From contig RWJK01001870.1 in the NCBI GenBank assembly GCA_004335835.1, positions 50,242 through 114,241 of the forward strand: 64,000 bases of DNA, in the 5' to 3' direction. The notes below the pieces were generated by a model. The model had not been told where the DNA came from. It did no database searches and saw nothing but the letters and a program-made list of their open reading frames with translations. Source of the DNA: Scenedesmus sp. ARA3 (Eukaryota; Chlorophyta; Chlorophyceae; Sphaeropleales; Scenedesmaceae). This document shows positions 1-64,000 of the stretch, piece after piece; position 1 is the stretch's first letter; each line of letters begins with the position of its first letter. The position numbers were made by a program, and so were the translations under genes.

Positions 1-487
1 AGCCGGCCCCTGGCCAACCGCCCCCTGGGGGCCAGCAGCAGCGCTGGCCTCGAGCCTGTGCTACAGCCCCCTGGCACATCACCAGTCACCCCGAAGTCGA
101 ACCGAAGTGTCCCCAAGCTCTGCAACCAGCTGAGCCAGAAGGCCGTGGTAGCTCTTTGTCAAGTCGTCCAAGGTGAGCAGCGCCCAACTGCCGGACAGTG
201 CTGGCACGAGCAGCACCGCTGCTTGCAGCAGACAGCAGCTGCTGCAGCTTTTTTTGCACTGCTGCACTGTCTGCTTAAGCCGGGCCAGCTTAAAAGAGGC
301 AGCTTGATCGCTCACCGGATGGCTGTTGCACAACAACCATTGGAGCAGCTAGGCTTGTAGTGCCACTGGTTCCCATGCATTGTGCCAGGACTTCTGCCCA
401 TGCGAACACAGCAAGAGCTCAGCAACAGCAGGACATTAAATACTAGAAAAATTGAACAATGGCTGGTCTTACTACAATAACAGAGAA

Positions 488-527
<40 letters not shown>

Positions 528-656
528 ACTTCCAACCCTGCTGCCTCTTTTGTCCTCACAGACGGAAAAGAAGGCAGCTACAGGCCCTTAGTGGCGTGCT
601 TTTGGTACACAATGAGCTGCTTAGCTTTGCCTGACTTCCTGGAGGTGCAGCAGTAG
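1..656 (+). CDS. 3' end of an unrecognised gene (partial, last two exons)
   Basis: The window opens inside an open frame read from base 1. Exon 1..172 ends in a GTGAGC donor. A second exon starts after TCCTCACAG at 562 and keeps the frame across the junction (split Asp codon), ending at TAG 654-656. The visible 88 residues are Pro/Ser-rich at first, then 'KLCNQLSQKAVVALCQVVQ', then a short hydrophobic tail ending 'DFLEVQQ'. The intron contains a CTG run just upstream of its acceptor, as do many introns here. No family is recognised from this fragment and the 5' part lies outside the window. A TGTAA at 1588-1592 could serve as a distant polyadenylation signal. Confidence 0.5.
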
Positions 657-2846
657 CGTCGCACTGTTGTCACGGCGCAAGGTCAAAAGGCAGCCGCTCC
701 AAAGCTTTACCCGCCCCTGACTGTGCAGCCGCCACAACTGTGCAGCAGCCAAGGGACGCTGCTGGCAGACTGCAGCAGAGCCAAGAGAACATAGCAGTGA
801 GCAAAGCAGTGCAGTCAAAGAATATTGCCATCATCAGAGCAGAGCTGTACTACCATTACTAGTATCAGAGCCGTCAGCAGCCATTGCAATGCACTGCATT
901 GAGCTGAGCTCAGTGGTTGTGCAATGCTGGACTGTGCCAGGCAGCACTTGAGCGAGTCCATGCTTTTTTGTTTGTTTGCGTCCTAGATTGCTGGTTCTGA
1001 GTGGAGTTTTGGACTAAAAAACATGGGTTTAGCAATTCTGTGTTGGCGAGGCGCAAGAGCTGTGGTGCACTGGTGTGCTGCTTTTGGCGAGGCACAGAAT
1101 GCAGTGGAATGCATGCGGCCTCAGTGGCACCTGGGTTCCAAAATTTGACAGTTTTGACATTTTGAGGGTTTGTGGGCTTCAACCACAGCGGCAGTTACAT
1201 TACGCAGTGTTATGTGACGATGCACAACATGCACAACATGAACGGCGCACACCTGTGTTCACGCAGCTTGCTGCGGTTACAGACAGCAAATAATCCCTTG
1301 GTTTGTTTCTTGACAGAAGAGCAATGCCTGGCTTTGCGGCATCCAGATACACACAATTTGAATGTTGAAGCAGGGCAGCAGTATTACTAATTTCGTGTCT
1401 ATCACGTTTTTTGCCATATGGGTGAGTGGTGCATGAAGTATGCATGGTCATTCCACACTAGTTGAGGCACTTTCTTTCACGGGGATGCTCTGCTTGGCTG
1501 CTTCCCTGCCGTTTAGTGGGCGGGAACTATGTTGAATGATCATGGATTTCTCATTTTTTGCTGTGAAATACACAGCGCTGGGGGCCCTGTAACTCTTAAT
1601 GATCATGCATGGCAGTGTTGGATGTTAAGTACAAAGCATTTGGGTGGGAAGTACGCCATATTCACGGTGAATAAGCATGCCTATGCATGCCGGTGCTTGA
1701 TGTGAAGTACACACAATGTTTGGGGGCCATGGCCAATTGCGGACGACGACCATGCATGTTGTTGGATTTGCAGTACGCACGACAATTGCAGAGTGCCAGC
1801 AGTGAACGGCGATGCTTGACATAGCTTTTCACACGCTGGCGAGATGTGCAAGGTGACACTTTGTGGCGTGTACAGCGCATACATTGCTTCATTGTCTGTC
1901 TGTAGAATGGTATGGCGGATGTTTCAACCAGCTGTGCATGCAGCATGCCAGCGCTGGGTGCGATAATGTGTTGGCTTGAACACTGTCATTAATGTGAAGA
2001 GTGTGTGCATGCATGCGCGCGCATGTGTCAAATTGAATTTCAAGTTGGAAGGGGCTGCCAGGTTCTGGCACTGTGGCCACAGGGCCAAGCATGGCCTGCA
2101 CTGCAGCATGCACTAGCACTGCACCAGTTCTGCAGCGTTGCCGCGCAGCTGTCATGGGCCCCACTAAATGATGTACTATTGACTTTGCAGCCAGTCTACG
2201 AACTGATCATCATGCAGTTTTGTCATCAGATGTTTGCATGTTGGTTGTGAGGCCGTGTGTCATATTGCGGGCGTGCTGTCATGACATGAATCACGTCACA
2301 TCATGTGATTTGAGCGTTGCCTGTGGATTCTGATGCCGTGTTGGCATGTAATTCCAATGCTTACATCACCCTAGGTGGCTGCAGCTGCCGAGCTCTTGAT
2401 ATGCAGCAGGCACTGGCAGGAGCAACTGACACAACTGCTGCCAGGCCTAAGTGCTGTGCACCGCGTGTCTGGTACTCTTGGACAATCGCATGCAGCCTAC
2501 GATGTACACATTTATTCTTTGTGAACCATTCACTGCTATAGTTTTTCAGTCTGACCGACGACGCGCCATCGTCGACATCGGAGTTGCCACCCCGCCTCCT
2601 GCCTCCGCGGGATCGCCGGATCTGCGCTCAACGAGGTTGCCGCGGACGCCGCACGTGTGCTTCGTACTTATAACACGAGCTACTTAAACAAGGCTGTGTT
2701 AGCGCTTCACAAGGCGGTGTGTTCTTGCTTCTGATAAACAATTCACATCAACATCCGCCAGCACCACTTCAGCAGAATTACGAACCCGTGCCGCCCGATC
2801 TTCCGGTTGCTTGCGTCTGACCTACCTGATATAAAACGAAAACACC
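657..2846. other. Intergenic, no gene seen
   Basis: Short frames only, none with family features. The part around 1560-1800 has loosely repeated phrases around CATGCATG and AAGTAC. The last 300 bases are presumably the promoter and leader of the following small gene, rich in CG and ending in a TATAAAAC-like stretch shortly before the ATG. Confidence 0.5.
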
Positions 2847-3258
2847 ATGGTGCTTTCAAAGTCGTCCTGCAAGTTTGTGCTTGCTGGTGTTTTGGTCATC
2901 TGCCTGGTCATGGCTGTTTCCAGCCGCCCCCTCAGCAGCAGCTCTGGTCCTGCACACTCCTGTGGGGACAGCAGCACTGCTGTCAGGCCCAACTCCCTGC
3001 TGGACGCTGCAGGATGGGATGCTGTCCTGAGCTCTGTGCGGCGTCTGCTGGGAAGCGCGCCAGTCAACAAGGATCACATGAACCACATGAATGCCATCCG
3101 CAAGGAAGCAATCGTGGTAGGCTGCGTGATTTGCCACCTTGTCACCTGCATGGCACTTTCCGATCAACATCATAGAGAGCAAAGTCAAAGCTGCAGCTGC
3201 CTGTGTTGGGAAAAGCCTTGCTTCTGACTGCATCTTTTAGGCAGCAGCTGCAGTCTGA
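2847..3258 (+). CDS. Small secreted protein, 95 aa predicted, two exons
   Basis: ATG at 2847 has a strong context (AACACCATGG). Exon 2847..3116 is followed by a GTAGGC donor. The acceptor TTTTAG at 3235-3240 leads into a very short exon 3241..3258 coding AAAAV and a TGA, in frame. The first 28 residues are a classic signal peptide: basic start (KSSCK), hydrophobic core (FVLAGVLVICLVMAVSS), then a Ser-rich stretch. The mature part is small and contains 'AAGWDAVLSSVRRLLGSAP' and 'KDHMNHMNAIRKEA', which looks helical. No family is recognised. If the intron is not removed the frame runs to a stop at 3225-3227 instead, so the C-terminus is uncertain. Likely exported or routed to the secretory system. 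Confidence 0.5.
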
Positions 3259-3553
3259 GTGTCATGTTGCTCGTGCCAGCAAACGGCAGTACCGCAAGTG
3301 AAGGTGCGGTGCAGCACTGGAGCAGCGCCCCAAGCCATAGCAAATCACCGATACTGCAGCCACATGCTTGTTTTCAATGAAGGCAATGTTTGAGATTGCC
3401 ATGGCGATGTATAATTTGTTGTCAAGACATGAACATGCCACTGACCTGAGTTGAGTACCAGCCTTGCTGGTGCTCGACTCAAGGGAGATTATGCTGTGCT
3501 CAGTATCCGTGTCAGCAAAGCGGTGCTGCCCTCATGTTTTCGTGATTGAGAAC

Positions 3554-3609
<56 letters not shown>

Positions 3610-4890
3610 TGCTCCACCCGCACCAGCAGTTGGCGTTTCCCAAGGAAGCTGGTGCAGCAGGCGACTGAATTTGTGGCTGCAGCCTATTGAGCCTGGCCTC
3701 GAAAAGTCACTGTTGGCGTCACTAACGCGCTACGTTACCAGCCGGGCACTTGTGCCTGCGTGGTTCACATGCATATGCGCGCGTCCAGTGGCTGCCAGCC
3801 TGTCTGGATTGGTTATGTAGTGTTGCTGACGGCTGCAGCTACGCAGCTGTTCTATACTGAGCAGAGTGATGGCTCGCAGGGCTAGTGCCTGAGGCAGGGT
3901 CGCGTCTCGGAGGCCTTGTTAACAAGGCTGTTGTTGTGTTGTACTGAACGTTGTTGTGTTGTACTGAAGCAGGAGCTTCTGGTTGCAAATTTCTAACTGC
4001 CTGCATACGGCGGCAGCTGCCGTGTTGACAGCAGCAGCACCGTAGGGTACGTCAGCATACAATGTTGCTGGTGTACAGGCCGCCTGACCTTTGATAGGTC
4101 TGCTAGCAGTTTTCAGCACAACTCTGTGAAGTTGTTGATGCTATGGCTTGCTAGGTAGCATGATCATGATGATGGTGATGATGAAGTCTGAAGTTTTTGA
4201 CAGTGAGGTTGTGGGGCGATACCGCACCGGTACACCGGTGTAGCAGAGGATGAACCCGTGGGTGAGAAATGCACTGTTATGGACATCTCGTTACTTCAGG
4301 GGGTTGGTAGCACGAGCTGTTCACTGCGCTCTGAATCATCCGATGATGCTAGCAGCAGCTGTAGTACTAGTAGTTTCTGCGGGTCCTATACCAGGATTTT
4401 TGGCCCCAGGTTGAACCGCATTTGATGAGCTGCCGTCTTGGACCGCATGTGCGTACGCTCACGTACCAGCAGCGCTGCGCTAGCCGGCGGTTTTGCATGC
4501 GACCCGCCTCATTTACTCCAGTCAGAGGGAGGAGTGGCAGGTGCTGAGGGAGCCGCCAGCACACAGTGGATTCAATGATGCTTTGATAGCTTTGACAGCT
4601 TGCTATGATGCTTTGACAGCCTGCCTTGCCAATCGACAAGTTGCCTGAATTTGAGGTGTGACAGGGCTTACACGTGGGCCGTTGCATACTTGAGATGCGT
4701 GTGTGCACATGTACTGCATGATGCAGTCCCTTTCAGGAAAGCTGCTTTGCTTGTAGAACTGTTTCAGGCATGACTGCACTGCATTTGCACTGTGTGTTGC
4801 TATGATGTTATAAAGAGTTTCAGCGTGCATGATGTTCATGAGAGGTGAAGTTGAGCTTGCGTAACTGCAGCGCAACCTTGTGAAGTTTTC
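3259..4890. other. Intergenic with a CTG microsatellite; no gene seen
   Basis: Contains an uninterrupted (CTG)n run of about 52 bases at 3556-3607, a short ATGATGATG run near 4165 and no frame with recognisable protein features. Confidence 0.5.
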
Positions 4891-4891
4891 A

Positions 4892-5149
4892 TACAACACA
4901 TTACATTACATTACATGCTCCACTCAACGAGGAGTGGGAATCCCAGTCAGGAGCCAACGAGAGGCTCATAGGGGGAGGAAACATAGAAGAACAACTCATC
5001 ATCGTCCAAACCGTCAGACGAAATCGCAGAAAAAAACTCATCAGCATCATCAATAGCTTGAGCAATAGCCTGAGAGGACAGAAGGACCTCAGGATCAGTG
5101 TCCGGGTGACACCGCATCAGATAGCAGCAGTGCACAAAAGCAGCCACCA
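4892..5149 (-). mobile_element. Possible 5'-truncated LINE-type retroelement fragment
   Basis: On the minus strand a frame (5183..4947) gives an acidic, Leu-rich 78-residue peptide ('LLSSQAIAQAIDDADEFF', 'DGLDDDELFFYVSSP'), unlike the Ala/Gln-rich proteins of the window and with different codon use. It stops at 4947, and 30 bases later comes a tail of three TGTAA units. The stretch is bounded by the same nonamer, TGAAAACTT (minus sense), at 5158-5150 and 4891-4883, which would be a target-site duplication. Tandem 3' tails plus direct flanking repeats and a missing 5' part are typical of LINE insertions. I cannot identify the peptide as a reverse-transcriptase C-terminus, and a small gene with a triple polyadenylation signal is the alternative. 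Confidence 0.35.
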
Positions 5150-5183
5150 AAGTTTTCAAGGCTTCTGGTGTGGCACTTGACAC

Positions 5184-7047
5184 CGTTGAATTGGCAGCAT
5201 AGTTACCTAGTTAGTTATATATCAGTTACAAAACTGAGCTCAGGGTTCGGTGTCAGCCTGCTCAAATCAGGCTGCTTCCTGTTGAACACGCCTGCCAGAC
5301 GGATTGTGCTTTCAACGCCGACTGTATGCAATGAGGCGCATCACGTGGGTGCCCAGGCACCATAGTGGACGTGCGACGTGCAGAGACAGCTGATGCATAC
5401 TCATCAGAAAACGTTTGTGCTGCTGAGCAACCTGGATGTGCAGGAGCACAGCTGCCGACTAGTCAGCTGTAATGCGGCCGGCAGCTTTTGTTTTTGAACA
5501 GCAATGCCACAAGGAGCGCAACACCGTTGCAGTGTCTGTAATTGTGCATTGTGTGTGTCGTGCTTTGCTCCTCATACAACGACGCTACTGCACTTTCAAG
5601 ACGGGAGGCACACTGCGACTCACACTGATGTAACACCAGTTGTTGCAATGGGCACTGCTGCCTGCACCTGCTGCCTCAATCTCAGAGTCCCCAGGGCTGA
5701 GACAGCCTGCCCAACAAGCAGCAGAACACACAGCCAGCTGAATACACAGAGCTGCTGCAGCTGTCTCGCATCAGTCAACATGCTGGCACGCGTTGCAGTC
5801 AGCAGTGCGCAACCACAAGGCGTGTAACAGCATGCTGTGTATTGCCAGTGCTCGGTGCACACATCCTGTGTGGATTGGGCGGGCACATGATGATACCAAG
5901 TGCAGCAATCATGCTTCTAAGGAAGGCAGCATAGCAGTTTCCATGCTCCACACCTCAGCTGGCCCAAGCTGCAAAAGGTGGCCCACCAGCTGTCTCATTA
6001 CTTCTGTAAACATCACTGGCAAGGTAGAGGGCGTGGAGCCCAGGGCACAGCCCCTGGCCACACACGCCTTCTCCAGCCTGAACTTACCCAGGAGCTGCAG
6101 AGCTGCCTGGGTAGTCACTCACTCACTCACGAAGTCACTGCTGACTTATAATACATTGGCACTGTGACGCAGCATGCCATGCAATGTGTGCTGCTGGCAG
6201 GTCATGGAAACCACCACAGAAACCACCACAGAGAAACACCATTGCATCGCAGCAGCCAATGTGCAAGAACTGCTGCAAGCTGGCGCCCAACATTTAAGAT
6301 CCAGAGACAATTGCTCAAGGAGCAGGTGAGTGTGCCCACTGCCCCCAACTAGCTTCTCCAGTGCAAATGAAGTGGAAACACAATGCGTTCCCTGCTGCAG
6401 CCATGTAATATGACAGTTGTAGCATGGTAAATGCACAACCGTTCAGCTGCAAGCAATGCTGGTGCAGAAACACCATGCCATGTGCAGAATGCAATTTGCA
6501 GAAACAAACCGCAACGACGGTACTGCCAGCTGGCGTCGCGCGCATGCACGGCATGTGCGTGCATACGTAGAGTCCCGCAATTCCGATGACGTAGCAGGGA
6601 ACAGCGGGAAGAGAGGGTGTTGCAGCAGCACGCCGCTAGTGCTGGGAAGCTTGGTAGTCTGTGATGTGTGGTCACCTGCCTCCCATGCCTGTTAGAAGCC
6701 GGCGTGGATTCTGCTGATAGGCGTGTGCACAGGTACGCCTGCTGGCCACACACGCCTTTTCCAGCCCTAACTGACCCAGGAGCTGCAGAGCTGTCTGGGT
6801 AGTCACTCACTCAATCACTCACAGGCAGCACTGGGTGGCGGTGGCGGCACCTGCCACAAGTGCCACAGCCAGGGCGTGTGATGATGGTGGCATGACGCTG
6901 CGAGGCATCTGCTGTCGGCAGAGCCCTGCTGCTCTTCCAGAACTTCCAGAACTTCCAGAACTCTGCAGCGCTGCTGCAGGGGCGTCGTGCCTGTTGAAAA
7001 AGGTTGGCAGCGCTGGCGGCAGCAGGCTAGGCAGCTGTTCGGCATCA
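5184..7047. other. Unresolved stretch with coding-like segments
   Basis: Two related 76-80 base segments occur at 6055-6130 and 6743-6822. On the minus strand both read the same peptide type (TTQ-A/T-ALQLLG-K/Q, then LEKACVA), and the lower one continues in frame to a stop at 5909 with a Leu-rich helical look ('LPVMFTEVMRQLVGHLLQLG'). This suggests an exon pair of an unrecognised minus-strand gene or a pseudogene. On the plus strand, 6228-6290 carries ankyrin-like phrases in two different frames (TPLHR, then AANVQELLQAGA). No complete gene could be built. Confidence 0.3.
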
Positions 7048-7270
7048 TCTCCCGGCAGACTCTGAGGCCTCCTGCTCCTCTGGCAGACTAGTCTGCTGTG
7101 GGCTGGCAGGGCTACTGCTTGGGGACGGTTTGCCAGTTGTGGCTGCGGCGGCAAGCTAGGCAAGCTAGGCAACCGCTGTAAATAATCTGCCGCCAGATTC
7201 TGTTGCCTCCCGCTGCTCCAGACTTTGCTGGGGGCTGGCAGAGCTGCTGGTGCCTGGCGTTGTGCCTGTT
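7048..7270 (-). repeat. Two downstream copies of the Mini-RNase III terminal coding segment
   Basis: The C-terminal phrase of the terminal exon (SSAASPQQTVEEQEA) recurs as SSASPQQSLEQREA (7270-7186) and SPASPQQTSLPEEQEA (7152-7048), each in an open minus-strand frame that soon stops. They lie behind the stop codon at 7317, so they are either 3' untranslated copies or alternative terminal exons. Confidence 0.65.
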
Positions 7271-7316
7271 TGCAGCTGTGGCTGTGTTTGGCGAGGGCTG
7301 CGCAGCTGGTGTGGGG

Positions 7317-8616
7317 TCACTCACTGGTTGCGGGATCTGCGGCCTCTTGCTCTTCCACTGTTTGCTGCGGGCTGGCAGCGCTGCTGCTGCCGGGCGTGCC
7401 TGGTTGTGGTGGCAGCAGCGCACCCACCAGCAGCTCTAGGCGGTGAGGGTCGCTTAGGTGCAGGTGGCCCACCTGCGACATGCACCGGTTGCAGCAATGT
7501 GGGCTTCCTTGCCTGATGGGGCATTTCTGCAACTACACGCATATGCACACGACCGCATCCGTAACTGTGGAAGCACCATTGCAGCCGCATGCAACGACAC
7601 ACGCCCACAAAGCAGCTGTGCATTGCCAGCGTAGCATAGGAGTCAGCGACCCACCAGGGCCTCCAGCATCTGTTTACCAACACCTGCCGCCACAATATGC
7701 AAGCATCACACAAGCAACCAGCCGGACACTGCCAGCCACCCACCAGCGCCTGCATCGCGGTCGCCTTTCTGTACGCCGTTGCTGCTACCACACGCATTAA
7801 ACACATCCATACATAAACTCATCACTCTTGCAATAACCCACCAGGGTTTCCAGAGCTGTGGCCTTCCTGTACGCCTCTGCTGCTGCTGCAAGGCTTGCAC
7901 GGCACAACCTTGTCACTGCCTTTGACCACCTTCAACAGCCACCAACTCCTTCAAGAAAATACGTGCAAAGCAGCCAAGCAGCAACAGTGCAACTGCCAGC
8001 GACCCACCAGGGCCTCCAGTTCTGTTGCCTTCCTGTACGCCACTGCTGCCGCCACATGCAACACAAATACATCCACACATACACTCATCACTGTTGCAGC
8101 AACGCACCAGGGCCTCAAGTGCTGTGGCCTTCCTGTAAGCCTCTGCTGCCGCCACACACAACACAAACACATCCACATCACAAATCACAGTATAACAATT
8201 GCAGCAACCCACCAAAGCCTCCAGAGCTGTGGCCTTCCTGTCCGCCTCTGCTGCTGCTGCAAGGTCTACACAGCACAACGTCCCTGCCTTTGACCACTTT
8301 CAACAGCCACCTCAAGCAGCACCGAAAAGCCAAAACACCGAAAAGCAGCCCAGCAGCATCAGCAAAACAGTCAGCAGCCCACCAGCGCCTCCAGAGCTGC
8401 TGCCTTCCTGTAAGCCTCTGCTGCCGCCGCATGCAACACAAACACATCCATACATCACACTACAACAGTTGCAGCCACCCACCAGGGCCTCCAGAGCTGT
8501 CGCTTTCCTGTACGCTTCTGCTGCTGCAGGGCTGTCGAAGCGCTTCCGCAGCTTGACAGCCTGCCAGGCAGCGATGCGGCGCAGCAGCGCAGCCTCAGCA
8601 GCAGTCAGCTGCAGCG

Positions 8617-8660
<44 letters not shown>

Positions 8661-9669
8661 AGCAGCTGATCGAACAAGGCTGCCTGCAGGTTGTGGGTTT
8701 GGGGAGTGAAGCAATGTATGCAGAGGGGTGCTGGTGAGCAGTGGGCAACAGCGTGATGTGTTACTGCTGGGTGTGACATGAGCATGTTGTGTATGGTATG
8801 CAGCCGTAGTAGCGTGCTGCACGGCCTGGCACATGCTGTTTGTTGTGCTGCTGGGTCAAACGACTTGGTCATAGTTGTCCCAATAGTCAAGCAAAGCAGC
8901 GTGTGCCGTTACCTGTCCTTCTGCAGTCACGTAAGGCCGCACCGCGCTCTGGTACAGTGAGTGGTGCTTTGGGGGGTTGAGGAAGTGGCGCCGCACACAC
9001 AGCTGCAGTGCAGGAGAACCAACAAGAAGCCCTCTGTTGTGTCAATGCTGGCACAGCGCACAAGGTGATGAGCAGTGCTGATCTGGCCAGCTGTTGCAGC
9101 ACTTTGCGAGTGAGCCAGCTCCAAAGAAGCTGTACTGCAGCTGCTGAAGCTCTACTCGCAGAGCGCCTCAACTAGCATGCAGCTGCAAAGGCAAGTGGCA
9201 GCCGCAGTAACACATGGGTGCTGCTAAAGAATTGTGTAGCAGACTGCAGGGCTGCTGCTGATGATGCTGCTCGATGGCTGACTGCTGCTGCTGCTGCTGC
9301 TGCTGCTGCCATTGTTGCAGGGAGCCGGGTGGCTCCTGCACACAGCTGGCCAATACAGCTACTACTCACACTCCAGATAGCATCGCCAAGGAAGGCTAGC
9401 GCCAGTGTATCGTCTGCTGTACTGCTGACAGCTTTGATTGGTTTGCTATTGCTGGCAGCAGCGGCTTGTATGCTTCTGCGAGGAGTGCGGCACGCTGCAA
9501 AGAAGCTGGCTGCTGGCCGTAACCTAGTTTGTGACGGCAGCGTTGATTGTTCAGCTAGGCTGGAAAAGCGTGTGAATCCAGATGTTGGTACAGTTGTGCT
9601 GCTGCATTTGTGCCTACACCCTGCTTGTCCGTGATGTTGCTGTAGCTGCGTCATGTTGCTGGCATGCAT
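7317..9669 (-). CDS. mrnC: Mini-ribonuclease III (plastid-type RNase III domain protein), 4 exons, about 248 aa
   Basis: Exons (minus): 9669..9370, 9002..8913, 8683..8483, 7472..7317, all joining in frame. The first frame codon is GTG/CTG-like at 9669 with an ATG at 9654, so the start is 9654 or in that neighbourhood. The N-terminus (Arg/Ser/Ala-rich, about 75 residues) resembles a chloroplast transit peptide. Then come 'LALAFLGDAIWS' (RNase III first motif with the catalytic Asp), 'LCVRRHFLNPPKHHSLYQ', a poly-Ser loop, 'RIAAWQAVKLRKRF', and 'AYRKATALEAL' joined to 'VGHLHLSDPHRLELLV', the Mini-III C-terminal motif with the catalytic Glu. The family matures 23S rRNA in bacteria and acts on plastid RNAs in plants. 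The last codons overlap a perfect GTGAGT donor, so an alternative C-terminus is possible. The intron 8482-7473 holds seven partial copies of exon 3. Confidence 0.85.
7651..8476 (-). repeat. Array of seven exon-3-end/intron copies in Mini-RNase III
   Basis: The last ~50 bases of exon 3 (coding AEAYRKATALEAL plus the GTGGGT/GTGCGT donor) recur with start points near 8376, 8207, 8102, 7999, 7838, 7737 and, degenerate, 7651. Each copy is preceded by CTGCTGCCGCCA-like or CTGCTGCTGCAA-like sequence and separated by one of two spacer types. The short spacer (~45-50 bases) contains ACACAAACACATCC. The long spacer (~105-115 bases) contains TTTGACCAC and TTCAACAGCCACC. The order shows that the block 7838-8158 is itself a copy of the block 8207-8530. 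Confidence 0.85.
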
Positions 9670-10030
9670 GCTGCAGCTTGTGCTACGCAGCAGCCTGGCC
9701 TGGCAGCACCAGAAATTGTCAACACACAGTTGTAGAGGGGATATAGCACAGATGATCTATGATGGGGCTTCGGGTGGAGCAACTTTGACCGACTGTTACT
9801 GTCACACAGGGCACAGGGGTCAAGAGATGCTGGCTGCATCGTTCCGCAGGGCAAGTATGCCCATACCACGGATCTTTGTTACAACTGAACTGAGAGCGCA
9901 CAAACAAGCAAACAGAGACCTGCGCAGGACAGCGTAGGGAGAGGCCACACTGGCCTGAGCAGACGTTAGCCATCCCTTGGGCGTTTTTTTCAGCGAGGCT
10001 TAGCCTTCGCTGTTCCCACGCCTTAAGGAG
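9670..10030. promoter_or_regulatory. Divergent upstream region of Mini-RNase III and ZIP genes
   Basis: About 360 bases separate the minus-strand start near 9654-9669 from the plus-strand ATG at 10031. No clear TATA box or other named element is seen. It should contain both promoters because the genes point away from each other. Confidence 0.35.
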
Positions 10031-13000
10031 ATGGTGAGCATGGCGGGCAGCTACATTCAGCTTTCTTGGGACACCGGTCCTCTCACGCTCCCAGTCAGCC
10101 TCATTCGATCACCTCGTTCTGCAGGCAGTTCAAGGAAATGTTGCCCTGGCCTTCGGGCTGGTCGTGGCTGCCGGCATGTGCACATGCTTCGGAGCCATGC
10201 TGGTGTTCTGCACCAGCCTCGCAAACCACCGGGTGCTGGCTGCAGCACTGGGTGCTTCAGCAGGCGTGATGATGGTGAGAGATCGGCCAGCATCTTGAAG
10301 GCTGAACTAAGCATGGAATCTATCTAGCACAGTCAGCTCACTACAGCAGCTCACTGGACCCGTCAACCCTGGACCTGTGTGCTTTGTTCTTGCAGCGGTG
10401 ATGTCAGATGCACGAGGATGCAGTGCCACACCTCCAGTGGTTTGCAGCAGCATGCTTGCATTGCTGCTCTGGCTGCACCCCCACATCCCATCACCCCTGA
10501 CCCTCTCATCTCACAGCCCACAAGTCACCCTTCCTCCCTGCCATCTGCCACCTGCCATGCAGTACGTGAGCTTTGTTGAGATCACCAACAAAGCAGTCAC
10601 CGCGTTTGCTGATGCCGGCATGCCCGCTCACGAGGCAGCCCGCTACGCCACCTTCTCATTCTTCCTGGGTGTGGTTGCCACCTGGCTGCTGGGCAAGCTG
10701 GTGGACTGCCTTGCCACAGCAGCACGCGTTATTCAGGCCAGGAAGGTGCGAAGCATTCTGTGATGGATAACCAGATGTCAGTGGGTGCGTTGTCAGAGAT
10801 AGGATGGCACACAGCATCCAGGACCAGACACCAATAGGCGCAAACAAGCAGCGAGGCATGCGCTGTGGGGTGATGTTTGGTGTCTGTGGGCATCCGGCCC
10901 TTTTGCAAGGTTGTTTGGTGATCGTAATAGCATTCGGTTGCAATGCCATGGTTGCTATGCCATGGATTTTTTTTTGAGTGCTCACACCGGCCGTTGCTTG
11001 CTGCTTGCAGGAGCGTCTCGCTGCAAGCGGCCGTGCTGGACGCTGTGCGCAGTTCTCTCTGTGCTCCTGCATTCCTGGCGCTGGCAGCAAGGCAGCCGCA
11101 GCAGCAGACGTCGAGTCTGGCGGCGCAACTGCCACAGTGGTTACTGCCGGCAGTCTTCATCATCAGCAGCTGGATGTTGACGCATGCGGCGCAGCAACAG
11201 ACCAAGCAGCCAAGAACCACACCACCTCCTCTTCCGCAGCCGCTAGCAAGGGCCCTACAGTGTCAGCTGATGCAGCGGCCGTTGACCCGCTTGCTGCACC
11301 AGCTGTGCCGCCTATGGTGCTGGCTGCAAGCGGCTGCAAGTGCGGCTCTGCAGCATCGTCTGTGGATGGCTCTGTCACCATGTGCGACTGCTGCTGCGAG
11401 GGAGTGCCGCCTGCAGCACCCCTGGAGATCCCCCCACAGGTGAACAGGCTGCTTCGTTGTGGACAGAGAGTTTTCAGATAGCATGTAAGCATGTAAGTAT
11501 CCTGAGCACGTCCGATCGAAATGTGGCGTAGTGCTGGCAGGGTGGCATGTGCAGCCACTGCTCTGATGAACCTGTCGCCTTGCAGGCGCCGTGTGCGGTG
11601 CACACCATTGGATATCGACTTGGTGCTGCCCGCTGACTGCCAGCTGAATGTGGCAGGAGCTGCTGCATGAGCATTTTTAAACTGTTGGATCGACTATACG
11701 GCGGCTGCTGCGTGTTGCTTCGGTTGCTTGCTTGCAGGAGAACCTCCAGCTGGCGTCCAGCCCTGCATGCAGTCGTCTGGCACGCAGGACACCAGTATTT
11801 TACTGTCTGCTGTGTGGTGAACCCAAGGTGGTTTGAAAGTGGCTTTCTCCTCTGAGTTCACCTCTTGCTAGAAATACGTGTAATTGATTGATTGATTGTG
11901 TGGTGTGCGCTTGCAGGAGAACCAGCAGCTGGCGGCCATGATCGCGTCTGACCCGCACGCCGCTGACCTGGCGCGCACCGGGCTGCTGACGGGGCTGGCG
12001 GTGGGCCTGCACAACCTGCCTGAGGGCCTGGCCACGTTTGTGGCCACACTGGCCTCACCCTCTGCTGGCATTGCCATCGCTGTGGCCATGTGAGTGGTTA
12101 TTTGCGTGGTTTGGATGTGTACTGAAGGCCTGGCCACCTTTGTGGCCACGCTGGCCTCGCCATCCGCTGGCATTGCCATCTCTGTCGCCATGTGAGTGCA
12201 TCTGTGTGTATGGCATCTGTAAAGGGAGGCCTGGCCACGTTTGTGGCCACGCTGGCATCACCCTCTGCTGGCATTTCCATCGCGGTCGCCATGTGAGTTG
12301 TGCATCCTGTGTGTATTCAAAATGTCAGGATGTCATGAGTATGCATGCGCGCCCTGCTCTACTTGCTTGCCCATTGCTTCTTGTTTGCATGCAGTGCGCT
12401 GCACAACATTCCGGAGGGCGGCGGCGTCGGCAAGCCCATCTACCACGCCACCCTCCTGTACATACTCTGTACATGCCCTTGACTGTCCTGTTTTGCTGTT
12501 CCCTGCTGTTTGTTTGCTGCAGTGCGCTGCACAACATCCCGGAGGACGTCGTCGTGGCCATGCCCATCTACTACGCCACCCTCCTGTACATGCCCTTGAC
12601 TGTCCTGTTGTGCTGTTCTGTTCCTGTTTCGATGCTGCAGTGCGCTGCACAACATCCCCGAGGGTGTTGTTGTGGCCATGCCCATCTACTACGCCACTCC
12701 CCCAAATGCACTGCACCCTCAATATTGCATCACTTTTTCTGTGCATGCAGTGCGCTGCACAACATCCCTGAAGGCGTCGTCGTGGCCATGCCCATCTACT
12801 ACGCCACCAAGTCCCGCTGGCGCGCCTTTGGCTGGTCCTTTGTGAGCGGCGTTGCAGAGCCCATCGGCGGCTTGCTGGGCTATGCTGTGCTTGCAGGAAA
12901 CGGCATGTCCCCGATCGCTTTTGCAGTCATGTTTGGCTTTGTGGCGGGCATGATGGTGTACATCAGCGTGCGTGAGCTGATTCCAACCGCGCTGCGCTAC

Positions 13001-13090
13001 GACCCGACAGATAAGGCGGTGACCAGCTCATGCATTCTGGGCATGGCAGTGATGGCCAGCAGCTTGCTGCTGTTCAAGGCGCAGGGCTGA
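10031..13090 (+). CDS. ZIP-family metal (zinc/iron) transporter, ZupT/GufA-like, 6 exons, 425 aa
   Basis: Exons 10031..10033 (ATG only, followed by GTGAGC), 10125..10274, 10563..10745, 11011..11439, 11917..12089, 12751..13090; the total is exactly 426 codons. Exon 2 encodes the first membrane helix ('[19 protein letters not shown]'). Exon 3 carries helices 2-3 ('[12 protein letters not shown]', '[15 protein letters not shown]'). Exon 4 is a long cytosolic loop with clustered Cys ([12 protein letters not shown]), perhaps metal-sensing. Exons 5 and 6 hold the paired metal-site helices [10 protein letters not shown] and [13 protein letters not shown], then 'SGVAEPIGG' and the last helices ending 'LLLFKAQG'. 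ZIP proteins move Zn, Fe or Mn into the cytosol; the target membrane is unknown. Incomplete copies of exon 5 and exon 6 ends fill the intron between them. Confidence 0.9.
11737..11790 (+). repeat. Decoy 5' copy of ZIP exon 5
   Basis: After CTTGCTTGCAG at 11736 the sequence reads ENLQLAS, matching the start of true exon 5 (ENQQLAA after CGCTTGCAG at 11916). It then diverges and the frame closes before any useful donor. Confidence 0.6.
12121..12294 (+). repeat. Two decoy 3' copies of ZIP exon 5 with donors
   Basis: The end of exon 5 (coding [22 protein letters not shown] and the GTGAGT donor at 12090) recurs at about 12124-12192 and 12230-12294, each again followed by GTGAGT. Neither copy has a convincing acceptor in front, so they cannot be stand-alone exons. 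Confidence 0.8.
12375..12750 (+). repeat. Three decoy 5' copies of ZIP exon 6 with acceptors
   Basis: The acceptor and first ~55 bases of exon 6 (T-GCG-CTG-CAC..., coding [19 protein letters not shown]) occur with copy starts at 12395, 12523 and 12641 before the functional start at 12751. Each is preceded by a pyrimidine-rich tract and GCAG, and each runs into intron sequence instead of the rest of the exon. The first copy has altered codons ([11 protein letters not shown]). Confidence 0.85.
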
Positions 13091-13262
13091 GGGGCTGGCT
13101 GTTGGGTGGGCTGCTGTTTGCTTAGCGGCCACCAGTGTACGCGGTTGAGGGGGCCGGCTGACTGTGGGGTGGATTGCTGCTTTGCTTTCCGTCGTCAGTG
13201 TGTGCAGCTGGCGGCCGGCTGGCTGTGCGGTGAGTTGCTTTTTGCCCAGTCAGCAGTGGGGT
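13081..13262 (+). repeat. Threefold degenerate repeat in the ZIP 3' flank
   Basis: A unit of about 60 bases beginning near the stop codon (GGCTGGCTGTTGGGTGG) is seen three times, with GCCGGCTGACTGTGGGGTGG near 13154 and GCCGGCTGGCTGTGCGGTG near 13213, each followed by GCTGCTTTGC/TTGCTTTTTGC and CAGTG. It ends just before the TGTAA at 13263. Confidence 0.55.
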
Positions 13263-13267
13263 TGTAA
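13263..13267 (+). terminator. TGTAA polyadenylation signal of the ZIP gene
   Basis: TGTAA lies 173 bases behind the ZIP stop codon. In chlorophycean algae TGTAA takes the place of AATAAA. Position and orientation fit; no transcript evidence is available. Confidence 0.45.
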
Positions 13268-14583
13268 CAAACAGTTGGTTTGTGGCGAGAGCAGAGCTGA
13301 GTGCGCTCCTGTCGTGGGACGGAGATGTTTGTCGTGTCAATTATCACTTTTGTCAATGTTTGGGTAGACGGCCAGCTACCAGCACAGTGTGCGGCGCATT
13401 GTGCAGTACAGGGCCAGCCAAGCGAGCGGCTTTTGGTGGATGATTACCGTGCAGCTGTAAGTGCTGCTGCTGCGTGATTTGCAGCAATTCTGGCGTCGTC
13501 AATGAAACTATGATACTAGTATTCCTGATGATGCAGCGAACACATGCGCGTCAAGCAAACAGTGCTGTCGTTACGTGCTTGCCACAGCAGTGTATGTGGC
13601 ATGTGTGCGTGTGTTTCAGAGTGTAGTCTCTGCACGACAGCTGTAGTTCTTCTTTGCAGCGATGGTTGCAGCGACAGCAGGCATGCCACCAACAATGGGT
13701 AACATGATGATGATGAGCAGGCATGCCACCAATCTGGTTGCTGCCAGGAGAGGCTGTTTTGTTACCTAGATGAGCTGCAGCAGCAGGACACATGTTGTCG
13801 TGCGTGCAATAGGCTTGCAGGTGCATGTGCGCATCCACACTCTGAGTCTGGCTGTGGTGTGAGATATGTCTTATGCAGTGTGCTCATCCTGCTGTTGTCT
13901 TGTTGGACAGCTCCTGCTGCCTCTGGGGCCATAGCTTCCAAAGCTTTCGGTAAACCATCAATCCGAATTGCTTTTCAACATGCATCTTAGGCACACCCAA
14001 CTGCCGGTGTCGGCGATTGATTTAAACCAGCAGTTCCTGTCTGACCAAGGGTGCAGCGACTTTCAAAGTCTGTCGTGTGCCACCTCTAAGAGGAAAGAGT
14101 GCTAAATGTGTAAAAATATTCTTTTGACACAAATACTGGGCAGCCGGCAACGAGCCAGAGCGTTTGATGCATTTGCCCGCGATAGGGTTAGGAGCTAGAT
14201 CCGAGTGATCCTTGCCTATGTCGGGCAGCAACTTTCCCACGATCGAGTTTGTTCTTATTGACATATGCTGATTCTTTAGGCAACTGGATGTAGCAGTGCT
14301 GCTGCTTGCTTGCGTGTACCTGTGGTGTGTCGCACTGGGCACAGGGCATCGGGCGATCTTCAGCGGTGTACACAACTGTTCACTCAATTCAGGCATCACA
14401 GTACGTTATGTTGTCAGTTGTCGCCCTTTAGCCCGCTGATGATTGATTCCTTCTTCGTCGTCGCACTATCTACCTCTGGCCATCCCATCGCCAACCGTTC
14501 CTCGTGATCTTGTTCCAGCTTCATCTGTCGCATATTTTACAAGCCTACGGGATGCAGCTTTAGTCACCTGGGCCTGAGTGGAG
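13268..14583. other. Intergenic, no gene seen
   Basis: Contains GATGATGATG and a duplicated GCAGGCATGCCACCAA phrase near 13678 and 13718, plus a 125-residue minus frame (14399..14022) without recognisable features. The last part is the presumed promoter/leader of the following large gene. Confidence 0.45.
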
Positions 14584-15194
14584 ATGGCACAGCCCTTGTC
14601 CCAAAGTTCTCGCCTGGGCAGCTTCAAGCTAGACCTGGACGATGTGGTTTTCAGCACGGACGATGAGGCGAGCCCGGAGCTGCTGGTGCCGCAGCAGGTG
14701 CAGGCAGCGGCAGCAGCAGCAGGCTACGCTGAGGCCATCCCTGGTGAGTCAGCACAGCAGCGGCCCCGGAACGGCTCTAGCGCGCGTTTCAGCATTCGAA
14801 TAGGGTTATGTCTGAGTCTGAGGCTTGATGCAGGCAGTGCACGGCGTGTGCGAGTAGCTGCAGGGTTGTTGGCCAGCCTGCTGCTGTCTTAGCACTGCCC
14901 CTCCCAATGGCCTGTGCATGATTGAATCATCACCTCCAGGACCACTCGTGGCATGCCCAGGCTGGAACAGCAGATGTTCTGTGTGGATTGTAATATATAT
15001 GTTTCCAGTTTGAGTGCGCTGCCCTTTCGAGGCGGTGCAGTGCACCTTGCTTGAGCACATGGTGCAGGAGAACAGTCCAGTTTCCTTGCACATGTTCAAC
15101 TTGCAGTGCTGACGCTGCGATACACAGCTGCGCAAGATTCACTGGCACAGAACACACCCATGGTGACACACCCAAGGTTCCGACCCCTTGCTGC

Positions 15195-15235
<41 letters not shown>

Positions 15236-16620
15236 ACTGCTGCACTGCTGCTGCTGCTGCTGCAGGCGGGCGGCAGCACCAGGTGAAGCATGCCCCCTCT
15301 GGCTCCTACACTGCGCCGCCAGCCGGCAAGCGATCCAAGCTGGACGCGCACCTGGTGGGTTGGCTTGTGGCTTGTTTCAATTGAGAGTGGGGGTTGAAGT
15401 AGATGTGACGTCGCTGTGACACTCGTTGGTAGCTGGCTGGCCAGCACTTCCAGATGGACACGCACCTGGTCAGTGCGATATAAGGTGATGTAGCCAGCAT
15501 GTTACAAGATCTTGTCATACAACATGAATCAAAGTGATGTCGCCGCTGGTTGTCTCAAAAGTGATGCCCTTCACCTCCGTTTTGGTATTTGATGAGACGG
15601 CTGACGGGACGGCTGGATTGCCACACGCATGCAGATGCCGCTGTGCACGGCCGGCATGCTGCTTGCTTGCTTGCTTGTGTTGTCGGTTGGCTTTGGCCTT
15701 GCAGGGTGCTGCTCTACCTGGTTGCAGTGTGCATGCTATGCTCTATGCACGACCAAAAGCAACTCACGTCTCTGCAGTGGCTTTCCCGCATCAAGGCATG
15801 TTGCGCTCCTGAGCGTAGCGTTTGAGACACGTGATTACTTATTGCAGTCGCTGCCACGTGTTTGTGCTGCTCACACTGACCCACAGCCTGGTGGCGGCAC
15901 ACTAGGCGTTTCCGCACGACCCAGTTGTCTAATGGGTGATCTTCTGACATACCGTCATGCTGGCACACTGCTGCGTCGGCGCTAACCGCACACATGCACT
16001 TCTGTTAATCTAGCACTTGAACAGCCAGTCATTCCTTTCCACATGCCACACTGGTGCTGCTAATGCCCTACAGGCTTCATCAGCAGATACAGCAGATGCA
16101 GCAGACGCAGCAGGTGGCAGTGACGCCTCAGCCCTCAAGGATGCTGGCGTCACCGCCGCCTGTGAAGTTCACGGTGACGACATCAAATCCATGGTGGGAA
16201 CTTCACAGTCGGTGACGCTGCCAGGTGTCACTACGCCTCCGCCGGTGACAACAACCAAGAAGCACCAGCACCTGCTGCCATTCCAGCCAGCAAAGCAGTC
16301 TGGCATTACAGGTGTAACTAGCAGCAGGCTGCGCAAGGCACAGCCGGCGGCTGCAAATATTGACTCAGCAGCAGCAGCAGCAGCAGCAGGGAGTAGATCT
16401 GATGTGTTGCAGAGTGACTCGGGTGCAGGGCTGGCTAACATGTCAGCAGCTGCTGCAGGCACGGCAGCAGTAGCGGCTGCACTGACTGCTGCCTTAGCAG
16501 GGCATGCTTGCACAGAGCAAGATGTGAGCGATGCAGCAGCAGCAGCAGCAGATGCTGATGTTGCTGACGCTGCCAGTCCTGATGTGAAGGCGGGTGCAGC
16601 CAATGCCAGAGACCAGCGCA

Positions 16621-16656
<36 letters not shown>

Positions 16657-16993
16657 TGGCTGACACAGCAGCAGCAGCGCCTGCCAAGAACCTCACGAGC
16701 GACCTGGAGCAAAGCACAGCAGCAGCTGACACGCCAGCTGCAGCCTCTGAGGAAGCTTCTGCTGCTGCTGAGCAAAGCAGTGATCTTAAACAAGAGCAGC
16801 AGCAGCAACAGCAGCAGCCAGCAGAGCGGAGTGGCAGTGGCGGCATTGGTGCCGTAGGTGGCCTTATCAGGTGGCTCTCTGGTGGTAAGAGGGCCAGCAG
16901 GGCAGCCAAGCCAGCAGCAGCAGCAGCGGAAGATGCAGCGGCAGCCAAGTTGGTGTCGGATCTGACGGCATCCATGTTTGCCAGTGTGGTGGC

Positions 16994-17024
<31 letters not shown>

Positions 17025-17483
17025 GAGACAGAGGCGGCGGCTGTGCGCGAGCTGAATGAAGAGCAGCAGCAGCAGCAGCAGCAGGCGGCAGCAGCGGCTG
17101 GAAACAGCAGTAGCAGTGACAAAGCAGGTTCCAATCCTGCAGCAGCAGCAGCAGCAGCAGCCGCAGCTGCTATTGAAGAGTCTGAGCAGCAGCAGGAGGC
17201 GTCTGGCCTGGCACCTGCAGCTGTAGGAGGTGCCATTGCTGCTGCAGCAGCTGTGGCAGGTGCCACTGCTGCTGCTGCTGCTGCTGCTGGTGCTGTTGCC
17301 TCTAGTTCCACAGCAGATGGCCAGGACGGCCCTACAGCAGGACCTGCTGCTGCTGCTGCTGCTGCTGCTGGCCTGCCTCCAGCGGCCCCCACTCTAAAGC
17401 GCACTGGCAGCAGCAGCGGCAGCGGAGGCAGCGGCCGCTTTGGACTGTTTGGCTGGCTGCGCAGGTCTGGATCCAGTGGCAAC

Positions 17484-17519
<36 letters not shown>

Positions 17520-18557
17520 CCAGCAGCAGATTGTGATGAGGCTGATATGCAGCAGCTGGTGGCGAAGATAACGCGAGAGATGATTGACAAAGTGGTCCAG
17601 CAGCAGCAGCAGGGAGATGGCGAGACAACGCCTGCACAGCCTGCTGCTGCTGCTGCTGTCAGTACACCTTTTGGAGCAGCAGCAAACGCGCAGCAGCAGC
17701 AACAGCAGGATGCTGCGGGGTGCGCTGCTGCATCACAGACAGATGCGCCACCAGCAGCTACAGCAGCAGCTGCAGATCCTCTGGCTGCAGCAGACAGCAG
17801 CGGAGACCCATTGGCTGCAAGTGCATTTGCAGCAGCAGCAGCAGCAGCAGCAGCAGGTGGCAGTGGTGGTCGGCTGCTACCGCGTGGCAACAGCAATGGC
17901 AGCAGCAGCAGCGGCGCAGTGGATGCTCGAGAGGCTGCAGAGGCATCTGCGCTAAGCCCCAGCGGAGGTTCAGGGCTTAGGAGTTTGAATTTCGGCTCAG
18001 TCAGCAGCAGCTCTGGCTCTTTTGGCGGCCCTGTAGCCCTTCAGGGTTCAGGTTTCAGTGGCGGCGGTTCAGGGTTTTATGGCCTGCCTGCGACGCCACC
18101 TACAACCCCAGCCTGCCTGTCCAGGGCACCATCTGATCGCAGCGAAACCCTCAGCAAAACCCTGCCTGACCTTGGCAGTAGCCCCAGTGACGCTGCATTT
18201 GGCAGGGAGGGATCTGGCAGTTCAGGTTCTGGACTCACCCTAAACCTCAGCCCTGTCACAGGGCTTATGGGTGGTGAGGGTTTAGGGTATAGCGGCAGGC
18301 GCAGCGGCAGCTGGGCTCCTCCAAGTACACCTGCAGGCACCCCTGCTTGGGGCAATAGTGCTGCTCCCACACCTGCTAACACCCCAGCATTGTCGGCAGC
18401 AGCATCAGGCACGAGCACACCTGCTGCTGCTGCTGCTGGGGCCGGTGCTGTTGCTGCTGCGGCGGTGGCTGCATTGGCAGCTGGTGGCGGCTTTGCTGCC
18501 GCGAGTGGTTCCACATCATCCGGCAGCAGCGTGCATGGTGGGGCTACAACAGAGGAT

Positions 18558-18589
<32 letters not shown>

Positions 18590-21489
18590 GGGTGGTGCTG
18601 CTGCTGGCGGCCCTGCTGCGCAGCTGCTGAGCAGTAAGAGCTTCAAAGAGAAGATGATGGCTCTGGCAGAAGAGGAGGAGGAAGAGGAAGAACAGCAGCA
18701 GCAGCAGCAGCAGCAGGATGCGGCTGCTGCCCTGCAACAGGACCAACCTCAGGCTGGGGTGCAGGCAAGCAGCTCTGCTGCTGGCGAGTCAGCAGCAGCA
18801 GCAGCAGCAGGGGAGCCAGGTGCTGGTTTGCGTCTGCAGCAGCAGGAAGGGGAGCCAGACGATGACATGTCACCATTCAGAGCAGCAGCAGTAGCAGATG
18901 ACGCTTCTAATGACGCCGCAACAGTTTCAGAAGATGCCGAACCCTCGACGCCCACAGCTGCTGCTGGCGCCACTGCAGCGGCAGCAGCAGCAGCAGCAGT
19001 CAGCCCCACCAGCAGCAGCAGCAGCAGCAGGTCGCTGTCGAGCAGGCTGTCAAGTGTGAGGAGGCATCAGTTGAGTGAGATTCCGGAAGATGCTCCCATA
19101 GCGCCACCCATTGCAGAAGAAGCAGACGAGGAATCAGCAGCAGCAGCAGCACAACAGCCTGCAGCTGGGATTACTGCTGCTGCTGCTGCTGCGGGTGGTG
19201 CAGCCAAAGGCAGCGAGGCTGGCAGCAGTAGCAGCAGCAGCGTGAGCTCTCCAGTCGCCAACCACCATCAAAATGTTACCACTATTGCTGTCTCATGCCT
19301 TACACCAGCAGCTTATGAGGACGCTGCAGCAGATGCAGCTGGCAGCAGCAACCTGACCGCAGGCTCGCTCGACCACTACTCTGACGCAGCAGCAGCAGCA
19401 GCAGCAGCAGCAGTGGACAACAGTGATGCCTGCAGTGTGAGCAGCGTGGACTCCCGCAGCAGCAGCAGCAGGGCCCTTGCTGGCGGCGGCGGCAGCGGCA
19501 TGGTGCTTGATGGAGTTCCGCTTGATGAAATTGCGCTACGCTTTGTTAGAACCTCGTCACTAGATCTCAGCAGCGGCGGTTCTGCGTGCGGCGGCGGTTT
19601 AGGTTCAGGGCAGATGACGGCGACGGCTGCAGGCTACACGCCGGGGCGCAGCCCGATAGGTTCAAGCGACGCTGCTGCTGCTGCGGCTGCTGGTGTGGCA
19701 GTGTGTGGGAAGCCGAACCTGTGGCGTAACTCTGCGCCTGGCGGCTATGGGCTGAGCTACTCGCATAGCAGGAGTTCTTCTGCAGGTGGGTTTGAAGTTC
19801 CCTGTGAAGTATAGGCTTGATTGTGAAGTTCTCGGTGGAGCTGAGGCTGAAACAGTGCTGTGTTGCGTGGCTTGTTGGGCTGATTCATGCGCACCGCGTG
19901 GCTTGCATGCACAGTATGCTTGTTGCGCGTGTTGCACCACAAATAGGCAACAGACCTCAATCTCTATGACAGCATAATCAAGCCACAGCGCCACTGCCAT
20001 CGCCCTTGCCTTTGCGGCAGCAGGTGCTGTTCTGTGCCACTGCCTTGACACAGAAGCATATGAATAGTATCCCTCACTTGTCTGTTGTTTCTCATCTGCC
20101 GCAGGATCATCCAAGGATGACTTATTTGGGCCCCAAGCCGCTGCTGCTGCTGCTACTGCTGCTGGCGTCAGCAGCAGCAGCAGAGTCAGCATCGCAGCAG
20201 CGCCTCCTCGGCGCACAGTCAGCAGTGAAAACGCTGACTTGACTGCTGCAGCTGCTGCTGCTGTGGCAGCAACAGCAGCCACTACTGGTGCCGCTGCTGC
20301 TGCTGCATCCACTGGCCACCCTAAGCAGCAAGAGGTCCTGCCAGAGCAGCCAACAGCTCTCAATGCCGACTCAGCAGCAGCAGCAGCAGCAGTGGATGCC
20401 ACAGCCGCCAGCACCAGCAGCAGTGAAGCTCACGGGGACTTGCCGCCCCCTAAGCTGCCGCCACATGTAGTAGCAGCGGCATTTGAGGCAGCAGCAGCAA
20501 CACCGTCTCCACAGCAGCTCAAAACACGCAGCCGGCTGCACCCTGAAGCAGCAGCAGCAGCAGCAGCAGCTGGTAAGCAGCAGCAGGATGAGGAAGCAGA
20601 AGGCATGGCAGCTGCTGCTGCAGATCCTGCAAGCCCAAGCAGCTGCTTTGCACAGGCAACAAGCGGCAGCGCTGCTGCTGCTGCTGCTGCTGCTGATCCT
20701 GGCAGTACTAGCCGCAGTGTGAGCAGCAAAGCAGTGACAGCTGGCTCCAGGGCTGCAGCTGCTGACACAGCAGCAGCAGCAGAGGGAGATGACGGCGCTG
20801 CTCCTGCAGCGTTTGCCGAGTATGCTGCTGCTGCACCAGCTGCAGTGGTGTTTGATGCAGCGCCTGCTACCCGGCAGCAGCAGCCTAACACAGCAGAAGG
20901 CCAAGGCGAGTCATCTGCTTCTTCCACTGCTGCTGCTGCTGCTGCTGCTGCCGGCCTGACTCGCAGCGCCAGCGGCGGCTGTGGCAACAGCAGCAGCCAT
21001 GCCCGGAAGGCCCTGTTTGATGAGTCAACAAAGCTGCGCATTCAGGAGGTGCTGCAGCAGCCACACGAGCACCCAAAAGCTGCCACACCTCGCATGTTTG
21101 GCATAACATCGGCATCCGGCACAGCTGTGATGGATGTGCCAAAAGAGCTGCCTGCAGCCGCTGCTGTGGCGGTTAATGCAGAGGTGGCATCAGTGGGCGG
21201 GGTAGGCGACAGTCTGTGTAGTTTGGATGCTGTTGATGGCATGAGCAGCGCTGCTGGGGTGGGTGGCAAGGCTGGCAGCAGGCGCACCTCAGCTGATATG
21301 GCAGCTGCGCCAGCAGCTAATGCAGCAGCAGCAGCAGAGGTGAATGCCAAAGCCGCACCAGCAGCAGCAGCAGCAGGCAAGCTTGGGCCGTCAGGTGCTG
21401 CTGCCGGCAGTGTGCAGCAGCAGCAGCAGCAGCGCAAGCAAGCCAAGTGGTGGGCTTGCAGCTGCTTTGGCGGCTCTGCTGCCAACTGA
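14584..21489 (+). CDS. Very large low-complexity (Ala/Gln/Ser) protein, 4 exons, 1781 aa
   Basis: ATG at 14584 (MAQPLSQSSRLGSFKLDLDD). Exons 14584..14743, 15266..15354, 16074..19785 and 20105..21489 join in frame to exactly 1782 codons. The protein starts with a short acidic-Leu motif, then 'HAPSGSYTAPPAGKRSKLD', and is then almost wholly disordered: runs of Ala, Gln and Ser, all readings of the same CAG repeat, with a few islands of normal composition ('GGLIRWLSGGKRASR', 'RFGLFGWLRRSG', 'KSFKEKMMALAEEEE', 'SSLDLSSGGSACGG', 'LFDESTKLRIQEVLQ'). The C-terminus 'KQAKWWACSCFGGSAAN' is short, aromatic and Cys-containing and could be a membrane or lipid anchor (inference). Two basic-aromatic islands (RWLSGGKR, WLRRSG) look like repeats of one short motif. 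Function unknown. The reverse strand of this gene is open for hundreds of codons only because of the triplet repeats. Confidence 0.7.
15438..15480 (+). repeat. Decoy 3' copy of exon 2 of the large protein
   Basis: GATGGACACGCACCTGGTCAGT here mirrors the end of exon 2 (coding KLDAHL and the GTGGGT donor at 15355). It is a short copy of an exon end together with its donor, about 110 bases downstream. Confidence 0.55.
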
Positions 21490-21529
21490 GCCAATGCAGT
21501 AATGGATTGGTTGGATCACTGCTGCTGGG

Positions 21530-21567
<38 letters not shown>

Positions 21568-23743
21568 GACTGTCAGCACAGCAGTGCTGCTGGGGGAGAG
21601 CTAGCTGCATCTGGAGCGGCGATTGTGGCCACGGTTGGGCCAAAAACAAAAACAAAAAACATCGGTACACGCAATGCGAGCGTCGCGCTGACGTCTCTTC
21701 CATTACCATCAGGTTGTGTAGCTCTGAGGTCTGTCTGTGTGAGCGCTTGCTTGAGGGTGTTAGGCCAGCTGGGTGGTCTGTTGCTGTTGTGCCAGAGAAG
21801 CGGGTGTCGTGTGGCTGATGATCGGTGTTATCTGATCTGTTTCGTGTGTGCAGGCGCACAGCAGGCGCCTCCTCAGCTGCTTGCAGATGTGCATTGTGCC
21901 ACTGGCCGAATGCAGTAGATGGCTAATGGAGTAGGTGGTTGCTCAATGAGCCTGTCATTGGCTCAAAAACGGGCTGTGTTCCCCCACGGATCGTTATGAT
22001 GTGTACAGGCTGGAGTGCCTTGTGCCACACAGCTGACAGCAGCAGAAGCACATGCGTGCTGTCTGTCAGTGGTGACGTCACTGCATGTTAAGTCAACAAG
22101 GTTGAGCTGCTTGCTGGCAGAAGGGAGACCTGCATGTTATTATTCAGCACTGCAAGCGTTACAAGTTGAGGGGGCCATACATCAGGACGGCTGAGCGTAC
22201 AGGCCTTTTGCTTTTGGAGGCAGTTGTGAATATGCACTGGCGCTGTGGCTCAATCGTGACAGAGGCTCACAAGCACTGCTGCACGCATGCACGTACGTGG
22301 CCTTGCTGCTTGCATTGCCGTTACAACAAGCAAGCAGCAGGTTTGGTTGGCGGGCAGCTTGCCATGCCCAGACAGGACGACAATTCATGTTTGATGCAGC
22401 AGTGACTGATGTATACACATACGTCTAATCTATAGTACAGGATGTATCTATATATTGACATTGAATTTACCTGCTGGTTGATTCTATGGTTAAGGCTGCT
22501 GCGGTTGGGATCTGCGCGTTGCTAGAAGATGGTGTGCTGGTGCTGTTGGAAATGAAGCATTTCAGCTGCAGCCGTGGGTGTGGCTGGGTAGATCATGTCT
22601 AACATAGCATGTTTTGTTGGCAGATGTTGGTAGAGTTGAAGAATTGCTAACTTCCAGCAGTCTCACACATGTTTACTTGCACGTGTGGCGGAGCCCTGGT
22701 ATAGACCATGTGAACTAGCTGTGCACGTCAAGGTGGTTTGTGGGTAAGCGTGTTGTGTGCCACTCGGCTGTCACAGAGCACGCAGAGGTTTGAGTTCAAC
22801 TGTCGTGTTAATATAAGAAAGAGGGGTTCAGGCTGCCAATGTCTGCCCCGTCAGGCCAGCACGAATTTGTGCCAATAGTTACCTCCCGTTTATATGTGAA
22901 GTTCGTAATATTTGTGCTCTTCTATGTGATGTGTGCTGTCGACTGCGACTAGTTGGGCGCGAAACCCTGCTTCTACGCACGCTGAGCGCTGCGCACGTAT
23001 CTTGCCTTTTTGGCTTCTGCAAAACGATTAATTGAATAATGCAGTGTCACGCAACCAGGCATGTGGTGTCGGAGGCCTTGGCTGACAGATATCCATACAA
23101 GGACCCACCATTCGAAAAGGCGAGCACAATTGGCAGCTGCACACACCACTCAGCTGCCATAGTGACTCGCAAGTAGTGAAAACAGCCTGCTTTGCCCTGC
23201 AACGCCCTGCAACCTTCCTGTCCTACAGGAGCCCAGAGCAGATGAAGTAGCAGAGGCATATGGCGACAGGCAGATACCAAAGGCAAGTTTTTCATGGGGT
23301 TGAACCTCATTTGAGTGACAGCCCGAGCTGAGCTGTTTGCAGCTTCAAATCATTTCAGGTGTTAGTGGTGGCGTATGCCGCGTGAGTACACCAGTGTAAC
23401 CCTTCTCTCTCTCTCAAAAAGGCAAGCCCTGCATGCATGCACCACTGCTGCTTGCGCGCAGCAGTAGGCCGCAACATGATGTCTGAATAATCACCTCTAG
23501 TTTAAGTGCACTTCAGGGACGTGGTATTCATGCTCAGCCAGCAAGCACGCCATGTTCTATGCACAACAACAGCAGCAAGTTGCCTGCTGCTGGGCTGCAG
23601 CGCGCACCTGCATTTGTATTGCTGCCCCATGCATCAACATGCTTGGACTGTCATAAAAGCAAAGGTTTGCATCCAATCCTGGCTCATTTCCTCCATACAT
23701 GCACTTCTGCCCGCTTTACCATGCTGAATCACGCCATGTGCAG
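21490..23743. other. Intergenic and possible upstream exons of the armadillo gene
   Basis: Just behind the stop of the large gene is a further (AGC)n run (21534-21565). At 21944-21964 lies a 21-base sequence found again at 47341-47361. A 46-codon frame with ATG at 23039 reads 'SEALADRYPYKDPPFEKAS' and could be an N-terminal exon of the following gene, but no donor fits cleanly. Otherwise no gene is seen. Confidence 0.35.
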
Positions 23744-25950
23744 CTGGTGTCTGTGCTGCGCCTGAGTGAAGAGCAGCTGCCAGAAGCTGAGAGGCTGCAC
23801 TGCCTCAAGCTGTTCAGCAACCTGCTTTCGACACAGGTGTGCAGCAGCGAAACAGGCAGCTGCAGGACACCTGCTAGCTTGCAGGAACCATGCTGTGGCA
23901 TGCGTAGTCCGTGCAACAGCGGCGGTAACAATGGCATCCACCTGTATGACCCGTGCAGAAAGTGAACCCATTACAGAAAGCCATTTTCAGCAGCGGGCTT
24001 GCTGAGTCTGAGCCGTCATATGAATCTGTGAACCCTGTGTGCTTGCAGGAAACCAAAGTCAGAGCCATCCAGGCAGGAGCCCTGCAGCCACTGCTGGCCT
24101 GGCTGGGCAATGACAGCAGCAGCGCAGCAGTGCGGCAGCTGTGCTGCAGGAGCATCGGCAGCATCTGCCAGCTGCAGCAGGGCAGGGCAGCGTTTACGGA
24201 AGCTGGTGGGATCCCTGTGCTCACAAAGGCGCTGGAAACCACACCAGATGCAGCAGTGGCAGCAATGAAGGTGGGCTTTTCACGCATAATGTAACCAGCA
24301 GAGTACTCACAGCAAGCTTGGTCCACTGCTGCTGCAGGTGCAACTGTAGACAGTAAGATTAGCTGCTCCTGGGATGAGGCGGCCTGGCACTGCATGTGCC
24401 ATGAACCATTGTTGCACGCTGCAGCAGCTGCAGTATATGCGTGTATACAGCACCCAGTGCAACAGCAATGGGCTTGCCAGTCCAGGCATCCACGCAAATC
24501 TACATGTCTGGCAGCCTTGTGTGTTCGCTGCAATGCTCTAGCGCCCCGCCTGGCCAGGCCAGCGCAGCTGCTGCTCAACTGACACGGTCGCGCTGTCTGC
24601 AGGTGCTGGCTTGCTGTGCTGACGGGCGCAGCCGGCTGCATGCCTCACCTGCACGTGTGACAGCAGCGCTGGTGGAGCTGGTGGGGCACCCTGGCAGCAG
24701 CTGGGCGGCAGCAACAGACGCAGTGGTGTGCATCACAGGTGCGTGTGTGTGTGAGCCGAGCAACACAGGCTGGCACTTGATGTGCTGCAGACAGTAGCTG
24801 CTTCAAACATAGCAAGATGCAGCAGCCGTGTGACAACATTGTGTGACAATATGGTGAGTGACCATGTGCCCGACTCTCCTGCAGGGCTGTGCTACTGTGA
24901 TGAGGGCGTGATTGATGCCCTGGCCTGCCAAGCCCCCCGCTGCCTGCAGCAGCTGTCGGGCCGTGCGCTGAAGCACCACGCCTGCCTGTCGCAGGCGGCA
25001 GCAGCGGCGCAGCTGCTGGCCGCGCTGCGTGCTGCGGCTGAGGCGCTGCTGGTGGTGGGGCACCATGCGGACGGCAAGGCGCAACTGCGCCAGTCGGAGT
25101 GCATCCCAGGTGAGCACACTGGCTGCAGCTGCAGTGCGACAAAGGCAGTCCTGGCGCACTGCTGTCCTTTGCTGCTGTGTGCTGCAGTGCTGGCTGACAT
25201 GCTGGGCGTGGCTGATGGCCAGGTGCAGGCCTCCGCGGCAGTACATGTGAAAGGACAAATTTAGACAAAGCCAGGATCCCAAAGGACGCTGGTAATGCAC
25301 ATATGGTAATGCACATGTGCACCTGGCTCTCGCCAACTTTCGCGTTACTCTGCTGGTGTTCGCTGCGTGTGGCACTGCACTGCAGTGCTGGCTGGCATGC
25401 TTGGCGTGGCTGATGGCCAGGTGCAGGCCTCAGCGGCAGCTTGCCTGGCTGCGCTGGCCATCGAGGTGGACAGCAAGGTGCCGGTGGTGGCTGCTGCTGC
25501 ACCGGCCCTCATCAAGCTGGCGCAGGGCGGAGAGCCGGTGAGGGCCTGGCCTCACCACAGCCCATGTGGCGCATGATTGCTGCACCTCTGCACTGCAGTA
25601 GCCGCACGGGAAGCTGAACACTTGCCTGCTCCCTCATGCAGGCCACCCTCCTAGCTATGCATGTTGATGCTGGTCATCTGTCCACCTCCTGCGTGTTCCA
25701 TATGCTCTTTCCTGTGGCGCAGGTGGCCGCTACCGCCGCGCGCACCGCGCTGCTGTGTGCCGCGGAGCACCTGGATGCGCGGCGAAAGCTGGAGCTGCTG
25801 CTCAAGCCTAATGAACTGCAGGCGCTGCTGCAGCCGGTGGGGCAGCTGCAGCAGGTGCCTCCCGACTACAAGTATGTGGTGTGGAGCGCGGAGCCGCTGC
25901 CGCCGCGGTTTGGGTCTGGGGATGGTGCTGCTGGCAGCTCAGAGAGCTGA
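23744..25950 (+). CDS. Armadillo-repeat protein (5' exon unresolved), possibly radial-spoke-type
   Basis: Exons 23744..23836, 24049..24270, 24603..24738, 24885..25109, 25386..25537 and 25723..25950 join in frame to 351 residues; the start codon is in an exon I could not fix. Armadillo-like helices are visible: 'AIQAGALQPLLAWLGN', 'AAVRQLCCRSIGSICQLQQGRAAF', 'GIPVLTKALETTPDAAVAAMK', 'AALVELVGHPGSSWAAATDAV', 'ALRAAAEALLVVGHHADGK', 'ASAAACLAALAIEVDSK'. The tail 'VPPDYKYVVWSAEPLPPRF' follows. Length and ARM architecture are compatible with RSPH14-like flagellar proteins, but that is a guess from layout. An incomplete copy of the fifth exon start lies at 25186-25240. A TGTAA follows at 26064. Confidence 0.7.
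25160..25245 (+). repeat. Decoy 5' copy of armadillo-gene exon 25386
   Basis: GTGCTGCAG followed by codons VLADMLGVADGQVQASAA repeats the start of the true exon (VLAGMLGVADGQVQASAA at 25386), then changes to unrelated sequence (VHVKGQI, stop). It is again acceptor plus exon start only. Confidence 0.8.
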
Positions 25951-26063
25951 GGGTGGTACACATTGGGCTGAGGGGGTGGTGGGGGGTTGAAGCGTGCAGC
26001 AGCTGCGTAGGCAAGCAGTGTGTCGAGCTGTGGGCGACCTATGCTCACTGAGGCTTGATATTG

Positions 26064-26068
26064 TGTAA
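26064..26068 (+). terminator. TGTAA polyadenylation signal of the armadillo gene
   Basis: TGTAA 114 bases after the TGA at 25948-25950, same strand. Confidence 0.45.
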
Positions 26069-26544
26069 GACGCTGACCTGCATGCGCGGCTCAGCTAGTC
26101 GCTGTCATTGCATGGAGCTTGTGTTGTAGGGTGCTCAAGTTGCGAGATCATTTTACTGGCAGGTGCTGTGGGCATCACGGCGTTGTTGCTGCGGCAGTAC
26201 AATCCGCCACCTAGCAGGCTGTAGCGTGCCTAATCGAGCAAAGCAGACGTCAAAGCAGTAACAACAACGAGTTTGGTTCACTGAATTTTTCTCATAGTGA
26301 CAGTGACATGTGACGTGAAGGCTAGGCTTCAATGTGTATGTGCGCGCTTGCTCAGGTGTGCCTGGGGCTGTAGCAGCTGTACAGTACCAGCTGTTATCTC
26401 CGGGTTTGCGCCAAACGCAGCAGGCGATGGCTTGTTATGAAAAACCAGTCGCATCTGTGTATTCAGCCGCATGCAGCTTAGCTGGCAGCGTAACTAGCTG
26501 TAAGAGATCGCACGCAAGCGAAAGCCCCAGTCTCGCTCTCTCTC

Positions 26545-27465
26545 ATGGCACTGCGCTGCAGCACCAGGGCATTCGCAACTGCCGCTCGTAGCTGTTTGAC
26601 GTCGGTTGCTGTCAGGCCCGCCACTCACTCTCGCCACGCGCGTGTTGCCTGCATGGCTTCAGCAGCAGGAGCAGCAGCAGCAGGCCCAAATTACTTCATC
26701 CTTAACTACAAGTACGTGACGCAGTTACAGCAACTGCTGCACCAAAAGGTTCCTTACAGTCATCCACCGAATGTACTGCGATCAAGCAGTTGTAGCAGCA
26801 GGGACTTGTGGCAGCAACTGCCACAGCAGCGGTGGCAGCACTGGCACCCCAGCGCGCACCCAACTCTACCCCTGCATACTGCCACCTCGCTCAATCACCA
26901 CCTCAACTTAACGTTTACAAACTGTGTTCAGGTATGTGCCAGACATTGTTGAGAGGCGCGGGCCCTACAGGGAGGCCCACCTTGCAGGAGCCAACAAGAA
27001 GCTGGAGGCAGGGCAGCTGGTGATGGCAGGTGGGGAGGGCAGCAGCAGCAGCAGGGCTTGCAGCAGCAGGGCAGCAGCAGCAATAGCAGCAGCAGCAGCA
27101 GGAGCAGACGTCAGCGCCAGCAATCGACGTGTGGTAGTAGTAGCAGTGTAACAGCCGCAGCTCACTCCCAACACTTGCTGCCTGCAGCGGTTTGCTTGCA
27201 GCAACCAGCGCACGGTGTGCACACAGGACCATGAACTCAAACAACAAGCAGTGCAACCAGTTGATGTTGGAATTGCCGGGTACCACAAGAAATGTGCCGT
27301 GCTGCAGGTGCTGCTGGCGATCCAGTGGAGGGGGCAGTGTTCATCTTCAAGAACATCACCAAGGATGACATTGAGGCATTTGTGAAGGCAGACCCATACG
27401 TGCAGAATGGGCTGGTGCCAGACTACAGCATCAAGCCTTATGCAGTGGTGGTGGGCAGCCCTTGA
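26545..27465 (+). CDS. YCII-domain protein, organelle-targeted, 3 exons, 140 aa
   Basis: ATG at 26545. Exons 26545..26711, 26932..27029 and 27308..27465 join to exactly 141 codons. The N-terminus (about 45 residues, Arg/Ala/Thr/Ser, 'RCSTRAFATAARSC', 'RPATHSRHARVACMASA') is a transit or presequence. The rest is a YCII fold: 'NYFILNYKYVPDIVERRGPY', 'REAHLAGANKKLEAGQLV' (conserved His), 'GDPVEGAVFIFKNIT', 'DIEAFVKADPYVQNGLV', 'IKPYAVVVGSP'. YciI-like proteins are small dimers related to muconolactone isomerase; the biological role of the eukaryotic members is not established. The intron before exon 3 ends in GTGCTGCAG. A damaged copy of the terminal exon end follows the stop (27587-27647). Confidence 0.85.
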
Positions 27466-27468
27466 AAG

Positions 27469-27503
<35 letters not shown>

Positions 27504-27586
27504 CAATGGCCTTGTGCAAGGCTGCAAGTCAAGCCCTGGCAGGCCATGATAGCAGCAGCAGCCGCAGCAGGAGCATCAGCACTTTC

Positions 27587-27647
27587 AAACGGCATGGTGC
27601 CCACCTTCAGCATGAAGCCGAGTGCAGTGGCGGTGAGTGACCCATGA
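27587..27647 (+). repeat. Copy of the YCII terminal exon end, stop included, in the 3' flank
   Basis: The frame here reads NGMVPTFSMKPSAVAV-SDP-stop, against NGLVPDYSIKPYAVVV-GSP-stop at the end of the gene. It lies about 120 bases downstream, separated by a (CAG)n run at 27473-27500. Confidence 0.75.
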
Positions 27648-27868
27648 GCACTGTAGGCGCGGTGGCAGCTCCTGCTCTGCTCTTTGGCTTGGCGAGCTTT
27701 AAACGTGGGTGCAACATTCAAGTTTTTTAACTGAGCCCCATCGACCCAGTTGAACTCCCCGGCGATGGCGGTTGACATCAGTTGCTATATTTGTCATAAT
27801 CATAGATCCGGGGCGCTTGTTGGTGCCATTACAGCCATTTCAATATCACCATACCAGGCAGCCTGGGC

Positions 27869-27873
27869 TGTAA
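27869..27873 (+). terminator. TGTAA, possible polyadenylation signal of the YCII gene
   Basis: First TGTAA downstream on the coding strand, about 400 bases after the stop, beyond the duplicated exon end. Confidence 0.3.
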
Positions 27874-28523
27874 ATGGGCTGGCAAAACAATGGGCTGGCC
27901 ATATGCAATACAGATGGCCGTGGTTGGCCCATTGGGAACATGGCGGTGTCACAGAGATCTGCAGTACAGAACTCTTCTGTTGATCTTTGTCCTTGTGTTA
28001 CCAAGATGGTCAGCCTGACCTTCTCTGAAATAGTGCAACCGTGAAAAGACACTTCACAAATGGTAAATGCACAACTGCGCACCTGCAAGCAATGCTGGAT
28101 CAAAAGCCCCCCTGCCCGAAGGCTCCTGGTGCTCCTGCTGTGTTGGTAATGTCGTGCTGATCGCTTGCAGCATGAGCGACGACAAAGCATTCCACCACAG
28201 CCGCATAGCAAACTCTGAGCCATTTGCCGCTGCACTGCTTGATAACCAAAAATCTACTTCATGGCTTGAAATAATGACACATCACACATCAGTTAGCTGC
28301 ACCTGACGGAGCACACCAGCTGCCGTACTGTTCAGAAGTGCAGCTGCTAAACCCAACCAATAGCAGAGCCGAAACCCCGGCAGGCTGCATTGGGCTGCTG
28401 TCAATATACAGCGCCACTGAAGCAGGCTGCAACCAAAACAAGCAGCTATGAATGGTCACGACCGCGCAGCAGCTGCATGTGGCAGAAACCCAGCAGCTAA
28501 CTCCTGCCAGTCCTCCTAATTGG

Positions 28524-28558
<35 letters not shown>

Positions 28559-28686
28559 CAGCTGCCACCCAGAAAGAATGTGTGCTGCTACATCAGGTGC
28601 GCCTGACTACTGCAGCACCTGCTACTGCTGTCTTCTTCGTGTCTTGTCAACAGCAGCAGCCAACTGCCCACTTGGCAGGGTGCCTA
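27874..28686. other. Intergenic, no gene seen
   Basis: Space between two convergent genes. It contains a (CTG)n run at 28522-28556 and no frame with protein features. Confidence 0.45.
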
Positions 28687-30946
28687 TCAGGCCTTGGGGA
28701 AGGAGAAGTACTCCTTGCTCCCCTTAGGAGTGGGCTTCATGGTCCTGCAGGCAAGCACAGCACGGCGCCGACGTGTTAGCAGGTGCTGCTCAATGCTCAA
28801 TGCTGAGTCACCCGCAGAACACGCTCTGCCAGCGATGGTCAACGGTTGAACACCAGTGAAAAGTTGGGGCGATTAATACTTGGCGGTACGCCGGCAGTCG
28901 GTGAACTGCTAGAAATTCATGTTCTTGGTATTTGGTTTGGTTTGAGTGGAGTACAGCACCAACTGCCGCTGTTGTTGCAATCGACTGCACCGCACCTGTC
29001 TCCTGGCCTCCAGCCAGCTGGGCACACCACATCTGGGTTGGCCTGCACGTGCTGCACAGCCTGCAGCACAAAGACAATAGAAAGTAGTCACATGGTGACG
29101 GCAGCAGGGGCAATCATCAGCATGAGTTAAACACCATACTCAGGTTGGCCTGCACGAGCTGCACAGCCTGCAGCACAAAGACAATAGACAACGTAGTCAA
29201 GATGACGGCAGCAGGGGCCATTAGCAGCACTGCTTGAATACAACATCAGGCTTGCATGCTGACCAGCCTGCAGCACAGCACATGGACAGCGCTGACACGG
29301 CAGCAGCAAAACACTCATCACCTCAGCCTGCTAGTGCACGAGGTTTATCCGCAGCAACACCCAGAGGCTGATGATTAAGCTTTCGGGAAGACCGCAAGAC
29401 GGCCTGCAAGGCCACAGGTGACGCTAGCATCACCAAGGCCACAGGTGACGCTAGCATCACCAAGGCTACAGGTGACGCTAGCATCACCAAGGCCACAGGT
29501 GACGCTAGCATCACCAAGGCCACAGGTGACGCTAGCATCACCAAGGCCACAGGTGACGCTAGCATCGAACCAAACGCAGCCACGGCCACGTACCGCCAAG
29601 ATGCGAATGGTCTCTTCTACGTTGCGCCCGAATGCCAGGTTGTTGATGGTGGCGTGCTGCACCACTCCCTGTGGGTCAATGATGAACAGGCCACGCAGTG
29701 CGATGCCCTCATCAGTCAGCACACCGTAGGCCTCGCTGATCTTCTTGCTCAGATCTGACACCAGGGGGTAGGCCAGGTCGCCTACACCACCTGCAGTACA
29801 AGAGCGGCAGTGCAGAATGCGAGGCTCAGCACAGATTGTATGGGCAGTCCAATAGTATACGTAGTGCGGCAACCAGGGTTGGGAGCTTCGTAGTTTGTGG
29901 TTCGAGACTGCTGCACGGCACAGGTCCACTATGTAATGCTGCAGCTGTGTTACAGGCACGCTGCTGTTGTCACCAGGACTCTCCCCTCATTGCGCGACTG
30001 GCGCGTCCACTGCAGGTGTGTCGCTTGCGACAAACATATAACAGGCACACAACAGACATACCGCTGCCTGCTCACCCACATTGCGGGCGTGGCGCGTCCA
30101 CTGCAGGTGTGTAGCATGCAGGCATCACAATCCTATGCAGCACAGCGGCACCAGCGCTGGACTCACCCTCGTTGCGCGGCTGGCGTGTCCACTGCAGGTG
30201 TCTCGCATGCAGGCACTGCGCACGCGACAAACAACCTTAAAAGTGCATCAAACATACTCTTCTCTGCTCACCCTCTTTGCGCGGCTGGCACGTCCACAGC
30301 AAGTGAATGGCATGCAGCCACAACACACATTATACAGGGCAGTCGTGATGCGGTCTGATGCAGCGCTGAGCAAACATACTGCTGTCTGATCACCTTCGTT
30401 GCGCGGCTGGCGCGTCCACTGCAGGTGTGCGTACTGGCTGTCCACGCTCACGCCCAGCACCTGAGCGTTCATGGCCTCAAACTCATCGTGCCTGTCGCTG
30501 TAGGCGGTCAGTTCCGTGGGGCCTGCAGCAGCAGCAGCAGCACCAGCAGGGATTGCTTAGGCATACAAAGAGATAGCTGGGGTGGGTGCTGTGCCAATTG
30601 ATGTGGCAGTGTGTTCAATTGCCAATGGTGTTCAGCAGCAGCAGCAGCAGCAGCAGCAGCGGCGGCAGCGCATGGTGGGACACACGAGAAGGTGCGGTTG
30701 CGTGTGTGGTGCGCGAGCCGCAGGCGATCAACTGCAGGGTCAAGTGTGTAGCAACGGATAGTAATGCAGCTGCAGTGGGCTGTAGGTGCGGTTTGTGCCG
30801 CTTGTTCTATCTGGCAGTGCTGGTCATCCTGCTCTGTGCAGCTGCCACTGCTGATGCCTGCTTCCTGTGCCGCTGCTGCCGCTGCTGCTGCTGCTCCTGC
30901 TGCCACTCACAGACAAAGGTGAAGTCCAGTGGGTAGAAGAACAGCA

Positions 30947-30985
<39 letters not shown>

Positions 30986-31711
30986 GTCGCCACACTCAGT
31001 GTTGGGTTGCAGAAGCAAGTATAACTCAACTGGGTGCCCCCCAAATTCTCATGCAGAACTGTCAGATGTGCATCTCCTCTTGTCTGCTGTGAACGTTATA
31101 CAGGCCACTGCATGCTTAATCATTCTGCTGGAGCTGCAACAGCTGCTGGTGGCAGCATTGGCTGCTTGATCGCCATTCCATTGACAGCGCCATGCGCACT
31201 GAATCACCAACCACTGCTGCTAGTTGTGTGAACGCATGCTCACCACGTACTTGCCCTTGAATGACTCAAGGGACACCTCCTTGAACTCATCGTTGTGCAC
31301 TGCAGGAAAACACACGACACAGCGTGTCAACTTTAATTACAGTATAGGTACATGCCATTGCAGGGTCACGAAAGGCCTGATCATTGGTGAAGCCATGTAA
31401 AAGTGGCTACACCGACAGTGGCATCCATTGCTGAACAGCAGCTGTGCAAAGTCGCAAGCCGCGCCTGCTGCCCTCACCATCCACAGCAGCATTGCAACAC
31501 ACTTGATGTATGGTTCTGTGTGCATAGGTTGTAACAAGCATGGAATCCATCGCTGCACAGAAGAACCGCAGGTGTGCAAAAGCACAAGCCGTGCCTGCTG
31601 CATCTGCTGCTCTCACCAGCCACTGCCTTGAACTCTGGCGCCTTGCTACCCACAAAGGCAGCTGAGCTGCAGGCAACACCAGCTGCCAGCACAGCCAGCA
31701 GCAGCAACGTG
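28687..31711 (-). CDS. Typical 2-Cys peroxiredoxin, copy B (5' exon unresolved)
   Basis: Exons (minus): from 31711 (5' boundary uncertain)..31617, 31299..31244, 30947..30911, 30522..30394, 29790..29594, 29060..28996, 28744..28687 (TGA). The first visible part is hydrophobic ([18 protein letters not shown]), like a signal or transit peptide; no in-frame ATG lies in this exon, so a further 5' exon is expected. Then '[13 protein letters not shown]', '[17 protein letters not shown]' with the peroxidatic Cys (its codon is split by an intron), '[15 protein letters not shown]', '[18 protein letters not shown]', and '[10 protein letters not shown]' with the resolving Cys. It ends '[11 protein letters not shown]' with the YF motif of overoxidation-sensitive enzymes. 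It reduces H2O2 and organic peroxides using thioredoxin. Lies head-to-tail with copy A; exon 29790..29594 has the same length (197) as its partner in copy A. Confidence 0.85.
29130..29175 (-). repeat. Decoy 5' copy of the resolving-Cys exon of peroxiredoxin B
   Basis: GCTGCAG followed by codons AVQLVQANL repeats the start of exon 29060 (AVQHVQANP), then leaves the exon sequence. The flanking intron text (caaagacaatagaaa/caaca) is duplicated as well. Confidence 0.7.
29408..29569. repeat. 27-base minisatellite, six units, in a peroxiredoxin B intron
   Basis: A unit starting AAGGCCACAGGTGACGCTAG and ending CATCACC is repeated six times with a single base change (GGCTACAG in unit 3). It lies directly behind the donor of exon 29790..29594. 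On the minus strand it reads as a repeated DASVTCGLG peptide, but this is intronic. Confidence 0.9.
29980..30320 (-). repeat. Four decoy 3' copies of peroxiredoxin B exon 30522-30394
   Basis: The end of the exon (minus: coding [11 protein letters not shown] with a GTGA donor) is repeated near 30310-30270, 30210-30170, 30115-30075 and 30025-29985, each with the donor and about 50-90 bases of related intron (gcatgcaggcat, aacatac, tgctcacc). The functional donor is the first, at 30393. Confidence 0.85.
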
Positions 31712-32967
31712 CACCTGCGTCATTTGTAAGCAGATGGCAGATTGAAAGCAGGTGTGAAGCGCAGAAGCATTGGCAGGGTGATGTAGCCAGGTGGCCAGGA
31801 TCGTAGATACAACATTGCTGGTGGTGCTGTGAGCGTTGTGCATCTACCAATGCGATGATCACGACATCAGCAGGCTTCCTACTGCAGATGTGCTGCTGTG
31901 CTGGCATGGCAACTGCTGCTGCTGTTGCTGTCAGTGCTGCTGGCGTGTCCCACAACACATCGCTGCTCGATCACGATTGCAGTATATTTATCTGTCGGAT
32001 GCTGAATCACCGAGCATCAGGAGCACGGCATCGCGCATCTCCATATCCAAGTCACCTGGCCATGGTGGTTGCTTCTGTTCGCAAGCTATATGGGCAAACT
32101 GAGATATCTGCGATGCAACAATAACAAGGCTATGATGTTGAGGAATGCCAATAGGCTGATCGGACAGGCTGTGCCTGCGACGTCTTGAGAAACTGCAGGA
32201 GAAGAGGTTGAGTCGGAAGATGCTCCAAGTACACACCTGTCAACGTGCTTTGCTGCAATGATGTGCTTTGCAAACAGTATTCCCTCAGCAGCATTCGCAA
32301 ATTGAGCCGGTGAAGGTGGCGGTGTCACCTGCGGTACATGACATAGTGTCACTACTGCTGTTCCCAGCCCACCGTGGCTTCAAGTGTTGCTGCTGTCGTA
32401 TGAAGGCCACGCAGCTGCTGCCGTGCTTTCACTGTGCTTGGTCGTTCACGAGCCGGTTCCGTGGTAGATGTCATCAAAGGGCATTCTGCAGCAGCCATTG
32501 CTGCTGCATGTAATCTCTTGAACCTTTCCAGGCTGTACACACGGCAGCCACCTCCACAAGCTGTTGTAAACACGGAGTTTGCAGAGTTTTATAAGCATGC
32601 AAAGCAATGGATCAATTGTACAATATGTTGTGTTCAGTGCAACGGTTGCCAAGCCACATCCCCAGCCGTGATAGAGATCCAGAAGTCACTGACAAGCGCA
32701 CGTTGCATCAATACCCCAAACACAAGAAATCGGTCAATCGCTGCTCCCAGTCAGTTCACATTGCTCTGCCGCTGCCGAAATCTTCTCTCCTGCCCTGCTG
32801 CTGCTGCTGCAACGCTCCCAATCACGAGACAGGCGCATGAGCAGCACAGATCTCTTCAATACAGCCGCCAGCAAGCATAGCAGCCGCCCCGACTGCAACA
32901 TCTGCAGCTCCGGAGGCCAGCCGCCACAAGATTGTCATAACGACACTGTAACAATTGTTATAACGCT
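31712..32967. other. Gap between the peroxiredoxins; probable missing 5' exon of copy B
   Basis: Should contain the start codon exon and promoter of copy B on the minus strand. Several ATG-GT stretches exist but none gives a convincing presequence joined in phase 2 to the acceptor ACGCAG at about 31718. No other gene is recognised. Confidence 0.35.
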
Positions 32968-35810
32968 TTAGATGGCTGCGAAGTACTCCTTGCTGCCCTT
33001 GGGGTCGGGCTTCATGGTCTTGTCTCCGGGCTTCCAGCCTGCTGGGCACACCTCGTCGGGGTTGCTCTGCACGTACTGGATGGCCTGCACGCATCGAAAC
33101 AAAAAGGGAAAGGAAAGGCGGCAGCACGGATACAGCATCAGCAGCAGGAGGCGACAACAGCATGGCGCACGCAGGCTGGCAGCTGCGCCCATGCACATAC
33201 ATTGCGGCAAGCAAGCAGCCCCAGGATTAAATGTTGCAGGCAAGCAGGCTACATTACTGCTTTGCAGCAAGCAGGAGCTTTTGGGTGGCAGTCAGAATGC
33301 GCAGGCCGCATCCACGCCGCATCCATATTCTGCAAATGCAATGAATTATTGCACAGTATGCACCAGCCATGCATTGAAAAATTCGCTGCCCTTTCATGAA
33401 CGGCTTGTCACAGCACTGCCGTGTGTCAAAGCAGCGCACCTGCAGGGTGCGCAGGGTCTCATCAACGCTGCGGCCGAAGGCCAGGTTGTTGATGGTGGCG
33501 TGCTGCACCACTCCCTCCTTGTCAATGATGAACAGGCCGCGCAGTGCGATGCCCTCATCGGTCAGCACACCGTAGGCCTCGCTGATCTCCTTCTTGAGGT
33601 CAGCCACCAGGGGGTAGGCCAGGTCACCCAGGCCGCCTGTTACGTCAGGCAGAAATAACATGAAAAGTAACAGGTGTATGTTGGTGCGTGTTGTGTGGAA
33701 GTTGTATGTGGGTGGGTGGCTGCCAGGGCCTCGCTGATCTCAAGAAGGAGAAATAACATGAAAAGTAACAGGTGTATGTTAGAGCATGTTGTGGGGACCA
33801 TATGTGTGTGGGTGGCTGCCAGGGCCTCGCTGATCTCCATCTTGAGGTCAGCCATCAGGGGGTAGGCCAGGTCACCCAGGCCGACTGTTACATTGAGCGA
33901 AATGACAGGAAATGTAACAGTTATATGTTGCTGCAAGTTGTGTGGGGATTGAATGCGAGTGGGTGGCTGCCAGGGCCTCGCTGATTTTCTTCTTGAGGTC
34001 AGCCACCAGGGGGTAGGCAAGGTCACCCAGGCCGCCTATTATGAGGAATAGGATTAACAGGAAACGTAATAATTATATGTTGGTGCTTTTTGTGGAGAAT
34101 GTATGTGTGTGGGTGGCTGCCAGGGCCTCGCTGATCTCTTTCTTGAGGTCAGCCACCAGGGGGTAGGCCAGGTCACCCAGGCCGCCTGTTACAGCAGGCA
34201 GAAATAACATGAAAAGTAACACGTGTATGTTAGTGTGTGTTGTGGAGACTGTATGTGTGTGGGTGGCTGCCAAGGCCTCGCTGATCTCCTTCTTGAGGTC
34301 AGCCACCAGGGGGTAGGCCAGGTCACCCAGGCCGCCTGTTACATCAGAAATAACAGAAGCGTTTTCAGTTTTCGAGTCAGCAACCAAGGGGTAAGACAGA
34401 GGTCGTGCAAATCGCCCATCACAGGAAGATAAGTAACCGAACATTTGCTGTCAATGACGGCACTTGCATTTGCCAACAGCAGGTGGCATCGGCCACTTGT
34501 GCAGGTGTGGGACACGAGGGTCCAAGACAAGGCCAGCAAGCCAAGCAGCGGCACACAGGCCAGCTGCTGTTGTCCTGCACCATCCTCACAGCCGGCTTCT
34601 GTCAACATGCATTTCCATAAGATCACATCAGTCTGTTTATCTGCCACTCACCCTCCTTGCGGTCGGTCTGGATCCAGGCCAGGTGGGTGAACTGGGAGTC
34701 CACAGACACACCCAGCACCTCAGCGCCGATGGACTTGAACTCTGCGTGCCTGTCGGAGAAGGCGGTGATCTCCGTGGGGCACACGAATGTGAAGTCCAGC
34801 GGGTAGAAGAAGAGCACCACGTACTGGCCCTTGTACTTGTCCAGGGACACGTCCACAAACTCCTGGTCAAACACTGCAGGGTGGAATGACAGACAGGATA
34901 AAGACAGGGAGCGCAGGCAGGTGAGAGGGTGAGAAGGTGCACTGTGAGGTGCTTGTCCAGGGACAGCCGAGGGAAAGGAAAGGAGCAGGAGGTGCACTGT
35001 GAGGTACTTGTCCAGTGACACGTCCACAAACTCCTGGTTAAACACTGCAGGGTGGAGCGACGATGGTTTGCAGCGGAGCATGGGAGGACAGCAGAAGAGG
35101 CACAGGGGAGGTATGGGGGTGGGATGCAGTAGGAGGGGCGTGGTGGGTGTAGTGCGGGGTGGAGCAGCGATGGACGTCGCAGGAGAATCTATGCCGCTGC
35201 TAGTTGCTGAAAAAACCGCAGGGACACGTTTTCCATGAACCTTCAACAGTACTGCGCTGTTGATTCCTGCAAGACTCAGCTGCTGGTGCTGGTATTGGCT
35301 AGGAGACTGCCTGCCCAAAAGCAGCCACACAACACAGCTGCTGTAGTGTGGCTACTGCCGCTGCAGTGCCTCATTGGCTGCACGCTGCATCTGTGACAAA
35401 CAACATGATTAATTCAAGACGTTCGCGACTGCTGCTGCTGCACTTGCAAGGCTGCTGGCTGCTGAGACACCACATTCCAGACAAGCGATCAAGCAAACTT
35501 CTCCCACGGTGCCAAGTGTCCGGGCCAGTCTACCGATGCAATTTCGTCAACCTATAAATGTTTTATGTCAGCAGGGGTCGTCAATTGCTGCGATCCTCAG
35601 TTGTCTGGCACTGGTATTCTCCAGAGCGTTCTCACCTGCGGTTGCCTTGAAGGCGGGCGCCTTGCTGCCGATCAGGGGTGCAGCTGCGTTCACCACAACT
35701 GCGTTACGCCTGGAGGCACGCATCACCTGGCGAGCGGCCACGCGGGCAGGGGCAGCTGTCTGCCTGGTGGCACGAGCCACGCTCATGTTGCGGGATGCGC
35801 AGAGGGCCAT
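32968..35810 (-). CDS. PRX1: Typical 2-Cys peroxiredoxin, chloroplast type, copy A, 4 exons, 236 aa
   Basis: Exons (minus) 35810..35636, 34873..34652, 33636..33440, 33084..32968 join to exactly 237 codons. The N-terminus (about 43 residues: [20 protein letters not shown], Arg-rich, no acids) is a chloroplast transit peptide. The enzyme follows: '[16 protein letters not shown]', '[20 protein letters not shown]' (peroxidatic Cys), '[17 protein letters not shown]', '[19 protein letters not shown]', '[19 protein letters not shown]' (resolving Cys), 'GSKEYFAAI' (YF motif). Plastid 2-Cys Prx detoxifies H2O2 made by photosynthesis and is recycled by thioredoxins or NTRC. The symbol follows algal usage and is tentative. 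The introns before exons 2 and 3 are enlarged by tandem copies of the exon starts. Confidence 0.93.
33720..34345 (-). repeat. Four to five decoy 5' copies of peroxiredoxin A exon 3
   Basis: The acceptor and first ~60 bases of exon 3 (coding [21 protein letters not shown]) recur with copy starts at 34335, 34185, 34035 and 33884, plus a shorter piece at ~33750, before the functional start at 33636. Spacing is about 150 bases. After 'ISEA' each copy changes to the same intronic text (minus: CTGGCAGCCACCCAC... then CATGTTATTTC). The acceptor is CAG in all but 34035, where it is TAG. Confidence 0.9.
34935..35046 (-). repeat. Decoy 5' copies of peroxiredoxin A exon 2
   Basis: CTGCAG at 35047-35045 is followed by codons [14 protein letters not shown], repeating the start of exon 2 (34873) and then running into CTCACAGTGCACC. 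A second, shorter piece (LDKHLTVHL) lies at about 34965-34935. Confidence 0.8.
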
Positions 35811-36097
35811 TGTGACTGGAGATGCGATCGATCAGGTACTGATGATGTTCAATGGCAGCAGCGTTGGCCGATAAGAGCGACGCGAGCAGTGCAGTGTTTA
35901 CTGGCCGTAAAACACTACTACTGCGTATGACCGTCGCTTGACTTCAGGCAAACACGCTCACTCAGTATGTATTACGTTCTAACATGCAATGTAGATACTT
36001 GTGACTGCCAATGAGCGTTTGGCGACTGCCAGGCTCCAAAGTTTGACCAACACAGCAGCCTGTATTTTGAGGGCAGCTGCGACCTCCTGTGGCAGCG
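35811..36097. promoter_or_regulatory. Upstream region of peroxiredoxin A
   Basis: 287 bases between the peroxiredoxin A start codon and the stop of the next minus-strand gene. Must hold the peroxiredoxin promoter and the 3' end of the leucine-rich gene. No specific element is recognised. Confidence 0.3.
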
Positions 36098-38041
36098 TCA
36101 CACTTCGAGCTGCTGCCCTTCCTCGTGCGGCATGTCAACCACCACACAGCCCTTGCACGCACGAGCCACTAGCACTGCCTGCATCTCTGCAGCAGGCAAG
36201 CCGCTGTCTCCCCACAGCTCCACGCGCTGCAGCTGTGCTGCTCGTGCCAACCCCTCAGCTGCTGCTGGCCCAAGATAGCCACACAGCCCTTGCAGTGCCA
36301 CGATCTTCAGCTGTGGTAGCTCTGCAGCAGCAGCCAGTAGCTCCTGCAAGGCCTCCTTGTCCTGCTGCTGCGTCAGCTCCTCACTGCAGCCTGCAGTCCC
36401 TTCTGGCTGCTGCTCAGTTTCCCTGCTGCCGAAGCCTCCTGCAAGCCGCAGCTCCTGCAGGCCTGTGAGCTGCGCCAATGTCACACAAAAGTCGCGCGGT
36501 AGGTCACACTTGAGGCCCAGGTAGGTGAGGCCGGACAGCTGCGCCAGGTGCGGCAGCCCAGCTGCAGGCAGCAGGCCGCCATCGTAGCGCTTCAGCTGCG
36601 TCCTTTCCCTGTGGAAGACAAAGCCATCCTCGTCTTGTTCTGCTGCGGGGAAGTAGTACACGCTGGAGTCGATTGACAGGTGGCGTAGTGGCAACATTGG
36701 CCAGTAAGGGCCGTGTGACACCACTTTGTTGCCAACAAGTGCTGCAGCGCGTAGCCCGCTTGCATGGTCTCCAGCAGGGCAATCTGCCGCACAATAGCGC
36801 AGCTGCAGGCTAGTGAGGCAGCCTCCATGTGCTGCATCCATGTCCTGCAGCTGCTCCTGCGAAAGCCCTGCTGCTCGCTCTATGGCCAGCGTCTGCATCT
36901 TTGACAGCTGCAGCAGCTGGGCCATGTCCCGCGGCTGCATAAGCCCCAACTGCAGCACCTCCAAGCTTGCAGGAAGCACTGCAGGCACGCCATCATTGTC
37001 GTCCGATGCCCGAGGCCAGTAGCCATGGCCCCATGCCTCAAACTCTGGTTCTCCCATGGCTGCTGCTGGTGCGCGCAACTCTGTAAGGCAGGTGAGGTGC
37101 GCCAGGTTGCTCAGGTAGGTTGGCAGCCTGCTCTGCACCAACACATCGCCCAAGCTCGTGTCTTCGCAGAAGCGTGCTGGCAGTACCACAACCTTCTGCA
37201 GTGAAGATGGCAGGTACTGTGCCAAGTCCAAGGTGTACTCTGTGGGTAGGGCCGCAGCGCTGCCAGAGGCAAAGTAGGTGGTGGTGAGTGCTGTGAGCTG
37301 CCTCAGGTGGCGCACTGCCGGCCACAGCTCCCCAAGCACATGTACATTGTGATGAAAGCGAGTGCTCCAGTGAAGGGAGAGCTCGCGAAGTTGATTGAGG
37401 CCTGCCAGAGCCCGGTGCATGATTGCGAGCTCCTGGATGTCGTAGGTGTACTGGTGGGTGGTGATGACTGCGTCGTCCGCATCTGAATCTTCGCTGCTCT
37501 GCCTGTTTGAGAGAGCCAGGCCATACCAGCCACTCACTGCATCGAAGTCCAGCTGCAGCCTGGTCAAACTGCTGACTCCTGCAAGGGCGCTGAGCACTAC
37601 TGGGCTGGGCATGTGGTCAACCCATGACTGCAGGTTCTGCAGCCTGCCACGCACTGCTGCGATGTTGAGCGCTCCTGCGACTGCCACTGGCACACCTGCT
37701 GAGAAGGTGCCTCCGACTGCACCACTCTGCCACTGCTCGTGAAACTTGAGGTGCAGTTCCTGCAGCAGGCCAGCGTTGCGTGCCAGCCAGGCAGCAAACC
37801 ACTGCGACTCCTGCAGGGAGCGCGCGCAGAAGCATGCAGACAGCTGCCCACTGCACTCGGCCTGCACGCCACTGCTGATAGTCTTGCTGCAGCACAGCAG
37901 CTGGCAGACAGCTGCCTGGTTGAAGGTCAAGCTGCAGGCTGGGCTGTTGCTGTTGTTGCTGTTGTGGTTGCGCACCAGCGCTGGCAGCACTATCTGCTCC
38001 CAGATGCCTCCTGGGAAGGCAGGCACCGCCTGCTGTGTCAT
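36098..38041 (-). CDS. Leucine-rich-repeat protein with F-box-like N-terminus, single exon, 647 aa
   Basis: ATG at 38041 (MTQQAVPAFPGGIWEQIVLP); the frame runs uninterrupted to a stop at 36098. The first 70 residues ('IWEQIVLPALV', 'QAAVCQLLCCSKTIS', 'WFAAWLARNAGLLQELHLKF') resemble the degenerate F-box plus cap seen in many chlorophyte LRR proteins. Leucine-rich repeats follow: 'GVSSLTRLQLDFDAV', 'LNQLRELSLHW', 'LRQLTALTTTYF', 'LAHLTCLTELRAPA', 'SLEVLQLGLMQPRD', 'LSGLTYLGLKCDLP', 'LTGLQELRLAGGF', 'ELPQLKIVALQGL'. The C-terminus ends 'MPHEEGQQLEV'. Probably a protein-interaction scaffold, perhaps an SCF adaptor (inference). Being intronless, it is free of junction duplications, in contrast to its neighbours. 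Confidence 0.75.
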   Translation of the reverse strand: MTQQAVPAFPGGIWEQIVLPALVRNHNSNNSNSPACSLTFNQAAVCQLLCCSKTISSGVQAECSGQLSACFCARSLQESQWFAAWLARNAGLLQELHLKFHEQWQSGAVGGTFSAGVPVAVAGALNIAAVRGRLQNLQSWVDHMPSPVVLSALAGVSSLTRLQLDFDAVSGWYGLALSNRQSSEDSDADDAVITTHQYTYDIQELAIMHRALAGLNQLRELSLHWSTRFHHNVHVLGELWPAVRHLRQLTALTTTYFASGSAAALPTEYTLDLAQYLPSSLQKVVVLPARFCEDTSLGDVLVQSRLPTYLSNLAHLTCLTELRAPAAAMGEPEFEAWGHGYWPRASDDNDGVPAVLPASLEVLQLGLMQPRDMAQLLQLSKMQTLAIERAAGLSQEQLQDMDAAHGGCLTSLQLRYCAADCPAGDHASGLRAAALVGNKVVSHGPYWPMLPLRHLSIDSSVYYFPAAEQDEDGFVFHRERTQLKRYDGGLLPAAGLPHLAQLSGLTYLGLKCDLPRDFCVTLAQLTGLQELRLAGGFGSRETEQQPEGTAGCSEELTQQQDKEALQELLAAAAELPQLKIVALQGLCGYLGPAAAEGLARAAQLQRVELWGDSGLPAAEMQAVLVARACKGCVVVDMPHEEGQQLEV

Positions 38042-40052
38042 GGCCTGCAGCAAGTCATTCGTGATCACATTTTACGTGAGCAAGGGAACTGTTCTACGAA
38101 TATCAGAACCGAACCATGCGTTAGCTTATGGCAGCAATAAAAGCAGCACCCGACAAGCAGACACAAGCTGCTACCAGCGCCCTCCAAGTCGGGGTTTCCT
38201 CATGCCGCGAGGATTAACGTTAATCCTCACACCTTTGATATGCTTCCTGCCAAAACTCACAGCACACTGTGCCTCGTGCAATAAGAAAGCCTTGTTGTGC
38301 ACCCATCGATTCAAATTGGCGCCAAAGAGAGAGAGCTGCAGAGGCAATTGCGATGACGATAAAAACAGCAGCTACGTGCATGTAACAGCTATTCATGCAA
38401 GCGGCGGCTGTCATCTGACACGCGGGCTGTTCCTTGCTAATCCTGCTGGTTGAGTAACACGTGTTGCCTAGTATTGAGGTACTGCTGCACGGTCACTCTG
38501 CACCATAATGAGCACCTGATTACTGATGGCGTGAGCAACATGCCTGAAAGATTCCAGAAAGCTGATAGCTCAAGTCCGCCGACTCCCTTCTGGCACATGT
38601 GTCATTATTCTGACACGTATTGTGCCACAGCAATACCTGCACAGATGGTTTAAATGCTGTGCCACTGGATCCTGCAGGAAGCTGCCTGTTTCCGCGGTTG
38701 CAACAGCCCTTACAGCAGCGCTATGTAATGTTTCCATGGGAGATGCCTCACAGCAGCTCCATCAGCAGCTGCAGCTGCTCAGGGCCTGGCAACCTGCCAG
38801 CAGCTACAAGACCGGCTGAGTGACTCATCGTGAGCCCAACAGCAAGTATCAGGTAACAGTGTTGATCCTGAAGTTTGCAGTTCTTATGTTACGCCAGGCG
38901 CTCATATCCCAGCCACTAGAGCGACTGCTGTGCTTGTGCTGCTGCAACTGGTGCCTTACGAGCAGCAGCAGCAATGCTGCACCTGCCAAATGTGTATGCC
39001 TCCCAGTCAACCCACAAAGCATGCAGCACCACACAGCAGTACTAATATACTAATGTGATACATTCTATAAACTCAATCTCAGCAAAGTGCAGGCTGAACA
39101 CGGCTAGCAGCGCATCACAGGGTAGAGCCGCTGTGGCGGCCACAACACAATGTTCGCCACTTGTACAGCAGCACACGCATGCTGCTGCATCGTAGGTGAA
39201 ACCATTCGGTTTATTTATATGCTTGCCCACTTGGTTCGAGGTGCATGGTGCTGCGCATCCATTTTTCACAAATAATGTTCACCTGGATCATCACCCAGCC
39301 TCCAAGTTTTGTATTACGTGCTCCAGGTCATCACTGATGGACGACCCAGCCTCCAAGTCTAAGAACCGTGGTGCAGCTGTCAACTGCAGTGGATGATACA
39401 CAGCTACCCAGATAGCTAGCAGAACACAACCTGATGCACAACAACAACAAGCCCAGCGCCCTGACATGGCCGCATGCATACCGCATGGAGCATCACGTTG
39501 CTGTATTCTTACTCTATAGTCAACTAGAACACCTCGTGCGTTTAGATTCCAGCAGAAGCAGATCCTGGGGAGGGTCCACACGCAGCATACGTGTGGCATA
39601 TGGAAATCACTGCACTGTAAAAGCTTATAATTTGCCACACTTATAATATGCAGGACTGTGACTGCCCATCCTGCGCAGCTGAGCCAAATAGCACTGCTTA
39701 CTGCTCACATGCCCAAATCACTGGACACACGCCCACGAACCATCCAGGGAGAGCAGAACTGCATTTAAGACCAGCACAGCACCATGACTAATGATAGCTT
39801 CGCAAAAAAGCGCATGTTGCTGCAACCCAATATCTGAAAGCTAAGCCCAAACTGTTTTCCATCGAGCACCTTCTGCACTGCTGAGCGTGAGAGTAGCACG
39901 TCCTGCCAGCTCCCTGGTAGCTTGCATTGCAGCAATGCTGTACTCAGCTGTTGCTACCGCAGTCGCCTCTATCATCTTCTACATCATTGCCATGCGCCCA
40001 GCTTCTGTCACCCTGCCAGCACCCAACTCTGGGGACCCTTCTAGGTATGCTG
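38042..40052. other. Intergenic with a 20-base perfect palindrome
   Basis: No gene is seen in 2 kb. GAGGATTAACGTTAATCCTC (38209-38228) is a perfect palindrome, 168 bases upstream of the leucine-rich gene start. Near 39295-39357 the phrase CCAGCCTCCAAGT occurs twice. Confidence 0.45.
38209..38228. promoter_or_regulatory. Perfect 20-base palindrome, possible factor site
   Basis: Two 10-base arms without spacer, GAGGATTAAC and its complement. It stands alone in otherwise ordinary sequence upstream of the leucine-rich gene at 38041. Length and symmetry suit a dimeric DNA-binding factor, but no known site is recognised. Confidence 0.4.
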
Positions 40053-42251
40053 TCACCCCACCGGCTGCTGCCTGGCTAGGATCCGATTGCGGATCTGCTG
40101 AATCGTCTGTGCCAGCGGACTGCCATGCTGCTGCTGCTGCTGCTGCTGCTGCTGTGTGTTGTCTGTGAGCATGTCTTGCGGTTCTTCAGGGCTGGCTGGT
40201 ATTTGCTGCTCCGGCTGATAGCCGAGCAGGAGAGCCTGTTCTTCCTCTGCTGATGACAGGGCGCTCACTTCAGGCAGCTGATGCTCTGCTGCAGAGCTCA
40301 CCGGTGCTGCTGCTGCTGCTGCTGCCGCTGCTGCAGTTGCTGCTGCTGCTGTGGCTGCTGTGGCTGCTGCAGGGTCGTTGGCTGGTGCTGGTGCTGGTGC
40401 TGGTGCTGCTTCTGCTGCGCCTTGATCGCCTGCTGGCTCTGATACTGGTGCTGGTGCTGGTGCTGTTGCTGGTTCGGGTGCTAGCGCTGCTTCTGCTGCT
40501 GGCGCTGGTGCTGGTGCTAATGTAAGCTCTGGTGCTGGTGCCAGCGCTGCTTCTGGTGCTGGCGCTGCTTCTGGTGCTGGTGCTGATGCTGATGCTGGCG
40601 CTGGGTCTGGTGCTGATGCTGATGCTGGCGCTGGGGCTGCTGCTGCTGCTTCTGGTTCTGGTGCTGGTGCTGGTGCTGGTGCTGGTGCCGGTGCTGCTTC
40701 TGCTGCTGGCTCTGCTTCTGCTGCTGATGCTGATGCTGATGCTGGTGCGGTTGGCGCCATTGCTACCACAGCTGCCGCTGCATCCGTCATACTCAAAGCA
40801 GCCGACTCAAACACCAGCCCACCAGGTGCTGCTGCCACAGCATCCAATGCTGCTGTGTCACTCACCACCTCATCATCACTGCTGCTGCTGCCAGCAATGC
40901 GCATAGATGACTGGATAGGTGCCCCTGAAGCTGCAAAGAAGGTGCTCAGGGGGCCAGTGAGGATGCTGGAGGACTGCAGCAGCACGCCTTCAGTGACTTG
41001 TTTAGGGCTCACAAGTGACACCGGCACCTGCACAGTGAACAAAGTGACAACCTCCACTGGTGCTTCTGCTGCTGGAGGAGCTGCAGCAATTGCTGCAGTT
41101 ACATCCTGAGGCTGTGCAACGTAGATTGCTGGTGCTGCTTCTGCTGCTGCTGCTGCTTCATTGCCAAGCCCTGATTGATCAACAGCTGGAGCAGTTGTAG
41201 CATCCCAGGTGGTGACGGGTTGCTCTTGCAGGAGGATGCGCCTTGCACGGGCGCTGCTGCTATCAGCCGTCATGCCGTCTGCAGCCTGACCATCTGCTGC
41301 TGCTGCTGCGCTGCTGCTGCTGTTGAAGATTGTGTCTCCTGCGCAGCTGATGCTGTCGACATTGACCTGCCACTGCTGCAAGGACAGTGCTGCTGCATAC
41401 GAGGAAGTGACCAGCTGCCGGTAATGCTCCACTGCCTACACGCAACAGCAGCAACAGCAGCAGGAAGGCAAACAAGGATCAGCTGAGGATCAGCATATGA
41501 GCACTACTAGTGCTGCTAGCAGCAGCATCAATGCTGCACAGCTGTCCCCTGTGGCTGTGGTGCTATAAGACAGTACCGCAACAGGGAGTGGTTGCCTGCA
41601 TGCCTCACCCCTGGGTTTGGCTGCAAGTACTCAAGCATAAGGCTGTGGTTGCAACAATGTAGTTTTAACAATGCAAAGCAATGCAGGCAATGCCTCTTCC
41701 AGTACATCCATGCACCTTCTGACTTACCCCAGAGCCACCAAACCACTTGTTGCAGCTCTCCTCAGCAGTGCCAACAGCTGCCGGCACCCCCACTGCCACT
41801 TTGAAGCCAATCGGCTGCAGCAGCTGTGCTGTAGCAGCAGCATAGTAGGAGGGCGCCTCCACAATGCCTGACTCATGCACTGGCAGCACAACTGCCACCT
41901 TTGCTGCCTCATCCTGCTGCTGCTGCTGCTGGCGCTGCCTGGCTAGGATTGACTGGCTGGTGCCGACTGTTGCGCCTGCTATCATGCCGCCAGCTACCAC
42001 CACCATGAAGAGCACCAGCAGGGCCTTTGTTGCTGTCTTTGCTCTCTCAGGGCTACCACACAGCTTATGAAACAGCCGGATCACAGGCAGCTGCTGATGG
42101 TTTGGATTCTTAGGCTCATCGGATGCTGCCTTCAAGGATGCTGCCTGCTTGGTATGCTGCTGGTGCTGCACTCCGCCTGTGCTGCTGCTGCGGATGGTCA
42201 ACCCCAGTCCTCCCATGCTGCTGTTGTGGCCTGCAGGCTCGGTGTTAGTGG

Positions 42252-42310
<59 letters not shown>

Positions 42311-43245
42311 GTGCCTCCTGTGCTGCTGCTGCGGATTGTGAGTCCAACTCCTCCTATGCTGCTCCTGTTGGATTTGGTGCTGCAGCCCTGCTGCTGCTGT
42401 GCGCCGCCTGCGCTGCTGCTGCGGATGGTGATTCCGATTCCTCCAATGCTGCTGCTCCTGCCAGGCTGCTGCTGCTGCTGCTGCTGGTCATCTGGAGACC
42501 ACAGCTGTCCTGAGGGATACCTGACCGGGCCTGCACCTGCCTGGCCTGTTGCACTGCTGCAACTGTTGCTGAGTGCTGGCAGGAATGCATGTGCAGACCC
42601 GCTGCTGCTGCTGTTTGTGCTGGCGCCTGGCATGCCACCTCCCACCTCCTGCCTCATGCCACCTGCAGGGCCTGCCTCATCATTCATCTGCTGACCTGCA
42701 GCACTGGCTTGCTGCTCTGCTGCTGGCTTGATAGGCTTGATCACTGGCGGCCGCACACCTCCGCCTGAGCTCCTCACACCTGCCCTGCCACCTCCTGAGC
42801 TCTTCACTTTCTGCTGCTGCTGCTGCTGCTGCTGCTTGTGGTGGATCTCGCTGCTGCTGCTGCTGGCTGTGACTGGGATGCAGACCAGCGCCAGAGCCTG
42901 CTGCAGGGTTGGCAGCTCACCTTCAACAAGCTGCACTGGCTGCACCTCTGCACTGGCAGATGCAGCAGCAGATGATGTGCTGCTGCATGCATCATGCATT
43001 GCTGCGGTTGCTGTGGTGCAGCTTCTAGTGGTGCAGCTGCTGGTCTCTCCATCTTGCTCAGCCACAATAGCATTGCCAGCTGAGCTGGTGCTCTTGACTG
43101 CAACCTCCACTGGGAGCAGCCCAGCAATTGTTGCTGTCATCGCGGCATCAGTTACTGTAGCCGGGTTGCTGGATGTCAGATCTGCCTGGCCAGCTGCTGA
43201 TGTCAGGGCAATGGTGTCAGGCGGCACTCCCAGCAGCTCACACGG

Positions 43246-43279
<34 letters not shown>

Positions 43280-43524
43280 TCTGCTGCTGCCTGCAGCCCA
43301 CTGTTAACACCGCCCGCACTGCTCTGCACGCCATCCACAGGAGCACCAGCAAGGCTAGCGGATGCAGCAGCAGCAGCAATGCCGCTGTCTGCAGCTGCAG
43401 AGGCTGCTGACCCACTGATTGCTGCAGGTCCTCCATTGCGCCTGCCAAGCAGGAAGGAGCCAGCCTTGGAATCCAAACCCCTGCCAGCATCTAGCTGGGC
43501 GCTGCTAGTCAGGGAGCCAACTGA

Positions 43525-43581
<57 letters not shown>

Positions 43582-44424
43582 GCTGCCAGCGCTAGATAGT
43601 GCGTGTGAGGCTGCTGATGCTGAGTTTGGTGAGGTGGCTGCATCTCTGCTGGCATCTGCTGATGTGGAGCTTGTCCTGCGTGCCTCCATTGCTGCCACTC
43701 TCACTGCTACCACGGAGTTGGCGGTGCTGGCAGCGCTGCTGCTGCTGCTGCTGCTGCTGCTGCCCGTCTCTTTGTCAGCACCTGTCTCTGCAGCTGCCAG
43801 TTTGTTGTCACCTGCCTGCAAGTCCACTGCCTCTGCTTCTGTTGCATCCGCTGCATCCTCTGCAGCTGCTGCTGGCCCTGTGCCAGTCACATAGGTGCCT
43901 GCTGCAGTGATGGCAATCGAGGAGGTGTTGCGCCCTGCAGATGCTGCTGCTGGCTTGTTGGTTGTCAGTTGGCCACTGTAGGAACCTGCACGTATGCTGT
44001 CAGACCCAGTTGCAGCTGCTGCTGCTGCTGCTGCTGGTGGTGCTGGTGCTGATGATGTGCCTTGCTCTGGCTGCAATGCGCCGCCAGCGCTGCTTGCCGC
44101 AAGTGCCAACTGCCGTGCCTGTGCTGCTGGTGCGGGGTCCTCAAGCCTCAAGCCCTGCAGTACTGATGCAAACTGCTGCACTGCCTCAACAGACTTGTTA
44201 AGACCCACATCTGCCTTGTGCTGCTGCGGCTGTACAGTGCTGCGCTGCAGCTGCTGTTGGAGGAAGCCCTTGCCCTTAACCGCAGCGCTATCAGCAGGTA
44301 CGGCTGAAATGCTTTGTTTCCCGGGATGCCGCGGCTCCGGTGCTTCCTTGCCTTTCTTTCGGAGCCCGGGAAAGAGGCTGGCAGCGAGCCCTGTACTGCC
44401 AGCATCAGCTGCAGGACCTTCCAT
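40053..44424 (-). CDS. Single-pass membrane protein with long low-complexity arms, 2 exons, 1359 aa
   Basis: ATG at 44424 (MEGPAADAGSTGLAASLFPG). Exon 44424..41728 ends in a GTAAGT donor; exon 41435..40053 follows after GTGTAG; both are in phase 0. Residues 1-~790 are disordered, with Ala, Ser and Gln runs and three copies of a short repeat (SSSIGGIGITIRSSSAGG, SSIGGVGLTIRSSSTGG, SSMGGLGLTIRSSSTGG), each set apart by a poly-Gln run. One membrane helix follows ('ALLVLFMVVVAGGMIAGATVG'), then a small folded domain with two Cys ('AEESCNKWF...VEHYRQLVTSSYAAALSL', 'VNVDSISCAGDTIF') reminiscent of the extracellular domains common in chlorophyte cell-surface proteins. The C-terminal part is an Ala-Pro array (APAPAPE) and ends 'NRILARQQPVG'. 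Likely cell surface or wall associated (inference). The intron contains a TGGTTGCAACAATG-rich stretch and nothing notable. Confidence 0.65.
42180..42460 (-). repeat. Triplicated TIRSSS-coding repeat with poly-Gln spacers
   Basis: Within the membrane-protein gene a ~35-base segment coding GG-x-G-x-TIRSSS-x-GG occurs three times, at about 42418-42450, 42325-42357 and 42180-42215 (minus). The middle and lower copies are separated by a (CTG)n run at 42255-42308. It is an in-frame protein repeat that has grown together with the triplet tract. Confidence 0.7.
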
Positions 44425-44820
44425 GTTGAAAGACACCGCTAATGTTGCCGCATACGTGTATCTAAGTCGTCACGAAGTATGTTGCTGTTCAGTTCTTGCC
44501 GCAAGGCTGCACGTCAGACTGCGCGGCAAGAATGTGCAATGCGCCAACTATACCGGTGGCACGGGTGTGTACGATGATGGCTCGGCAAACCGCGGCTTCT
44601 GGAATGAGGAAATATATATGTAGCAACGATGATCACAGCTTTTGAACCCTGTAGTACATCCGTCATGACAGCACTGCAGGTCCAGGGTGCACTGCAAACA
44701 CGTCGTTACCTGGACTATAGTCATCTCGTGCTGCATGCTGACACGAATTGGGCCAACATACATTAGTTCCTGACAGTTTCGTGAGGTGTACATCATATAG
44801 TTCTACGAGCGCAGAGCACG

Positions 44821-45122
44821 ATGGCCACCACTGGCGCCTCATTGGACAGTCAAAAAGGCCCAGAGAGGGCCTTTCAGGTGCGCTAACACTGATGTTTCGC
44901 ACAAACGACAACACTCTCGAGCCTGTGCTGCAGCACATCCTGCCCAGCTGCTGTTTCGGTCAGCAGTGCACCAATGCTTTACCTTATCTCACCTTGTTGC
45001 GTCTGCGCGCCACGCGAGCCTCGCTGCTCATAAACACGGAATACTCCAGTTGAGTCTGATGTGTCTGTGACACGCAGCTGCGTTGCGCTGCCCTAACCAC
45101 GGACATCGACAAGTGCTCTCAT

Positions 45123-45158
<36 letters not shown>

Positions 45159-46804
45159 CTGCCGCGGTCGTCACCCTGCAGGTCACGTCCTCACAGGCAC
45201 TGCAGACAGCTCTGCAGCACCCATTCCTCAGCAGCGATGCAAAGACAGTATGCAGCCTCCTGCAGACCTGCAAGAGCTGGCGGGTAGCGCTGCAGCAGTG
45301 CGCAGCAGGGAACTTGGACATCAGCACAAGCAGCATGAAAGGCCAACAGCAGCTGGCCCTTTTCTGTTGCTGGCTGCAGCAGCAGGGAGGGCTTGTGGCA
45401 TCAATTCACTGTGCAGGCCCAAAAGAAGACGCCGACGAGGATGTGTCTGAGCAGCTGATGGTGCTGGGATTGCAGGCAGCATGTGGGCGCGCAGCCACCA
45501 CAAGCTCAGCAGCAGCAGCAGCAGTCGCCCGCATGCAGCTGCGCAGCCTCAGTACATCAGTCGTCAGAAGTGCTGCACAGCTGCGCGCGCTGCCTGCAGC
45601 AGCGTTGACGCATCTGCACCTGAACATGGAGGACAGTAGCGGCGACCTCACCCTGGACAGCAGCAGCATCGCTGCTGCGCTTGTGCAACTCTGCGGCCTC
45701 CGCAGTCTGATGTTAAACGGACCAGCAGGGTATAAAGGCCTTTCAGCAGTAGGCCAGCTGACGCAGCTCACGTATCTAAACATCGAATGCGTCAGCTGCT
45801 CAGCAGAAGGCAGCTGCGACCTGCATCTGCTGCCGCAGCAGCTGCACGAGTGTGACCTCACATTACTAGTCGAAAGTGGCGGCAGTGCAGCGCGGATGGC
45901 GTTGGGGCACATCACAGCGCTACGGACGCTAAATCTGTGCGTCAATTGCAGCGCGGCAGAAGGCTCATCACTGCCGCCCAGCCTAACAGACCTGCAGGTT
46001 TGGCTGGAGGAAGGCAGCGCCGCTGTCAGCATGCAGCACTTGAACATACCAGCCCTGCAGCAGCTGCAGCAGCTCAGGGCTGGCTACTGCTTGCAGGAGC
46101 CGGAGCTGCTTGAGTCACTGTCTAGTATGAGAATGCTTACGTCTCTGGACATCAGCTACGCTGCCACAGCCGCTGTGCATGCAGCTGCGTTGTGGCAGCA
46201 CGTGCCAGCCCTGCACACCCTGCGCTTGGGAAAGCGCGGGCGTGATGCAACCCTGGACCCCTCACAGAGCTTGCTGCTGCTGCAGGGCCTTGCAGCAGCA
46301 ATCAGCCTGACAGCTTTAGACATTTCCAGACACGTCGTGCACCGCCGCGTGCCGCTGTGTGCGCACTTAGCTGGCTTGACCCGCCTGAAGCATCTGGTGA
46401 TTCATGAGGCACATGTGGCACGGCGCTCAGATGCCCTGCGCCTCACAACCCTCACTAGCTTGGTTGTGCTGGATGTGTGGGATGCTGCGGGTGTGGATGA
46501 TACAGCAGCCTCTGCACTAGCCCTGAGTCTGCGGCTGCTGCAGGGCCTGCGGCTGGACAACTGCGGCCTAACAAGCGCTGCCGCACTGCCTTCGATTGCA
46601 ACCTTGACAGGCCTGACCTGGCTGAGCCTGGCTGTCAGTCCCTACAGTGGCGCTGCCCAGCTGGCGCTGGGGAGGGAGGACTTGCTGCTGCTGGCTCCGC
46701 TGAGGAAGCTGGCAAGGCTGGATTTTGTTGGATTCTTCAGTCCTGATGCTGTGCAGGAGCTGTGGGATGCAGAGCTGAAGCAATGGCGGCAGCAGCAGGC
46801 ATAG
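44821..46804 (+). CDS. Leucine-rich-repeat protein with F-box-like start, 2 exons, 559 aa
   Basis: Proposed exon 1 is 44821..44877 (ATG in GCACGATGG context, MATTGASLDSQKGPERAFQ, GTGCGC donor). Exon 2 begins at 45182 after a (CTG)n tract and CACCCTGCAG, in phase 0, and runs to TAG 46802-46804. Exon 2 opens with an F-box-like segment ('ALQTALQHPFLSSDAKTVCS', 'LLQTCKSWRVALQQ'). Repeats follow: 'ALTHLHLNMEDSSGD', 'LCGLRSLMLNGPAG', 'LTQLTYLNIECVS', 'ITALRTLNLCVNCS', 'LTRLKHLVIHEAH', 'LTSLVVLDVWDAA', 'LLQGLRLDNCGLTS', 'LTGLTWLSLAVSP'. The end is 'LWDAELKQWRQQQA'. Same kind of protein as the genes at 36098-38041 and 60150-62421. The exon 1 choice is an inference; without it the frame upstream of 45182 has no ATG. 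TGTAA at 47135 fits as poly(A) signal. Confidence 0.7.
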
Positions 46805-48194
46805 AATGCATTCGTTTGGTGTTGCAGCACAGCAGGATTGATGCACCCGATGCATGCGGCTGGCGCCTGCAGCAGCTGAGGAACAGGAAGACAATGCTAT
46901 GCATGAGATGAAAGTGGCTGTTGGCGTTACTGCTGCACAAGCAATGTTGTGCTGCTCTGTGAACCTTTGCAAATACTTATTTGGCAGAACGGCTGGCTCG
47001 TGCAAGCTTTGGTGTGTTTGCACTTCTCTGGTCTGGTTGATTCAGTGTCGTTGTTGGGGCGCTTGCCTCCAGCAAAGGTTTAAACGTGCTTGCTGGCTTT
47101 GCTTTGCGGTGCTATGCCTCCACTCTCGATTTGGTGTAATGTCTGTCTTTGCTGGTGCTGTTGTGTACATTTTTAGATTCCTCTGTGTTGATTTGAGGAA
47201 TCAGGAGCTCAGCTACACTGTGTGGCACCGTGCCAGCTTTACTCTCAAGCTGTGCGACAGCACCGACTGGTCGCACCTCACAGTGTGCTTCTTGGTGAAT
47301 TTCTGCAGCTGCAGCGTGCGGTGAAATCACATTGAATGCCCAATGAGCCTGTCATTGGCTCCCTGTCATTGGCTCCCCAATGGGCGAGGTTACTTCCAAA
47401 ATGTGAATGGTGTTGGGGAGTTGGGGAGTATATGTGTAGGCCTGCTGTGTTTTGAGTCGGCCCGAGGGATTGAGTAATGGATTACAGCTGCTGTGACACT
47501 GCTGTGTACACAGCAACATGTTGTCCTTCCAGTGTGTGTGCTGAGTCAGCCCAACGGTTACATGTGAAGCTCACGAGATGACCAAGGGTCTGCAGCATTG
47601 AGACGTGATTGCACTAGAAAGAAATGCCGCATTTTTTACTACAAAAAGCGCCCGCAGGCAGTGTGGTGGTCCATCCAGTGCCATGTTGCTTTCTGCTAGT
47701 ATACTAGGGAACGCTGGCCCAGTGGGTATGCAGCTGCTCGACTCGGATCATCTGTCGTCTTTAAGTAATAACAGCAGCTGTGACGCAAACTTGGCTGGAT
47801 TATCTTCCTGCCAGTCAACAGCGTACTGACTTGGTGCATGTCAGCTGATATGGCCAGCTGACACTGATGTGCAGACCGCTGCCAGCAGTACACCCCTCAG
47901 GACCCACCTGACACACCCGCGACACTGACATGAGAGCAAATGCCAGACATGAAATTTGTTTTCTGCACGCTTCAATGCTCAATGCGCTGTACTAGCTCAG
48001 CTTCTGGTGTTCAGGACTGGTGTTCCGGACAAAGCACACCACCTGCTCCACTGCCTGCTGCCCGAAACCCTGAAGGCCGTTGCAGCACTTTAACAGCTTG
48101 AAGTTACACCATCTGATTATATATTTGTCCTCGCGGCAGTCGGTGTCTCGTTCAGCTGCTTTGCAAGTCCGAGCGTTAGACAAGGCAATTCGCC
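46805..48194. other. Intergenic, with TGTAA and a dispersed 21-base repeat
   Basis: TGTAA lies at 47135-47139, 330 bases after the leucine-rich gene. At 47341-47361 is a 21-base sequence identical to 21944-21964, here followed by a second TGTCATTGGCTCC. No gene is seen. Confidence 0.45.
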
Positions 48195-52245
<4,051 letters not shown>

Positions 52246-52289
52246 CACAGCCAGGACCTGTACAGGCATGTCTGCTGCTGTGGTGTGGC

Positions 52290-52371
52290 AAAAGCAGCAG
52301 CAGCAGCAAGGGAGTTCTGTCTGGAGGCAATGATCCACAGCGGCAGGGATGCGGCAGCAGTTCAGCGGTGA
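52290..52371 (+). repeat. Copy of the lipoyl synthase terminal exon end, stop included
   Basis: GGGAGTTCTGTCTGGAGGC and onward codes EFCLEAMIHSGRDAA-AVQR-stop, mirroring [15 protein letters not shown]...AQR-stop 126 bases upstream. It lies in the 3' untranslated region. Confidence 0.85.
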
Positions 52372-52586
52372 CACTACGAGATGCGCACAGCCATGGCTGC
52401 CGGGCTGGTTTAGTGGCAGAAACAGCAGCACCAATGGCATAGTCATGCCTGCTGCTGCGGAGTGTCAGTACAGCTGCACAGCAACAGTGTTGGCAGGAGC
52501 AGCGATTGGGTTTGGGTGCGATGAGAAAACATTGGACACTGTCAATTTTGCAGCCATGGCCTTGTGTAGCGCTCAAACCATACGTT

Positions 52587-52595
52587 GGCTGTAAT
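52587..52595 (+). terminator. TGTAA polyadenylation signal of lipoyl synthase
   Basis: GGCTGTAATATC lies about 345 bases after the stop, downstream of the duplicated exon end and ahead of the convergent prolidase tail. Confidence 0.4.
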
Positions 52596-52679
52596 ATCAT
52601 TTAAGAATCCCCGCAGTTCTGGCCGTGATTTTGCACCGTCTCGCAGCAGGCGCGACGGATTGTTGCATTGAAGCCCGTA

Positions 52680-53085
52680 CGCCAGCAAACAGCCAGTGTG
52701 CGCCCACCGTGATAGCATCACAGCCTCAAGGTCTTTCATGATGCAAGGCACAACCGTGCGGCTGAGGGATCCACTTTCAGCACCCATGGGCAAATGAAGA
52801 CTCTTCATGTGTGCAGATATGATATCTGCCACACAGGCAGCAAAGGAAGCGCCACAGCCCCTGGCATTTGCAAACTTTGAGAGATGCGGCATCTCTCCTC
52901 AAACCAAAGCAATGCCGGGCACTACCGCCACGCCAGCTATGCTGTGCTGCGTCTGCTCCACCAGCGTGTCCCGCACGCCGCCAAAAGGCCAGTGTGCGCC
53001 TGCCATCACAGCCTCAACCTCTTTCACGGTGCGGGGCACAACCATGAGGCTAAGCAAGCCGCTTTCAGTATCACTGATTAAATGG
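52680..53085 (-). repeat. Two copies of the prolidase terminal exon end beyond the stop
   Basis: The C-terminal part of prolidase ([23 protein letters not shown] and on to the stop) recurs as ESGLLSLMVVPRTVKEVEAVM...GIALV-stop (about 53075-52899). An older copy, SGSLSRTVVPCIMKDLEAVM (about 52790-52690), is also present. Each copy starts within a related GCATTTGCAGA/GTGTGCAGA spacer. Confidence 0.85.
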
Positions 53086-53161
53086 GCATTTGCAGATGTA
53101 CCTGCCACACAGACAACGATGGAAGCGCCACAGCCGCTGGCATATGCAGATGCGTATGCCT

Positions 53162-54966
53162 TTACGCTACAGCAATGCCGGGCACTGCCACAACGCCAGC
53201 TATGCTGTTCTGCGTCTCATCAACCGGCGTGTCCCGCACGCCGCCAAACGGCCAGTGTGCGCCCGCCATCACAGCTTCGATCTCCTTCACGGTGCGGGGC
53301 ACATCTGTCAGGCTGAGCGAGCCGCTTTCAGTGACAACCACGTTGTCTTCGATGCGTACTCCGCCCATAGACATGAAAGGCTGGATGGCTTCCTTCACAA
53401 GGAACTTGCTGTGCACGGGGTCCTGCATAGGCAGCGAGCAGACATGCAGGTTGACGCATGCAAGGTGCTTTGGGCAGGGTGTACGGACATGCAGGTTAGC
53501 ACGTGCAAAGTGCTTTGGAGCAGGGTGTACGGGCCCATGGCCATGAAGGGCTGGATGGCTTCTTTCACGAGGAACTTGCTGTGCACGGGGTCCTGCATAT
53601 GCATGAGGAACAACAAGGACAGCATGTTTAGGTCCTAATTAGGACGTGAAGATAAGGTTTGATGTCTGATGCGCCGACTTGGTTGTGCACCCCTAAAACC
53701 CCTGGCACTAGGGAGTCCGGTGCCTGTGGCGGACACCAGTCTATGAGAGCTGTATGGTCTGTCTGATGTTGCATACACACATGCCATGCAGTGCAGAACA
53801 GCCACAGCAGCAGCTGTCCTGCAAGCACTGCATGCGGTCACAAACATGCCCAGCCGCTGCTTGCCTCACCTCAAATGCTGGCAGCAGCAGCACTGGGTTG
53901 AAGTAGCAGCCTGGCTCCACAGTAATATGATCATGCCTTGGGGCACTGAGCATTGCAGGTTCAGCGAGTACATTAAGAAATCGCCACCCTCACCTCAAAT
54001 GCTGGCAGCAGCAGCACTGGGTTGAAGTAGCAGCCTGGCTCCACAGTGATGATCATGCTAGCAACCGCGCTGAGCATCACAAGTACAACCAGTGATCAAA
54101 CACACGCCACCCTCACCTCAAATGCTGGCAGCAGCAGCACCGGGTTGAAGTAGCAGCCGGGCTCCACAGTGATGATCATGCCAGCCTCCAGCTGCCGCGC
54201 AGTGCGCAGGCTCTTGTAACCGGGCCGCTGCAGCAGCAGACAAGCAGCAGTTGTTTTGTTATGACAGTTACTGTCTGCAGTCACTGCAGCTGCCGTGCAG
54301 TGCGCAGGCTCTTGTAGCCGGGCCGCTGCAGCGGCAGACATGCAGCAATTGCGTTGTTACGGCAATATTGTTTGCAGTCACTGCAGCTGCCTCACAGTGC
54401 GCAGGCTTTTGTAGCCGGGCTGCTGCAGGCAGCAGACATGCAGCAGCAGTGTTGGTTGCGCTGCAAGTCACGCTACCCAGCAGCCAGGCATGCCTGGCAC
54501 GTCTGCGCAGAAGACACCTTTTTTTGTTATCAGTGGGAGCAAAACCCTACTGGCTGGCCATACACAGCAAACAAGCGAACCCCTTTTCGGGTCGTGGCTA
54601 GCACATGCGACACGCTCGCTGCACCGGCTGCACTCAGCAGACGCAAAGCATCATAAGGACCACAGCACACAACCAATCGCGGAAGAGGGGTTGCATAGCT
54701 GCCGGTGCAGTAGCTTGAATCAGTGGCATCGTGTCAAGAATGGCAAATGTTGCCAGCGCAGCAAGCCTACCTGGGTGCGCTCAGGGAAGCCGTCACCGTA
54801 GCCACCCACATCGTGCGTGTCAATGCCGATCAGGTGGCCCAGGCCTGGCAGCAGTGGCAGCAGCAGCAGCGGCGGCGGCAGCAGCGGCAACAGCAGCAGG
54901 CAGCGGCATGCTGAGTGAGTGCGTGTTGATGCCGATGAGGTGGCCCAGGCCTGGCAGCAGCAGCAG

Positions 54967-55004
<38 letters not shown>

Positions 55005-55368
55005 GCAGCAGCAGCAGGCAGCGACATGCTGAGTCAATGTGTGTCGATGCCGATGAGGTGGCCCATGCCTAGCAGCAGGAGCAGCAGCAGCAGGCAGCAG
55101 CAGCAGCAGCAGCAGACAGCACCAGGCTCAGTGAGCGTGTGTTGATGCCAATCAGGTGGCCCAGGCCTGGCAGCAACAGGCAAGACGAAGCAGCAGGCAC
55201 AGCTGCTGTCACTTACACGCAAACTGTTGTCGGTATATGTATCATCCACGACAGCTGTGTCGCGACATATGCGCTACACTGCCAGCTGTGCCATGCTGCG
55301 CTCACCGTGTGGCATGAACAGACCTCCCACCTCCGCTGCGATCATCTCCTCAATGTCACCCTGCAGCA

Positions 55369-55401
<33 letters not shown>

Positions 55402-58400
55402 GCAGCAACAAAACATGTGCAACGCGTAACAGCGCGGATGTGTACAGGTTGAATTTCAGCACGCCCACAGCAGCCAACATTGCATGCTGTGGCACCGCAC
55501 CAGAAGTACTTGTGTTCATACGACACGGAATGGGCGATGTTTTCAGTCAGCGTGGCTGCATCAGCCCCAGCACGATGTACTGCGCGAGGATGTCATGTGT
55601 GGTCTGTATACTGCTCCAACATATGTGTGTTCTGCTACTAGTGGTATACTTGTGCTAAGTTGTGCTCTGCCAATTCACTACATAATTGAGGAACACCCTC
55701 AGCACCACCCCCAGCCCAGCACCCCACCTGCAGCAGACCGCCAGCTGCCAAGCCCCCAATGATCTTCCTGTAGGCCAGCGTGTGCAGATCAGGCCAGGAC
55801 ACTCCTGGTGCCATGGCAGCGATCACGCTGCGGTGCGCGTCCAGCACTGCGTTGTACAGCAGCGCCTGCTGCGGCGTGAACTTGCCGTTGACTGGCCAGC
55901 TGCAGGTGATATCTGCAGCATAATGAGTGCAGCAGAGGGGAGACACAGCAGTGGACGCAATTGAGTATTTGATTTCAGAGCCATGCGTGCGGCAGCTGTC
56001 ATGATGTCTGCAGAAGTCCTGCTGCAGACGAGCGCTGTGAACTTGCCGTTGACTGGCCAGCTGCAGGTGATGTCTGCAGCAGCGCAAGTATAAGTACAGG
56101 AGAGGGCCAACACAGCAGTGGAGGCTGCTGAGTAAGAGGACTCCAGAAACCATGCGAACGGCAGCCATCAACAATGCATGCACAAGTTCTGCTGCAGACA
56201 AGTGGGGTGCACGTGCCATTGACTGGCCAGCTGCAGGTGATGTCTGCAGCGCAATGGTTGTAGCAGCGGGCAAAACACAGCAGTGGAGGCGGCTGAGTAA
56301 GAATACTCCAGCAGCCATGCGTGCAGCAGCCGTAAACAATGTCTGCACGTTGAGCTGCAGACGAGCGGGGTGAACTTGCCGTTCACTGGCCAGCTGCAGG
56401 TGATGTCTGCGGCAGTGCAGCAGGATGGACAAACGGCGGTTAAAAAACATTTGCTTTATATAATGAACATGTAGGCAAACAAATGCCAAACATGGTCAAC
56501 CATCTACAATGACATTTGAAGTATTGAGTCAGAAGTGAATGGAAAAAAACACCTGCTGTGGCTGAGTACACCATATCCAAAGATGTCCATGCAACGCACC
56601 TGACCCGTATCTGTAGTACTCGCAGCCCATGTCGAACAGCACCAGGTCGCCATCCCGCATCTGTGCGTCGTTAGGCGCGCCGCCGTGGCCGTAGTGCAGC
56701 ACGGCACCGTTGGAGCCGGAGGCAGCGATGCAGGTGTAGCCTGCGGCGGCAGCAGCAGCAGCAGATGCAGCAGCGTGGCTCTATACTGCTGTGAGCCTGC
56801 CGGTGCAGCACAGCGCTGTTGGAGCCGGAGGCAGCATGCAGGTGTAACTTGCGGCAGCAGCAGGATGAAATCACATGAATTTGAGGGTCCGCTGGTGCAG
56901 CACTCTGGTGCTGCAGCAAATGCAGAGGCATCAGCTTTGATAGGTAAGCTGCCAGTGGTGTGACGGCCAGAAGCTTGCGAAAGAAGTTCTGCGCTGCCGT
57001 CTTGCAGTTGCCACACCAGCGCTGCTGTATCCCCTGTGCTGCATTGTTGCTTCCACTGCCTGCTCTACTCTTGCTACTGCTGCTGCTGCTGCTGCTGTTA
57101 CTCCAGCTGCTCTGCTTCATGCTTCTCACCCTGGTTCCTGCAGCCTCCCTTGCTGTATGTGAAGTGCCTGAAGATGCTCTCAGCCTGGTACTCCATCATG
57201 CCTGGCTTGCAGCCCTGCAGGCAGCCAGCCCAGACATGCAGCACCTCTGCTCAAATTTCACTGTTACAGCATCAGCATGTAGGTCAACAAAGGGGGCATG
57301 TGAACGAAGCAGAACATACACCACAGGACAGAAGCAGGCTGGTAGGCCAAACAGACAACACACATCCAACTGCCAGCAGGTGGTGGCTGTGTGCCCTCGC
57401 ACCTGCATCATGGCCACGTGCGCGCGTGAGCCCAGGTGGTTGACGTACTTCATGAGCACGATCTCGCCAGGAGTCTTGTGCACACGCGCCTCATTGATTT
57501 CACGGAACAGGGTTGCTGTCTCAAGGGTGAGTTTGTCGCTGCCCTCAAACGATGGCGGCTGCACCTCTGTGCCGCTGCGGCAGCATGCAGAGTGCAGTAC
57601 ACAGCAGCAGCGCACAAGGCAGCAGAATGAGGAGCACTGCTGAGCAAAGCAGTGCTGTGTTGTGGCAGGTGCGGAGGTGAAAGATGTCAAACGCGTCCGC
57701 TCGCAGAAGCGCAGCTGGTGTCTGTGTACCCTGGTGAGCATTTACATGCAAGCACTGCACCAGCAGCATTATAGGTTGCCCTGTAAGCTGACTCACGGAT
57801 CAATGGCACTGCAACAACATGCCACCTTTGTTCTGCCAATCGGTAATTCAGCCTACAGCCCACCTATCTGTGTTTGTGCCAGACAGTAGGTGGATGCAAG
57901 GTGCCCCAGCAGCCGCCAGCACGCCAGCCATGTCATCCACATACACCACCTCATCCACTGCGTATTTGGCCTTGTAGTAATCCGGCCCCTGGATTACGCC
58001 CATCCACACGCCATAGCTGGCAGGCAGGCGTGGCATGAACAGCATGCTGCGGCCCTGCAAATCAAAGCAGGAATATGCAGCAGCAGAGGTGTGAGGCAGT
58101 GATGCAGTTGCAGCAGGCAAGCACGAAAGGCAGAGCTACTGCAACAAGAGCAACAGTGAAACATCTGCTTTCCTGGATTCCGCAGCTCGCACATGTGCTG
58201 TACAGCTTCCACCAGATGTGACCACTACAGTATGCAGCACATGCCCAGCTTTGATGTGGCTGCTGGCGCTGCCCTTCAACAGCCGCGGACTTGCGCTGTG
58301 CATCCCGTGCAGTTGAAGGTACATGCAACTATTATAGCACTGTGTTGCTACGGGCCTGCCTTGCCTCACATTTCTAACATCCAGGGCTCCCCAGAAGCTG

Positions 58401-59361
58401 TCATCATTCACGCCAAACAGGTGGTGAGCCATACAGCTGCAGCAATTGCTACCAGCAGCAGCACTTTTGCTGGGCTTGCTTGCTCACATTTCTAACATCC
58501 AGTGCTCCCCAAAAGCCGTCCTCGTTCACGCCAAACAGGTAGTGCAGATAGGACTCCTGCCTGAACAGCTGCTCGCCGTCAGTGGTGTACACCGGCTGCA
58601 CATCACCGCCCTGCATCCGTATATGTTTGAGATGTGTGTTACTTTAGTTGGTATGTACAGCAGCAATGAGCACAGGCGGTGGGCGCCTGTGGAGTGTCAG
58701 GTATGCGCTGCACAGCAGATGCTGACAGAGTCAGCATGAAGCATGTACTGCTGTATCATACGTGATGAAGCTCAGCTACGTGGCACGCGTGGTACACTGC
58801 GTTACTGCATTGCTGTTGTTTGTTCCGCTGCGGTCTCTTCCTGCTGCTGCTGCTGTTGCTACCACGGCAGTTGCTTCCCATTTCTGCTGCGCTGCTGCTG
58901 GCAGTGACTTTGCCCTCTGCCACATACTATAGCTGTACATGAATAACATGGCAAAGTATCAAAACAAGCCATTCAATTCACCTTGAGCAGAATGATGCCC
59001 CGTTTGTCCACAGGTAAGGCTGCCTGCATGCGCTGCAGCACCCCCTGCTGTATCGGCCCATGGAAGGCCCGCCTGTCTATCCTGCAAGGCACAGCCGTAC
59101 TGCTCAGTAAAACACCCACTGCATTGCTACATGCTGTGTTATTTCCATCAATGTGTGTGACCCTGCCGCTTACTTCAATGTGCCCGGGCCCATGTAAAAG
59201 CAGCACCGGTCCTCTGCCATGCTGCTGTGCTTTGTTGGTGCTGCTGTGGAAGCTGATCTAACGAGGTGAAGAGCTGGATGGCGTTTACACGAATTAAGGA
59301 AACCGTTTGAACGTAGCGCGGAACGAATGAGCATGCGGTGCTGGCACACAGTCGATCGCAT
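53162..59361 (-). CDS. PEPD: Prolidase (Xaa-Pro dipeptidase, M24), organelle-type presequence, 12 exons, 561 aa
   Basis: Exons (minus): 59361..59174, 59081..58982, 58610..58488, 58054..57864, 57574..57403, 57214..57130, 56740..56600, 55912..55728, 55360..55306, 54844..54771, 54227..54117, 53422..53162; all phases agree and sum to 562 codons. The first ~45 residues are Arg/Ser-rich and acid-free, a presequence. The N-terminal half has '[19 protein letters not shown]' and '[16 protein letters not shown]'. The catalytic pita-bread half keeps all five metal ligands: '[19 protein letters not shown]' (two Asp), '[18 protein letters not shown]' (His), 'TVEPGCYF' (Glu), '[14 protein letters not shown]' (Glu). 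The enzyme splits dipeptides ending in Pro, usually with Mn. Organelle location is inferred from the presequence. Introns are swollen by repeated pieces of their neighbouring exons. Confidence 0.93.
53430..53610 (-). repeat. Decoy 5' copy of prolidase exon 12
   Basis: Minus strand CTGCAG at about 53604 then codons [20 protein letters not shown] repeats the start of exon 53422 (…FMSMG) and then runs into GGTGTACGGG intron text. The spacer itself holds two GCATGCAGGTT/GCAAAGTGCTTTG units. Confidence 0.85.
53865..54062 (-). repeat. Two decoy 3' copies of prolidase exon 11 with donors
   Basis: The exon end coding [17 protein letters not shown] and the GTGAGG donor (working copy at 54117) recurs at about 54045-53995 and 53925-53872, each time with similar intron start (GTGGCGTGTG, GTGGCGATTT). 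Confidence 0.9.
54290..54445 (-). repeat. Two decoy 5' copies of prolidase exon 11
   Basis: The exon start coding [12 protein letters not shown] (working copy 54227) recurs near 54330-54285 ([13 protein letters not shown]) and 54425-54385 ([13 protein letters not shown]), each with CTGC-rich acceptor context, then intron text TGACTGCAAAC. Confidence 0.85.
54905..55175 (-). repeat. Three decoy 5' copies of prolidase exon 10
   Basis: The start of exon 54844 (coding [11 protein letters not shown]) recurs at about 54952, 55067 and 55167, each after a CTGCTGCCAG-like acceptor, each turning into ACTCA-CTCAGCATG intron text and a CTG-rich tract before the next copy. Confidence 0.85.
56030..56410 (-). 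repeat. Three decoy 5' copies of prolidase exon 8
   Basis: The start of exon 55912 (coding [13 protein letters not shown]) recurs with acceptors near 56075, 56244 and 56406. Codons after KFT read into shared intron text (minus: AGCGCTCGTCTGCAGCA...). Spacing is about 165 bases. Confidence 0.9.
56790..56855 (-). repeat. Decoy 5' copy of prolidase exon 7
   Basis: Minus GCCGCAAG then TTACACCTGCATGCTGCC repeats the start of exon 56740 ([15 protein letters not shown]), with a short deletion and then divergence into CGGCAGGCTCACAG. Confidence 0.75.
58370..58440 (-). repeat. Decoy 3' copy of prolidase exon 3 with donor
   Basis: Codons [19 protein letters not shown] plus GTGAGG mirror the exon end ([19 protein letters not shown] plus GTGAGC, working donor at 58487). 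Confidence 0.9.
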
Positions 59362-60099
59362 CACCAGGCAGTTGGGCGAAGAAACGAACAACAGATGCTA
59401 GCAGCGCCTGCGCGGTTCGCAGTGTCTGAACGGCTCCAATTGTTGAGTGCATGCACTGCGGCCTACCGGGAGCACTACGTGGTAACAAACCCTAGACTGC
59501 TGACATGGCCAACACATCAGCACACACCTGGCAGAGGAAGAAGAAGAACACACAGTAACCTGGCACACATAGCCAAGCAGTGGAGCGGCAGCAGCTTCTG
59601 CGGAGATGACTTTCACGAAAATCAGCTCTGGTAGGTATCAACCCAACGGGCATGCATAACGGTTCAATGTGTTCGACTTGCAGGCCATGCGGCAGCAGGC
59701 TGCCTGCAGGTGATCAAGATGCACAACTGTAGGTGGCAGTGCTGCGCCAAAGCACACCATATTGTTACATGATGGGAGCAGCTGCGCAAAGCGCACTCAC
59801 AGAAATGAGAGAGGACAGAGTTCCCAACGTACAAGCCACGTGGTGCACCCTTATCACGAGGAGGCTAGCAGTGCTAGCCGTGCAGCTTGCAGTGCTAGCC
59901 GTGCAGCTTGCAGGCATCCCTGGCTGATTCAGCCAGTAAACAGGCTGACTCAGGCAGCCTGCGCAGCTGGAAGCACAAGCGCGTCCAAGGAGAGCATGAA
60001 GCACAAGGCACTGGTGCACAGCACGCAGCAGGTCCATTATAACAGTGGTGTCGCCTCGCCCACAAAAGCGTTGCAGCTGCAGCCACCAGCAGCTAGCCG

Positions 60100-62421
60100 T
60101 TGTAGCACAGCTTCCCAACACTTGCGCTGGCCTCATAGAATGATCAATCGCCTCCTCACCAAAAGTGCCAGCTGCCTCAAAATACGTCAAGTTTGGCAGC
60201 GGCAGCAGCACCTCAATGTCTTCGTCCTGCAAGCAGCTGCCATCATCCAATGCTTCAGCATTCCCAGATAAGTCCAGCCACTCCAGCAGAGGCAGCCGTG
60301 CTATTGCCTGCAGCACAGCCCTATTCGTGATGAGGCAATCCTGCAGCTGCAGGGCTGTCAGCTGCGTCAGGCTGCGTGCAATCGCTGTTGCTGCTGCGTC
60401 ATCTATGCCCCAGGCACCGCGGATGCGCAGTTCTGCCAGCCGCGCGAGCTTTGTGAGCTGCGGCGTATTTGTCTTTTCATGTGGGCCGTTGATGGAGTCC
60501 AGGCACAGACATGTGAGGCGCTGCAGACCTGCAGGGGTGCAACAGCAGGCGAAACACAAGCAGCAGGCATGAACAGCAGCGCACAGAGGCAGCTAGGCAC
60601 TGGGAACATGAGTGCGCACCTCTGCACCATCCTCATCATGCTACTGCACAGCACACACCACAGCACCAGCATCATTAGCCCTGCGGCCCACCGACACGGA
60701 GGCAAAAGGGAGAATGCCTGGGTCGCTGACAGCCACTTGTTTGTTTACAATTGCCTCGACACCCACCTGTGAAGTAGCTGCAAATGTCAGCCTCCTCATC
60801 CAGCAGTGACCCATCTGCTGGCAACTGGAGCCCTCAGAGCAGGAGGCACTGTGCAAGCACAGCATAGAGGTTACATCATTGAACTTGTGTGCTTTGTCCT
60901 TATATTCTATACATGAATGCAGCCAAGAGCATTGCAAGAGCCCACCTGTGAAGTAGCTGCAAATGTCAGTCTCCTCATCCAGCAGTGAGCCATCTGCTGA
61001 CAGATCCAGCTCCACAAGGCTGGTAGCAGCGCCAACAGCCGCCAGCAGCTGCTGCCCCTCCTCCATGCTCAGCTCTGCCCGGCAGTCTTTTATCTCCAAG
61101 CTGTGCAGGCAGCTCAGCTGCCGCCAGGCTGGCGCTGCGCTGCGGGCCTTTGCTGCTGAGGTGTACATCAGGGAGAGCTGCTGCAGCTTGGTGAGGCACG
61201 TCAGCTGCTGCAGCTGCTCTGCTTGAAACAGCGCATCTGCATGAACACAGCAGGAACCAATGAGCCTCGTCAGCAGCATGCCTCTCCTGCTTGCATGTAT
61301 CCTTACGCAATGCATACGTCAACAGCCGAAAGCACAGGCCAACACGCAGGTGCGCTCGTTTCCGGTGGTTGCTGTGACTGTGTCATCCAGAGCACCCAGC
61401 AGCAGTGCATGCCGCAAACTTAGATGCACCGGCAGCCCTGCTGCACACACCGTGCATGCAGCATGCAGTGCAGCAACTTTTACGAGCTGGCATTCAGACG
61501 CTTGAAGCAAACATGGGCACACAACTTCACACAACTTCACAAGCTCCTCATTAGCATTACGGTTCTGCTGCCTGCAACACATCCTCGCCATTATTCAAAG
61601 CTTCCAAAGCTTCAAAGCTTCCAAAGCTTCCAAGGCTTCAACGCTCCAAAGCTTCCAAAGCTTCAAAGCTTCCAAAGCTTCCAAAGCTTCCAAAGCCATG
61701 CACACACCTGTCAGCTCCAGCTCCTGCAGCTGCTGCAGCGCTGAGATGCCCAGGTGCTGCACATCAGTGCCGGCCTCATCTCCCCGCGCACACACAGCCA
61801 GCGATGTCAGCTGCCCCGGACGGCTCAACCCAGCTCCCGGCCTGCCGCTCACAGTCAGATCCAGCTGCTGCAGGCGCGTCAGGTGCAGCAGCGACAGCAG
61901 CAGCTCGCTGCTGCGCCTGTGCTCGCTCCTGCACCCTGCGCTGAGCGTGAGCTGCAGCAGCTGCGCCGGCAGCAGCGTGACATCCGTGCCTGGCGCTGTG
62001 CTTTCAAGCCGCAGCTGTGTCAGGCTGCTGAGGCGGCTGATAGCTGCCAGGCTCGCATCATTCAGCCTGCCATATGCATAACAGTCAATGCCAGCAGGGA
62101 CAGCAGTGGTCTGGCTGTCTGATAATGAGCTGCGTTCGTACAGCTCGAGCTCCTGTAGCGAAGTGAGGCGTGCGATTGCAGCTGCTACGCGCGGCCGGTG
62201 CACGGCCCACGGCGTGTCGCTGTGCGTCTCATACGACCAGTCGTCTTCGGTGTGGGCCAGGATGAGCCGAGTGAGCGATGCTGCCGGCAGCGCCTCCAAC
62301 AGCTGGGGTCTCGTGTACAGGTCACAGCTGAAGGTCCTGAGGGCCAAGCGGGGCCTGGCTGCTGCTGCTGCTGCTGCTGGTGGTGGTGCTGCTGCTGGTG
62401 GCGGTGTTGCTGTGGCGGCCG
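60100..62421 (-). CDS. Leucine-rich-repeat protein, incomplete model
   Basis: Three exons are clear on the minus strand: about 62421..61708, 61236..60946 and 60528..about 60150 (a GTGAGG donor follows 'YFEAAGTF'; otherwise the frame runs on to 59765). Repeats: 'ASLTRLILAHTED', 'LTSLQELELYERSS', 'LSSLTQLRLESTAP', 'LTRLQQLDLTVSG', 'LQQLQELELTG', 'LTKLQQLSLMYTS', 'LSCLHSLEIKDCR', 'ATSLVELDLSADG', 'LQRLTCLCLDSI', 'LARLAELRIRGAW', 'LTQLTALQLQDC', 'LPLLEWLDLSGN'. The 5' end is lost: upstream lies the inverted-repeat element at 62423-62991, into whose end the frame reads, so the true start or an F-box part is missing or displaced. The Ala-Pro run near 62400 comes from triplet repeats. Function unknown, probably protein binding. 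Confidence 0.65.
60765..60840 (-). repeat. Decoy 3' copy of the leucine-rich gene exon 61236-60946
   Basis: The exon end (coding ADGSLLDEETDICSYFTG plus GTGGG donor) is repeated here nearly base for base (QMGHCWMRRLTFAATS in the shifted frame), about 170 bases downstream of the working donor at 60945. Confidence 0.85.
61595..61698. repeat. Ten-base minisatellite (CTTCCAAAG) in an intron
   Basis: About ten units of TTCCAAAGC with variants TTCAAAGC and TTCAACGC, rich in AAGCTT. It lies directly behind the donor at 61707 of the leucine-rich gene. Confidence 0.9.
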
Positions 62422-62422
62422 C

Positions 62423-62991
62423 ACTCCCTGTCACACCCCTTGGAGGGAGGAATAAATGGTGGACGTCAGTGATTTTGCTTGCACATGTGCACATGTACAA
62501 GCAAAATCACTGACTTCCACCATTTATTCCTCCCTCTACAGCTGTACAGCTGTGTTGTACGTGGTCTCAAAGGGCCAAAGCAACATAGTGAAATTTTAGC
62601 TATTTTAAACTTCTGGTACCTCCCAACTTCCACGAATATAGGCTGTCCCACTGCATTTACCTCCAAACTTTCCCTTTGACAGCCTGTTCCCTGGGTTCAA
62701 GGTAAGTTAGGGAATCAGCTAGCTCCCCCAAAACCCTGGATGTCACTCATATCTCCCTGCACGTCCCTTGCCATTAAATTTCACAAGCTCCCAACTTCCC
62801 CTGTTTTAGCCTCGCCCACTAAATTTCAACTCCCAACTTCCACTGATTTCCCACCCCTTTTAGAAAACCTGATGTTTTAGGGAAAGTTGATATACACACA
62901 GTCTTGTGACGCATTTTACCATATTTCTGCCGTTTTACATTTGCTAACTTCCATCATTCACCCTTCTGCCCCAAAGGGTGTGACAGGGAGT
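62423..62991. mobile_element. Candidate non-autonomous DNA transposon with ~21-base inverted ends
   Basis: The left end ACTCCCTGTCACACCCCTTGG (62423-62443, first 20 bases given with final G) and the right end CCAAAGGGTGTGACAGGGAGT (62971-62991) are inverted copies with one change. Further inside, similarity continues loosely (GGAATAAATGGTGGA against the complement of TCCATCATTCACCC). No reading frame fits a transposase, so it would be a MITE-like element of 569 bases. No clear target duplication is seen. Confidence 0.5.
62442..62536. repeat. 39-base inverted repeat (hairpin) inside the candidate transposon
   Basis: The left arm starting GGAGGGAGGAATAAATGGTG (62442-62481) and the right arm starting CAAGCAAAATCACTGACTTC (62498-62536) pair at 38 of 39 positions around a 16-base centre that is itself close to a palindrome (CACATGTGCACATGTA). 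Confidence 0.95.
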
Positions 62992-64000
62992 TAGGGGAGT
63001 CAACGGGCCCTCCATGGATTGTCGCAAGTGCAACTCAATCCGTGTTGTGTCAAACATCCGCATGCATGTCATATGACAACAGCAGTGGCCCACTCAATCC
63101 GTGTTAACACCGTGTCAATTATCCCCATGCATGTCATATGACAACACCAGTGGATGATCCACTCCCGCCCGACCCGCTGCTGCTGCTGCAACGTGCCCCG
63201 GGGCACGTGCCCGTGACGAACTTGTGCCAGCTCCCGCCAACGTCACGCCGTGACACGGCGTGGCTGTGACAGCCGCTGCAGGAGGATCAGCGCACCCACA
63301 GACGGTCATGGCCAGGCCTGGCGCCTAGGTGCAACAGCAAACATGCAGCATCAGTCACTGATGCGCATAGTATTCGCATACGGCTGTACACGCTGCACAA
63401 CATGCATCTTCCCTAAACGAGCCAGCGTGAGCATCTGCAGCAGCTGCAGCTCACACAGACTACAGACTGATCAAATCCGTCGTTTTACATGGTCACCTCA
63501 GCATCGTTGCATGCTCATGATGTCAAGCACTGCTGTGACAGTGCACACTCCTCCCTGCTATTCTGATAGGGTACCGGGCTGATGAGGCTCAACCGCATGC
63601 TTGAAGCATACAGAGGTATCAGCAAGCATTTGAAGGCTGGTAGTCACTCCTAGTAAGCATAGCAGTGGTGAATGGCGTGCCACAACAACCCTTCTCAACA
63701 TGACCTGAAGAGAGAAACCTTACTGGAGTCGGCTTCAAATGGCAGATGCGTATGCTGCCTGTGAATTCACGCGAGAGTAAGTGGCTTTTGGCTTTTGGCT
63801 TTTGGCTTTTGGCTTTTGGCTCATGGCTTTTGGAACAAGTGTGTCAAGCAAAAGAGCGGGGCTCAAGGCATGAAACCCGTGGCTGGGCCTAAAAAGCTTT
63901 CGACTATGGCCCGTGGCTGGGGATAAAAAGCAACTGGAATTGACGGACTTGCGCGGGTGGTTTCGATCGCCCAAACAACGAAGGAAAGACTGGGTACAAT
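62992..64000. other. Intergenic with direct repeats, short palindromes and a 7-base tandem
   Basis: A ~60-base direct repeat occurs at 63032-63088 and 63092-63154 (ACTCAATCCGTGTT ... ATGCATGTCATATGACAACA). ACGTGCCCCGGGGCACGT (63190-63207) is a perfect 18-base palindrome, and CACGCCGTG-A-CACGGCGTG (about 63244-63262) a second one. Five units of GGCTTTT lie near 63782-63819, and CCCGTGGCTGGG...TAAAAAGC occurs twice near 63880 and 63910. No gene is seen. Confidence 0.6.

What the first reader, a model, noticed from the sequence alone, without database searches (positions are those of the whole stretch)
7048..61000. Genome-wide style of splice-junction-spanning tandem duplications
In at least nine intron-containing genes, exon-intron boundaries are tandemly repeated. 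Copies upstream of an exon consist of intron 3' end + acceptor + exon start; copies downstream consist of exon end + donor + intron start. About 40 partial copies can be counted, and I found no complete two-sided exon copy. The working acceptor is always the last of its array and the working donor the first, which follows from tandem duplication across the junction. The copies keep coding identity far above the surrounding intron, so they are young or conserved. The density suggests a mutational process aimed at junctions (for instance the AGGT duplication model of intron gain) or a role in splice-site choice. I know of no description at this density, but could not search.
Basis: partly seen in the sequence, partly recalled or inferred. 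Interest (0 to 1): 0.9.

Follow-up and report, generated by a model that had tools for sequence, protein, structure and literature searches.

The report
Exon-edge tandem copies across algal genes
In this green alga, stretches of roughly 100-140 letters covering the edge of a protein-coding exon are repeated side by side in the neighbouring intron or gene tail; in the three genes we could check the messenger RNA leaves them out, yet their exon halves stay unexpectedly similar to the real exon.

Summary
In the 64 kb window 25 coding-sequence (CDS) edges carry 50 surplus partial copies; 200 kb of another contig has 27 edges with 49 copies. The organism is Tetradesmus obliquus or a close relative. 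Nearest-copy units are 87-263 nt, 37 of 52 at 100-140. Each joins 28-148 nt of exon edge to adjoining noncoding sequence. I saw no whole-exon copy.

Transcript-type proteins of three genes skip the copies at 15 splice edges and end at both array-bearing stops. The copies carry frameshifts (35 of 41 indels).

With all exon-derived sequence masked, so that sensitivity is comparable, 17 edge arrays remain against 7 repeats elsewhere, where geometry predicts about 1 to 2 (P 1e-4). The exon half is about 91% identical whether the intron half is still recognisable (28 arrays) or not (23). I favour short tandem duplications tolerated at CDS edges, whose exon half is then homogenised against the selected real exon. 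Evidence for targeted formation is weak; functional decoys are not excluded.

The parts
7061..7472 (-). Donor-edge array: exon 7325-7472, 2 low-similarity copies downstream (7061-7152, 7199-7272); junction doubtful
   Evidence: predicted protein has no Pfam hit
7726..8683 (-). Donor-edge array: exon 8483-8683, 6 copies of its last 43-45 nt plus donor
11917..12301 (+). ZIP transporter exon 11917-12089, donor-edge array, copies 12122-12198 and 12228-12301
   Evidence: skipped in P0241
12372..13018 (+). ZIP transporter exon 12751-13018, acceptor-edge array, copies 12372-12452, 12506-12580, 12624-12697 (same intron as the donor array)
   Evidence: skipped in P0241
25182..25537 (+). ARM/YCII-type gene exon 25386-25537, acceptor-edge, one copy 25182-25241; similarity starts 6 nt before the junction
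28996..29199 (-). 2-Cys peroxiredoxin copy 1, acceptor-edge, copy 29131-29199
29984..30522 (-). 2-Cys peroxiredoxin copy 1, donor-edge array (exon 30394-30522), 4 copies
33440..34355 (-). 2-Cys peroxiredoxin copy 2, acceptor-edge array (exon 33440-33636), 4 copies, successive units 248, 151, 150, 150
   Evidence: homology
34652..35061 (-). 2-Cys peroxiredoxin copy 2, acceptor-edge (exon 34652-34873), copy 35004-35061
49285..49744 (+). Lipoyl synthase exon 49538-49744, acceptor-edge array, copies 49285-49354 and 49388-49483
   Evidence: skipped in P0001
49538..49986 (+). Lipoyl synthase same exon, donor-edge copy 49866-49986: 115 nt exon plus 6 nt intron aligned
   Evidence: skipped in P0001
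50225..50517 (+). Lipoyl synthase exon 50360-50517, acceptor-edge copy 50225-50318
   Evidence: skipped in P0001
50813..51348 (+). Lipoyl synthase exon 50813-50956 (donor placed from P0001), donor-edge copies about 51053-51171 and 51233-51348
   Evidence: skipped in P0001
51508..51847 (+). Lipoyl synthase exon 51714-51847, acceptor-edge copies 51508-51567 and 51569-51644
   Evidence: skipped in P0001
51714..52014 (+). Lipoyl synthase same exon, donor-edge copy 51912-52014
   Evidence: skipped in P0001
52131..52400 (+). Lipoyl synthase last exon, STOP-codon-edge copy 52312-52400 (in the 3' flank)
   Evidence: P0001 ends at this stop
52674..53422 (-). Prolidase last exon 53162-53422, STOP-codon-edge copies 52674-52757 and 52908-53040
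   Evidence: P0121 ends at this stop
53162..53603 (-). Prolidase exon 53162-53422, acceptor-edge copy 53533-53603
   Evidence: skipped in P0121
53864..54227 (-). Prolidase exon 54117-54227, donor-edge copies 53864-53937 and 53982-54062
   Evidence: skipped in P0121
54117..54453 (-). Prolidase same exon, acceptor-edge copies 54284-54351 and 54381-54453
   Evidence: skipped in P0121
54771..55196 (-). Prolidase exon 54771-54844, acceptor-edge array, 3 copies
   Evidence: skipped in P0121
55728..56423 (-). Prolidase exon 55728-55912, acceptor-edge array, 3 copies, units 161-170
   Evidence: skipped in P0121
56600..56863 (-). Prolidase exon 56600-56740, acceptor-edge copy 56799-56863 (AG lost, frameshift)
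   Evidence: skipped in P0121
58336..58610 (-). Prolidase exon 58488-58610, donor-edge copy 58336-58426
   Evidence: skipped in P0121
60762..61236 (-). Leucine-rich-repeat-like gene (name recalled, no call), exon 60946-61236, donor-edge copy 60762-60823: 57 nt exon plus 5 nt intron

Best explanation
Short direct tandem duplications (typical unit 100-140 nt) keep arising. Those inside coding sequence are mostly removed by selection (inferred). Those with one end in an exon and the other in the adjoining intron or 3' UTR are tolerated, because the outermost edge still works and the surplus copy becomes intron or UTR. Shown: the arrays, their size, their presence at splice and stop-codon edges, and the absence of the copies from transcript-type proteins of three genes. 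Inferred: after duplication the surplus exon half evolves as noncoding DNA but is repeatedly overwritten from, or exchanged with, the selected real exon (gene conversion, or expansion and contraction of the array). This keeps exon half and splice consensus alike while the intron half decays, and lets CDS-edge arrays outlive purely noncoding ones.
For: A young whole-unit array exists: C1435 5926-6503, three copies, unit 242, 97% across exon and intron. Stop-codon arrays have units of 126-136 and 263 like the others. Transcript-type proteins carry the copy-free joins at 15 splice edges and end at both predicted stops. Copies are not coding: 35 of 41 exon-half indels shift the frame; single-copy arrays N/(N+S) = 63/121 = 0.52 against neutral 0.57, P 0.27. 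Exon identity is decoupled from intron decay: intron half recognisable in 28 of 51 arrays, not in 23, with median exon identity 0.906 and 0.917. Multi-copy arrays have fewer amino-acid-changing differences than single-copy ones (164/421 against 63/121, Fisher P 0.012), as exchange within arrays would give. AG kept in 41 of 44, GT in 38 of 47 and the stop in 7 of 7 placed copies, although similarity falls just beyond the splice consensus. Edge arrays exceed the geometric expectation at comparable sensitivity (17:7).
Against: Only one in-frame stop among 227 amino-acid-changing differences, where about 9 are expected for neutral copies. Pooled N fraction 0.42 is below the neutral 0.571. Intron halves under 30 nt are rarer than uniform breakpoints predict (donor 1 of 24, null 5.9; acceptor 0 of 24, null 6.3), which homogenisation alone does not explain. 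No conversion event was observed directly. The narrow unit size is unexplained. 35 of 52 edges rest on an ab initio gene finder without transcript support.
Confidence: 0.5

Rival explanations
1. Plain neutral tandem duplications plus survivorship: duplications arise uniformly, CDS-edge ones are seen because the real exon is frozen and only one copy drifts; no homogenisation and no targeting.
For: No AGGT at breakpoints; unit length mod 3 flat, 34:33:31 of 98; stop-codon arrays; single-copy arrays have near-neutral N/S; noncoding repeats of the same size exist (elsewhere list; L037 11-406 and L044 1957-2139); repeats with 95% or more noncoding identity are 3 at edges and 3 elsewhere.
Against: 17 against 7 at comparable sensitivity where about 1:2 is expected (P 1e-4). 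Equal exon identity with and without a recognisable intron half contradicts a clock.
Confidence: 0.25
2. Duplication is targeted: some process (chromatin, R-loops, transcription, base-composition boundary) makes about 100-140 nt duplications preferentially centred on CDS edges.
For: Edge excess; the edge sits away from both ends of the unit; the three edge arrays with 95% or more noncoding identity match over 151, 65 and 36 nt, the three elsewhere over 59 (27-nt minisatellite), 34 and 28 nt.
Against: Too few young arrays; L037 and L044 are fairly young and look noncoding; the acceptor-side spacing could reflect a need for a branch point; no mechanism shown.
Confidence: 0.1
3. The copies are functional splicing decoys kept by selection to tune splice-site choice or intron retention.
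For: AG kept in 41 of 44, GT in 38 of 47; similarity ends at the splice consensus; one nonsense difference where about 9 were expected.
Against: Stop-codon arrays have no splice site; frameshifts are free (35 of 41); a copy with a broken AG keeps exon identity 0.92 (56799-56863); transcript-type proteins of three genes lack them.
Confidence: 0.1
4. Assembly error or haplotype stitching.
For: Short-range repeats are a classic assembly problem; reads could not be seen.
Against: No second LipA or prolidase locus among the matches listed in the assembly (only best candidates scored); copies differ by several percent with frameshifts; the window has no N; similar repeats on a second contig and in 11 of 22 further loci; exon-interior repeats are few, which artefact would not respect.
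Confidence: 0.04
5. AGGT-type intron gain in progress.
For: Tandem duplication near splice sites.
Against: AGGT at 1 of 99 exon-side breakpoints against 1.9% background; both copies carry the same edge in the same register; no extra intron in the three transcripts checked.
Confidence: 0.01

Closest known systems
Tandem duplication across an intron-exon boundary in the potato RdRp gene (Ma, Lan and Niu 2016, PMC4974935; abstract and Results and Discussion read)
   Same: A direct tandem duplication crosses the 3' intron end and the exon start; splice signals are copied; the paper also notes an 83 bp duplication inside an intron of the same gene.
   Different: One gene, and the duplication made a new spliced intron. 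Here 52 edges in 264 kb, copies absent from transcript-type proteins without a new intron in the three genes checked, donor and stop-codon edges included.
[quoted passage not shown] passages read; Hellsten et al. 2011 seen only as cited)
   Same: Tandem duplication inside genes, splice signals copied.
   Different: Needs an exonic AGGT duplicated to make both ends of a new intron; not found here.
Small tandem duplications by fill-in of breaks with 3' overhangs and end joining (Schimmel et al. 2021, PMC8355091; abstract and introduction read)
   Same: Short direct head-to-tail duplications; a possible source.
   Different: The paper speaks of short insertions below 100 bp in human DNA; here most units are 100-140 nt, often in multi-copy arrays, at CDS edges.
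Tandem-repeat-driven gene-structure change in human segmental duplications (PMC2812944; outline only)
   Same: Tandem repeats that alter gene structure.
   Different: Its section headings attribute the changes to minisatellite expansion in recent paralogs, not to exon-edge copies genome-wide.

Membership tests
AGGT tandem-duplication intron gain | Duplicated exonic segment contains AGGT that becomes donor and acceptor | tested here: not met
   AGGT within 4 nt of 1 of 99 exon-side breakpoints, background 1.9%
AGGT tandem-duplication intron gain | A new intron spliced between the copies | tested here: not met
   Proteins of LipA, PEPD and ZIP carry each of 9 tested peptides once; other genes not tested
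Potato-type duplication across an intron-exon boundary | Direct duplication crosses the boundary | tested here: met
   48 of 52 arrays cross a splice edge
Potato-type duplication across an intron-exon boundary | New intron gained | tested here: not met
   three genes only
Small tandem duplications from break repair | Adjacent head-to-tail direct copies of the whole unit | tested here: met
   Noncoding half recognisable in 28 of 51 arrays, 97% in the youngest; not recognisable in the other 23
Small tandem duplications from break repair | End-joining breakpoints with little microhomology | not tested
   Most arrays too old to place breakpoints exactly
Tandem (mutually exclusive) exon duplication | Complete exon copies with both splice sites | tested here: not met
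   None seen at 52 edges; the search favoured one-sided copies
Introners (intron-generating elements) | One sequence family dispersed over many genes | tested here: not met
   LipA and prolidase loci match elsewhere mostly at trinucleotide-repeat stretches; not every match was inspected, other genes not searched
Functional splicing decoys | Site recognised by the spliceosome | not testable with these tools
   No RNA-seq reads available

The most novel reading that the evidence does not exclude
A whole genome (about 12,000 arrays if C1435 is representative, 17,000 if the pooled 264 kb is) is threaded with short tandem copies of coding-sequence edges, with the exon half held to the real exon by continuing sequence exchange long after the intron half has decayed: concerted evolution of noncoding exon fragments anchored by selection on the adjacent exon, possibly on top of duplication aimed at exon edges.
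Probability: 0.32. Interest if true: 0.75.

Novelty: new variant of a known kind. Interest (0 to 1): 0.55.

Why it matters
If it holds genome-wide, this alga offers thousands of natural experiments on how splice sites are chosen among near-identical neighbours, on the mutation class of 100-140 nt tandem duplications, and on gene conversion over tens of bases. It also warns gene predictors: my HMM took many copies for extra exons (137 predicted exons, either overlapping copies or under 20 nt, were dropped), so gene models from such genomes may hold spurious inserts.

Tried and rejected
Allelic or haplotype duplication: the assembly was searched with the LipA and prolidase loci; apart from the window itself the listed matches are mostly trinucleotide-repeat stretches. 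Coding function of the copies: pooled N/S (N 229, S 316; N fraction 0.42 against 0.571 expected) first looked like constraint, but stop-codon copies, which lie behind the stop, show the same (37:48), single-copy arrays are near neutral and indels are mostly frameshifts. A strong claim of edge-only duplication was cut back: the blind count 52:4 and the count 28:4 favour edges because the exon half or the anchor aids detection; masking exon-derived sequence gives 17:7, or 17:5 if two minisatellites are left out. The C1435 193543-194775 repeat is a short-period noncoding minisatellite by eye. Literature: ten searches, several with only the top of the list shown, found no description at this density; the library lacks most subscription journals.

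Rows dropped before counts: repeats with 3-mer entropy of 4.2 or less, exon part under 25 nt. Not counted as noncoding-only: the 27-nt minisatellite at 29407, C1435 193543, two repeats with offsets 678 and 688, two with offsets 59 and 63, and five clusters touching a predicted exon outside the array set (window 11730; C1435 4396, 16094, 45926, 175100). Four exon-interior clusters (window 42157; C1435 63659, 91707, 174146) were not analysed. Seven junctions were corrected or added by hand; one was off by one and was mended (GT kept 38 of 47 instead of 36). The score cut of 55 written was not passed on (48 applied); rerun with 55 the counts are the same. Doubtful junctions still in the counts: C1435 61305, 18082, 96493; window 7324.
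Full report
ORGANISM AND GENES. The window is C1453:50242-114241 of an 87.3 Mb, 1567-contig assembly. A lipoyl synthase translated from it is 99% identical to a UniRef entry of Tetradesmus obliquus, so the organism is that green alga or a near relative (inference). A small HMM that I trained on the window and 200 kb of contig C1435 converged on a donor CAG|GTGAGT and an acceptor TGCAG|G. Homology certifies prolidase, lipoyl synthase and 2-Cys peroxiredoxin, and Pfam a ZIP transporter and an ARM/YCII-type protein.

THE ARRAYS. Self-BLAST gives 27 clusters of local direct repeats in the window and 38 in C1435:1-200000. Re-searching CDS edges suggested by these repeats against their noncoding side gave 52 edges with 99 surplus copies: window 25 edges and 50 copies, C1435 27 edges and 49 copies. 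Types: 24 acceptor, 24 donor, 4 stop-codon. Probes moved 15-45 kb away scored at most 47.5 in 55 trials; the lowest accepted copy scores 56.5. On the cleaned annotation (164 edges in the window, 666 in C1435) that is about 15% and 4% of edges, with the caution that the C1435 annotation is ab initio only. Of 22 further short loci, fetched by kinase or repeat matches, 11 hold direct repeats of offset 80-300.

GEOMETRY. The unit to the nearest copy runs from 87 to 263 nt; 37 of 52 lie at 100-140 and none below 80, although the pipeline lists offsets of 59 and 63. The exon part is 28-148 nt (25 was the filter), the noncoding part 16-197. Unit length modulo 3 is flat (34:33:31). Intron parts under 30 nt are rarer than uniform breakpoints predict (donor 1 of 24, null 5.9; acceptor 0 of 24, null 6.3). 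For acceptors a branch-point requirement may explain this; for donors I have no explanation.

NOT SPLICE-SPECIFIC. Two stop codons in the window (lipoyl synthase, last base 52245; prolidase, last base 53162 on the minus strand) and two in C1435 carry the same kind of array in the 3' flank. Transcript-type proteins P0001 and P0121 end exactly at the two window stops. A splicing-only account must treat these apart.

WHAT THE CELL DOES WITH THEM. P0001, P0121 and P0241 come from contigs of at most 1.8, 2.3 and 2.3 kb that read through 346, 514 and 425 codons where the genome has introns, so I take them as transcript-derived (inference; the tool calls the source 'lgn', P0001 also UniRef and EukProt). 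14 of 14 tested joins or ends are the copy-free ones, and each of 9 duplicated peptides occurs once (sequences). This covers 17 of 52 edges: 7 in lipoyl synthase, 8 in prolidase, 2 in ZIP. P0241 is 95% identical to my query, in part because my terminal ZIP exons were wrong. This shows the main product, not the absence of minor isoforms.

ENRICHMENT. Placing unit-sized intervals at random on the cleaned annotation gives 44.5% noncoding-only, 20.7% one edge with at least 28 nt of exon, 7.1% one edge with less, 21.1% exonic and 6.6% two or more edges. Blind BLAST in 264 kb shows 52 edge arrays and 4 noncoding-only repeats of period 80-300 (window 31433; C1435 30838, 72170, 135185; minisatellites left out), three of the four matching over only 28-39 nt, and three exon-interior clusters of that period plus one with offset 632. 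That contrast is inflated by the conserved exon half. With every exon and exon-derived part masked, blind BLAST still finds 17 edge-linked repeats and 7 elsewhere, two of the 7 being minisatellites; against 20.7:44.5 this gives P 1e-4 (1.5e-5 without the minisatellites; 1.3e-3 if all one-edge intervals are taken as the expectation). So the excess is real but about five-fold, not tens-fold. Among repeats with 95% or more noncoding identity, 3 are at edges and 3 elsewhere, so formation bias is not shown. L037 11-406 (unit 112, 92%) and L044 1957-2139 (unit 104, 90%) also look noncoding.

AGE AND MAINTENANCE. If a copy simply drifted, the intron half should diverge at most about twice as fast as the exon half. 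Instead, 51 placed arrays split into 28 with a recognisable intron half and 23 without, at the same exon identity (medians 0.906 and 0.917). In ungapped junction-anchored comparison donor-side identity is 0.89 at the first two intron bases, 0.85 at the next two, 0.68 at the next two and 0.48 from the seventh on, about 0.33 beyond twenty; acceptor-side it is 0.97 at AG, about 0.8 over the next four, 0.59 at -8 and 0.41 at -40. The dinucleotide is kept in 41 of 44 acceptor and 38 of 47 donor copies, several losses being at doubtful junctions, and a stop in 7 of 7 placed stop copies. So the exon half plus splice consensus is being maintained, by exchange with the real exon or by selection.

SELECTION OR EXCHANGE. 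Pooled differences are N 229, S 316, below the spectrum-corrected neutral expectation (N fraction 0.42, bootstrap 0.37-0.48, against 0.571); after mending one edge 227 and 315. Stop-codon copies alone give 37:48. Single-copy arrays give 63:58, not different from neutral (P 0.27); multi-copy arrays 164:257. 35 of 41 indels are frameshifts. This fits noncoding copies with exchange inside multi-copy arrays. One result does not fit: only one in-frame stop where about 9 are expected. I report it as unexplained.

COMPARISON WITH WHAT IS KNOWN. Tandem duplication across an intron-exon boundary is known from single genes, for example potato RdRp (PMC4974935; abstract and Results read), where it made a new intron. 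The AGGT model (PMC3443670; passages read) requires a duplicated AGGT; I find one at 1 of 99 exon-side breakpoints. Small tandem duplications from break repair (PMC8355091; abstract and introduction read) are a plausible source. I found no description at this density in ten searches of an open-access library that lacks most subscription journals.

VERDICT. The pattern is real and common in the 264 kb examined. It is best read as a by-product of frequent short tandem duplication filtered by selection at CDS edges, with homogenisation of the exon half as the probable and novel twist. Functional decoys remain open; targeted formation is open but weakly supported.

Noticed in passing
window 54117-54227 (minus): This 111 nt exon has an acceptor array copying its first 42 nt and a donor array copying its last 69 (or 66) nt: both arrays break at the same exon position. 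Coincidence or a shared break event.
   Followed up: no
window 62443-62536: A 94 bp near-perfect self-palindrome (95.7% to its own reverse complement).
   Followed up: no
window 28687-35709: Two adjacent 2-Cys peroxiredoxin genes, 85% identical over a shared exon stretch, whose edge arrays lie at different junctions, so the arrays arose or were remodelled after the gene duplication.
   Followed up: partly
window 16014-19814 and 41665-44469: Very long open frames (1266 and 934 codons) rich in CAG/CTG-type repeats coding poly-Ala/Gln/Ser; function unknown.
   Followed up: no
L037 11-406; L044 1957-2139: Tandem repeats of unit 112 and 104 at 92% and 90% identity with little coding signal: the same size class outside CDS edges.
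   Followed up: partly
L028 3543-4775 and 4969-6617 (C1435 193543-196617): A short-period noncoding minisatellite next to a 678-bp direct repeat at 87% identity.
   Followed up: no
window 12090-12750: One ZIP intron holds a donor-edge array at its 5' end and an acceptor-edge array at its 3' end, so much of the intron is surplus exon-edge copies.
   Followed up: partly
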